From assembly GCA_001795795.1 (NCBI GenBank), contig MGKV01000017.1:81-48941 (forward strand): a DNA stretch of 48,861 nt, read 5' to 3'. This document shows, piece after piece, positions 1-48,861 of the stretch. Source of the DNA: Candidatus Yanofskybacteria bacterium RIFCSPLOWO2_02_FULL_45_18. GTDB taxonomy: Bacteria; Patescibacteriota; Minisyncoccia; 2-02-FULL-40-12; GWA2-44-9. Numbering within the stretch: the first letter of the stretch is position 1; every line of letters starts with the position of its first letter. The translations under genes and the position numbers were made by a program. The notes beneath the pieces were generated by a model. That model made no database searches. It saw nothing but the letters and a program-made list of their open reading frames with translations, and was not told where the DNA came from.

Positions 1-1464
1 TTCCTTTACGCCCGCAAATCAACAGATGTTGAGGATAAACAAGTTTTGAGCATTGAAGCGCAGATCACAGAATTGCGCGCCTTTGCCAAACAAAATAATC
101 TCGTCGTGGTAGAAGAATTTGTGGAAAAACAATCAGCCAAAATTCCGGGCCGTCCGATATTTGGCGAAATGTTGAAAAGAATTGAACATAGCGAGGCGGA
201 CGGAATTTTGGCGTGGCATCCAGATAGATTGGCGCGCAATTCTGTGGATGGTGGACAAGTTATTTATCTGATTGATTGCGGGCGTATTGTGGCGTTGAAA
301 TTTCCTCAATTTTGGTTTGAGCCAACGCCGCAAGGAAAATTTATGTTGAATATCGCTTTTGGGCAAAGCAAATACTATGTGGATTCTCTTTCCGAAAACA
401 CGAAGCGTGGTTTGCGCCAAAAAGTGAGACGAGGTGAATATCCGAGCGTTGCGCCTATTGGCTACATAAACGATGTGCGCACCAAGACAATCGTGGTGGA
501 TAGAAAGAAAGCGAAAATTATCAAAGCCATCTTTGAATTTTACGCCACTGGCAACGCTCGGCTTGAGGATGTCTCGGACTTTTTGGCGCAACGCGGGATA
601 CTTTCCCGCGGCGGAAAGAGAATCCACAAGACGAGGGCGACTTTTATCCTTTCTAATCCTTTTTACACTGGATTATTCAAATATGGTGGTGAACTCCACG
701 AGGGAAAGTACGAGCCAATCATCACAAAGAAACTTTTTGATTCGGCGCAAGAGATTTTGAAACAGCGAGGCAAACCGCGACATAAGCAAAAAAATGAACC
801 GCAAGCGTTTTGTGGGCTTATCGAGTGCGCCGAATGTGGAATGATGATAACTGCCGAAAAACAGAAAGGACATATTTACTATCGCTGTACGAAAAAGAAA
901 ATCAAATGTTCGCAACCATATACCCGCGAGGAAGAACTGGATCGGCAGTTATCATCTCTCATTCAAAAAGTTTCTTTGTGTGCGGATTGGGCGGAGAAAC
1001 TTTTAGAAATGGCAGAAAAAGATAAGGCAATATCCGCCCAATCCGTTTCTGCTTTTGTTCAGGAAAGCCAAAACAAAATCCGCGCTATACAAACGAAGCT
1101 CCAGCGACTTCTGGACGGCTATTTAGAACAGGATATTGAAAGGGAAATTTACCGCGAACAAAAAACAAAACTTCTTTTGGAAAAGAAGTCGCTGGAAGAG
1201 AAAATGGCGCGGATTGAACAAAGGCAGAATGATTGGCTCGAACCGTTCCGAAACTGGATAAAAGTCGCTTTAACCCTCGTCAAAATCGCAAGGGATAGCA
1301 ACCTTCTTCAAAAGAAGGTTGCTGCCAAAGAAATCTTTGGCTCGAACCTGCGCTTGGCGAGCCGCGCCGTGCGCGGCGAGCCAGTGTTTCCATACCTTTC
1401 CGCGCTTCGCGCGGCCGAATCAGTTGGGCAAAAATCGGAAAGTTTGATATTGGTGGGCGCATGA
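1..1464 (+). CDS. Serine site-specific recombinase (resolvase domain + recombinase domain + zinc ribbon), 5' truncated by window edge
   Basis: Frame continues upstream of 46 as FLYARKSTDVEDKQVLSIEAQI (resolvase YxRxS catalytic motif); WHPDRLARN; zinc ribbon CAECGMM...YYRCTKKKIKC. Confidence 0.93.
   Translation, partial: FLYARKSTDVEDKQVLSIEAQITELRAFAKQNNLVVVEEFVEKQSAKIPGRPIFGEMLKRIEHSEADGILAWHPDRLARNSVDGGQVIYLIDCGRIVALKFPQFWFEPTPQGKFMLNIAFGQSKYYVDSLSENTKRGLRQKVRRGEYPSVAPIGYINDVRTKTIVVDRKKAKIIKAIFEFYATGNARLEDVSDFLAQRGILSRGGKRIHKTRATFILSNPFYTGLFKYGGELHEGKYEPIITKKLFDSAQEILKQRGKPRHKQKNEPQAFCGLIECAECGMMITAEKQKGHIYYRCTKKKIKCSQPYTREEELDRQLSSLIQKVSLCADWAEKLLEMAEKDKAISAQSVSAFVQESQNKIRAIQTKLQRLLDGYLEQDIEREIYREQKTKLLLEKKSLEEKMARIEQRQNDWLEPFRNWIKVALTLVKIARDSNLLQKKVAAKEIFGSNLRLASRAVRGEPVFPYLSALRAAESVGQKSESLILVGA
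1297..1323. repeat. Perfect inverted repeat, 12-bp stem with 3-nt loop, inside recombinase CDS
   Basis: agcaaccttctt-caa-aagaaggttgct. Confidence 0.9.
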
Positions 1465-1526
1465 GGACTCGAACCTCAGACCCTCTTCACGTCAAGAAGA
1501 TGCTCTACCAACTGAGCTATGCGCCC
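1454..1526 (-). tRNA. tRNA-Val(GAC)
   Basis: Cloverleaf on minus strand: GGGCGCA..TCTTC TTGACGT GAAGA..TTCGAGT..TGCGCCC-A. Confidence 0.93.
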
Positions 1527-1617
1527 CTCGCAAGCTCGGGACTTCGCCGAGCAAAGTAGGACTACGGTGGTCGCCCCTCATTCAGCAAGCAGTGCTTGCT
1601 GAAAATTTCCTACCTTA

Positions 1618-1866
1618 TTATTCTGTCAGAAAGATTACCGAACCCTCTTTGGCTTTCTGGGACAGTTTTACTGCAATCTCGTCTCCTTCTTTGGCTGAAC
1701 TTACGTCCTTATGGTCCAATTGCATGGACTCTATTGCCGTTGTGAATTCGGCATCTCCATGCTTAACCTTGACCTGTTCGCCGACCTTTAAATCTCCGGA
1801 AAGACGCACGACGGCGACTCTGATCTTATCGTACCAATGGGTTACTTTTCCGATTTCTTTTTCCAT
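1618..1866 (-). CDS. Translation elongation factor-like (EF-Tu domain 2-like) small protein
   Basis: 82 aa; VTHWYDKIRVAVVRLSGDLKVGEQVKVKHGDAEF resembles EF-Tu domain II beta-barrel. Confidence 0.7.
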   Translation of the reverse strand: MEKEIGKVTHWYDKIRVAVVRLSGDLKVGEQVKVKHGDAEFTTAIESMQLDHKDVSSAKEGDEIAVKLSQKAKEGSVIFLTE

Positions 1867-1924
1867 GTTTGTGATTTGTGAAATTAGTTATTTTTGGGCA
1901 TCGACCTTGCTCCAATATTTGACC

Positions 1925-1944
1925 GGTGCGGACGGAGGGATTTG
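1925..1944 (-). repeat. 20-bp direct duplicate of tRNA-Leu 3' end (other copy 2069-2088)
   Basis: ggtgcggacggagggatttg identical at both positions. Confidence 0.9.
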
Positions 1945-2066
1945 GTTCCAGCTCTCGTCGGCTTCCGCCTCCTCGGCCATAACCTTGCCTCGCGGCGATT
2001 TTCGCCAACTGCTCAAATCGCATCGCTCCGGCATTCAAACCCTCGCGCAAAAACAATAAATTGTTT

Positions 2067-2151
2067 TGGTGCGGACGGAGGGATTTGAACCCTCAAGCCT
2101 TACGGCATACGCCCCTCGAACGTACGTGTATACCAGTTCCACCACGTCCGC
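2067..2151 (-). tRNA. tRNA-Leu(GAG), encoded CCA
   Basis: GCGGACG acceptor, long variable arm, anticodon loop TCGAGGG between TACGT/GCGTA, ACCA 3' end. Confidence 0.88.
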
Positions 2152-2499
2152 TTATGTTAATTTAACCTTAAGATAATATCAAATTTTCGTTGACTTAGCA
2201 ACAAAAAACCATCAGGGTAGTGATGGCTTATGACTTATAATTTTAAGAGATTTACGGATGTATGCGACGGCTTTGTTAATATCCAAGTCATCATTTTCAT
2301 TGCGTACACGGCCCTCACAGTCCCAAGAAAGATTTTGAATAAATTGAAAAAACCAATCCAGTGCTTCATGGTGGAATGGTTCACCCAAGCCACCGCTTGG
2401 ATCCAGCAGGATATAATCTATCAGGCCGAGATACTCCCTAATTTTTTTACCCAGTAAAAGGGGTTTGAATTCAACAACCTCAAGCGCTTTGAGGCCTAC

Positions 2500-2907
2500 C
2501 TATTGAATTGTTTCAGCTAGTGCTTCGTCTGCGGTTTTCGGTATGGCTTTGACCAGCATCTCCTGCTTTGTTTTCCTGCGGATTTCTCTTTGAGATTTAT
2601 CCCGAAGATAATAGAGTTTTGCCCGATGGACCTTGGATTTCTTAACAACATCAATTTTGGTGATGGCGGGCATATTCAAGGGGAACGTTTTTTCTATTCC
2701 GAACCCGCCGCTTACTCTGCGGACAGTTATAGTAGCGCCCGGCTCGTTGCCGTGCTTGCGCGTGATAACCATTCCCTCAAATGCCTGTATTCTGGTTTTG
2801 TCGCCTTCTTTTATTTTTTGGTGGACCTTAACCACCCAACCCGGACGGAGGTCGGCATATTTTTTATCGGGAAATTGTTTGTTTATGAATGATTGAACGG
2901 GATTCAT
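2500..2907 (-). CDS. rplS: 50S ribosomal protein L19
   Basis: RPGWVVKVHQKIKEGDKTRIQAFEGMVITRKHG...TITVRRVSGGFGIEKTFPLN. Confidence 0.97.
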   Translation of the reverse strand: MNPVQSFINKQFPDKKYADLRPGWVVKVHQKIKEGDKTRIQAFEGMVITRKHGNEPGATITVRRVSGGFGIEKTFPLNMPAITKIDVVKKSKVHRAKLYYLRDKSQREIRRKTKQEMLVKAIPKTADEALAETIQ

Positions 2908-2917
2908 GGCGGTGCGT

Positions 2918-3628
2918 TTATTCTACGCTATTTAAGAAATTTTGCAACTTTTCGGGCAGGTCAGTTTCCACGACCATGGATCTGCCTGATGGAGCGGTAA
3001 ATTCTAATTTTTGGGCGTGCAGAAAAAGCCGGTCAAGTCCGGGCGGACAGACCATATTTTTGCCGCCATAAACCCTGTCGCACATTACCGGATGGCCGAT
3101 TGATTTAAGGTGCACTCTGATTTGGTGTGTTCGCCCTGTCAGAGGCCGAACCTCTAAAAGCGTAAAGTTCTTCAATCTTTTGAGAACGCGGTATTCGGTC
3201 GTTGCCTCTTTTGAATCTAAGAGTTTTTTCCCGACTATGCGGATTGTGCGCTTAACCCCGATTCGCCCCAACGGCGCGGTTATGACGCCATCCTTGTCAG
3301 CAACCTTTCCTGAAACGAGGGCAACATAGGTCTTTTTTATTTTTCTGTCTTGAAATAATTTTTTGAAGTAATCAAATGATTTGGGCGTTTTGGCCAATAT
3401 CATCAAACCCGAAGTCTCACGGTCAAGGCGGTGGACGATGCCGGGGCGCTCTAGGTCGCCGACGTTTTTTGAGTGCGGGTAGTTTTCAACGAACCATTGC
3501 GCCACGCTGTAAGACTTGTCGTTTTTATTACGCGGGTGGACGATAAGCCCCCATGGTTTGTGGATAATTAAAAAATCTTTATCCTCATAAACTATTTCCG
3601 GCCTGGTTGAGACTTTCCAGATTTCCAT
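2918..3628 (-). CDS. RluA family pseudouridine synthase
   Basis: GIVHRLDRETSGLMILAKT; LTGRTHQIRVHL. Confidence 0.95.
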   Translation of the reverse strand: MEIWKVSTRPEIVYEDKDFLIIHKPWGLIVHPRNKNDKSYSVAQWFVENYPHSKNVGDLERPGIVHRLDRETSGLMILAKTPKSFDYFKKLFQDRKIKKTYVALVSGKVADKDGVITAPLGRIGVKRTIRIVGKKLLDSKEATTEYRVLKRLKNFTLLEVRPLTGRTHQIRVHLKSIGHPVMCDRVYGGKNMVCPPGLDRLFLHAQKLEFTAPSGRSMVVETDLPEKLQNFLNSVE

Positions 3629-3731
3629 CCCGTTACAAGTTTCCCGCTCAAGGTCTTCGACCGAGCTTGGCTCGAGCGGACTTGTAACGGGATAAATCTA
3701 ATCCCCGGCCTACTTGGTGTTCCGCACACAG

Positions 3732-3804
3732 TGGGCGGCATAGGACTCGAACCTATGACCTACCGCGTGTAAGGCGGTCGCTCTACCAACTGAGCTAGCC
3801 GCCC
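3732..3804 (-). tRNA. tRNA-Val(TAC)
   Basis: GGGCGGC..ACCGC CTTACAC GCGGT..TTCGAGT..GCCGCCC. Confidence 0.93.
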
Positions 3805-3817
3805 ACTGTAAGCGGGA

Positions 3818-3915
3818 TTGCAATTTGCCGCCGTGCTCGTGCCTGCGCGCGGGCAAATTGGGAATAAACGAGACGCCCTGCCTGCCGGCAGGTCTACCGA
3901 CTGAGCTAATCGCGC
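3818..3915 (-). pseudogene. Degenerate tRNA-like sequence interrupted by a CCTGCCGGCAGG palindrome
   Basis: Minus strand GCGCGATTAGCTCAGTCGGTAGA is a canonical tRNA 5' half/A box; palindrome follows; T-arm degenerate (TTGCAATCCCGC); no matching 3' acceptor. Confidence 0.4.
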
Positions 3916-3932
3916 AAAAATTAAATTGTGGG

Positions 3933-4004
3933 TGCGCCTGCCTGGGATCGAGCCAGGGACCTGCATATTATAAGTATGCCGCTCTACCACTGAGCTACAG
4001 GCGC
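3933..4004 (-). tRNA. tRNA with TAT anticodon (Ile, AUA)
   Basis: GCGCCTG..GCATA CTTATAA TATGC..CTCGATC..CAGGCGC-A. Confidence 0.9.
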
Positions 4005-4007
4005 GAT

Positions 4008-4664
4008 TCATATCTTATCCAAAATTGCTTTAATACTCATCAAGACCTTTTCACGCAAACGAGCATTGCCATAATATAAGCTACATGTACCATGTGAATA
4101 GCCACTGTGATCTATGTTAAGTGTATCAGTTTTCTTTATATAAGGCTTCCAGAAGTTTGCTGATGATATGCTAAGAAGTCTGCCCCAAAAATTAATTTCT
4201 CCTTTGATGTCCATGTTCTTGTATAATTGCAAACCGACTTTAATTTTATCTTTTGGTATTTTTAGAATCTTTGTATACCAAAACAATACAAATTTTATAA
4301 TTGTTGGGTCTGTGTTGGTGACCAATAGGGAAGCTTCATTATGCTTAGCTCCTTCCCCTAGATAAAGAAACAAACCAGCGATAAAATTCTCTCTTTTGGT
4401 CAATGGGAGCAACATTTTTTGCTGGGTTTGATAGGTCTTTTTAAGTCGCAAACTATTCCTTTTCCTCACACTTTCCTTATAGTTTTCAATTTGGCGGATT
4501 TTATATCGGCCTGTCAGGCTACTTATTTGGTTCACCGAAAGAGGGTAATTTCTTAACCAAAGGGAAAGAGTGCTTTTAGCGACTCGTAGAGTATCTCTTA
4601 TCTCAGTATAACTCTTGCCGTCCAGGCGCATTTTTATCGCTAGACGACGCTGGTCTCGTAACAT
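4008..4664 (-). CDS. HTH protein with LAGLIDADG-like motif (putative homing endonuclease/DNA-binding)
   Basis: N-terminal HTH (KMRLDGKSYTEIRDTLRVAKSTLSLWLRNY), then FIAGLFLYLGEGAKHNEASLLVTNTDPTIIKFVLFW; same layout as 47666-48292. Confidence 0.55.
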   Translation of the reverse strand: MLRDQRRLAIKMRLDGKSYTEIRDTLRVAKSTLSLWLRNYPLSVNQISSLTGRYKIRQIENYKESVRKRNSLRLKKTYQTQQKMLLPLTKRENFIAGLFLYLGEGAKHNEASLLVTNTDPTIIKFVLFWYTKILKIPKDKIKVGLQLYKNMDIKGEINFWGRLLSISSANFWKPYIKKTDTLNIDHSGYSHGTCSLYYGNARLREKVLMSIKAILDKI

Positions 4665-4703
4665 GAGATCATTATACTAAGAGACGTAGTCCACTGTCCA
4701 GTA

Positions 4704-6524
4704 TTACCCTTTTAGTAAAGCATAAAACTCTTTTTGTTCCAAAGTTTCCTGCTCGATGAGTTTGGCGGCTATCCGCTTTAAAACCGTCATTTTTGTGGTG
4801 AGTATGTTGCGGGCCGCTTTTAGTCCTTTGGCGATAAACTTGCTTACTTCCCGGTCAATCTGGTAAGCGGTTGTTTCGGAATAATTTTTCCCGGCAGTGA
4901 TTTCTTTGCCCAAGAAAATAAGGTCATCCCTCTCGCCAAAAGTTACAGGCCCTAGCTTATCTGACATGCCGAATTTGGTAACCATACTGCGGGCTAGGTC
5001 TGAAGCAATGCGTAAGTCATTGGAAGCGCCGGTTGTTAATTCGTCAAAAACAACCTGCTCGGCGCCATAACCGCCCAAGAGCACCGCCAATTCTGACCGC
5101 AATTCCGAGCGGGATTTAAGATGCTTGTCTTCCGAGGGCAGTTTCAGGGTGTAACCGCCGGCGCGACCACGCGAGATTATAGAAACTTTGTGCACCGGGT
5201 CAGTGTAAGGAAGCGATGCGGCAACCAGCGCGTGGCCGGCTTCGTGATAAGCGGCTATTTCTTTTTCCTTCTTGGAGAAAACATGGCTTTTTCTTTCGGG
5301 GCCCAGCAGGACTTTTTCAATTGACTGCAGGATATCAATTTGGAGAATTGTTTCACGATTTTGGCTGGCCGCCAGTATCGCCGCTTCATTTATCAGGTTG
5401 GCCAGATCGGCGCCTGACAAGCCGGGTGTTCTTTCGGCCACGACTTTTAAATTCACATCCTTGGCCAATGGCTTATCCAAAGCGTGCAATTTTAATATTT
5501 CCTCGCGGTCAAACATTGAGGGTTCGTCCAAAACGATGCGGCGGTCAAACCTTCCGGGACGCAGTAACGCGGGGTCAAGGATGTCGGGCCGATTGGTCGC
5601 GGCAACGACAATTACCGTTTCTTCGCTTGAAAATCCATCCATCTCTACTAATATTTGGTTTAGCGTCTGTTCCCGCTCATCATGTCCGCCGCCAAGACCG
5701 GCGCCGCGCTGGCGGCCGACGGCGTCAATCTCATCAATGAAGATGATTGATGGCGCGGTTTTCTTGGCCATTTGAAAAGTGTCGCGGACGCGGTTTGCTC
5801 CGACTCCCACGAACAGCTCAACGAATTCCGAACCCGAGACGTAGTAAAAGGGGACGACGGCTTCATTGGCGATAGCTTTAGCGAGCAGTGTCTTGCCGGT
5901 GCCGGGCGAGCCGACCAACAGTATGCCCCGCGGAATCCGCGCGCCTAGCTTGCGATACTTGTCGGGGTTTTTCAGGAAGTCAACAACTTCTTTTACCTCG
6001 CTTTTCGCCTCCTTAAGTCCGGCGACATCTTTGAAAGTGATTTTCTTGCCGTTTTCGGACGGCACAGCCAGCTTCGCCTTGGAGTTGGTGAAAGAGAAAA
6101 CTTGTCCTGAACCCTTTTGCGCTTGCCGGAACATAAACCAGAAAATTACGAAGATGATGATGACCGGCAAGATGGCCGGCAGAAAGTTAAGAGCGAACAA
6201 GGAGAATCCGCTTTCGTTTCGGACATTCACGCCGATTTTGTTAAGGGCATTTTTATCAACGCCAAGGTTGAGCAAGGTTTCAACGGCCGAAACCCCGGTT
6301 TCTTTCTTGGCATACTCTTTAACCCCGTCTTTCAAAAGGGTTATCTCAAGGCCGTCTCCTCGTACGGCAATATCTTTAACTTCGCCGGTGTTGATTTGCG
6401 AAACCAAAATGCTAAGGGAAACCTCTGTTTTGGGGGAAAGAGGCGATTCAAAAAGCGCCACTGTGCCGGAAATGGCGACCAAAATGAGGAAAACTAGCAA
6501 AATATATTTAATCAGGGTTTTCAT
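4704..6524 (-). CDS. ftsH: ATP-dependent zinc metalloprotease FtsH
   Basis: [21 protein letters not shown] region, HEAGHALV zinc motif; start probably [10 protein letters not shown]. Confidence 0.97.
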
Positions 6525-6572
6525 ATCGTTTGAGATGTTAACACAAAATGATGGACTTTTCAAGTAACTGAT

Positions 6573-6601
6573 TTGACTTATATTTATGGTTGATGTATAA
6601 T
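6573..6601 (+). promoter_or_regulatory. Sigma70-like promoter upstream of ORFan 1
   Basis: TTGACT-17 nt-TATAAT. Confidence 0.75.
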
Positions 6602-6651
6602 CTGACTGTATAGATTTTGTTATTTGCCAATTTTAGGATTAGGAGGATTTT

Positions 6652-7494
6652 ATGCAAAGTCATGGGCAAAGGCATGAGCCCAGATTCGTGCCATTTCCGA
6701 AGGTGAACGGGGACCTTGACGGTCTCCAGAAGATTCTTTTCGCGGGTATAAGCGCGGAATACAACATGCGTTTATCTCCGTGCATCCGAGGAGAATTTCG
6801 TAAAAAGGGAGTCTATTTCCGCGCAACCGGAAATAAGATTTGGACAAACTTGCGTCCCTCCGCCGGCAACGACAGCCTCTTCTTTGAGGCAGTAGAATTA
6901 CCAACGACGGAAGATGACCGTAAGATGTATAGTTTGGCGGTTAGGGTAATGACCGCGACCAATGATTTTGTCTTCACCTCGCTGGATTCCTTGAAGGTGA
7001 GGGAATTTCACCAAAATGAAATTTCAAGGTTGCTCCACTGCGAAGTGAATGGAGCATCCAACGAAGGGTTGGTCCGGGCTCTTTACGAAGCCAAAGATAG
7101 CGCGCGGAGCCCATATTTACGAATGGAACTCCAGCGGATGGCAAGTTGGTTGACCAACGGTCGGTTTCTGCGCATCCTCGGTGAGGACTCGCACCATTAT
7201 CTGATGGTGGAAGAATTTACCTCTTCTCCGGGCGATCGGCTGGATATTTTTATTAATTGGTACCGACAGGATGATGACTATAAAGGCCGTGTCGGCAAGC
7301 TCCAAGTTGAGCACAAATCCGACAACCTTTTTACTGTCCGGATTATGGATTTAGGGGACGGCGACAAGTTGCCTGAATGCGCTATCAAAGCAGGATACAA
7401 AATTCAAGGTTGGTATCCCAAGGAAACGGTTATCCGGCCGGATAAGCTAGAATATAGCTGTGTTCAGGGAGAACACAGTAACACTCATTTTTAG
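6652..7494 (+). CDS. Hypothetical protein (ORFan 1), 280 aa
   Basis: SD taggagg upstream of ATG, own promoter and terminator; no family recognised. Confidence 0.85.
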   Translation: MQSHGQRHEPRFVPFPKVNGDLDGLQKILFAGISAEYNMRLSPCIRGEFRKKGVYFRATGNKIWTNLRPSAGNDSLFFEAVELPTTEDDRKMYSLAVRVMTATNDFVFTSLDSLKVREFHQNEISRLLHCEVNGASNEGLVRALYEAKDSARSPYLRMELQRMASWLTNGRFLRILGEDSHHYLMVEEFTSSPGDRLDIFINWYRQDDDYKGRVGKLQVEHKSDNLFTVRIMDLGDGDKLPECAIKAGYKIQGWYPKETVIRPDKLEYSCVQGEHSNTHF

Positions 7495-7524
7495 TCAGTA
7501 AAGAAATAGTAATTATGATGCAGT

Positions 7525-7550
7525 GCGCGGTGAAACACCCGCGCCTTTCT
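7525..7550 (+). terminator. Rho-independent terminator of ORFan 1
   Basis: gcgcggtgaaacacccgcgc followed by ctttctttt. Confidence 0.7.
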
Positions 7551-7574
7551 TTTGCTGATGATTATTTGTGCCTC

Positions 7575-7603
7575 TTGACTTTATTAATCTGGTAGTGTAT
7601 ATT
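7575..7603 (+). promoter_or_regulatory. Sigma70-like promoter upstream of ORFan 2
   Basis: TTGACT-17 nt-TATATT. Confidence 0.7.
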
Positions 7604-7670
7604 AGTAATTGTAAACTGAAACTTAACAAATGAGGGGTGACCCTAAATGGGCACCCCAAAAGGAGGAAAT

Positions 7671-8909
7671 ATGTTTGATGTATTCATGGCGGGAATTCTT
7701 CACGGATCTTGCCGGGAGTCGGAAACCGTGAAAGTTCTTCGGCAGTCTTTCGGGGGGAGAGATCAGTACTTCCCTCTCGAAATTTGTCGTCCGACGGCCG
7801 AATCGGACGGAAAATATCGTATCTGGGAAGCGCCCCAGAACGATGTGCTGATGATAACCCTCTTGTTGAGGGTTGAGAATAAAATGGGCGAGGCAACCGT
7901 TGTCTTGTCCAACGGGCGAACTCTTCGTCCCAACGTTTGGAGCGCTCGCGAGAGCGTGTTTTTCCAAACATCCTTCCGTCAGAAGGACGGCAGGATTCGT
8001 CCCCTGCCGATTAAATCAATGCGGGTAATCCGTGTTGAAGAATCGGGTCAAGTTAAAATCGTAGATTTTTCACTTGGCCAGCTCGCGTACGGGACCAGAT
8101 TTGGTATTCACACCCTTCTGGGTATGGATACGCTGATTCCATTCTATGCCGGGGAGACGATTGCAAAGGATACTATTCCATCCGAGTTCAAATCGGTGGG
8201 AGAGTATATTTTTGCCGGTTATCGTCTTGCAACCGGCAAGACGACTTACGCCGAGTTCAATAAGGCGGAAGAGGACTTGGCCGTCAAGGCCAAGCAGGTT
8301 GAGCTCAATGTTGCGTATGGCGAGCGAAAGAAACAAGCGTCTATGCAACCCAAAACTCACGAAATGGGCTACTCCAATTTCGCGGGGGTCGTGTCGCTCT
8401 TTAAGTGGCAGACCGAAGCTCTTCTTTCCGTCGGCATCACCACGCTGGCAGAAGCCGCCAGGTTGTCCGAGGATGACATCGTGGCAAAGACTACGGTGAA
8501 GTCCCGGAAGATGGCCGGGATCATGGTTGCTAAAATTCAGGCAGCTGTGAAGCTTGGTGGGCAGATGGTTGAAAGACAATCTGCTCCAGCAACGGCTCCG
8601 ATTGGGGCTTCTATCTCGGTCAACACCATGCAGGATATCCTGCAGGTTGTTGAACGAAGTCGGCCGCTTTCCGCCGAAGAGCTTGCCACCAAACGGTGGG
8701 AGGCCTTCACCGACGGACTGAAGACCCTTAGGGTCGGAAAGTCCGAGAAAGTTCTCTCGTCCGAGAAAGCCGAGGAAGTTGCCAGTGTTGGCAACTTCAA
8801 GGCAATCTTGGAAATGGGAAAGGCCGGCCTGAAAAAGCGTGGGCTGACCCGCGGAGAGGCCGAAGCCATTCAGGGACTGGCGGAGGCAGTCTTCGCCAAG
8901 TTCAAGTAG
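7671..8909 (+). CDS. Hypothetical protein (ORFan 2) with possible helix-hairpin-helix / RpoA-CTD-like segment
   Basis: aaaggaggaaat-ATG start; ALLSVGITTLAEAARLSEDDIVAKTTVKSRKMAGIMVAKIQAAVKLG resembles HhH repeats. Confidence 0.82.
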   Translation: MFDVFMAGILHGSCRESETVKVLRQSFGGRDQYFPLEICRPTAESDGKYRIWEAPQNDVLMITLLLRVENKMGEATVVLSNGRTLRPNVWSARESVFFQTSFRQKDGRIRPLPIKSMRVIRVEESGQVKIVDFSLGQLAYGTRFGIHTLLGMDTLIPFYAGETIAKDTIPSEFKSVGEYIFAGYRLATGKTTYAEFNKAEEDLAVKAKQVELNVAYGERKKQASMQPKTHEMGYSNFAGVVSLFKWQTEALLSVGITTLAEAARLSEDDIVAKTTVKSRKMAGIMVAKIQAAVKLGGQMVERQSAPATAPIGASISVNTMQDILQVVERSRPLSAEELATKRWEAFTDGLKTLRVGKSEKVLSSEKAEEVASVGNFKAILEMGKAGLKKRGLTRGEAEAIQGLAEAVFAKFK

Positions 8910-8916
8910 CTCTTTT

Positions 8917-8958
8917 GCCCGGTGGCAGGTGTTTCACGACACTTGCCCCGGGCTTTTT
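8917..8958 (+). terminator. Strong intrinsic terminator after ORFan 2
   Basis: gcccggtggcaggtgt..acacttgccccgggcttttt. Confidence 0.8.
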
Positions 8959-8973
8959 ATTTGCCCAAAAGGT

Positions 8974-9468
8974 ATCGCCCCACCCCAGCAGTCCCTCTTC
9001 GGAAGCAGAATAGGTTTTCTCCTGCTGAAAACCTTTCTTCGCCCTCGGCATAGCATCACACCTTAAAGGGTGGGAGTCCCAGCTGCTATGCCTACGGGAT
9101 GTTCCTCAAAGGGACTGCTGGGGTGCAGCTTTAGGTCAATTACAATGGGCTGTGCTCGTGAGTATAGAGCCTCACCTCCTCCCCTGAATAACATTCCGAG
9201 ACTGAAATGCCCGGTGCAGTACCGAGGGAGTAAGTATCGGCAAATTCAAGGTCAAGCGTTCAGAAATGAAATTTGGTCATTGGATCATCGTGGTAATTCG
9301 GTCAAATGCAAAATTTCATTTCTGTAGCCTTGGCTAGCGGCCAGACCTGCACCCTTATTCTGCGGGTGCGGTCTCAGGGTCACCTAGAATTTGCCGATAG
9401 ATACTTACTCACGAATACAAACCGGGTATTGAAGGCGAGGACGTTATGAAGGAGAGGGGTGGGGCGAT
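8974..9468. ncRNA. Candidate large structured noncoding RNA (strand unresolved)
   Basis: Closing helix 8974-8986/9456-9468 (13 bp) plus helices 8987-8996/9110-9119, 9012-9019/9027-9034, 9047-9055/9084-9092, 9228-9247/9387-9410, 9261-9274/9311-9324 (14 bp), 9344-9354/9364-9374; no long conserved ORF. Confidence 0.65.
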
Positions 9469-9487
9469 GGGTGTACAGAAAACAAAA

Positions 9488-9510
9488 ACCCCGCTACGGC
9501 GGGGCTTTTG
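9488..9510. terminator. Bidirectional terminator
   Basis: aaaaaccccgc-tacg-gcggggctttt. Confidence 0.75.
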
Positions 9511-9520
9511 TAATTGCGAT

Positions 9521-10651
9521 TTAGGATTGGACTTCGGTTTTTTCTGCTTCTTTTTTGTCGGTCTTTTCCGGATTAAGCGTAAGGATGAGTTTGTGTTCTT
9601 TGGCTTCCAGATTAACAATTGCCACAGCATATTCTTTGCCGATCTCTATGGTCTCGGCCGGATTCTTGCCTTCAAATTCCGATATGGGCAGAAGACCGGT
9701 GATATCGCCGGGCAACTCCATGAAAACGCCGTTGTTCCGGATTTTGATAGCCCGCGCGCTGACGGTCTGGCCGACGGAATATTTTGATTCAATCGTGTCC
9801 CACGGATTTTCTTTCAAGGCCTTGAGCGAGAGAGAAACGCGGTTGCCTTCTTTTGAAATTACCTTGGCTTTTATTTTGTCGCCGGTGTGCAGATATTCTC
9901 TGGGATTCTCAACAAATTTCCAGTCAATCTCGGAATAATGAATCAAACCATCCAAAGTGGTGCTTAACTTAACGAAAGCGCCGAAGTCGGTAACTTCAGT
10001 TACTCCGCACTCAACGATATCGCCGACATTAAGTTTCGCCAACTCCTCTTGAGCCGCCTCTTCCCTGATGGCTCTTTCGGAAACTATCAGCTTGCCCTCG
10101 GTTTCCGAAAAATCAAGTATCCTTACCTCCAGCTCCTGTCCTTTAAATTTCTGGAGGGCTTGGACGATTTTGGCCGTATCGCCGCCTTCAATTTTGGGGT
10201 AGTGTTCGGCAGAAAGCTGGGAAAGGGGCAGAAAGCCTTGTACGCCGTTAACTTCCACAATGAGGCCGCCCTTGTTTATGTTGACGATAGAAGTTTTGAT
10301 GATTTCTCCTTTTTCTTTCTTTTCTTTTATATCCTGCCAAGCGGTGGTCATCTGGGCGGCGCGCAACGAGAGCTCGCGGTATCCTTGGTCGTTCTCAAGC
10401 TCAAGCAACATGGCTGAAACTTTCTCACCCGGTTGTAATGCCTTCATTCTTTCCGGATTATCATAAAACTCGCCCGGATAAACAACCCCGATGCCCATAG
10501 AACCCAAATCAACCATAACGCTTGACTTGGAAACGCTGACAATCTCGCCGCTGACTATCTGGCCAACTTTGGGGAGATGAAACTCCTCTTTGGCCAGCAA
10601 ATCCTTCATTGAAAGGATATCCGCTGGTTGTGTTTGAATTGGCGCAGACAT
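9521..10651 (-). CDS. rpsA: 30S ribosomal protein S1-like (multiple S1 domains)
   Basis: Repeated S1 motifs: VDLGSMGIGVVYPGEF, VNGVQGFLPLSQL, FGAFVKLSTTLDGLIHYSEI, GVFMELPGDITGLLPISEF. Confidence 0.9.
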   Translation of the reverse strand: MSAPIQTQPADILSMKDLLAKEEFHLPKVGQIVSGEIVSVSKSSVMVDLGSMGIGVVYPGEFYDNPERMKALQPGEKVSAMLLELENDQGYRELSLRAAQMTTAWQDIKEKKEKGEIIKTSIVNINKGGLIVEVNGVQGFLPLSQLSAEHYPKIEGGDTAKIVQALQKFKGQELEVRILDFSETEGKLIVSERAIREEAAQEELAKLNVGDIVECGVTEVTDFGAFVKLSTTLDGLIHYSEIDWKFVENPREYLHTGDKIKAKVISKEGNRVSLSLKALKENPWDTIESKYSVGQTVSARAIKIRNNGVFMELPGDITGLLPISEFEGKNPAETIEIGKEYAVAIVNLEAKEHKLILTLNPEKTDKKEAEKTEVQS

Positions 10652-10677
10652 AAGTGTCTTGGAGTATACAAAATAAC

Positions 10678-10714
10678 AAGTCAGAAGTCAAAGGTTAAAA
10701 GTAAAAAGTTAAGG
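10678..10714. repeat. Degenerate heptad array
   Basis: aagtcag aagtcaa aggttaa aagtaaa aagttaa. Confidence 0.75.
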
Positions 10715-10760
10715 TAAGAAATTGTTGCTTTCAGGACTAATTTTTGATAAAATTAATAAC

Positions 10761-11420
10761 ATGACCATAACTTGGTATGGACAAAGTTGCTTCCGTATTG
10801 AAACAAAAGGGGCTTCTTCGACGGGCTTAGGGCAAGCTTCTGTTTTGATTGACCCCTTTTCTAGGGATATAGGGCTAAGGCCGCCCCGGATAAAGGACGA
10901 TATTGTTTTGGTTACTCACGCTCATTACGACCACAACAATTTGGAAGGACTGAACGAAGAGGCGTTTGTGATTAATACGCCGGGAGAATACGAAAGAAAG
11001 GGTATTTATGTGCGCGGCACCCGTTCTTATCACGATAATTCCAGTGGCATCGAAAGGGGGCTGAACACCGTCTTTATTCTTAAGGCCGAGGATATGGCAA
11101 TTTGCCACATGGGCGATTTTGGCCAAACCAAACTGGAGGAACACCAGCTCGAGGAGATAGGCGATGTTGACCTGCTGATGATTCCTGTTGGCGGAAAATA
11201 CACGATTGGCTCAAAAGAAGCGGTGGAAATAATCGGTCAGATCGAACCCAAGATAGTTATTCCGATGCACTACAAAGTGCCATCGCTGAATATAGATATT
11301 GACGGACCGGAGAAGTTTACCAAAGAACTGGGGCTGGCGCCGGAGAAGGTTGATAAGTTCAAAATTGCGAAGAAGTTACTGCCGGCGGAAGAGATAAAAT
11401 TAGTGATGTTTGAGTTGTAA
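10761..11420 (+). CDS. MBL-fold metal-dependent hydrolase (UlaG-like)
   Basis: MTITWYGQSCFRIE; THAHYDHNNLEG; GDFGQTKLEEHQL; PMHYKVPS. Confidence 0.9.
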   Translation: MTITWYGQSCFRIETKGASSTGLGQASVLIDPFSRDIGLRPPRIKDDIVLVTHAHYDHNNLEGLNEEAFVINTPGEYERKGIYVRGTRSYHDNSSGIERGLNTVFILKAEDMAICHMGDFGQTKLEEHQLEEIGDVDLLMIPVGGKYTIGSKEAVEIIGQIEPKIVIPMHYKVPSLNIDIDGPEKFTKELGLAPEKVDKFKIAKKLLPAEEIKLVMFEL

Positions 11421-11483
11421 CATTTAACACTTGACCTGCGACATTTGACAGGCGGTCAGTTGTCAATGGTTAATTGTCAGTTG
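11420..11483. repeat. Degenerate heptad array
   Basis: acattta acacttg acctgcg acatttg acaggcg g tcagttg tcaatgg ttaattg tcagttg. Confidence 0.7.
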
Positions 11484-11490
11484 TTCGCTA

Positions 11491-11835
11491 ATGAAGTGGC
11501 TTGATGAAATCCACAAACAGCCCAAGGGCGTAAGAGAACTGTTATTCGCGCTCTGCGTGGTAGCGACGCTGTCGCTGATTGGGATGGCATGGTTCAGGTC
11601 TTTTGATAAACAACTTTTTGCGTTGCTGAATCCGGATGTAAAAATTGAAGACCAGAAGCATTATGCCGTCAACGAAGCGCCGTCAATCTTTGCTTCTATC
11701 GGTCAACTCTTCGGAGATTTAAAGGCGCAGATATCGAGGATATTTCAAGAGGACTACTTGCCGCAAGCGTCTCCTGAAAATTATGAAGATATTCAGGCGA
11801 AGCCGTTGCCGTTGCCACGGGACAAAACCGAATAG
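11491..11835 (+). CDS. Hypothetical single-TM protein
   Basis: LLFALCVVATLSLIGMAWF TM segment; directly upstream of gyrA. Confidence 0.7.
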   Translation: MKWLDEIHKQPKGVRELLFALCVVATLSLIGMAWFRSFDKQLFALLNPDVKIEDQKHYAVNEAPSIFASIGQLFGDLKAQISRIFQEDYLPQASPENYEDIQAKPLPLPRDKTE

Positions 11836-11846
11836 AATTTTATTTT

Positions 11847-14270
11847 ATGCCAGCCGAAATACTAAAAAGGGAAATAGTTGAGGAGGTCCAGCAAGCATAT
11901 CTTGAATACGCGATGAGCGTTATTGTGGCGCGCGCTTTGCCGGATGTCCGCGACGGATTAAAGCCGGTTCACCGGCGCATTTTGTATGTGATGAATAAAA
12001 TGGGCCTGACCGGCGGGGCAAAATACCGTAAGTCGGCGACTATTGTCGGCGAGGTATTGGGTAAATACCACCCTCATGGGGATGTTTCGGTTTACGACTC
12101 AATGGTCCGCATGGCGCAGGATTTTGCGATGCGTTATCCGATGGTGGACGGGCAGGGCAATTTCGGTTCCATTGACGGGGACCGTGCGGCCGCTTACCGC
12201 TATACCGAAGCCCGCATGTCCCGCATTGCCGAAGAGCTGTTGGCCGATATTGAAAAAGAGACGGTGGACTTTGCGGATAACTATGACAGCACCCAGCAGG
12301 AGCCGAAAGTTTTACCGGCGCGCATCCCCAATCTTTTAATGAATGGCTCGGTCGGAATCGCTGTTGGTATGGCAACCAACATTCCTCCGCATAATCTGGG
12401 CGAGCTGATGGACGGGCTCGCATATCTGATTGACAACAAAGATGCGGACGCCAAGGAGCTTCTTCAATTTGTGAAGGGTCCTGATTTTCCGACAGGCGGG
12501 ATAATCTACAACGAAAACGATATCGCCAATGCCTATGCCACCGGCAAAGGTCCGATTTTGATGCGGGCAAAAGCCGATATCGTTGAGGGGGAAAAGGGCT
12601 TTCAGATAATAATCACGGAAGTGCCGTATCAGGTTAATAAAGCCGAACTTATCATAAAAATGGCCGATTTGGTCAAGGAAAAGAAAATTGAGGGTATCAA
12701 GGATATCCGTGACGAGTCCGATAAAGACGGTCTGCGGATTGCCGTTGACTTGAAGCAGGACGCTTTTCCGCGCAAAGTCCTCAATCAGCTTTTTAAATAC
12801 ACCGAACTGCAGAAGGCCTTCCATTTCAACATGCTGGCGCTGGTTGACGGTATCCAGCCGCAGATACTAGGTCTGAAAGCGATGCTGGAGAAATTCATTG
12901 ACCACCGGCGGGATGTGGTAACGCGGCGGACAAGATTTGATCTGCAAAAGGCCAAAGATCGGGCACACATTCTGGAAGGCCTCAAAAAAGCGCTTGACCA
13001 CATAGATGAAATCATTAAGCTCATCAAAAAATCAGAATCGCGCGAAGACGCTTTTAATAATTTGATTAAGACATTCAAATTTTCTGACCGCCAGGCCAAC
13101 GCTATTTTGGAAATGAAATTGCAGGCCTTGGCTGGTTTGGAAAGAAAGAAGATTGACGACGAGCTAAAAGAAAAGAAAGAGCTGATTGCGTATCTGGAAG
13201 AACTTTTAGCCAGCCCCAAGAACATATTAGCCGTTATCAAGGATGAATTCCGCGAGATAAAAACAAAGTATGCGGATGAGCGCCGGACCAAGGTGGTCAA
13301 ATCTCCGCTTAAAGAGATAGGCGAAGAAGAATTGATTCCCGAGGAAGATTCGCTTTTTATGCTGACGCAGGGCGGTTATATCAAACGGATACCTCCCGAA
13401 GATTTGCGCGCCCAAAAGCGCGGCGGCAAGGGTCTTATCGGCATTGCCACCAAAGAAGAGGATGTCGTTTCGCAATTTTTCATAGCCAATACCCATGACG
13501 ACCTTTTGTTTTTCACTAACTCGGGCAAGGTTTTCCAGACCAAGGGCTATGAGGTGCCGGAATCTTCGCGCCAAGCCAAAGGTAAAGCCATCGTTAACTT
13601 CCTGCAGATTACCCCAGCCGACAAGATTACGGCGGTAGTGCCGTTGTCCAAAGAGCAAAAGGGCCAGTATCTTTTTATGGCCACAGCCAACGGTATCATC
13701 AAAAAAGTGGAGATGGACGCTTTCGGCGCGGTCCGGCGCAACGGCATGATTGCCATAGGCCTCAAGGGTGACGACGAGTTGCGCTGGGTGCTTTCCATTT
13801 CCGGCGGCGATGAGATGATTTTGGTTACGGCCGGCGGCAACGCCATCCGTTTCAAAGAAAAAGATGTCCGCGCGATGGGCCGCACCGCGGCCGGAGTTAT
13901 CGGCGTGCGGTTGGGCGATAGTGAAAAAATCGTCGGCGCCGATGTCATTCCCGCCAAGGCCGAGAAGGGTCTGCATATTCTGGCGGTGATGGAGCATGGC
14001 TATGGCAAGCGCACTGCGCTCGGCCAGTACAAGGTGCAAAAGCGCGGCGGGAGAGGTATCATGACCGCCAAAATTACGCCTAAGACCGGCAAGCTGGTGT
14101 CGGCTCACATCACCTCCGAAGAGAACAAAGAAATCATCGCCGTATCGCAAAAGGGCGTAGTTATCCGCACCTCCATTGAATCAATCTCAATCATCGGCCG
14201 CGCCACCCAAGGTGTCCGCATCATGCGTCTTGAAGCAGGCGACTCACTGGCAAACGTTGTAGTAATCTAG
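11847..14270 (+). CDS. gyrA: DNA gyrase subunit A
   Basis: [56 protein letters not shown] box. Confidence 0.98.
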
Positions 14271-14319
14271 GTTGTAATGGGTTGTAACGATCTGATTATC
14301 TATATAAAATTATTAGAAA

Positions 14320-14333
14320 CTAGCACGTGCTAG
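14320..14333. repeat. 14-bp perfect palindrome downstream of gyrA
   Basis: ctagcacgtgctag. Confidence 0.8.
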
Positions 14334-14344
14334 AAAATAATAAT

Positions 14345-14470
14345 ATGAGATTTGTAGAAAACCTGATTGAAATTATTAAGGAGATGCCGCAACTTTTGGA
14401 AGATTTATTAGTATATGAGTCTATGGGGCGTAAAATAGGGAAGAAAAAATTAAAAAGTTTTTTAAGTTAG
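14345..14470 (+). CDS. Possible small protein, 41 aa
   Basis: MRFVENLIEIIKEMPQLLEDLLVYESMGRKIGKKKLKSFLS; ORF only. Confidence 0.3.
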   Translation: MRFVENLIEIIKEMPQLLEDLLVYESMGRKIGKKKLKSFLS

Positions 14471-14530
14471 GCGAGTGACAGGCCGGTATTTAAGTGAGTA
14501 AATTAAGCAAGTAAAAAGAAGTAGTAGATA

Positions 14531-14564
14531 TTATTAAAATCCTGCTCGAGCAGGATTTTAATAA
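14531..14564. repeat. 34-bp perfect palindrome
   Basis: ttattaaaatcctgctcgagcaggattttaataa. Confidence 0.95.
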
Positions 14565-14678
14565 CTGGGGGGGTGTAAGCGTGAGGTGAGCCCTCCGCCG
14601 TCTCTTCAGTGTTCAACCTTGAATAAATAGTGGACAACTGGGTTTGGCGCAAAGATTTTGTGTGGTAAAATGTCAGAT

Positions 14679-15230
14679 ATGGAAAACTCTACAATGTTGG
14701 GCTCTTTTGCTGACCCGGAAACACTGGCTGGGCAGTTTGGCGTGACCGAAGGGATGAAAACGGCAGATTTCGGTTCAGGTTCCGGCCACTTGGGAATTGC
14801 CGTAGCCAAACGCGTTGGCAAAGACGGCATCGTCTACGCTTACGACATTATGGAGAGCGCGCTTGAAGCAATTCGTGGCCGCGCGTCGGCCCTTGGCCTT
14901 GCCAATATTGATGCCCGCCGAGCCAATCTGGAAGTGGCCGGCAGTACCGGTTTGCCCGATGGTTCGGTGGACTTGGTTTGGATGGCGTTGATACTTTTCC
15001 AATCGCAAAAAAAAGCAGATATTGTCCGCGAAGCAAGGAGAATTTTAAAACCGGGCGCGCGTATGATAATCATTGACTGGATAAAGGGCGGTGGCGGGCT
15101 GGGCCCGCCGGACGAACTGCGCACCGACGAAGAAACAATGAAAGGACTTATCGTTGCCGAAGGTTTTGAGTTGTTCAATCGTGCCAATACCGACAGTTTC
15201 CACTATATGATGACTTTTAAGAAAATTTAA
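14679..15230 (+). CDS. Class I SAM-dependent methyltransferase
   Basis: TADFGSGSGHLGIAVAKRV; EARRILKPGARMIIIDW. Confidence 0.9.
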   Translation: MENSTMLGSFADPETLAGQFGVTEGMKTADFGSGSGHLGIAVAKRVGKDGIVYAYDIMESALEAIRGRASALGLANIDARRANLEVAGSTGLPDGSVDLVWMALILFQSQKKADIVREARRILKPGARMIIIDWIKGGGGLGPPDELRTDEETMKGLIVAEGFELFNRANTDSFHYMMTFKKI

Positions 15231-15366
15231 AACTCAAAATGCAAAATGTCCCGACTCCGCCGAGGACTCTCGATGGAATCGGAGCAAAATTCAGAAAGTG
15301 AAAATTTCGCTTGCGAAATTTTCACTTTCTGAATTTTAAATTTTCCATTTTTAATTTTGAATTAGT
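15230..15366. repeat. Composite element: A-rich heptads / 25-bp-stem hairpin / T-rich heptads
   Basis: aaactca aaatgca aaatgtc; perfect 25-bp arms 15286-15310/15313-15337; gaatttt aaatttt ccatttt taatttt gaattag. Confidence 0.85.
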
Positions 15367-15369
15367 TTT

Positions 15370-16701
15370 ATGCAACTTCCCTCTCTCCCTTCCGGCAACA
15401 AATTAATATATGTTCTTATCGGCTTGGGGGTTTTGGTCGTCGTTCTTATTTTTATTGTTATCATCGGCGGTATCGGCAAACAGCCGGCTAAAGTAACCCT
15501 GCAACTATGGGGCGTATTTGACGAGCGGTCCGCTTACAGCAAAGCAATCAGCGATTTCAAGAAGCAATACCCTAACATTAATGTAACTTATACCAGACAA
15601 ACAGCCGAAGATTACGAACAAAAGTCGCTGAACGCTTTTGCCGCCGGCTCCGGTCCCGATATCTGGATGATTCATAACGTTTGGTTGCCCAAGCACCAAG
15701 ACAAGCTTCGCCCCCAGCCCAAAAGCTTAAAAGGTTACAAGCTTAAACCGATTACAACCATCCAATTCAAAGAACAATTCGTGGACGCGGCTTTCAAAGA
15801 CCTTGTCAGCGGTGGCCAGATCTACGCCCTGCCTCTCTATGTTGACACTCTTGCCCTCTACTATAACAAAAACCTTTTCAACAGCGTCGGCATTACGCGG
15901 CCGCCTAAAATATGGAAAGAGGTCAACGCCGATGTTGAAGCGGTTACCAGGCTGGACGCGAACGGCAACATTATCCAGTCGGCCGCGGCTCTGGGAACGG
16001 CAAGCAATATCAACCGCTCCACGGACATTCTGGCGGCTCTGATGCTCCAAAGCGGAGTGCAGATGACCAACAGCGACAACACCGGCGCGGCTTTTGCCAA
16101 AGCGGTCGGCCAGCAGAATGTGGGGCAGATAGCGCTGGAGTATTATACTGATTTCACCAATCCGTCTAAGCGCACCTATACTTGGAATAGCGGCATGCAC
16201 TACTCCGTTGACGCTTTCATTGAGGGTTCAACGGCGATGATGTTCAACTACTCCCACCAAATTCCGGTAATCCGGCAAAAAGCCCAGCGTTTTGACTTTG
16301 GGGTTGCCGCTTTTCCCCAACTGGACCTGACCGACCAAACTAATTACGCCAGCTACTGGGCGCCGGCCGTTCCGCTTGCTTCCAAACACCCCAATGAAGC
16401 GTGGCTTTTCATAAACTTTCTGGCTTCCAAGGACCCAGCCACCAACTATTTGGTGGCGACAAACCGGCCGGCGGCGCGACGCGACTTGATTGAGGCCCAA
16501 AAGACCGACGACGAATTGGGTATTTTTGCCTTGCAGGCCTTAAGCGCCAAGTCATGGTATCAGGTGGACAGTTCGGCTGTAGAAAAAATATTCGCCGACA
16601 TGATAAACGATGTTAATTTCAAACGCCGTTCTGTCCGCGACGCGTTAGTTAATGCAGAATCACGAGTGAATGTACTGATGCAGAAAGCAAGAAAAAAGTA
16701 G
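15370..16701 (+). CDS. ABC transporter extracellular solute-binding protein (sugar type), membrane anchored
   Basis: N-terminal TM; FKKQYPNINVTYTRQ; AAGSGPDIWMIHNVW; YYNKNLFNSVGI. Confidence 0.9.
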   Translation: MQLPSLPSGNKLIYVLIGLGVLVVVLIFIVIIGGIGKQPAKVTLQLWGVFDERSAYSKAISDFKKQYPNINVTYTRQTAEDYEQKSLNAFAAGSGPDIWMIHNVWLPKHQDKLRPQPKSLKGYKLKPITTIQFKEQFVDAAFKDLVSGGQIYALPLYVDTLALYYNKNLFNSVGITRPPKIWKEVNADVEAVTRLDANGNIIQSAAALGTASNINRSTDILAALMLQSGVQMTNSDNTGAAFAKAVGQQNVGQIALEYYTDFTNPSKRTYTWNSGMHYSVDAFIEGSTAMMFNYSHQIPVIRQKAQRFDFGVAAFPQLDLTDQTNYASYWAPAVPLASKHPNEAWLFINFLASKDPATNYLVATNRPAARRDLIEAQKTDDELGIFALQALSAKSWYQVDSSAVEKIFADMINDVNFKRRSVRDALVNAESRVNVLMQKARKK

Positions 16702-16703
16702 AT

Positions 16704-16801
16704 ACAAATTAAAAATGCAAAATGCAAAATTTAGGTTCTTGAAAATTTTTTTAAAAATTTTCAAGTTCAATAACTTTAATTTTTGGATTTTAAATTTTTA
16801 A
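16704..16801. repeat. Composite element: A-rich heptads / 13-bp hairpin / T-rich heptads
   Basis: acaaatt aaaaatg caaaatg caaaatt; 16738-16750/16753-16765; ctttaat ttttgga ttttaaa tttttaa. Confidence 0.82.
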
Positions 16802-16822
16802 CTTAAGCAATTTGCGGCAGAC

Positions 16823-17944
16823 ATGAATTTTCCTAATAAAAACATTGTGCTCATAATTTCAGTAATGGCCATTTTTTTATTAGGCGCGCAAATTGCTCAA
16901 GCCGCCTTTCCCGGTGTGCCTTTGGTGCCGTGCGGGCGCAATCCGATAAGTTTTACCTCAACCGACATAAATGATGTCCATCGCGCCTGCAGTCAGTGCG
17001 ACCTTTTCAAGCTGGCGCGGAATATCTTGGATTTTCTGTCTTTCGGCCTGATGCCGATTGTGGCGGCCTTACTCTTCACTTTTGCCGGACTTTTAATTTT
17101 GCTTGGCGGGGCGGTGCCGAGCCAATATAAACGCGGAGTGGATATTTTCAAGAATACCCTCATCGGCCTTTTGATAATGTATTCCGCTTGGCTGATTACC
17201 AACACGGTAATTAAAAGCTTACAGGAGGGCAATACGGGAGGCGCTTGCCTTGATTCCGGATTTTGCAGTAATGACAGTAGCAGGACATGCACGGATAATT
17301 CACAGTGCGTTGATGCGTGGTACCAATTCACCTGCCATACGACGGTGGGGGGCGGGACGACCAGCGATACGACCACTCCGCCAACTGGCACAAAATTTGG
17401 TTGCAACGAGCAAAACCAATGCGTCGCTACGGCCGACGGCCAATATCCGGATAATTCCTGCGATGGTGAATGCGAGGCGCCGCCTGTTTCGCAAGATTGC
17501 GAACAAAGTTTTTCTGTAGCGGCAACAACCGGATGCTCTGATATAACAAAATGCGTGAATGTAAATAATTACGCCGACATGAATTCCCAAAGCTGTGCCA
17601 CTAACAACGGCAATTGCGTGCTTTCCGCTTCCGCCGCCGCTCAAGCCAAGAAATTTATTGACGCCTTCAAAGCGTCGGCTCCAAGCTGTTCCATTGCTTG
17701 GTCCTCCACTATTCAGGTGACTCAACAGGTAAGCGCATCTTCTTGTCATAAGAAAGGGACCGATGATAGCGGGACCTGCGCTGATTTTAACATTTCTCCT
17801 CCGTCCGAAGATTGTTTTGACAAATTTTATCAAGCCGCGGCAAGTTCGGGTGCGTTAAAATATCTTTTAAATGAATATATACCTGCCTGTGTAAAATCAA
17901 CGACTACGGGAGGTAATATCCATGTAGTTTTTGGTGGTATTTGA
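16823..17944 (+). CDS. TrbC/VirB2 pilin-like membrane protein with Cys-rich linker and M15 peptidase-like C-terminus
   Basis: Signal + two TM segments (FGLMPIVAALLFTFAGLLILLGGAVPSQYKRGVDIFKNTLIGLLIMYSAWLI); SSCHKKGTDDSGTCADF..GGNIHVVFGG. Confidence 0.75.
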   Translation: MNFPNKNIVLIISVMAIFLLGAQIAQAAFPGVPLVPCGRNPISFTSTDINDVHRACSQCDLFKLARNILDFLSFGLMPIVAALLFTFAGLLILLGGAVPSQYKRGVDIFKNTLIGLLIMYSAWLITNTVIKSLQEGNTGGACLDSGFCSNDSSRTCTDNSQCVDAWYQFTCHTTVGGGTTSDTTTPPTGTKFGCNEQNQCVATADGQYPDNSCDGECEAPPVSQDCEQSFSVAATTGCSDITKCVNVNNYADMNSQSCATNNGNCVLSASAAAQAKKFIDAFKASAPSCSIAWSSTIQVTQQVSASSCHKKGTDDSGTCADFNISPPSEDCFDKFYQAAASSGALKYLLNEYIPACVKSTTTGGNIHVVFGGI

Positions 17945-18084
17945 GAATCGGCGTTGCGGCCATAGGGTATTTGATTTGGAGAAGACGGAGAAGACACAAG
18001 ACTGATAACGAGGCGGATGTTCAGCCGCCCACCGTACCCATTGTCCCGCCAGTCGCGCCACCAGCTAATCCGCCAGTTCAATAA
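17941..18084 (+). CDS. Small TM + Pro-rich tail ORF (TTG start)
   Basis: LRIGVAAIGYLIWRRRRRHKTDNEADVQPPTVPIVPPVAPPANPPVQ. Confidence 0.4.
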   Translation: MRIGVAAIGYLIWRRRRRHKTDNEADVQPPTVPIVPPVAPPANPPVQ

Positions 18085-18138
18085 TAAGTGTGCTACAGGG
18101 GGGTTTAAATTTATGTCCAATCGTGGTATAATTGGGGT

Positions 18139-18339
18139 ATGTATAACTGGTCTACGGACGAGGAAAAATTTAAGAAAGAAGACCCGGAGGGCCATAAAAT
18201 CTGGAGGATTGAGCAGATGGTTAATTTTGGTTTAGACGGCGATAAAATACCGGAAGAAGAACTCCGCCATTACTGGGACAAAATAAACATTGATCCGGCG
18301 CGGAGAAAATTGCTCAACCTTATATTGTATGGAGAATAA
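18139..18339 (+). CDS. Small protein, putative antitoxin-like partner of AbiEii-like protein
   Basis: 66 aa; overlaps the downstream AbiEii-like gene start by 11 bp. Confidence 0.6.
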   Translation: MYNWSTDEEKFKKEDPEGHKIWRIEQMVNFGLDGDKIPEEELRHYWDKINIDPARRKLLNLILYGE

Positions 18340-18988
18340 CATTCTCACCAAAAACCAACTAGCAGTTCTGGGGAGAATAAGCTGGAATTCATTTTTGAGA
18401 GATAACTTTTATCTTAGCGGTGGCACGGTGCTGACTGCTTTTTATCTCGGACATCGTTATTCCGAAGACTTGGATTTTTTTTCCGAAAAAGAGGTTGATC
18501 CGGCGCCGATTGATGTTTTTTTTAACCAGATCAAGGATGAGCTGGGTATCACCGCAATAGATTTTCAGCAAAGTTATAACCGTAATCTGTTTTTTCTGCA
18601 TTTTGGCGATGAAATATTAAAAACCGAATTTACCTTTTTCCCGTTTGTCAGAATTGAAAAAGGCGAAATCCGCTACGGCATCGCCACAGACAGCTTGCTG
18701 GACATCGCCGTCAATAAACTTTTTACGATTTATCAGCGTACCCACGCACGCGATTATATTGATTTATATTATATCTGCAGAGAAAAAGGTTTTGTGATTG
18801 ATGACTTAATTAAGAAAGCTCGGATTAAATTTGACTGGCAAATTGATCTACTTCAGCTTGGCGCGCAATTCGTTAAAGCTACGCAGGCCCAAGATTATCC
18901 GAGGATGATTAAAGAAATAGACAATAAGGAATGGCGGGATTTTTTTGTGGCGGAAGCCAAGAAATTAAAACAGGAAATTCTGGCATAA
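18329..18988 (+). CDS. Nucleotidyltransferase, AbiEii/AbiGii toxin family
   Basis: FYLSGGTVLTAFYLGHRYSEDLDFFS matches the GGT..R.S.DLD motif of the family. Confidence 0.85.
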   Translation: MENNILTKNQLAVLGRISWNSFLRDNFYLSGGTVLTAFYLGHRYSEDLDFFSEKEVDPAPIDVFFNQIKDELGITAIDFQQSYNRNLFFLHFGDEILKTEFTFFPFVRIEKGEIRYGIATDSLLDIAVNKLFTIYQRTHARDYIDLYYICREKGFVIDDLIKKARIKFDWQIDLLQLGAQFVKATQAQDYPRMIKEIDNKEWRDFFVAEAKKLKQEILA

Positions 18989-19001
18989 TTCTGGATGTGG
19001 A

Positions 19002-19193
19002 GTGGCGGGCGGGTGGTTCGGCTGGAAGTGGTGGCAACGCAGAAAGTCCACGAAAGACGCTCCTATAATCCCGCCGGTGACACCGTTCCCAATAATTCCA
19101 CCTGCCTCACCACCTACACCGCCGGCAACGCCACCAGTTGAAGCAACACAAACACCACCCACGACACCACCATCAGATGGCAACATTAAATGA
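19002..19193 (+). CDS. Small Pro-rich ORF
   Basis: MAGGWFGWKWWQRRKSTKDAPIIPPVTPFPIIPPASPPTPPATPPVEATQTPPTTPPSDGNIK. Confidence 0.45.
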   Translation: MAGGWFGWKWWQRRKSTKDAPIIPPVTPFPIIPPASPPTPPATPPVEATQTPPTTPPSDGNIK

Positions 19194-19211
19194 GTTTAGT
19201 ATAATTATGAT

Positions 19212-20456
19212 ATGAAGAAAATTTTGTGGATATTAATATTAAGCCCGTTCTTGTTTATTCCGACACATTCAGCCAATGCTATGTGTACTAGTGATGATAC
19301 CGAAGAGATCATTTTTAAGAAAGACGGTAAATTGGAGGAGCTATTAACAGTGGGCGTTACTTATGAGGTTTATATAAATGCCTCTAAAGAAGATTGCGCC
19401 GATAAACACGAGAACTGGGAAATTGCACCCGTTTATTTTGACGAGGAAAACAGTCAGAATGTTGATCAGCCGTCAATCGCCAGCGCTGAAACTTTTAACG
19501 CCGAGGGCATATCTCAAAAGCTTTCTTGGGTTCCTCGCAATGTCGGCTCATTTAGATTTAGAATAGACGGAGATTTATTAGATCAAAATGTTTTCGTGCA
19601 GGCAGAAGGGGCAAAAACCGTTTGCGAGACCCTCTTTTCCAGTTGTTCCGCTATTTCGAATTCGGGAATATGTAATACTTGTGAACGGAGCGGGGGTGAG
19701 AATTGTTGGTGGAATGACCAATCTTGCATTTCGGTTTCAGAAAGCGAATGGTGTGCCAAATTTCAGACTTGCGAATCATATAATGCAAGTAATACTTCAG
19801 ACGGCTATTCCTTATGCGAGCACGATCGGTGCAAGCGTGGTTGCGAATGGAAAAATCTCCAATGTCAGAAAGCCGGTACCACCGAGGAACAACAACAAAA
19901 CCAGCCCGTCCAGCCCGGCGAGGATGTGTCTTTTGATTTCTCAATTCCCAATCCATTGGGGACGGGGAGTACCGAGGCGACGGTGGCGGATTTGGTCAAC
20001 CAAATTGCCGGCTGGATATTTGATATCTCCATTCCCATCGCGGTGGCGGTGATACTCTGGGCGGGTTTTCTGTTCTTAACTGCCGGCGCCTATCCTAAAA
20101 ATGTTGACAAAGCCAAACAGGCGCTGACTTATGCCGTCGTCGGTTTGGCCATAATATTCATCGGGCGGGGATTTGTGGATTTGATACAGAGCATATTGAA
20201 TGTCGGCACGCCGGCAACGCAACAACAGCAGGAACCGGGTCCGCCTTTGCCGGATAATCAAGACCAACCGCCAGTTCAACCTCCGGCCGACCAAACTTAT
20301 CTTTGCGGGGTAAGAAATCTTGATGGCAGTGTTTCTTGCGTGGATGGAACGGAAAACAGTGACTGCACGCTTGTGCCGCAATGCCAGCTTGGGCCGCTTG
20401 GAGGCGAGTGTCAGCCAATCCCAAGCGAAAAATGTACAGCGCCACCGGGCGGATAA
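19212..20456 (+). CDS. Secreted Cys-rich protein with TrbC/VirB2 pilin-like domain
   Basis: Signal peptide; Cys-rich ectodomain; IPIAVAVILWAGFLFLTAGAYPKNVDKAKQALTYAVVGLAIIFIG. Confidence 0.78.
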   Translation: MKKILWILILSPFLFIPTHSANAMCTSDDTEEIIFKKDGKLEELLTVGVTYEVYINASKEDCADKHENWEIAPVYFDEENSQNVDQPSIASAETFNAEGISQKLSWVPRNVGSFRFRIDGDLLDQNVFVQAEGAKTVCETLFSSCSAISNSGICNTCERSGGENCWWNDQSCISVSESEWCAKFQTCESYNASNTSDGYSLCEHDRCKRGCEWKNLQCQKAGTTEEQQQNQPVQPGEDVSFDFSIPNPLGTGSTEATVADLVNQIAGWIFDISIPIAVAVILWAGFLFLTAGAYPKNVDKAKQALTYAVVGLAIIFIGRGFVDLIQSILNVGTPATQQQQEPGPPLPDNQDQPPVQPPADQTYLCGVRNLDGSVSCVDGTENSDCTLVPQCQLGPLGGECQPIPSEKCTAPPGG

Positions 20457-20462
20457 GTTTAT

Positions 20463-20861
20463 ATGAACTTCAAATTCTGGAATAAAATTTCAAATATCGT
20501 GTTGTTCGCGGCTCTGGCAGCTCTAACTTTTAGTATCGGCCGCGTCGCGCTGGCGCAGACAGATTTAAGCGTCGGCACCAATCTTACAATTCAAAGGGTT
20601 TTCGGCATCATCACCGGTCTGGTCTGCTATTTCTCGCAGGCGGCAATGATGGCCATAGTCATTGCGCTGGTTTTCTATGGAATTAAGTTTGCCACGAGCC
20701 GTGGCAATCCCGAAGCATTCACGGCGGCCAAGAAAGGTTTGCAGTGGGCTTTGGTGGGTGCTATAATTATTTTAGGCACTTATACCATCATTGCCACGGT
20801 GGCTAATGCGGCGGGGTCAAACTACAGCGTCATACCCCTTGATTGTTCTTCGACGCAGTGA
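20463..20861 (+). CDS. TrbC/VirB2 pilin-like protein
   Basis: MMAIVIALVFYGIKFATSRGNPEAFTAAKKGLQWALVGAIIILG. Confidence 0.8.
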   Translation: MNFKFWNKISNIVLFAALAALTFSIGRVALAQTDLSVGTNLTIQRVFGIITGLVCYFSQAAMMAIVIALVFYGIKFATSRGNPEAFTAAKKGLQWALVGAIIILGTYTIIATVANAAGSNYSVIPLDCSSTQ

Positions 20862-20873
20862 GATGATTATAAA

Positions 20874-21242
20874 ATGAAGAAATTAATTCAATATATTGCG
20901 GGCGCTATTCCGGCAATCACAAGTTTTACTGTTGTGAATTTTGCTTTGGCGCAAAGCGATTTTGAGGAATTGCCAGATCCGGGCGGTCCGTTTACATTGG
21001 GCATTTTAAGGGACCTGATAGCGCTGGTGAGGGATTTCGTTATTTACGCGGGAGCGACGATTGTTATAATCTTCTTGGTCTATAGCGGTATTTTGTGGGT
21101 CCGGGCAGGCGAAAATCCAAAAGCGATTGATAAGGCCAAAGCCACTTTCAAAGGAGCGCTATACGGTGCTTTGATAATTGCGGGCATCCGGCTTATAATT
21201 CTTACCATTGAAAGTTTGGCTACCGGAGAATTCTTTAATTAA
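20874..21242 (+). CDS. TrbC/VirB2 pilin-like protein
   Basis: IIFLVYSGILWVRAGENPKAIDKAKATFKGALYGALIIAG. Confidence 0.8.
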   Translation: MKKLIQYIAGAIPAITSFTVVNFALAQSDFEELPDPGGPFTLGILRDLIALVRDFVIYAGATIVIIFLVYSGILWVRAGENPKAIDKAKATFKGALYGALIIAGIRLIILTIESLATGEFFN

Positions 21243-21269
21243 TAACTTAAATTTGAAAGGAGGTGCTGT

Positions 21270-21659
21270 ATGACTAAACTAAAAGCAATATTAAAAAGAG
21301 GAGGAAATATGATATTTGCCGCAGCACCCTTGGCGTTGCCGATGGCGGCTCTGGCCCAACTTGATACTCCCGAATCTCCGCTTGAAGGAGTGGGCTTATC
21401 TTTAGAGATAATTACCGGAATTATTAACAGAATTGCCCAGTTTATGCTGACCGTCGGAGTGGTTGTGGCAGTTATTTTTATCATTTGGGGAGGAGTTAAG
21501 TGGATGATGGCCGGAGATGACCCCAAGAAAGTGGATTCAGCTAAGGCCAGAATTAAAAATGGCATTATCGGCGCGGCAATAATCTTGGGTGTGGGCTTGA
21601 TATTGGCCACCATTTCCAAGGTCGTCGGAGGAGAGTTTTTCGGAGGATTCAACGGATAA
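21270..21659 (+). CDS. TrbC/VirB2 pilin-like protein
   Basis: AVIFIIWGGVKWMMAGDDPKKVDSAKARIKNGIIGAAIILGVG. Confidence 0.82.
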   Translation: MTKLKAILKRGGNMIFAAAPLALPMAALAQLDTPESPLEGVGLSLEIITGIINRIAQFMLTVGVVVAVIFIIWGGVKWMMAGDDPKKVDSAKARIKNGIIGAAIILGVGLILATISKVVGGEFFGGFNG

Positions 21660-21686
21660 TCCAGCTAATTACCTATTTTTAACATA

Positions 21687-21715
21687 AAACCCCGCCTTGT
21701 TGGCGGGGTTTTATG
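21687..21715 (+). terminator. Intrinsic terminator of pilin cluster
   Basis: aaaaccccgccttgttggcggggtttta. Confidence 0.85.
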
Positions 21716-21749
21716 TTTGGGCAACGGATGCTATAATCTAGAGCATATC

Positions 21750-21836
21750 GCCGAGGTGGTGAAACCGGCAGACACACTAGCCTTAGGAGCTAGCGCTCGC
21801 AAGAGCATGGGAGTTCAAATCTCCCCCTCGGCACCA
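21750..21836 (+). tRNA. tRNA-Leu(TAG), encoded CCA
   Basis: GCCGAGG..CTAGC CTTAGGA GCTAG..CCTCGGC-ACCA; TATAAT upstream at 21732. Confidence 0.95.
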
Positions 21837-21842
21837 AGCGAA

Positions 21843-23000
21843 TTACTCCAATGGATTTCTTGCCAGAGGATATAACGCCGGAGAGTTGTAGCGCGAATAA
21901 AATTTGTCTATTTTGGGTTCAATTCCGTCATAAGAGATGGTGCGAGTGAAATAGGCCTTCATTGAACCGTCCGGATTCTCGTCATACTGATAGGGTCCGT
22001 CAATTGTAACTTTGCGGCTGTCGTCCGAGCCGTAGATTTCAAATATCAGATTGGTTCCGATCATGCTGGTCTGAACCAAGATGTGGCCTTGGGTGTTGTT
22101 GATGAATTTTAAGTCGGATGAGCCGGGATAAACCGTTGCGTCAAATCCCTGCGGATTATAATACTTGACCGGAAAGGAATGCGGCTTTCTTTCCAATATC
22201 GGAAAACCGGCTAAAATAGCGGCGCGGAATATGGTTGTTGAAACTTGGCAGACACCTCCGCCGTATTCGTAGACTAGCTGGTGTCCTTTTATTACTTTTT
22301 CCGCGGCATAGCCGGTTGTTCCGTCAACCGGACCCAGCATTTTGTTAAAAGAAAGTTCCTCGCCGGGTTTTAGTATCAATCCGTTGTATTTAGCCGAAGC
22401 TACGCGGATATTTTGGACGCGCGCCGGACTGGAGCCCGCGAAATTGGATTCCCCGCGGCTAAGGCGGGTTACGATACCTAGAGAGTTTATTTTCTCAAGC
22501 GTTACGGCCGGCTCCTTGTATTTGACCGTCAATGCTATCTCTTTGTCTCCTTTAAGCAAACCGGCCAAAACTAAACCAACGGAAGTTTCTATGTCAACAA
22601 ATTTACCTTCTGACGCCGGAACAAATTCCACGGCCCGGCCTTCTTCCAGTTTGAATTTGGCGTTGACTGGGTCCTTGTCAAACGACAGCGACAGGGCTGA
22701 AACATGGTCAGACACTTTAGCCGTTGAAATCCTTAGCTCCTTCCGGCCGGTATAACTGCGCTTATAAGATTCAACCCAGCTTTTTAGGGTGCCGCTTTTC
22801 ACGATAACCGCCCGGTCTTCCAATTTAAGAGTAATATCATGGGAAACGGCTCGGAGCAGTTTATTTGAAATGTCGGGTATTTCTACGCGCGGGGGCGGTT
22901 TGAGCAGTTGGGAGAGGTAGTAATACTGGCCCAAAACAAAAGCGGAGGTTACGATACCGCCAAAAACCAGCGCTTTCATAATAATCCTGCGCGGCATCAT
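21843..23000 (-). CDS. VanW family protein
   Basis: GEELSFNKMLGPVDGTTGYAAEKVIKGHQLVYEYGGGVCQVSTTIFRAAILAGFPILERKPHSF. Confidence 0.93.
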   Translation of the reverse strand: MMPRRIIMKALVFGGIVTSAFVLGQYYYLSQLLKPPPRVEIPDISNKLLRAVSHDITLKLEDRAVIVKSGTLKSWVESYKRSYTGRKELRISTAKVSDHVSALSLSFDKDPVNAKFKLEEGRAVEFVPASEGKFVDIETSVGLVLAGLLKGDKEIALTVKYKEPAVTLEKINSLGIVTRLSRGESNFAGSSPARVQNIRVASAKYNGLILKPGEELSFNKMLGPVDGTTGYAAEKVIKGHQLVYEYGGGVCQVSTTIFRAAILAGFPILERKPHSFPVKYYNPQGFDATVYPGSSDLKFINNTQGHILVQTSMIGTNLIFEIYGSDDSRKVTIDGPYQYDENPDGSMKAYFTRTISYDGIEPKIDKFYSRYNSPALYPLARNPLE

Positions 23001-23393
23001 CTAAATGGAAACTTTTAGTTTGGTGACTTTGTTTTTTTCAAGCTTGGGAAGCCGTAACGTCAGTATCCCGTTTTTTATTGATGCCTTGGCGTTTTCCACA
23101 TTAACATCCATCGGCAGAATGACGGAACGGGAAAAAGGACCCCAATAGAGCTCTTTATAATAATAATCCGCCGGTTGAAGCTTATACTCCGGCTGGCGAT
23201 GGCCGCGGATGGTGACCATATCTTTGCTTAGGGAAATATCAAGATCTTCCTGATCGACTCCGGCAATGGTTGATTGAATGACGATATCATTGTCAGTTTG
23301 GAAGATGTCCACGGTCAAGGCGCCCTCAATTTCTTCCTCGGCGGTCTTTTTGGAACGGGGCTGTCTGGTATTGTCGTCAATATTAAATTCCAT
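23001..23393 (-). CDS. Hsp20/alpha-crystallin small heat shock protein
   Basis: DIVIQSTIAGVDQEDLDISLSKDMVTIRGHR...GPFSRSVILPMDVNVENAKASIKNGILTLRLPK. Confidence 0.95.
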   Translation of the reverse strand: MEFNIDDNTRQPRSKKTAEEEIEGALTVDIFQTDNDIVIQSTIAGVDQEDLDISLSKDMVTIRGHRQPEYKLQPADYYYKELYWGPFSRSVILPMDVNVENAKASIKNGILTLRLPKLEKNKVTKLKVSI

Positions 23394-23425
23394 AATCTTA
23401 TTGTAATGCAACTGCGGAGCGCTGT

Positions 23426-24151
23426 CTATGCGGCGCGGGTTGCTTTGCAGTATTTCCGTTTTGTCTTTGCGAATAAAAGATAGACCAAGTAAGCCATTGA
23501 GAGCAACAGCAATGTGGTGAAGAACAATCCTTGGGCGTGACTGGCGGATGAGAGCAGAAGATTAAAAATAAAATGAGAGATAGTGGCGAGTGCCAGCCCC
23601 GCGAGTATGAATTTTTTTCTGTGGTGGTCAAAAAGCCAGGCGATGGCTATAAAATAACCGAATATCGCCGCCGATAAGGTGTGAAGCAAGGTGGCTCCGA
23701 AAAAACGCAACAAAATCGTGCTGAAGGCCGTAGAAATTCCTTTCGGCAGGACATTATAAGCGACGAGGATGTTCTCCATGGCGGCAAATCCAAGCGAAGC
23801 GGTAATCATATAAATCATGCCATCGGTCGGTTCGTCAAACTCCGGCGTATTTAGGGCCACTGACCGGACGGCGTAAAATTTTATGGTCTCTTCCACGAAA
23901 GCCGCCCAAAAAAGGAAGGCGCCGGTATTCATAAGACCGCGGCGGTCAACGGCCAGAAGGCCGGAGAAAAAGTCGGCAAATAAAAACTGCAGGATAATGG
24001 CTAACGGCGAGATGATAACTCCCATCAGGAAAGTTTTTAACAGCAATGATTTTGGTTCGGGTTCGCAGTCTTCCCGCAGGTATAAAAAAAGCCAAAAAAG
24101 GCTTGGCGCCAAACCAAGTAGAGCAAGCAACAGGATATTAGTGCTGGTCAT
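23426..24151 (-). CDS. PrsW family intramembrane metalloprotease
   Basis: FVEETIKFYAVR; DEPTDGMIYMITASLGFAAMEN; multiple TM. Confidence 0.9.
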   Translation of the reverse strand: MTSTNILLLALLGLAPSLFWLFLYLREDCEPEPKSLLLKTFLMGVIISPLAIILQFLFADFFSGLLAVDRRGLMNTGAFLFWAAFVEETIKFYAVRSVALNTPEFDEPTDGMIYMITASLGFAAMENILVAYNVLPKGISTAFSTILLRFFGATLLHTLSAAIFGYFIAIAWLFDHHRKKFILAGLALATISHFIFNLLLSSASHAQGLFFTTLLLLSMAYLVYLLFAKTKRKYCKATRAA

Positions 24152-24158
24152 GCTTAAA

Positions 24159-26438
24159 TTATAAACCAGAATGTTGGAACGGCCAAGGCGCAACCACAAG
24201 AAGCTCCGCTTCTTTTTGAGGCAGTTGCCGGTAGATTTCTTCGGTGACAAATGGTGCAAACGGATGGAGCAACCGTAGAATAGTATTTAGACAGTATAAA
24301 AGTATTTTTTGCGTGTTTTCCTTTTGCTGTACATCCTGAAGCTGAACCTTGGATTTCTCAATATAGATGTCGGCGAACTCGTGCCAGACGAACTGGTAAA
24401 TTTGGTTGGCCGGTTCGTGGATGATATGGCGGTCAAGGTTGTCGGTTACGGATTTAACAAGCGCTTCAAGTTTAGCAAGAATGTCCTTGTCCGCATCTGT
24501 AATACTTTGCGGTTTTGAAATTTGAAATTTGAAATTAGAAATTGGAGTATTCATCAGAATATATCGGCTGATATTCCACAGTTTGTTGGCGAAATGTTTG
24601 TAGGCCTTGATTTTGTCTTCCCAAATGCGCGTATCGGTTCCCGGCGTATTGCCGACGACCAAAGCCATGCGCGCGGCATCGGCGCCGAATTTCTCGGCAA
24701 CGTCAATCGGGTCAATGCCGTTGCCCAGCGACTTAGACATTTTGCGTCCCTTGGCGTCGCGGACGGTGCCATGCAGATATACGTCGCGGAATGGAATATC
24801 GCCCAGCGCGTAGCCGCTCATCATTATCATGCGCGCGACCCAAAAGAATAAAATTTCGTATCCGGTTTCAAGGATATCGGTGGGGTGGTATGCCTCCAAG
24901 TCCTTTGTTTTCTCGGGCCAGCCGAGGGTGGAGAAAGTCCACAGGCCGGAAGAAAACCAGGTATCTAGCGTATCCGGGTCTTGGATAAACTTTGCATCAC
25001 AGAATTCGCACTTTGGCGCGGCGGCGGCAACAATCGTATCTTTGCATTTGACGATATCGCCCTCATGGCCGGTTCGTGGAATGCATTTCGGCTCATGATA
25101 CCATACGGGGATTTGATGCCCATACCAAATTTGCCGCGAGATGCACCAGTCCCGCAGGTTATCTACCCAATGAAAGTATGTTTTGGCAAAATGGTCGGGG
25201 ATGATTTTAATTTGTCCGGAGGCGACTGCATTGCGCATGATGTCTTTGAGAGTTGTTTCCGAACCGGACTGGAGGCCTTTTAATTTTGAATTTTTGATTT
25301 TAAATTTTGTATTTACATTTACAAACCACTGGAGCTTCGGCAAAGGTTCAATTATGCCGCCGGTTCTTTCGGCCGTGGCGATGTTCTGGGTTACCTCCTC
25401 TTCTTTTTCAAGAAGATTATTTTCTTTAAGCCAATTTATGATTTCTTCCCGCGCTTCGGATGTTTTCTTGCCGCGGATGCGCTCGTCGCCTACCAGTATG
25501 CGGGCGTATTCGCTGATTACCTGCGGAGCGGAGAGATTGTGGCGCTTGGCTATTTCCCAGTCGGTCATACTGTGAGCGGGCGTAACGCCGACGGCGCCGG
25601 TCCCAAATTCGGGGTCGGCGGCGGGGTCGGCCACGATCTTGATATTTAGCGGAACGCCGCAGAAATCCAGGTTGTATTCTTTGCCGATATATTGCTGATA
25701 GCGTTTGTCGTCGGGATGGACGGCCACGGCGGTGTCGCCGACTTTGGTTTCGGGACGAGTGGTGGAGATAGCAATGGGGAAATCTTTGGCGTAGCGAAAA
25801 GTATAAAGCTTGGTTTTGCGCTCTTCATAAACGATTTCGTCATCGGAAATGGTTGTCTGACCCTTAGGATCCCAATTGACGATACGGTTGCCGCGGTAGA
25901 TCAGGCCGTCATCATACATTTGTTTGAATATTGTCCGGACGGCCAAACTGCGTTTCTCATCCAGCGTAAAGGCCTCGCGGCTCCAGTCGCAGGATGCGCC
26001 CATGACGCGGATCTGTTTCTGGATAGTTTTGCGGCTTTGACTGACGAACTCGTCTATCCGGCGCAGTAATTCTTCGCGGCCGAGGTCGTGGCGATTTTTG
26101 CCTTCTTTTTTGTAGATCTCTTTTTCAACGACCGCTTGAGTGGCGATGGCGGCGTGGTCGGTGCCCGGGAGCCATAGCGTCTTAAAACCGCGCATGCGGC
26201 GGTAACGGATCATGATGTCTTCAAGAGTGAGCATTAGCGCGTGGCCCATGTGCAAGATGCCGGTAGCGTTAGGCGGGGGCATCATGATTGTAAACGGCTT
26301 TGGTTCTGGAATTTTACCCCGCTTCGCCAATGCTACGCAGGGCAGTCCTTCTGGGCTGAAAAATCCGCTCTCTTCCCAGAGTTTGTATATGCGCTGTTCT
26401 GTCTCGCGAGGATTGTACGCTTTCGGCAGTTCTTCCAT
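24159..26438 (-). CDS. valS: Valyl-tRNA synthetase
   Basis: PPPNATGILHMGHAL; TLWLPGTDHAAIATQ; KMSKSLGNGIDP. Confidence 0.97.
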   Translation of the reverse strand: MEELPKAYNPRETEQRIYKLWEESGFFSPEGLPCVALAKRGKIPEPKPFTIMMPPPNATGILHMGHALMLTLEDIMIRYRRMRGFKTLWLPGTDHAAIATQAVVEKEIYKKEGKNRHDLGREELLRRIDEFVSQSRKTIQKQIRVMGASCDWSREAFTLDEKRSLAVRTIFKQMYDDGLIYRGNRIVNWDPKGQTTISDDEIVYEERKTKLYTFRYAKDFPIAISTTRPETKVGDTAVAVHPDDKRYQQYIGKEYNLDFCGVPLNIKIVADPAADPEFGTGAVGVTPAHSMTDWEIAKRHNLSAPQVISEYARILVGDERIRGKKTSEAREEIINWLKENNLLEKEEEVTQNIATAERTGGIIEPLPKLQWFVNVNTKFKIKNSKLKGLQSGSETTLKDIMRNAVASGQIKIIPDHFAKTYFHWVDNLRDWCISRQIWYGHQIPVWYHEPKCIPRTGHEGDIVKCKDTIVAAAAPKCEFCDAKFIQDPDTLDTWFSSGLWTFSTLGWPEKTKDLEAYHPTDILETGYEILFFWVARMIMMSGYALGDIPFRDVYLHGTVRDAKGRKMSKSLGNGIDPIDVAEKFGADAARMALVVGNTPGTDTRIWEDKIKAYKHFANKLWNISRYILMNTPISNFKFQISKPQSITDADKDILAKLEALVKSVTDNLDRHIIHEPANQIYQFVWHEFADIYIEKSKVQLQDVQQKENTQKILLYCLNTILRLLHPFAPFVTEEIYRQLPQKEAELLVVAPWPFQHSGL
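24515..24542. repeat. In-frame heptad array in valS
   Basis: ttgaaat ttgaaat ttgaaat tagaaat; encodes SNFKFQISK. Confidence 0.85.
25278..25319. repeat. In-frame heptad array in valS
   Basis: ttttaat tttgaat ttttgat tttaaat tttgtat ttacatt; encodes NTKFKIKNSKLK. Confidence 0.85.
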
Positions 26439-26441
26439 GAA

Positions 26442-27062
26442 TTAAGGTTGAGCTGCTTTTTGCATTGAACGGTCGTGGAGTTTGTTCAGTATGAGTAAAC
26501 CAGCTAAAGCGCCTACTAATGCGAGGAACATATCGGATTGAGTATCCCAGATGTAACCCTGTGTTCCGAGAAAAGAGTCGCCAGCGCTGCCGGAAGCCAG
26601 ACTTACCCACCATTCGATCAATTCATAGAGGGCGCTTGCGGCCAGAACGACGGATATTGAGATAAAAGGGAGCCAGAATGAGTTATGTTTTGTCAGGGGC
26701 GACTTTCTGATTAAAACTTCTCTGACATATATAGCCGGCATAAAACCCTGCGCAAGGTGGCCGATCTTGTCATAATTATTTCTCGTAAAACCGAAGATTT
26801 GTTTCATCCATTCGCCGACTGGCGCGAGAGCGTATGTTGAGTGTCCGCCTATCATCAGGATAATGGCGTGAATAGCAATCAGAGTATACATCAGGTTGCT
26901 CAAGCGGAACTTTCGATAGGTGGGGAAGATAATCGCCGCGCCGACAACGGCCGGAAAAACTTCCAACAGCCAAGTAAAATAGTCATGAGGATTGATTGCC
27001 GACCAAACAAAAAAAGCGGATACGATGCAAAGCAGAAAGATATGGTATTTGTTGATTTTCAT
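26442..27062 (-). CDS. DUF2238-like integral membrane protein (YjdF type)
   Basis: NYDKIGHLAQGFMPAIYVREVLIR; ALYELIEWWVS; FLGTQGYIWDTQSDMFLALVGA. Confidence 0.8.
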   Translation of the reverse strand: MKINKYHIFLLCIVSAFFVWSAINPHDYFTWLLEVFPAVVGAAIIFPTYRKFRLSNLMYTLIAIHAIILMIGGHSTYALAPVGEWMKQIFGFTRNNYDKIGHLAQGFMPAIYVREVLIRKSPLTKHNSFWLPFISISVVLAASALYELIEWWVSLASGSAGDSFLGTQGYIWDTQSDMFLALVGALAGLLILNKLHDRSMQKAAQP

Positions 27063-27071
27063 GTTCTTATT

Positions 27072-28190
27072 CTAGCTCAAACTTAAATTAGCGTCCATCT
27101 TAATTGACTTCCAGCTAAATTTGTTCCGGCTTGTCGTTGGAATTTGAGCATACCGGAAATATCCGGCGCAGGCGATCATGGTGGCGTTGTCGCCGGTGTA
27201 TTCCATGGCGGGCTGGAAATACCTGATGCCCGCTTTGGCGCAATTTTTGGAAAGTTCTTCACGCAGATATTTGTTGGCCGATACGCCGCCTGAAAGCAAG
27301 ACAGCTTTTGTTTTAAATTGCGCGGCGGCTTTCAAAGTTTTTTGAACCAGCACCTCAATAGCGGCTTTTTGGAATTCGTAACAAATCTCGTTGACGACAG
27401 AATCTGTTAATTTAGTTTTATTTTCTTTAAGTTCCCGCACCTTATACAGAACCGAAGTTTTCAACCCCGAATAGCTAAAATTAAAATCCTTGGACTTAAT
27501 CATCGGCCTCGGAAACTTAATAATTGTATCCGCGTTGATCCGTATTGATCCCGCGTTATTCAGCGCAAATTGCTCGGCTAGCCGAGCAATTTGAGGCCCG
27601 CCCGGATAGCCCAGACCAAGTAGCCGCGCGACCTTGTCAAATGCTTCGCCCACTGCGTCATCCAGCGTCTCGCCGATGATTTTATATTTGCCGTGGTCTT
27701 GCATCAGCACCAGCTCCGTATGCCCTCCCGAGACGATTAAATTCAACGCCGGAAATATCTTATCTCCGAAATTTTGAATTTTGAGTTTTGAATTTTGAGT
27801 TTTCACTCCAATTGGCATCAGCCAATTGGAGTGTATGTGTCCGTCCAGATGATTAACTCCGACAATTGGTTTATCATATTTCCATGCTAAAGTCCGCGCG
27901 AAAGTCAGGCCGGTTAAAAGCGCCGGAGCGAGACCGGGGCCGCGCGTGACGGAGATCAGGCCTATGCCGTCAATATCCGTTTCGGCGTCCGCGAGCGCGG
28001 TTTTAAAAACATGCCCGATGTTTTTGGCATGCTCGCGGGCGGCCAGATTGGGCACGACGCCGCCAAATTTTGCGTGAAGTTTTACCTGTGACGAGATGGC
28101 ATTTGACAAAACTTCAATCCGGCTACTTTTCGCCTCAATTATGGCTATGGCCGTCTCGTCACAGGATGTTTCAATTCCTAGTATTTTCAT
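27072..28190 (-). CDS. tsaD: tRNA N6-adenosine threonylcarbamoyltransferase
   Basis: MKILGIETSCDETAIAI; VNHLDGHIHS; VSGGHTELV; LLSGGVSANKYLRE. Confidence 0.97.
   Translation of the reverse strand: MKILGIETSCDETAIAIIEAKSSRIEVLSNAISSQVKLHAKFGGVVPNLAAREHAKNIGHVFKTALADAETDIDGIGLISVTRGPGLAPALLTGLTFARTLAWKYDKPIVGVNHLDGHIHSNWLMPIGVKTQNSKLKIQNFGDKIFPALNLIVSGGHTELVLMQDHGKYKIIGETLDDAVGEAFDKVARLLGLGYPGGPQIARLAEQFALNNAGSIRINADTIIKFPRPMIKSKDFNFSYSGLKTSVLYKVRELKENKTKLTDSVVNEICYEFQKAAIEVLVQKTLKAAAQFKTKAVLLSGGVSANKYLREELSKNCAKAGIRYFQPAMEYTGDNATMIACAGYFRYAQIPTTSRNKFSWKSIKMDANLSLS
27566..27593. repeat. 28-bp perfect palindrome inside tsaD
   Basis: caaattgctcggctagccgagcaatttg. Confidence 0.95.
27769..27833. 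repeat. In-frame heptads (5 units) plus 12-bp-stem palindrome inside tsaD
   Basis: aaatttt gaatttt gagtttt gaatttt gagtttt + cactccaattgg catcag ccaattggagtg. Confidence 0.9.
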
Positions 28191-28213
28191 AAAAAAGATA
28201 GTAAACTGGCCGC

Positions 28214-29518
28214 ATGAGCATACACTTTATAGGTATCGGGGGCATCGGAACCAGCGCTTTGGCCAGATATTTTGTATTAAAAGGTTATCAGGTCTCCGGC
28301 TCTGACGCAACCGAGTCAGAAATAACCAAAGCTCTGGCTAAAGAAGGGGTAAGGATATTTGTGGGGCACAAAGAAAGCAATATAAAAACATCTGACCTTG
28401 TCATTTATTCTGCCGCCGTAGCGGCCGACAATCTCGAACTGGTTAAGGCAAAAAAGCTTGGGTTAAAAGTGCAAAGCTATGCCGAGGCGCTGGGGGAACT
28501 GACTAAAAAATATTTTACCATTGCCGTTTCGGGTTCGCATGGCAAGAGTACGACTACGGCTCTTTTGTCGCTAGTCTTGGTTGAGGCCGGTTTTGCCCCG
28601 ACGGTTATTGTGGGCACGAAGTTAAGGGAGTTTGGCGACAGTAATTTTAGAGCCGGTAAAAGTGAGTACTTAGTTATTGAGTCTGATGAATATAATCGCT
28701 CTTTTCACAGCTACTACCCCAAGATAGTCGTGCTGACCAATGTGGGTAAAGAACATTTGGACACCTACGGTGGTATTGCCGGTGTAAAAATTGGATTTTT
28801 AAAATATCTTAAAAATCTTTCGGAAGACGGAATTGTTTTTGCCAACTGGGCTGACCGCAACTCCCGTGAGGTTGTAAATAAATCCGGCCGCAAGACAGTG
28901 TTTTATAATCGCGGGCCGTTTCAGAAGCACAATTTGAAAATTTTAGGTTTTCACAATCAGCTTAACGCCGAAGCGGTTTGGCAGACGGCTAGGCACCTTG
29001 GCATAAAGAGAAGTCTTGTTGAAAAGGTTTTGTCAAAATATCGGGGTGCTTGGCGGCGAATGGAAAAAATAAGGCCCGGCAAAAAAACATTTCAGGGTTT
29101 TGAGATATATAGTGATTATGCCCATCATCCCACAGAAATTCAGGCGACATTGGGCGGTATTCGCCAGAAATATCCCACGAGAAAAATTGTGTGTATTTTC
29201 CAACCGCATCAGCAAGACCGCCTGACGCGGCTCTACGCTGAATTTAAAAAATGTTTCCCTGACGCCGATGAGTTGATTTTGATGCCGGAATATGTTGTGA
29301 AGGGGAGAGAGGGTTATCTAAAAAAAGTTAAAACCAGTTATGAACTGGCTGTAGATTTAAGCAAATCGTTGCCGCAAAGTCGTTTGAACAAAGTTACCTA
29401 CCAAAAAGATTTTGACGGGCTGGAGCAAGTTTTAAGTAGCCGGAAATATAAAAAGGGGACGCTCCTAGTATTTATGGGAGCGGGCAGTATTGATAATTGG
29501 GCAAAGAAGAATTTGTAA
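28214..29518 (+). CDS. murC: UDP-N-acetylmuramate--L-alanine ligase
   Basis: HFIGIGGIGTSALARYF; VSGSHGKSTTTALLSLVL; YSDYAHHPTEIQATL. Confidence 0.95.
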   Translation: MSIHFIGIGGIGTSALARYFVLKGYQVSGSDATESEITKALAKEGVRIFVGHKESNIKTSDLVIYSAAVAADNLELVKAKKLGLKVQSYAEALGELTKKYFTIAVSGSHGKSTTTALLSLVLVEAGFAPTVIVGTKLREFGDSNFRAGKSEYLVIESDEYNRSFHSYYPKIVVLTNVGKEHLDTYGGIAGVKIGFLKYLKNLSEDGIVFANWADRNSREVVNKSGRKTVFYNRGPFQKHNLKILGFHNQLNAEAVWQTARHLGIKRSLVEKVLSKYRGAWRRMEKIRPGKKTFQGFEIYSDYAHHPTEIQATLGGIRQKYPTRKIVCIFQPHQQDRLTRLYAEFKKCFPDADELILMPEYVVKGREGYLKKVKTSYELAVDLSKSLPQSRLNKVTYQKDFDGLEQVLSSRKYKKGTLLVFMGAGSIDNWAKKNL

Positions 29519-29568
29519 TCCGTGCTTCACAAAACACACTAAAAAGGGTATGATTTCGGGGTATTTAG

Positions 29569-29640
29569 GGCGCCATCGTCTAGCGGTTAGGACATTTGCT
29601 TTTCAAGCAAAGAACCGGAGTTCGACTCTCCGTGGCGCTG
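29569..29640 (+). tRNA. tRNA-Glu(TTC)
   Basis: GGCGCCA TC GTCTAGCGGTTAGGAC..TTTGC TTTTCAA GCAAA..TTCGACT..TGGCGCT. Confidence 0.92.
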
Positions 29641-29759
29641 CGAGCGAACGAAGGTGAGCGAGTACTGAGGTCAGTAGGCCGAATGTGCGTCAAAAAATAT
29701 AAAAAGCTTCAAGGTCCGACTTTGGGGGCGGGCAGGCATTCTGGAAACTTGTAGGTTGC

Positions 29760-29798
29760 ATAAGATAAACGGCTCAACCAGTGAGCCGTTTATCTTAT
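29760..29798. terminator. Strong hairpin at 3' end of rplT
   Basis: 17-bp perfect stem ataagataaacggctca/tgagccgtttatcttat. Confidence 0.8.
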
Positions 29799-30139
29799 TT
29801 TGCGGAGTTGAGGATTTGCTTGAATACTTCGGGATTGTGTTCAGCAAAGTCGGCGAGGATTTTGCGGTCTAATTGAATGTCCGCTTTTTTGAGAAGCGGG
29901 ATAAGTTTGGAATAAGAAATACCATTTTCCCGTGCGGCGGCGTTAATTTTTATCTGCCACAAGCGGCGAAAGTTACCTTTTTTCTTTTTACGGTCAGCGA
30001 ACTGGAATGACCATGCATGGAGCAGGGCCTCTTTGGCGGCGCGCTCTTTGGATTTGCGGCCCCACAAAAACCCCTTGGTGTGTTTCAAGAGTGCTTTTCT
30101 CTTTCTGTTTGCTATTATGCCTCTTTTAACTCGTGTCAT
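29795..30139 (-). CDS. rplT: 50S ribosomal protein L20
   Basis: MTRVKRGIIANRKRKALLKHTKGFLWGRKS. Confidence 0.97.
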   Translation of the reverse strand: MTRVKRGIIANRKRKALLKHTKGFLWGRKSKERAAKEALLHAWSFQFADRKKKKGNFRRLWQIKINAAARENGISYSKLIPLLKKADIQLDRKILADFAEHNPEVFKQILNSAK

Positions 30140-30205
30140 ATTATATAACTTGATGGCCGCTCGGCCATTTTGCTATTTATCGTTTATCATTTTCTAATTT
30201 CCATA

Positions 30206-30394
30206 TTAAAAACTGGGCAGTAAAAGCTTGGCTGACCTTAACAGTCCTCTCGGCACAGTTAAAGAACCGCGCCGATTACGTTTTTGATTGCCCGAAAGTT
30301 TGGCATTAAAATGATTCTGGTGCGGAGGCCGCTTGGTCATTTTGCCTCTGCCGGTTATCTTAACTCTTTTTTGCAATGACTTGTTTGTTTTCAT
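30206..30394 (-). CDS. rpmI: 50S ribosomal protein L35
   Basis: MKTNKSLQKRVKITGRGKMTKRPPHQNHFNAKLS; position in infC-rpmI-rplT. Confidence 0.92.
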   Translation of the reverse strand: MKTNKSLQKRVKITGRGKMTKRPPHQNHFNAKLSGNQKRNRRGSLTVPRGLLRSAKLLLPSF

Positions 30395-30908
30395 GATTTT
30401 GTTTTTTGACTTTTTGCGCCACCGTTATCCAGCCAAAGGGGGAGCGTCTCAATAAATCATGGGCATTCGGTTCGGTCAGGGTTTTAAGGAAATTTATTAG
30501 CTTATCTCTTCCCATCGGCGCGAGAGCTTTTTCGCGTCCCCGCAGGGTTAGCTCAATTTTGACCAAGTACCCTTCTTTTAAAAACTCGTCTATTTGTTTG
30601 GCTTTGAAGTCCAAATCGTGGACTCCGGTCTTGAATCCGATGCGAACCGTTTTCATTTCTTGCTCCTTGGGTTTTCCGGAGCTCTTTCGTTCCTGCCGCG
30701 CTTTCTGGTACTTGTATTTGCCGTAGTCCATCAGTTTGGCTATGGGCGGCTGAACATTGGGCCCGACTTCTACCAGATCAAGGTCTTTTTCGCGAGCCAG
30801 TTTAAGCGCCTCAACTACGGGGACTATCCCAAGCTGTTCTCCCGTTTCGCCGATTAGTTTGACTTCGCGGGATCTGATTTGGTTGTTGATTCTTAATTCT
30901 TTTAGCAA
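30360..30908 (-). CDS. infC: Translation initiation factor IF-3 (non-ATG start)
   Basis: RINNQIRSREVKLIGETGEQLGIVP; DLVEVGPNVQPPIAKLMDYGKYKYQ. Confidence 0.96.
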   Translation of the reverse strand: MLKELRINNQIRSREVKLIGETGEQLGIVPVVEALKLAREKDLDLVEVGPNVQPPIAKLMDYGKYKYQKARQERKSSGKPKEQEMKTVRIGFKTGVHDLDFKAKQIDEFLKEGYLVKIELTLRGREKALAPMGRDKLINFLKTLTEPNAHDLLRRSPFGWITVAQKVKKQNHENKQVIAKKS

Positions 30909-30966
30909 GTTATCGTTTGATGCTCAGATATTTAATCACAGTTTGTATAAAACTTCAAGAGCAGGG

Positions 30967-31935
30967 TTAATCAGCCAAATATTTTTCGGTTATCTGAATT
31001 TTGCCGACGCGTCCCTTGGCGGAACAATCTAACAGCGCTTTGGCTCCAACGGGAAGAGTTAAACTGGGGACATCATGGCCGAAATCAACCCCGTAAATAA
31101 CAGGAAAGTTATAACCCTCGGTTGCTTCCAAAATAATGTCTTCAAGAACCGGCGGCTTGTCCATATTTGCCCAGCCCTCGGTCTCATCTTCAATTGAGAC
31201 AAGGTCGGTGATTTTGCCGATTATCAGCCCCTCTATTTTCTTGAAAACTTTGGCTACGCGCAAGCGCCAAAGGAAGTTATCCAGACTTTCAATGTTTTCG
31301 GCGGTTTCTTCAAGGAATAATATCTTGCCGTCCCACTTGGGTTCAAAGGGGGTGCCCATCAATCCCAAAAGAGTGTCAAAGTTTCCTCCAATGAGTGTGC
31401 CTTCAGCCCGACCGGGGCGTAGAACTTTCCATTCGGTGAAACTGGACAAGCTGCCCGGCTCGCCTTTGGTTATGGCATTTTTAAAATTCTTAAGCGTGAA
31501 TTTGCCTCCTTTGGTTTCGGAGTTAAGCCCTTGGATAAGCGGGCCGTGGAAAGTTATCAGTCCCGTCTTTTCAGTAATGGCGGTGAGTAGGGTAGTGATG
31601 TCGGAGTAGCCGACGAATATTTTGGGATTCTTCTCAATAATACTCCAATCTATCTCGGGCAGGAGCTGAATCGCGGCATAGCCGCCGCCGGTGCAAAAAA
31701 TTGCCTTAACTTCGTCATCCAAAAACATTGCGAGGAGATCCGTTAGGCGGTCTTTGATTGGGCCGGCTTGGTAGTTGGCGTGGACCTCCAGCGCTTTGGG
31801 CCCAAGTTTTGGCTTAAAGCCCATGGATTCTAAAATAGCCATTCCGTTGGAAAGAGCCTTTTTTGAGAAAACTGGCATGGAGGGAGAGACGACCCCTACT
31901 ACATCGCCGGGTTTTAGTTTGGGCGGCTTAATCAT
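30967..31935 (-). CDS. LD-carboxypeptidase (S66 family)
   Basis: PPKLKPGDVVGVVSPS; IFCTGGGYAAIQLLPEID; FVGYSDITTLL; IGGNFDTL. Confidence 0.95.
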   Translation of the reverse strand: MIKPPKLKPGDVVGVVSPSMPVFSKKALSNGMAILESMGFKPKLGPKALEVHANYQAGPIKDRLTDLLAMFLDDEVKAIFCTGGGYAAIQLLPEIDWSIIEKNPKIFVGYSDITTLLTAITEKTGLITFHGPLIQGLNSETKGGKFTLKNFKNAITKGEPGSLSSFTEWKVLRPGRAEGTLIGGNFDTLLGLMGTPFEPKWDGKILFLEETAENIESLDNFLWRLRVAKVFKKIEGLIIGKITDLVSIEDETEGWANMDKPPVLEDIILEATEGYNFPVIYGVDFGHDVPSLTLPVGAKALLDCSAKGRVGKIQITEKYLAD

Positions 31936-32097
31936 AAAGTGGCGCAGACGGCCAATAGGGTTACTGTCAGCAAATCTTGACAGGCATTAAAAAACACTGA
32001 CTCCTAGTAAATCTATTGTCAGTATAGCATTTGGCCAAGAGGGAGGCAAACCTTCAAAAACTTGACGATTTCTCTTAATAGTTGCTTAAAAAGTAAG

Positions 32098-32781
32098 CTA
32101 CTTCAGTACCTCAACCGCATATTTTTTTATGATTTCTTCGTTGGAGAGATTATACCAGGGATAATTTGAATCGCCGGGATAAAAACCGATGCCGTCGTTT
32201 CTCCGCGCTTCCTTTTCTTCGGCTGTGGCATGGTCGTGGGCAATGTCGTAAGTTCTGCCTTGCGCCATCAGATTTCTCTCAACGGTTTCGTGTGTGAGAA
32301 TATATTTTATTTCCTTCGAATCAATTTTGCCGTCTATCCAGATCTCCCGCGCGGGCACATAATCGTATACGAAAGAATGGCCGCCGAAAACAAAACCCGG
32401 GTCAATGTATTTTCTGACCACGGTTCCGTCTACGAATTTTATCGCGGCGGTATCGGTCTCTTCCTCTCTAACTATAAAGCTGGGCGCGGGCGGAGGCAGA
32501 GTCAGTTTCTTTTTCATCATTTCGCGCTCCTCGCTGTAGCTTTCAAAATCGGTTGCTTGGACCTCCATTTCGAAAACCTTCAGCATCAATCCGATCTCGT
32601 CTTTAAAAATCCGGTCAATCCATATTTCGTCGTCGGGTATATAGTATTTGTTTGAATACCAAGCGAGACGGTGCGGATTCCAATGCGGTGAAGTAAAGTC
32701 GGTATCCAGGGTGTTGCGGATCAAAAATCCGTCCACCAGCACTTTTTTTTTGTTTTTTAAGATATTGGGCGTATTGTCCAT
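32098..32781 (-). CDS. Hypothetical protein with internal duplication and HE..ER..H motif
   Basis: YIPDDEIWIDRIFKDEIGLML / YVPAREIWIDGKIDSKEIKYIL; THETVERNLMAQGRTYDIAHDHA. Confidence 0.8.
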   Translation of the reverse strand: MDNTPNILKNKKKVLVDGFLIRNTLDTDFTSPHWNPHRLAWYSNKYYIPDDEIWIDRIFKDEIGLMLKVFEMEVQATDFESYSEEREMMKKKLTLPPPAPSFIVREEETDTAAIKFVDGTVVRKYIDPGFVFGGHSFVYDYVPAREIWIDGKIDSKEIKYILTHETVERNLMAQGRTYDIAHDHATAEEKEARRNDGIGFYPGDSNYPWYNLSNEEIIKKYAVEVLK

Positions 32782-32809
32782 AATCCTCTATTATATTAGA
32801 TTATAAGGT

Positions 32810-34636
32810 ATGCATAAACAAGCCGAAGCTCGGGAACAAGTTAAAAATATCGCCGCCAAAATTCAGACAGACGCGGAAAAGCGCGATTATGTTCATCTCC
32901 ACGATTATCTTCTAGAAAAAGTTTCTTCAGAAGTCCGCGATATCGTTCGGGAATCCTTGGGAATTTCACGGGAGGCAGCCGACCATATGGTGATTGAAAT
33001 AGCGCCGCCGCATGTCCACGGCGACTTGGCGCTCAATATTTTTGATGCGGCAAAAATATCCGGCCAGTCCGCAGTTAATCTTGCCGCCGCGATTTCCAAA
33101 GCGCTGGAGCTGAAGTTACCGGAGCATCTGGAAAAGATTGAGTTGGCAGGGCCGTTTGTCAATCTTTTTTTGAAACGGAAGCTGTTTTATCGCGAATCGT
33201 TAACCGAAGCAGTCCGGTTGGGCGAAAAGTTCGGCGAAAGTAATGTTAATGCCGGCAAACTGGCTTGGGTTGAGTATTCGGCGCCCAATATCGCCAAACC
33301 CATCGGCGTCGGCCACTTGAGGTCAACCATCATAGGTCAAGCGCTGGTTAACATTTACCATGCTACCGGCTACGGAGTTCTCCGCCATAATTATCTTGGC
33401 GACTGGGGAACGCAATTTGGCAAGCTCATTTACGCTTACCAGCAATGGGGCGATGAAAACAAAATAAACCAAAATCCGATTGCCGAGCTTAAAGAATTAT
33501 ACGTCCGTTTCCATAAAGAAGCGGAAACAAATCCGGACATGGAGGACAAAGCGTGCGCTCTTTCACTTCGCCTTGAGGAGGGTGCTCCGGAACTGTTGTC
33601 TTTGTGGCAACGCTTCAAAGACTTGAGTGTTGCTAATTTCAAAAAAACCTACCAAAAATTGGGAGTGGAGTTTGATTTATGGCTTGGAGAAAGCGAATTT
33701 GCGGGTCAGGGGCAGGACATTGCCAAAGAGTGTTTGGATAAAAAAATATGCCAGAAAGATCCTGATTCCGGCGCGGTTGTTTGCGATTTGGGCGGCGGCA
33801 TTCCGACATTCCTGATTCAAAAGCAGGACGGCTCTACCTTATATATAACCCGCGATCTCGCCTCCATTAAATTCAGAGTTGAGGCGGCGCGTCCCGATGT
33901 TCTGCTTTATATTGTCGGCAGTGAGCAGGAGCTGAACTTCCGCCAGTTTTTGGGGCTGGCCGAAAAGCTTGGTTATGTTCAGCTCGGCCGCGCAAAACAT
34001 ATCGGCTTTGGCACAATCTTGAGCGAGGGTAAGAAAATGTCCACTCGCGGAGGCACACTAATCGAGTTGGAAGAGCTTATCGCTCAATCTATTGCCAAAT
34101 CAAAGGAAATAATTAAAGAAAAAAATCCGGATTTGAACAGCGCCCAAGCGGATGAGATTTCACGAATCGTCGGTGTTGGCGCGATAATTTATAATGACCT
34201 TCGTCAGTCGCGGACAAAAAATATTTCTTTTAACTGGAAGCGGATGTTGGATTTTGAGTCGGGTAGCGCGGCGTATTTGCAGTATACTTATGTGAGGATA
34301 CGGTCAATACTGAAAAGAGCGACCAGTCGACCAAGCGGCCAAGCGACAGGTTTTAGTTATATTTTTGAAAAAGAGAGCGAATTTAATCTGACTAGAAAAA
34401 TGGTATTCTTTCCGCAGGTTGTGTTGAAGGCGCAGGAAAACAACTGGCCGCACCTTGTTGCCACTTATCTTGAAGAGCTGGCGCAACTGTTCAATACTTT
34501 TTACAATGAAGCATCAATAATTAACACTTCGGACATCTTGCTTAGGGAGTCACGACTGAATCTTATCTCGGCAGTTGCCGCTATAGTTAAAAAGGGCTTG
34601 GGTTTGCTTGATATTAAAGTACCCGATAAAATGTAA
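32810..34636 (+). CDS. argS: Arginyl-tRNA synthetase
   Basis: EYSAPNIAKPIGVGHLRSTIIGQAL; KKMSTRGG; ALPHA-helical anticodon-binding C-terminus. Confidence 0.96.
   Translation: MHKQAEAREQVKNIAAKIQTDAEKRDYVHLHDYLLEKVSSEVRDIVRESLGISREAADHMVIEIAPPHVHGDLALNIFDAAKISGQSAVNLAAAISKALELKLPEHLEKIELAGPFVNLFLKRKLFYRESLTEAVRLGEKFGESNVNAGKLAWVEYSAPNIAKPIGVGHLRSTIIGQALVNIYHATGYGVLRHNYLGDWGTQFGKLIYAYQQWGDENKINQNPIAELKELYVRFHKEAETNPDMEDKACALSLRLEEGAPELLSLWQRFKDLSVANFKKTYQKLGVEFDLWLGESEFAGQGQDIAKECLDKKICQKDPDSGAVVCDLGGGIPTFLIQKQDGSTLYITRDLASIKFRVEAARPDVLLYIVGSEQELNFRQFLGLAEKLGYVQLGRAKHIGFGTILSEGKKMSTRGGTLIELEELIAQSIAKSKEIIKEKNPDLNSAQADEISRIVGVGAIIYNDLRQSRTKNISFNWKRMLDFESGSAAYLQYTYVRIRSILKRATSRPSGQATGFSYIFEKESEFNLTRKMVFFPQVVLKAQENNWPHLVATYLEELAQLFNTFYNEASIINTSDILLRESRLNLISAVAAIVKKGLGLLDIKVPDKM
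34319..34350. repeat. In-frame period-8 degenerate array in argS
   Basis: gcgaccag tcgaccaa gcggccaa gcgacagg; encodes RATSRPSGQATG. Confidence 0.7.
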
Positions 34637-34652
34637 TTTAGTAGTTATTTCT

Positions 34653-35714
34653 ATGAATACTATATCGAAGATTACTACCGCTGAAAGCGTAACGGCGGGG
34701 CATCCGGACAAAGTTTGCGACCAGATATCGGACGCGGTCTTGGACGCTCTTTTGGAAAAAGATCCGCAAAGCCGCGTAGCGGTTGAATCTTTTGGTTCGC
34801 ACGGTTTGGTCGTGATTGGGGGCGAGGTAACCAGTTCCGCCAAAGTTGATTTCGCCGATATTGCGCGGAGGACTTATCGCGATATTGGTTATTGCGACAA
34901 ACCGAAGATGGTAGTAAATGTCCGCGCGCAGTCGCCCGATATTGCTGTGGGCGTGGATACGGGTGGAGCTGGGGATCAAGGCATCATGTATGGTTATGCC
35001 ACCGACGAAACTCCCGAATTTTTGCCGCCGGTGGTAGTTCTGGCGCACAAGCTGACCCGTGGTTTGGAAGATTTGCGGAGGAATAACCCTGACTTTGAAT
35101 GGCTTGAACCGGACGGCAAGGCGCAGATTACTATGGATGGTCCGGTAGCGAAATCAGTTTTAGTTTCCTGTCAGCACAAGGAAGAGATTGATATTAAAGA
35201 ACTGCGGGAAGCTATCCGTGAAAAATTAATTTTGCCGATTGTCGGAGAGGGCGACTACGATGTTTTAATAAACCTGACCGGCAAGTTTGTGCAAGGCGGC
35301 TTTGATGCCGATACTGGGCTGACCGGCCGCAAGATAATGGTGGATACTTACGGTGGAATAATTCCGCATGGCGGGGGATGCTTTTCGGGCAAGGACCCGA
35401 CTAAGGTTGACCGCTCGGCGGCATATATGGCGCGCTTTGCCGCCAAAAACATTGTCGCAAACGGCTACGCTAAAAAATGCCTGGTCAGTGTGGCTTACGC
35501 TATCGGCAAGAAGGAACCATTGATGCTGGAGGCCGAAACTTTCGGCACGGGTAATACGGATATGGCGCGGGAAATACTGGGAACTTATTTTAATTTTGCT
35601 CCGCTAAGAATCATCAAGGCATTGGATTTACGCCGGCCCATCTATCTTCAGACGGCTGCTTACGGGCATTTCGGCAAGCCTGACCTGCCATGGGAGAAAA
35701 TTGTTAAGCTCTGA
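34653..35714 (+). CDS. metK: S-adenosylmethionine synthetase
   Basis: TAESVTAGHPDKVCDQISDAVLDA; GAGDQGIMYGYA; GGGCFSGKDPTKVDRSAAYMAR. Confidence 0.98.
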   Translation: MNTISKITTAESVTAGHPDKVCDQISDAVLDALLEKDPQSRVAVESFGSHGLVVIGGEVTSSAKVDFADIARRTYRDIGYCDKPKMVVNVRAQSPDIAVGVDTGGAGDQGIMYGYATDETPEFLPPVVVLAHKLTRGLEDLRRNNPDFEWLEPDGKAQITMDGPVAKSVLVSCQHKEEIDIKELREAIREKLILPIVGEGDYDVLINLTGKFVQGGFDADTGLTGRKIMVDTYGGIIPHGGGCFSGKDPTKVDRSAAYMARFAAKNIVANGYAKKCLVSVAYAIGKKEPLMLEAETFGTGNTDMAREILGTYFNFAPLRIIKALDLRRPIYLQTAAYGHFGKPDLPWEKIVKL

Positions 35715-35768
35715 ATTATCGTTGCCAAATGACTGATTGTGAGTTATATTTGGGCTGGTTTAGTGTCG

Positions 35769-35840
35769 GTCGGTGTAGCTCAGTGGTAGAGCACTGCCCT
35801 CATAAAGCAGTTGTCGGAGGTTCGATCCCTCCCACCGACA
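35769..35840 (+). tRNA. tRNA with CAT anticodon (Met; Ile2 not excluded)
   Basis: GTCGGTG..CTGCC CTCATAA AGCAG..TTCGATC..CACCGAC-A. Confidence 0.9.
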
Positions 35841-35871
35841 CAAAAACCAAGTTGTTTAACAAGGAGCATGT

Positions 35872-36552
35872 ATGGATTTTATGGCGGTTGTTGTTATTTT
35901 TATTTTGATGGGTTTATCCTTAATTTTATTTGCCCGCTACCGTAACCGCAGAAACAGGATTAAGCGCGAAGAAGAAAAAAAGAAATTCAGCCAGACAGCC
36001 GACAGCAAAGCGGAAGAGTTCGTTCTGCTGGGTCACTTCAATCCTTTTCACAACGAGTATCCCGCGCCGGTTGACGCGATTGGTATTCTTGGCGGGGTTG
36101 CTCTGGTGTCCGTAATGATAGCGAGAAAAGAGGGCGGTGTTCCGGTTATCAGGCAAGTGGGAAAGGATTTTCTCTATCAGCGGCATAATGCCGAGACAAC
36201 TGCCGGATTGGCCGGCTTTGACTATTGGAACGACTTCCTGTTTGCTTTTAGCGAAGAAAGGGTTATTTGCCCAAAAATATCCCGACAGCTGGAATTCTAT
36301 AACGACCTTTTGAAAGATCACAAGTTTTGCAAAGACAAGTCCCCGATGAGATTATACTTGGCGATGTGTCTTATGGCAGCCGAACTGATCATCCCCGAAC
36401 TGATTGCCACATTGAAATGGCAGTTAGCCCGAGGTTATACGGAAGAGTTCGTAACCCAATGGTACGGCCACAAAATCTACGCTTTGTTTGATAAAGATAC
36501 GAAAGAACTGTTGCCAAAAGATTGGCGTGACTTATTAAAAATGCCCAGCTAA
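35872..36552 (+). CDS. Hypothetical membrane-anchored protein
   Basis: N-terminal TM (AVVVIFILMGLSLILFARY), SD aaggag. Confidence 0.75.
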   Translation: MDFMAVVVIFILMGLSLILFARYRNRRNRIKREEEKKKFSQTADSKAEEFVLLGHFNPFHNEYPAPVDAIGILGGVALVSVMIARKEGGVPVIRQVGKDFLYQRHNAETTAGLAGFDYWNDFLFAFSEERVICPKISRQLEFYNDLLKDHKFCKDKSPMRLYLAMCLMAAELIIPELIATLKWQLARGYTEEFVTQWYGHKIYALFDKDTKELLPKDWRDLLKMPS

Positions 36553-36602
36553 ATTAGCCGGGCTTTTATAATAACGCAATCTTTGCGGGCGCTTGTTTTA
36601 AA

Positions 36603-36657
36603 CCAACAGGGCGTCCCCACGATTGGCACATGCCAATTACGGAGATGTCCCTGTTGG
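36603..36657. repeat. Nested inverted repeat upstream of tmRNA
   Basis: ccaacaggg...ccctgttgg enclosing attggca-ca-tgccaat. Confidence 0.7.
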
Positions 36658-36708
36658 TGATACCCGTTCGGTGACAGTGTTACCTATGTACCCATCCGGT
36701 ACAGATTG

Positions 36709-36737
36709 TTGTCAAATTGGCGCTATTATGCTATAAT
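36709..36737 (+). promoter_or_regulatory. tmRNA promoter
   Basis: TTGTCA-17 nt-TATAAT, 9 nt before mature 5' end. Confidence 0.85.
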
Positions 36738-36746
36738 TACAGATAC

Positions 36747-37106
36747 GGGAGCGATCGGCTTCGACGTTGTTCTTAGCTAATTAGATGCTGGGAGTGGACG
36801 GCTTGTTTAACCACTATAAAACACCGGCCAATCAAAATAGGTGCAAATTATTCACCTAATTACGCTTTCGCTTAAGTAATTTTGCGAAGCCGTTCTGTCT
36901 GCGATGCTCGCTAGCAGAATCAGGACGTCATTAGCGAGCTGGGCAGCCCGTTTTGTTTTCTCGCGACGCTGCCGAGAAATTAGAGGAGACTAGCTCAAAG
37001 TAATTTTGTTGATTTCACATCTCTGGGCGAAATAATCAAATCAGATATCCCGGTACACATCTATTGGCGCGAACTGCGGACTGGGGTTCAATTCCCCACG
37101 CTTCCA
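36747..37106 (+). ncRNA. ssrA: tmRNA; tag ORF 36843-36875 encodes ANYSPNYAFA*
   Basis: GGGAGCGATCGGCTTCGACG 5' end; GGGGTTCAATTCCCCACGCTTCC-A 3' end; tag reading frame. Confidence 0.93.
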
Positions 37107-37145
37107 CAATTTTAAATAGGCCCGTCGGGCCTATTTAAAATTGTG
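37105..37145. terminator. 19-bp perfect hairpin at tmRNA 3' end
   Basis: cacaattttaaataggccc-gtc-gggcctatttaaaattgtg. Confidence 0.75.
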
Positions 37146-37375
37146 GGAGCGAGCAAGCAAAATGTTTTGCTTGCGGTGGGAATTGAAGACCGCAGCGATG
37201 CGCGATGAGCAATTGGCGAATCGTGCCGCGAGGGGGGTCTGCGAGCGAATTGTCGGAAAACAATTCGACTTGTAGGCAATTCCCTACGCTTTTGATAGAA
37301 ACAGAGCTCTTTTTTGACATTTGTCCGTTTTTGCGCTAAAATATATTGCTCTGTTTAATTTAATGTCCCTACGAG

Positions 37376-39166
37376 ATGCAGATACGAAATATCGCAATTA
37401 TCGCGCACGTTGACCATGGCAAGACCACGCTCACCGACGCGCTCATGAAACAAACCGGCACTGTCGGCGAGGATTTTAGCATGGACACGAATGCTCTTGA
37501 GAAAGAGCGCGGCATCACTATTTATGCCAAGAATGCGTCTTTGATGTATAAAGACACCAAAATAAACATCGTGGACACTCCCGGCCATGCCGACTTTGGT
37601 TCGGAGGTGGAACGGGTATTGCGTTCAATTGATTCGGTGCTTCTAGTCGTTGATGCGCAGGAAGGCCCAATGCCGCAGACCAAGTTTGTCCTTAAGAAAT
37701 CGCTGGAACTGGGACTCAAGCCGATTGTTATCATTAATAAGATTGATAAGCCGGCGGCAAAACCCGAAGAAACGCATGAGAAAGTGTTGGAACTTTTTAT
37801 GGATTTGGGCGCCAATGACGAACAGCTTGATTTCAAAGTAGTTTACACTATCGGAAAGCAGGGTATCGCCAAGATTAATCTTGGCGACGACTCCCGCGAC
37901 CTTGCGCCGTTGCTGGATACGATTTTAGAGGAAGTCCGTCCGGCCGCCGCCGACACTTTGGCTTCTTTCAGATTCCAGCCCTTTAATCTTGGCTATGACA
38001 ATTTTTTGGGACGGCTGGGTATCGGACGGATATATTTTGGTTCGGTCAGGGAGGGCGATAATGTTTTTGTGAAAAAAGCGGATGGCGAAACCCATAGCGG
38101 CAAAGTGGCCAAAATTTTTACTTTTCACGGCACCGAGCGCCGTGAGATACCGGAGGCCTTCGCGGGAGATATTGTGATGATCGCCGGTTTGCCGGATATT
38201 TATATCGGCGATACGGTTTGCACTTCGGCCGATGCCGAACTTCTGGCGGCGATTAAAATTGACGAACCGACCATATCGCTTAATTTTCTTGTCAACGATT
38301 CGCCCTTTGCCGGCCGTGACGGAAAATTCGTCACCACCCGCCAGTTAAAAGAACGACTGGAGCGTGAGTTGGAAGTCAATGTCGGGCTTAAAGTAGATTT
38401 TTCATCCAACGAATTTTATAAGGTCTGCGGGCGCGGCGAACTTCACATCGCCATTTTGCTTGAGAACATGCGCCGCGAGGGCTATGAACTTCAGGTCTCC
38501 CAACCGCAGGTGATTACCAAAGAAATTGATGGCGTAAAAATGGAACCGTTTGAAGAGGCGATCGTTGACTTGCCGGAGAATCTATCGGGAGTTGTCATTC
38601 AAAAATTATCAAAACGCGCCGGCAAGATGATGAAGATGGAACAGCACCATGGCGAGATGCGGCTGACTTTTGAAATACCGACGCGGGGGCTGTTGGGTTT
38701 TCGCAATGAATTTACGATTGATACCCGCGGCGAGGGCATTTTAGCCAACCATTTCATCGGCTTTCGTCCTTGGGCTGGGGATATCAAGCGCAAAGACGTC
38801 GGTTCAATGGTTTCAATGGAAACGGGCAAGGCGCTGGGCTTTTCGCTTTACAACCTGCAAGACCGCGGCAAGCTTTACATTGCCCCCAACACCGAGGTCT
38901 ATGAGGGCATGGTTATCGGAGACGCTTCCAAGGGCCATGATATGGCGGTGAACCCCATCAAGGGCAAGAAACTGACCAATATGCGCGCGGCTGGTTCGGA
39001 TGAAAATATTGTCCTCGCCCCGCCGTTTGAAGTCAGCTTAGAACGGGGTCTGGAAATAATGAACCATGACGAGTATTTGGAAGTTACGCCCAAAAACATC
39101 CGCTTGAGGAAAAAGTATCTCACCTCCATGTCTCGCGAAAAAGCCAAGAAAGCGGGATTAATATAA
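37376..39166 (+). CDS. typA: GTP-binding protein TypA/BipA
   Basis: IRNIAIIAHVDHGKTTLTDALMKQTG; ERGITIYAKNAS; VDTPGHADFGSEVERVL. Confidence 0.97.
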   Translation: MQIRNIAIIAHVDHGKTTLTDALMKQTGTVGEDFSMDTNALEKERGITIYAKNASLMYKDTKINIVDTPGHADFGSEVERVLRSIDSVLLVVDAQEGPMPQTKFVLKKSLELGLKPIVIINKIDKPAAKPEETHEKVLELFMDLGANDEQLDFKVVYTIGKQGIAKINLGDDSRDLAPLLDTILEEVRPAAADTLASFRFQPFNLGYDNFLGRLGIGRIYFGSVREGDNVFVKKADGETHSGKVAKIFTFHGTERREIPEAFAGDIVMIAGLPDIYIGDTVCTSADAELLAAIKIDEPTISLNFLVNDSPFAGRDGKFVTTRQLKERLERELEVNVGLKVDFSSNEFYKVCGRGELHIAILLENMRREGYELQVSQPQVITKEIDGVKMEPFEEAIVDLPENLSGVVIQKLSKRAGKMMKMEQHHGEMRLTFEIPTRGLLGFRNEFTIDTRGEGILANHFIGFRPWAGDIKRKDVGSMVSMETGKALGFSLYNLQDRGKLYIAPNTEVYEGMVIGDASKGHDMAVNPIKGKKLTNMRAAGSDENIVLAPPFEVSLERGLEIMNHDEYLEVTPKNIRLRKKYLTSMSREKAKKAGLI

Positions 39167-39263
39167 TCCTTGCTTCACCCACCTCCTTCTCTCAACTGCG
39201 CGATGTCTCGAAGAAATTCTTCTCCGCCAGCTATGATTCCTCAGTGAATAGGTCACCTTGCCT

Positions 39264-39291
39264 CCCCCACACTCATGCATAAGTGTGGGGG
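39264..39291. terminator. Hairpin between convergent typA and RluA genes
   Basis: cccccacact catgcata agtgtggggg. Confidence 0.65.
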
Positions 39292-39313
39292 GCGAGAGCG
39301 AGGTGGGGCGATG

Positions 39314-40027
39314 CTACTTGAAAAAGGTATTCCAGCTGTCAGGGTGGTGGATTTTGAGGGTTTTGGTTTCGCCGGTGGTGGCGGTTTGAAAAGTCAGTTC
39401 GGTGGCGCAAAGAGCCATCCCATTAGAACCCGCGGCCGCACCCCCATATTTCGCATCTCCCATGATTGGGTGGCCGGCGGCGGCGAATTGGGCGCGGATT
39501 TGGTGGAATCGTCCGGTAATAAGCTCAATCCGTAAAAGTGAATAGCGGCCGTTAGATTTTATAGTTTTATAATGCAGTTCGGCCATGTCCCCTATTTTCA
39601 GCATATGCTGAAAATAGGGGACAGTTGATTCATCGGTGTTACCCGGAGATCCAACAATTTTGGCAATCCGGCGCTTGGTATCTTTTGAAATATAATTTCT
39701 AAGAACTCCATTGGGTGGTATAATTTTACCGGCAATGACGGCGTGGTAAATTTTGGTAATCTCTCGCTCGCGGATCTGCTCTGACAGTCGCGCCGCGCCT
39801 TTAGATGTTTTAGCGAAAAGGACGATTCCTGAAACCGGCCGGTCCAAACGGTGTAACAGTCCCAGGAAAACATTGCCCGGCTTTTTGTATTTTTCTTTGA
39901 GGTGTTTTTTTACTTCATCCATTAAACTAATATCTCCGCTTTTGTCTCCCTGCACCAAAACCCCTGCCGGCTTAAAAACGGCGATTAAATGGTTGTCTTC
40001 GTAGAGAATTTTTAATTGAAAACTCAT
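39314..40027 (-). CDS. RluA family pseudouridine synthase
   Basis: LLHRLDRPVSGIVLFAKTSKGAARLSEQI; LITGRFHQIRAQFAAAGHPIMGD. Confidence 0.93.
   Translation of the reverse strand: MSFQLKILYEDNHLIAVFKPAGVLVQGDKSGDISLMDEVKKHLKEKYKKPGNVFLGLLHRLDRPVSGIVLFAKTSKGAARLSEQIREREITKIYHAVIAGKIIPPNGVLRNYISKDTKRRIAKIVGSPGNTDESTVPYFQHMLKIGDMAELHYKTIKSNGRYSLLRIELITGRFHQIRAQFAAAGHPIMGDAKYGGAAAGSNGMALCATELTFQTATTGETKTLKIHHPDSWNTFFK
39586..39623. repeat. 38-bp perfect palindrome inside RluA CDS
   Basis: tgtcccctattttcagcatatgctgaaaataggggaca. Confidence 0.95.
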
Positions 40028-40073
40028 TTGCGTCATCCTAGCATAGAATGCGCCAATAATATAGAATAGATTT

Positions 40074-41354
40074 ATGCAGAAAGGATTTGACCACAAACTC
40101 TATAATTTTGATTCCGGCCTGCGTCTGATTGCCGTGCCGATGCCGGCGACCAAGTCGGTTACCGTTTTGGTTTTGGCTGGCACCGGTTCAAAATATGAAA
40201 CTAAGGAAATCAACGGCATTTCTCATTTTTTGGAGCATATGATGTTCAAGGGCACCGCCAAGCGGCCGGGCAAAATGGACATATCCCGCGAGCTGGACTC
40301 CATCGGTGCCGACTACAATGCCTTCACATCCAAAGAATATACCGGCTACTACGCCAAAGCGAGCTCCGACAAACTGCCGGTGGTGATGGACGTGATCTCG
40401 GATATTTTTCTTAATTCAAAACTTGATGCCGGCGAGATTGAGATTGAGAAAGGAGTCGTGATTGAAGAATTGAACATGTATCGGGATACGCCCCAGCGTT
40501 ATGTCGGGGATTTGTTTGAGAAACTGCTGTACGGCGATCAGCCGGCGGGCTGGGACATCGGCGGTGACAAGGAGACCCTTCTGAAAATGAAGCGTGATAA
40601 TTTTACGGACTATTTTAACTCTCACTACATCGCTGGCAATACCGTTGTCGCCGTTGCCGGGGACATTGATCCAGAGGATATTAAAACGCGCATCCCTGAA
40701 TATTTCCGCAACATCAGAGACGGGCGGGCTCCGGCCAAGGCACCGACACGGGAATCACAGAGCGAACCCACGCTTTTAGTTCATTGGAAAGAAACCGACC
40801 AGACCCACTTCAATCTGGGATTTCGCTCCTATCATATGTTTGACGAGCGTAAGTATGCCCTTGGAATGCTGGCCGCGATTATGGGCGGCGGCATGAGTTC
40901 GCGGCTGTTTGAGGAAGTGCGCGATAAGAGGGGACTTGCCTATTACATCGGAGCAAGCGGCAACGAATATACTGATACGGGGTTTTTTCTCGTCCGCGCT
41001 GGAGTCAACAAAGAAAAGACCTTGGACGCGCTCAAAATTGTATTGGAAGAATTGCGCAAGGTGCGGGATAATGGAGTGACGGAGGACGAGCTGAAAAGAG
41101 TCAAAGACCAGGTTCGGGGCCAGATGGTTCTGGGCCTTGAAAGTTCGGATAATGTGGCTGAAGCTTACGCCGACCCCGTTCTTTTTGAAAATAGGGTATT
41201 GACACCAGAAGAAAAACTTGATAAAATAAACAAGTTAAGCGTAGCGGATGTAAATACGGTTGCGCGGGAGGTTCTAAAAAACGAGAAATTGAATTTAGCG
41301 TTGATCGGCCCGTTCAAAGATTTGGAAGAATTTAGGAAAATTCTCCGAATCTAA
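40074..41354 (+). CDS. M16 family zinc metallopeptidase (pitrilysin/insulinase)
   Basis: GISHFLEHMMFKGTAKRPGKMDI (HxxEH); downstream E within EKGVVIEELNMYRD. Confidence 0.96.
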   Translation: MQKGFDHKLYNFDSGLRLIAVPMPATKSVTVLVLAGTGSKYETKEINGISHFLEHMMFKGTAKRPGKMDISRELDSIGADYNAFTSKEYTGYYAKASSDKLPVVMDVISDIFLNSKLDAGEIEIEKGVVIEELNMYRDTPQRYVGDLFEKLLYGDQPAGWDIGGDKETLLKMKRDNFTDYFNSHYIAGNTVVAVAGDIDPEDIKTRIPEYFRNIRDGRAPAKAPTRESQSEPTLLVHWKETDQTHFNLGFRSYHMFDERKYALGMLAAIMGGGMSSRLFEEVRDKRGLAYYIGASGNEYTDTGFFLVRAGVNKEKTLDALKIVLEELRKVRDNGVTEDELKRVKDQVRGQMVLGLESSDNVAEAYADPVLFENRVLTPEEKLDKINKLSVADVNTVAREVLKNEKLNLALIGPFKDLEEFRKILRI

Positions 41355-41367
41355 CGGGCAACCTAAA

Positions 41368-41423
41368 ACATTTAACCGTTGACTTTCAAATGTCAATTGT
41401 CAAATGTCAATTATCAAATGTCA
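41368..41423. repeat. Heptad array of 8 units overlapping a start codon
   Basis: acattta accgttg actttca aatgtca attgtca aatgtca attatca aatgtca. Confidence 0.88.
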
Positions 41424-42467
41424 GCCGAATCCCACACTCACATAGAAATATCATTAGCCAGCGTATTGAAGTTTGTTTTAGTAATCGTGGCTTTGCTGGC
41501 GCTCTATCTGCTTAAAGAAGTAATAGGAATTTTCCTTTTTGCCCTGATAATCGCTTCCGCCATTGCGCCTTTTGCCGACTGGCTGGAATCCAAAGGATTG
41601 CCCCGCGTCCTCGGAGTTTTACTGCTCTATTTAGTGGTTTTCGGCTTGGCGGCGTTACTGCTTTCACTGATTGTTCCTTATGTGTCCCAGGAATTACTGC
41701 AGTTAACGGTGAATCTTCCCATAATTTTAACCAAAGTTACGACTTCTTTGGACACGGTTCAACAACAATCCTCAAAATATTTTGATTTCGCCAGCGAAAT
41801 CCAGAATATGCTTGATTATTTCAGCGCTTATCTTCAGCAATTCTCGCAGTCAGCGATAGGCATCATTGTCAGCATCTTTGGCGGCATTTTCTCTTTTGCC
41901 GCGATAGTCATCATATCGTTTTATCTCTCGGTTATGAAAGGCGGCATAGATACTTTTATGAAATCGGTCATGCCGGAAAAATACGAGGCCTATGTCGTCA
42001 GTTTGTGGAAACGCTCCGAAGCCAAAGTCGGGCGTTGGCTGCAGGGGCAGATGCTGTTGGCCCTGATAGTCGGGCTGGCGGTTTATGTGGGTCTTTCTTT
42101 AATGCATGTTAAGTTTGCCTTGATATTAGGCGTGCTTGCCATGATATTGGAGATCGTGCCGATAGCCGGACCGGTGCTGGCGGCAATTCCGGGAGTGATT
42201 CTCGGTTTTTTGGGTTCTCCGGTGCAGGGATTCTGGATATTGCTTTTCTATTTTGCCGTTCAACAGCTGGAAAATCACATCCTTGCTCCGATTATTTTAG
42301 GCAAAACCACCGGCCTTAATCCGGTTACGGTTATCATTGCTCTTTTGGTTGGCGGCCAGCTGGCCGGCATCTCGGGCATGCTTTTGGCTGTGCCGATTGC
42401 CACGGTTATTGTGGAGATTCTTGACGATCTGGCAAAGCGCAAAGAACTTAAACGTGGCAGTGTTTGA
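41418..42467 (+). CDS. AI-2E family transporter
   Basis: Multiple TM; ADWLESKGLPRVLGVLLLYLVV; LEIVPIAGPVLAAIPGVILGFL. Confidence 0.92.
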   Translation: MSAESHTHIEISLASVLKFVLVIVALLALYLLKEVIGIFLFALIIASAIAPFADWLESKGLPRVLGVLLLYLVVFGLAALLLSLIVPYVSQELLQLTVNLPIILTKVTTSLDTVQQQSSKYFDFASEIQNMLDYFSAYLQQFSQSAIGIIVSIFGGIFSFAAIVIISFYLSVMKGGIDTFMKSVMPEKYEAYVVSLWKRSEAKVGRWLQGQMLLALIVGLAVYVGLSLMHVKFALILGVLAMILEIVPIAGPVLAAIPGVILGFLGSPVQGFWILLFYFAVQQLENHILAPIILGKTTGLNPVTVIIALLVGGQLAGISGMLLAVPIATVIVEILDDLAKRKELKRGSV

Positions 42468-42615
42468 CAATTCAAAATTAAAAATGGCCTACTCCACCGA
42501 AGCAGCTTCGGCTGCGAAGGCTGGGAAAAATTAAAAATTCAGGAAAGCGTAAATTGCGTAAACGAAATTTGCGCTGGCATTAATTTTACATTTTTCATTT
42601 TGAGTTTTTAATTTG
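42467..42615. repeat. Composite element: A-rich heptads / inverted repeats / T-rich heptads reaching the rsmI start
   Basis: acaattc aaaatta aaaatgg ... taatttt acatttt tcatttt gagtttt taatttg. Confidence 0.82.
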
Positions 42616-43314
42616 CTTTACATCGTCTCCACCCCAATTGGTAATTTAGAAGACATTACTCTTCGGGCTATTACCGTGCTTGGCAATGTTGATTTGATAT
42701 TAGCCGAAGATACGCGGGTTACCAAAATTCTCCTTGACCGATACAATATTAAAAAGGGGTTAGTGAGTTATCATCAGCACAGCACGCTTAATAAAATAGA
42801 ACGCGTCATTGATGAGTTGCGAAAGGGCAAAGACATTGCCCTTGTTTCCGATGCCGGAACCCCGGGCATTAACGATCCCGGCGGTTTTCTGGTCAGAAAA
42901 ATCTTGGAAGCGTTGCCGGATGTGAAAATCATTCCCATTCCGGGAGCCAATGCGGCTATCGCCGCTTTGAGCATCAGCGGTGTTCCGGCCGATGAGTTTT
43001 TGTATCTTGGTTTTCCGCCGCACAAAAAAGGCCGGAAGAAATTTTTTGAACAAATCAGTCAAGCGAAACAGACCATTGTATTTTACGAATCAAAATATAG
43101 AATATTAAAGGCGCTCAAAGAATTGAAGGATATTGCCAAAATAGGTGAGCGACCGCTTATTGTGGCTCGGGAACTAACCAAACAATTTGAGACGATTTAC
43201 CGCGGCACTGCGGATGAGATATTAATGCATTTAGGCCGCGGGAATGTGCTGGGGGAGTTTGTGGTCGTAGTTAGTCCAAAGTATAAAGTGAAAAGTGAAA
43301 AGCCCGATGAATAA
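42613..43314 (+). CDS. rsmI: 16S rRNA (cytidine-2'-O)-methyltransferase (TTG start)
   Basis: LYIVSTPIGNLEDITLRAI; AEDTRVTKILLDRY; SDAGTPGINDPGGFLV; REVTK-like ARELTKQFE. Confidence 0.96.
   Translation: MLYIVSTPIGNLEDITLRAITVLGNVDLILAEDTRVTKILLDRYNIKKGLVSYHQHSTLNKIERVIDELRKGKDIALVSDAGTPGINDPGGFLVRKILEALPDVKIIPIPGANAAIAALSISGVPADEFLYLGFPPHKKGRKKFFEQISQAKQTIVFYESKYRILKALKELKDIAKIGERPLIVARELTKQFETIYRGTADEILMHLGRGNVLGEFVVVVSPKYKVKSEKPDE
43278..43305. repeat. In-frame heptad array at rsmI C-terminus
   Basis: aaagtat aaagtga aaagtga aaagccc; encodes KYKVKSEK. Confidence 0.75.
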
Positions 43315-43486
43315 AGGAATTGAGATATTTGAAGATGTAATAGTGTGGCAACGATCCCGAGAACTAGTCTTATTCGTGTATAATTTGTTTAGGGGCTCAA
43401 AAAACTTTGGTTTTAAAGATCAGATTCAAAGAGCGGCGATCAGTATGGGAAATAATATTGCGGAAGGATTTATCAAAAAGCTTTAA
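43307..43486 (+). pseudogene. Truncated four-helix-bundle (S23/IVP-like) protein
   Basis: FEDVIVWQRSRELVLFVYNLF...GFKDQIQRAAISMGNNIAEGF then stops; family members are about twice as long. Confidence 0.65.
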
Positions 43487-43504
43487 TTCTATAACTTTTT
43501 ACTT

Positions 43505-44956
43505 ATGTCAAAGTTTTATATCACGACCGCCATTGCCTACACCAACGCCCCGCCTCATATCGGCCATGCTTTGGAGTTGATTCAGGCGGATGCTTTTGCC
43601 AGATGTCATCGTCAAAAAGGCGAGGAGGTCTTCTTTTTGACCGGAACCGATGAACACGGCACAAAAATTGCGCGCGCCGCCAGAGATGCCGATGTTGCGC
43701 CCCGGCAATTTACGGACGAAATTTCAACCAAGTTCAGAGAGTTATGCGGTATTTTGAATATCTCCAATGATGATTTTATCAGAACTACCGACCGCGAACG
43801 CCACTGGCCGGCGGTAAAGTTGATTTGGGAGCGGCTCGCCGAATCCGGCGATTTGTATAAGAAAAAGTATGAGGGACTATATTGCGCCGGCTGCGAATCA
43901 TTTAAGAAGAAAAGCGACTTGGAAGACGGGCGATGTTCGGTTCATAAAATTGAACCGGAAAAAATTGAAGAAGAAAATTGGTTTTTCAAGATTTCCAAAT
44001 ACAAGGATAAGGTAAAGGAGCGGATAGCCGATGGCGAATTGCGAATAGTGCCGGAACTGCGCAAGCAAGAAATCTTGAATCTTATTGATGACGCTGAAGA
44101 TGTCAGTTTTTCCCGTCCGCGGGAAAATCTGGAATGGGGGATACCGGTTCCAAATGACTCCTCGCAAACCATCTATGTCTGGGCCGACGCTTTAACCAAC
44201 TATATCTCCGCTCTCGGATATGGTCAAATGTCAAATATCAAAGGTCAAATGTTGTTTGAAAAATACTGGCCTGCCGATATTCACTTAATCGGCAAAGATA
44301 TTCTACGCTTTCACGCTTTGATTTGGCCGGCGATACTTTTATCCGCCGGGCTGGAATTGCCAAAAGCAATTTACGCGCATGGCTTTATAACCGTTGACGG
44401 CCAGAAAATGTCAAAGACGGTAGGCAATGTGATTGACCCCTTTGACTTAATAAAAAAATACGGAACCGATGCCGTGCGTTACTTCCTATTGCGCGAGATT
44501 CCGTCAAACGAAGACGGTGATTTCTCGTATAAAAATCTGGAGGCGCGCTATAACAGCGACCTTGCCAACGGTCTGGGAAACTTGGCGGCGCGGATTTTAA
44601 CTTTGGCCGAAGGGGAGAACCTTTCCGGCGGCCAATTGCCAAGCCACGAAATTACTCACAAGATTGAGGCGGCGCAAAGGGCGGTTGATGAAAAAATTGC
44701 GGAGTTTAAACTGCATGAGGCCTTGGCGGCAATTTGGGACTTAATCGGCTTCGCCAATGGCTATGTGAATGACAAACAGCCATGGAAAACCCGCAACAAG
44801 GAGGTTATCTTTGATCTCGTTGTCCTGTTAGAGAATATCGCGCGGCTTCTCGCGCCTTTCATGTCTCAAACCGCCGAGAAAATACTGGCCTCCACCAGGG
44901 ACAAGAATGGCAATATTCGGATTAAAAAAGGCGAAGCGCTATTTCCCAGACTCTAG
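43505..44956 (+). CDS. metG: Methionyl-tRNA synthetase
   Basis: TTAIAYTNAPPHIGHALELIQADAFAR; GTDEHGTKI; GQKMSKTVGNVIDP. Confidence 0.97.
   Translation: MSKFYITTAIAYTNAPPHIGHALELIQADAFARCHRQKGEEVFFLTGTDEHGTKIARAARDADVAPRQFTDEISTKFRELCGILNISNDDFIRTTDRERHWPAVKLIWERLAESGDLYKKKYEGLYCAGCESFKKKSDLEDGRCSVHKIEPEKIEEENWFFKISKYKDKVKERIADGELRIVPELRKQEILNLIDDAEDVSFSRPRENLEWGIPVPNDSSQTIYVWADALTNYISALGYGQMSNIKGQMLFEKYWPADIHLIGKDILRFHALIWPAILLSAGLELPKAIYAHGFITVDGQKMSKTVGNVIDPFDLIKKYGTDAVRYFLLREIPSNEDGDFSYKNLEARYNSDLANGLGNLAARILTLAEGENLSGGQLPSHEITHKIEAAQRAVDEKIAEFKLHEALAAIWDLIGFANGYVNDKQPWKTRNKEVIFDLVVLLENIARLLAPFMSQTAEKILASTRDKNGNIRIKKGEALFPRL
44223..44250. repeat. In-frame heptad array in metG
   Basis: gtcaaat gtcaaat atcaaag gtcaaat; encodes GQMSNIKGQM. 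Confidence 0.85.
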
Positions 44957-45087
44957 CGTGTTAGGCCACTGGGCTGTTAGATGCCCAATGCCTAACAGTC
45001 GGATCCGTCTGAATATTGAATAAATCCAGTAAATTCGCGGTTTTATGCAATATTAAGAGGCAGGCCGCTAGACGCCTCAACATACAT

Positions 45088-46662
45088 ATGCCAAAAAGCA
45101 GATTTTTCTATCTCGGCCTAATTTTCTGGATCGGATTCGTATCTTTGATGTACGAAATCTACAGCACCCGCGTGCTCTTTTTGTTTTTTACCGAAACTAG
45201 CTGGGCGATTACCATTGCTATCTCGGCGTTTCTGGGCGGTTTGGCTTTCTCCAGTTTATTTTTCTCCTCTCTGGCGCATAAAAATCCAAGCCGTATTTTT
45301 CTGTTGATCTGGGCCATGCAAATGGCGGCGGCGGTTTACGGATTTTTTATTCTGCGGAATTATGAACTGATACCTCGCCTGATCGACCATTTGCAAGTTG
45401 CCGTTGGCGGCGGTTCGCTGGCTGTCATCGCCAGGAATGCGTTGATGTGGATTTATCTTTTTGTTCCGGCGTTTTTTATCGGGGGAGCGTTTCCGTTGGT
45501 TAATGGTTTGTTTCTGGAAAGTAAAGAACGGGGCGTGCGCGACACAGGATTGGTTTATTTCTGGGATACCGTCGGTTCTATATTGGGCGCGTTCATGGCC
45601 GGATTCTGGCTTCTGCCCCGTGTTGGGTTTGAGGCGACCATATTGGTTGCGGTTTTCTTGAATATAATCATCGCGGCCGTTGTTGCTCCTCGCGTAAGAC
45701 AACGTCAAATTATCCTCGCGCTTTTAGTAATTCTTTCTCTAGTTAAAATTCAGCATATTTTAAAAACTGACAGCCAATCACTTACTTCGCCCGCGGACGG
45801 GGAACAGCAAAATACGCTGTCTGAATTTTCGTATCTTAGCAAAAGATTCGGGGACGTGCTTTTTCGGGAACCATCGCCTTTCGGCCAGATTACGATAGGG
45901 AACAATGCTTTCGGCAGGCCGGGCAATAAGGTCTTGTTTATTAATTATCGCGATATGTGCTGGAGCGCTGAACATGGTTCGGAATCGCGGATGGCCAATA
46001 TCGCCATCGCGCCGTTGCCGGTTAACTCGCGGGTATTGAATATCGGTCTGGGCTGCGGATTTACCGCTGCTGAAGTTCTGCGCCAGCCCAATGTCGCCGA
46101 ATTGGATATTGCCGAGATAAATCCGGTGGTTGCCAAGGGGACCGCGCGGTATTTTAAGGCGGAGAATCAGGATGTTCTCGGCTCTCCTAAGACGAACCTT
46201 TATCTTCGGGATGGCGCCGAATATATCCGGCAGACCGGCAAGCGTTACGACGCCGTCGTTATTGATATTGAAGAACCGACAGTTTTATATTCTTCTCCGC
46301 TTTATACCAAAGAGTATTTTCAGATATTTCGGAAAAAGCTGGGTTCGCGGGGAGTATTGGCAGTTTGGGCGCACAATGGCAGCGCCGAATTTGAGAAGGT
46401 CATGTATAACACTCTGCAGTCGGTTTTTAAGCACGTAACTATCCGTGTTCTAGACGCTTACTACACTTATTACGCTTCCGACGAGGACTACAACTTCGGC
46501 TCGCCAGAAACGGCGGAAAAACAATTTATTTCTTCTGTGCTTCAGGCCAATATCAGCACAGTCAACACGCTGGACAATCGCGCGCTGGAGAAGTATTTTA
46601 ATCTGCAAAGTTTCTTCAACCTGCCGGCCGATTATAAAGAGAAGTACATTACAGACAACTAA
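45088..46662 (+). CDS. Membrane-fused spermidine synthase-like protein
   Basis: N-terminal TM segments; RVLNIGLGCGFTAAEVLRQPNVAELDIAEINPVV; YDAVVIDIEEPTVLYSSPLYTKEYFQ. Confidence 0.9.
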   Translation: MPKSRFFYLGLIFWIGFVSLMYEIYSTRVLFLFFTETSWAITIAISAFLGGLAFSSLFFSSLAHKNPSRIFLLIWAMQMAAAVYGFFILRNYELIPRLIDHLQVAVGGGSLAVIARNALMWIYLFVPAFFIGGAFPLVNGLFLESKERGVRDTGLVYFWDTVGSILGAFMAGFWLLPRVGFEATILVAVFLNIIIAAVVAPRVRQRQIILALLVILSLVKIQHILKTDSQSLTSPADGEQQNTLSEFSYLSKRFGDVLFREPSPFGQITIGNNAFGRPGNKVLFINYRDMCWSAEHGSESRMANIAIAPLPVNSRVLNIGLGCGFTAAEVLRQPNVAELDIAEINPVVAKGTARYFKAENQDVLGSPKTNLYLRDGAEYIRQTGKRYDAVVIDIEEPTVLYSSPLYTKEYFQIFRKKLGSRGVLAVWAHNGSAEFEKVMYNTLQSVFKHVTIRVLDAYYTYYASDEDYNFGSPETAEKQFISSVLQANISTVNTLDNRALEKYFNLQSFFNLPADYKEKYITDN

Positions 46663-46675
46663 CAACTAACAACGA
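46655..46675. repeat. Heptad array
   Basis: acaacta acaacta acaacga. Confidence 0.7.
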
Positions 46676-46733
46676 TGAGTAAATTTAGATTTTTAGAGCG
46701 GACGGGGCATTCTATGGTTTTAAGAAAAAATTA

Positions 46734-46760
46734 GTTGTAAGTCGTAAGTTGTAAGTTATG
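46734..46760. repeat. Heptad array overlapping tatD start
   Basis: gttgtaa gtcgtaa gttgtaa gttatg. Confidence 0.75.
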
Positions 46761-47555
46761 AAAATATTTGACACTCACTGCCACCTTCAATTCTCCCAAT
46801 ACGACTCCGACCGTGAGGAAGTAATTAAGCGCGCTCTTGATGCCGATATGGGCATGACTTGCGTTGGCACGGACTATGAAACATCGCGCAAAGCCGTAGA
46901 ATTGGCTGAAAGATATGATAACATCTGGGCTTCGGTCGGCTTGCACCCTAACGATATAGAGCAGATGCCGCATGTCAATTGCCAAATGTTTGAAGTTCTT
47001 TTGGCTTCGCCAAAAGTAGTGGCGGTGGGGGAGGTGGGGCTGGATTATTATCGAACTCCCGAACCGGAGAAACAAAAACTACAACGCGAAGTTCTTTGCC
47101 AGTTTAGTGACATCGCAAGTCACCATAATAAGCCCCTGATTATTCATTGTCGTAATGGTTCGGCCGGGCTCGCCACAAGCACCCATGAGGATATGGTTGA
47201 GATCTTAAGTCAAAGAGCAAACTCCAAGGGTCAAGTGTTGAGTGGAGTGATTCACTCCTTCACCGGCACATGGCTTCAAGCGCAAAAATATTTAGAGCTT
47301 GGATTTTATATCGGCCTGAACGGCATAATTACTTTTACCGTCCAACATAACGAATCAGTTATTAAAATTCCTCTTGAAAAAATTCTTTTGGAAACGGATG
47401 CACCGTTTTTAGCTCCGGCATCGCACAGAGGAGAGAGAAACGAGCCGGTATTTGTGTCGGAAGTAGCCCGAAAGGTAGGGGATTTGAAAGGAATTAATAT
47501 TGAAAAAGTTTTAGCGCAGACAACGCATAACGCAAAAACTCTTTTTGGACGCTAA
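46758..47555 (+). CDS. tatD: TatD family hydrolase
   Basis: IFDTHCHLQFSQYD; SVGLHPND; GEVGLDYYR; LETDAPFLAP. Confidence 0.95.
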   Translation: MKIFDTHCHLQFSQYDSDREEVIKRALDADMGMTCVGTDYETSRKAVELAERYDNIWASVGLHPNDIEQMPHVNCQMFEVLLASPKVVAVGEVGLDYYRTPEPEKQKLQREVLCQFSDIASHHNKPLIIHCRNGSAGLATSTHEDMVEILSQRANSKGQVLSGVIHSFTGTWLQAQKYLELGFYIGLNGIITFTVQHNESVIKIPLEKILLETDAPFLAPASHRGERNEPVFVSEVARKVGDLKGINIEKVLAQTTHNAKTLFGR

Positions 47556-47665
47556 CGACCTATTCTTGTTTGTACAACGCTCGGCCTTGTAAATAACCGC
47601 GTAAAACGCGGTTGGTTTATCCACTTGTTTGCACGACGTAAGTATATTAATATTGATATATTACC

Positions 47666-48292
47666 GTGGTACAGCAACCTATCAGATACAAAAAAGGCAT
47701 TACCATTGAGCTTCGAAAGAAGGGACTTTCTTATGCCGATATCCAGAACGCGATTAATGTCCCCAAGTCCACCATCGCCTACTGGCTGAAGGGAATAAAA
47801 TTGACTGATTTTCAGTCCCAAAAATTGAGAGAAAGGCAGATTCGGATAGCCAGAAAGAATGTTAAAAAAAGGATTTTAAAAATTGCCAAAAAGGCCGAAG
47901 AAATTAAAAATTTGTCCAAAGATATAGGCCAGATTTCTAGGAGAGAACTGTGGCTTATGGGGCTGGCGCTTTATTGGAAATCCGCGGCTGATCCCCAAAA
48001 AGGAGTTCATTTTACCAGCGGCAATCCCGACCTCATCAAGTTATTTTTAAGGTGGCTCCGCGAAGTTGGAAAGATTGAAAACAGCGAAATCAGATGCGAT
48101 ATTTTATCCCGCGGCAAAAGCTCTAATATCCAAAAATACTGGTCTGACATTGTCGGCTTGCCTATTGGACGGATATATGTTCAAAAAATGGCGGCTAGGC
48201 ATGGATTGCTTCGGATTAGGGTAAGAGCAAGTTCAATGCTGGCCAGACAGATTGCCGGCTGGCTCAATGGAATAAAAACTATCCTAAACTGA
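47666..48292 (+). CDS. HTH protein with LAGLIDADG-like motif, related in layout to 4008-4664
   Basis: IELRKKGLSYADIQNAINVPKSTIAYWLKG; LWLMGLALYWKSAADPQKGVHFTSGNPDLIKLFLRWL. Confidence 0.55.
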   Translation: MVQQPIRYKKGITIELRKKGLSYADIQNAINVPKSTIAYWLKGIKLTDFQSQKLRERQIRIARKNVKKRILKIAKKAEEIKNLSKDIGQISRRELWLMGLALYWKSAADPQKGVHFTSGNPDLIKLFLRWLREVGKIENSEIRCDILSRGKSSNIQKYWSDIVGLPIGRIYVQKMAARHGLLRIRVRASSMLARQIAGWLNGIKTILN

Positions 48293-48591
48293 CCGCGCCG
48301 TATTCATATACGATTAGGAGTGTTTTATAAACTTTTGAGACGGCTATTATGTATCTTTATTAATATATTTCACTTATCAATGTTGGATAATGAAATACCC
48401 TGTTTTTAAATCTGCTGTTTTTATCCGCCAAATGTCCGCTAACCAGCGGATTTGTCGTTTTCGGGGCTTATTTTGTCCTAAAAATTTGATAAAAGGAGGA
48501 TTGCAAAGGCATCAAAACTTATCAACAAAATTAAGCTTTTTTTCTATTGCCGCCATGTTATAATTTAAAGGATTCTAACTGATACACTTTC

Positions 48592-48861
48592 ATGCTCAAT
48601 ATGGCGCATTGGTTTTTGCTGAAAGTTAAAAAAGTTAAATTAAAACGAACGATCGGAAGATTAAAGTTTTTGCTTATTTCCCTTCTTGTTCTCGGCGGGC
48701 TTTATCTTACCGCGACGGGAGGTTCTCTCACTCCTTCCGCCTCTCCCGCAGGCACCTTCCACACTCTCGCCGAAATATGGAATTCCATCGCCGCCACCGA
48801 CTACGATTCTTCTTCCATTTCCGCCTCCACCACCGGCTCCCTTTTACAGGGATTAAAATAT
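48592..48861 (+). CDS. Secreted/surface protein, N-terminal part (runs off window)
   Basis: MLNMAHWFLLKVKKVKLKRTIGRLKFLLISLLVLGGLYLTATGGSLTPSASPAGTFHTLAEIWNSI; TATAAT at 48559. Confidence 0.75.
   Translation, partial: MLNMAHWFLLKVKKVKLKRTIGRLKFLLISLLVLGGLYLTATGGSLTPSASPAGTFHTLAEIWNSIAATDYDSSSISASTTGSLLQGLKY

Follow-up and report, generated by a model that had tools for sequence, protein, structure and literature searches.

Why should short tandem arrays scattered along one bacterial contig share a period of 7 nt while their units differ? The question is raised by a stretch of 48,861 nucleotides (hereafter the window), in which an earlier note had listed 13 such intervals and had read them as the work of one generating mechanism, heptamer slippage or templated copying acting on different seeds, that leaves a shared period without a shared sequence. 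The GyrA of the window is 76–79% identical to its counterparts in named Candidatus Yanofskybacteria genomes, and the host genome, judged by its sequence, is a reduced genome of the Patescibacteria/Paceibacteria type. A cyanobacterial source, to which the heptamers at first seemed to point, is rejected on this evidence. All contigs of this genome (G000; 627,228 bases on 23 contigs; completeness 97.7%) were read in stretches.

The 7-nt period greatly exceeds expectation. Arrays were scored over 14 lag matches with cut-offs of 11, 12, 13, and 14 of 14. At these cut-offs the window holds 17, 8, 4, and 1 places of period 7, respectively, against 1.6, 0.2, 0.1, and 0 under an order-3 Markov control, and in the same control none of the neighboring periods in the window has a comparable excess. 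Across the 627 kb of G000, the corresponding counts are 203, 119, 59, and 31 arrays, with 27, 7, 4, and 4 expected. Periods that are multiples of neither 3 nor 7 (4, 5, 8, 10, 11, 13, 16, 17, 19, and 20) all remain at or below about 2.5 times expectation; periods 14 and 21 are harmonics of 7, and multiples of 3 such as 6, 9, and 12 reflect the triplet signal of coding sequence. The genome-wide check against a control and other periods, proposed in the earlier note, therefore bears out the heptad excess, and chance as the source of the arrays is ruled out by the Markov control in the window and by the genome-wide expectation. Near-exact arrays are bounded in length, at 17–39 nt (with one of 49) and mostly 25–33 nt, or about four heptads, with no long tail. 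Many relatives of G000 likewise have arrays of this period.

The rhythm itself is borne out in 12 of the 13 intervals, which beat within-interval shuffles (P <0.0005 to 0.008). These include 11420–11483, weak per unit (10 of 14 matches at lag 7) yet significant against shuffles (P = 0.0035); the interval that fails is 25278–25319 (P = 0.10). The intervals are not, however, independent arrays, because several are two inverted arms of one hairpin. Both arms lie inside each of 15230–15366, 16704–16801, and 42467–42615, the interval 46655–46675 pairs with 46734–46760, and 11420–11483 is one whole hairpin.

Inverted pairing is also frequent genome-wide. A second, slightly different filter yields 196 arrays in G000, comprising 67 intergenic, 45 gene-edge, and 84 in-gene arrays, classes that are approximate since genes were called simply as the longest ORFs. 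Of the 112 arrays that are intergenic or at gene edges, 59 have an inverted arm as partner no more than 150 nt away, where swapping of flanks between loci predicts 6.4; for in-gene arrays the figures are 6 of 84 and 4.6. Many intergenic and edge arrays are arms of imperfect hairpins with about four heptads per arm.

In the window, where gene names derive from Pfam (the remaining gene names were recognized from sequence), the paired arms and whole hairpins are assigned to the plus strand. The complete hairpin at 11419–11487 fills the spacer from the stop of an MBL-fold gene (10722–11420) to an ORF at 11491–11835. Its 5' arm reads AACATTT-AACACTT-GACCTGC-GACATTT-GAC, its loop AGGCG, and its 3' arm GTC-AGTTGTC-AATGGTT-AATTGTC-AGTTGTT; the fold of 11415–11490 has a z score of −3.2 against mononucleotide shuffles, the measure used for all folds here. 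At the second locus, an A-rich 5' arm of CAAAATG type (15227–15249), identified by array scan, pairing, and fold, pairs with a T-rich 3' arm (15330–15363) around the inner core hairpin GAAAGTGAAAATTTC-GCTTGC-GAAATTTTCACTTTC, and the fold of 15225–15368 reaches z −9.2. The third consists of an A-rich 5' arm with 2.7 exact copies of AAAATGC (16703–16734) and a T-rich 3' arm (16781–16801) that pair round an inner hairpin (fold of 16700–16805, z −4.2); this fold and the preceding one are helped by the inner palindrome. Two further hairpins bracket the gene of an AI-2E transporter. At its start lies a hairpin of the RACATTT/GTCAATT family with a long 3' arm (TCAAATGTCAATTG; 41367–41423), and directly 3' of its stop an A-rich 5' arm (42464–42485) pairs with a T-rich 3' arm (42580–42603) around an inner core GGAAAGCGTAAATTGCG...CGCTGGC (fold of 42464–42610, z −4.3). 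Finally, an ACAACTA 5' arm (46650–46678) overlaps the stop of the ORF at 45016–46662, and its inverted AGTTGTA 3' arm (46731–46761) runs into the TatD start codon (46758); the fold of 46648–46763 is weaker (z −1.5). The array at 10678–10712, assigned to neither strand, is a single degenerate arm of AAAGTNA type between divergent genes (P = 0.0065), with no inverted partner and no stable fold (z +1.4).

Comparison of allelic loci in relatives, a further check proposed earlier, reveals gain, loss, and change of unit among named Yanofskybacteria at both spacers inspected, 11420–11490 and 15230–15366. The first, which runs from the MBL-fold gene to the ORF before gyrA (MBL-ORF114), carries the 69-nt hairpin in the window and measures only 6–17 nt in eight relatives (L045, L047, L048, L052, L054, L056, L058, and L061). 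Two others (L050 and L055) have another palindrome there, and heptad hairpins with other units occupy the spacer in L046 (AAGTTGT) and L057 (AAGTCGT/AAGTTGT), so that the unit differs at a single allelic site, as it likewise does in the PolA loop described below. At the second spacer, unrelated heptad hairpins occur in three relatives (L050, L056, and L086), and four others (L045, L046, L047, and L052) have none. A similar turnover is seen between the congeneric genomes G027 and G030, which are about 84–87% identical: 17 of 33 G027 arrays have an orthologous G030 site, and about three are conserved, with most others absent or replaced. Target-site duplications and element boundaries are not definable in these comparisons because the relatives' spacers are too diverged.

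Hairpins at gene ends could instead be terminators or mRNA-stability stems that were selected independently, with the heptad pitch as a by-product. Consistent with such functional selection, 34 of the 43 paired loci lie between co-directional genes, 33 of the 43 have an A-rich 5' arm and a T-rich 3' arm, and folding of the window hairpins exceeds that of shuffles (z −3.2 to −9.2), in part owing to their inner hairpins. However, the remaining 10 of 43 show the opposite polarity, only two loci lie between convergent genes, and the same gene pairs in relatives manage with the minimal spacers given above, which marks the element as dispensable. As this account also leaves the fixed 7-nt period and the arms in coding genes unexplained, we consider it improbable.

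The units themselves are diverse and not random. Among 73 exact arrays there are 52 distinct canonical units. One cyclic 7-position motif, fitted to the G000 units on either strand and in any rotation, approximates AA-W-W-K-Y-N and scores 3.19, whereas GC-matched 7-mers from intergenic DNA score 2.34 (sd 0.065). Array units of other genomes also score above their own controls, with somewhat different motifs. Random units are ruled out by comparison with position-permuted and GC-matched 7-mers, and the proposition of a shared period without a shared sequence was accordingly too strong, since the units cluster round a degenerate cyclic motif.

In the 386 kb of G027, ten copies of one hairpin share a layout in which four GNCTAAN heptads are followed by GC, by a loop akin to CCAGAAA..TCTTG, and by the inverted arm. 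In the 5' arms, heptad position 1 is G in 36 of 36 units, position 3 is C in 35 of 36, and positions 5 and 6 are A in 36 of 36, counts that come from nine copies of one family in one genome and are not independent; positions 2 and 7 are variable. The free positions carry the same letter about as often within an arm (0.42) as between arms (0.40), that is, with no sign of within-arm homogenization in this family. Opposite arms form a standard pair in 81.2% of cells, compared with 84.5% for shuffled rows (498 of 500 shuffles equal or exceed the observed value), a deficit that stems mainly from mismatches at position 2. Arm-to-arm covariation in the G027 family was thus looked for and not seen, the pairs being rather fewer than in shuffles. 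Taken together, the pairing and the lack of homogenization argue against recent fold-back copying or slippage homogenization and favor a constraint that acts on particular positions within each heptad. G000 has a family of its own with RACATTT and GTCAATT arms; in ten aligned copies, the window hairpin at 11419 included, a systematic difference between the two arms again affects one position in each heptad. The majority of G000 arrays do not closely copy one another, and only one large heptad family has 16-mers present in at least three places. Inspection by eye of the G027 and G000 family alignments revealed no GTAG or CGTC tag, as carried at the stem foot by RAYT-mobilized REP elements, at a fixed place.

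These observations bear directly on slippage. This explanation posits local slippage or template switching with a 7-nt step, in which an accident of the polymerase or of replication duplicates any local 7-mer, fold-back copying to supply the inverted arm, and seeds that differ from place to place. Slippage is indeed seen in a secondary role: in one G027 copy, local expansion has lengthened an arm to about eight TTTAGTC units, against four in the opposite arm. Locus L046 (G046-like) similarly has about six AAGTTGT units, the many units per genome noted above are what differing seeds would leave, and 7-nt indels have been described in Cyanothece TAACTGA arrays (PMC4679880) and Nostoc trnL stems (PMC4476775). 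As the general source of the arrays, however, slippage faces the shared degenerate motif of the units, the unhomogenized free positions of the G027 arms, and pairing between those arms below that of shuffles, so that they are not fresh fold-back copies. Generic slippage also leaves unexplained the near-absence of excess at periods 5, 8, 10, and 11, and in essential genes steps of +7 or +14 would be expected to break the reading frame. In-gene and intergenic arrays have similar length distributions, with no signature of in-gene arrays being held by frame to +21 nt (four copies). We therefore regard slippage as a possible but doubtful primary cause. The notion of one generating mechanism survives insofar as a common process or element stands behind the period; slippage or templated copying on arbitrary seeds does not, given hairpins that are present or absent whole, a shared motif, and the lack of within-arm homogenization in G027.

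Arrays also occur in frame within the genes for ValRS, MetRS, LeuRS, IleRS (four), a ThrRS-like protein, TsaD, IF-2, PolA, a RecG-like protein, and others. In the window, the ValRS gene (24159–26438, minus strand) carries a single arm at 24511–24547 (minus) that encodes the residues TPISNFKFQISKP in a variable-length loop. The weak period-7 stretch at 25278–25302 (minus) in the same gene, which belongs to the interval that failed above, may be a product of chance; relatives have a non-array loop of the same length there, so one of the two ValRS arrays need not be an insertion. A single arm in TsaD (27768–27807, minus; gene 27072–28190, minus) lies in a stretch inserted relative to solved TsaD, and an AAAGTGA arm (43277–43305, plus) lies at the C-terminal end of a tetrapyrrole-methylase gene (42613–43314). 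The GTCAAAT arm in MetRS (44220–44252, plus; gene 43505–44956) encodes a 5–10 residue insertion relative to solved MetRS. Arrays of 33 nt similar to this MetRS arm are present at C13 and C9. In G027, one complete hairpin adds 20 residues in frame to the G domain of LepA, as judged against solved EF4. In PolA, one and the same loop carries different heptads in five genera (G000, G004, G005, G008, and G014), and others have a shorter loop.

With a probability of roughly 55%, we take the arrays to be paired or single arms of dispersed short hairpin elements that form lineage-specific families and are gained or lost whole. They are best read as heptad-armed hairpin elements, either mobile or recurrently regenerated. 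Each arm of such an element would comprise about four 7-nt units, or roughly 29 nt, and the two arms would enclose a short loop or an inner palindrome. The element would come and go whole, both between genes and in surface loops within them, the latter tolerating only events that keep the frame. If each lineage has element families of its own, units would differ while the heptad architecture stayed. Spread may occur by copying of a folded single strand, as for REP or MITE sequences, and the 7-nt pitch would be kept because something recognizes each heptad; on correlation, the candidate mobilizer is a Y1 transposase acting in trans. Four observations count against this reading. The diverged spacers of relatives, as noted, leave no target-site duplication or element boundary definable; arrays inside genes have no inverted partner, and insertion of a whole hairpin therefore does not account for single arms; most G000 arrays are not close copies of one another; and the Y1 genes of G000, G027, and G030 are flanked by non-heptad palindromes of their own.

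The last observation also bears on a more specific proposal, that the arrays are REP-like elements moved by resident Y1 (RAYT-type, PF01797) transposases. Of the genomes sampled, 12 of the 15 with arrays contain Y1_Tnp, as against none of the 7 without arrays (Fisher P = 0.0007, a value that ignores phylogeny and GC), a correlation confounded because three of the seven array-free genomes belong to one genus and most are GC-rich. G000 has one Y1 transposase gene and G027 four, and no reverse transcriptase (PF00078) is present in G000, so that none is needed there. Against the proposal, array-bearing G017, G020, and (weakly) G034 lack a Y1 hit, and RAYT genes are flanked by other palindromes, for example ACAATGGGCATCTTTGCAAGGAT...ATGCCCATTGTAA on both sides in G027, and not by heptads; in all three of G000, G027, and G030, the palindromes that flank the Y1 genes inspected are not heptad hairpins. 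We judge mobilization by resident Y1 transposases to be unlikely. A diversity-generating retroelement was also considered and rejected, as G000 has no PF00078 and the G027 heptad, where mutation at adenines would be expected, has invariant adenines at positions 5 and 6.

Returning to heptad-armed hairpin elements, a tentative extension is that they constitute an unnamed class of mobile hairpin, in which a protein or ribonucleoprotein would read the arms in 7-nt steps (heptads of the G-x-C-T-A-A-x type, with mismatches tolerated), so that arm sequence could drift between lineages while pitch and arm length stayed fixed; the same class might underlie heptamer excess in cyanobacteria and other bacteria. 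Heptamer excess has so far been reported without a mechanism, and here it is tied in part to a hairpin of about four heptads per arm that is present or absent, with allelic sites, a unit series dated by genus, invariant heptad positions, and in-frame insertions in essential genes attached to it. What moves the hairpin and what reads seven nucleotides thereby become testable questions, as does the way in which reduced genomes tolerate it when genes for aminoacyl-tRNA synthetases, IF-2, LepA, and DNA polymerase I are hit by insertions repeatedly.

How do these elements compare with known repeats? Rickettsia palindromic elements are palindromic in-frame insertions in essential protein genes of a reduced genome, and they fall into families that are conserved in sequence and lack heptad arms. 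Protein genes have in-frame insertions here as well, in LepA (20 residues), MetRS, TsaD, and the PolA loop. REP/BIME and MITE sequences, in the accessible parts of PMC3733652 and PMC10969869, are likewise short dispersed inverted repeats that vary in presence between relatives, but they have no heptad period there, and neither a terminal tag nor a parent transposase is shown for the elements described here. The terminal inverted repeats expected of a MITE have a counterpart in the inverted arms, with a duplication not definable at the diverged sites.

The earlier statement that no named repeat family has this property was partly right, since heptamer excess in many bacteria and heptad stems in Nostoc trnL introns had already been described. 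PMC4692102 cites heptamer over-representation in many bacteria and Calothrix heptanucleotides. The G-quadruplex repeats GGGAATC/GGGGATT of Xanthomonas and Nostoc likewise combine heptamer excess with near-normal neighboring periods, but they are G-rich with one unit per genome (PMC4692102), whereas the present arrays are A/T-rich and cannot form G4. Direct repeats of the heptamer TAACTGA are known from Beggiatoaceae, cyanobacteria, and Bacteroidetes, with mixed heptamers in Microcystis (PMC4679880). Like the present arrays, they are dispersed, lie mostly between genes, are specific to lineages, may be mixed with other heptamers, and vary by 7-nt indels between close strains; they differ in having essentially one unit, in direct rather than inverted orientation, mostly just upstream of starts in BOGUAY. 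The arrays share with bacterial heptanucleotide (STRR-like) tandem repeats a 7-nt excess over neighboring periods, and the number of distinct units is at odds with the one or few conserved units per genome of that class. For heptad hairpins in Patescibacteria, a literature search with subscription journals mostly outside its reach found no account. We conclude that the heptad rhythm is real and unusual and that the arrays, best read as heptad-armed hairpins, are a variant of a known, unexplained heptamer phenomenon.

Further likenesses come from stem P6b of the Nostoc/Calothrix trnL (tRNA-Leu UAA) intron, whose heptanucleotide repeats belong either to Class I (TDNGATT) or to Class II (NNTGAGT), with each of the two motifs able to take the place of the other (PMC4476775). 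As here, its arms are made of 7-nt repeats that complement each other and have both fixed and free positions, its length changes in sevens, and one unit class is replaced by another at the same place. P6b is, however, one locus in a cyanobacterial group I intron, whereas G000 has many loci with many unit types, in spacers and protein genes and not in a group I intron of tRNA-Leu. A P6b-like stem, with both arms made of complementary heptads, is found for about half of the non-coding arrays.

One site within the IleRS gene holds a heptad array (period-7 tandem repeat) together with a palindrome in G027 (L185:19156-19194) and a different palindrome, GAGTGCCTCTTTTGCAGTTCGAGGG..., at the counterpart position in its congeneric relative G030: a recurrent in-gene insertion site. 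The IleRS gene at C8:32872-36378 (stretch L031) of G000, the genome containing the window, carries four heptad arrays, and a stretch inserted mid-synthetase in the same gene displays, by eye, a histidine-phosphatase-like RHG motif (YYLMRHGISERDE...IRHG). Non-heptad palindromic elements adjoining heptad arms also lie in frame within G000 genes (C21:50936-51000, C13:6056-6110, C7:5215-5260 and C22:11409-11480), giving rise to the recurring peptides SRKGDPRSPTGLFGFP and RPELRSREGQPSSRAQVEG. Clustered GGTGACATCACCATGTCACC palindromic repeats at C21:23603-23855 and C18:1443-1526 bear no relation to the heptads.

The Y1 (RAYT-like) transposase, a candidate mobiliser of heptad hairpins, has genes at L170:14500-15480 (G027), L216 and L186 (G030) that each carry short palindromes of their own at the flanks, as exemplified by ACAATGGGCATCTTTGCAAGGAT(C)TGCAAAGATGCCCATTGTA, which is present on both sides. 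These genes and their flanking palindromes are apparent REPtrons in Patescibacteria.

Several hairpins of G000's own RACATTT/GTCAATT family cluster with arrays at C7:65040-69050, within an apparent ribosomal-protein operon, and one such hairpin or array immediately precedes an S8-like reading frame. Within the window, ARAGORN identifies a tmRNA gene at 36747-37107 with the tag ANYSPNYAFA.
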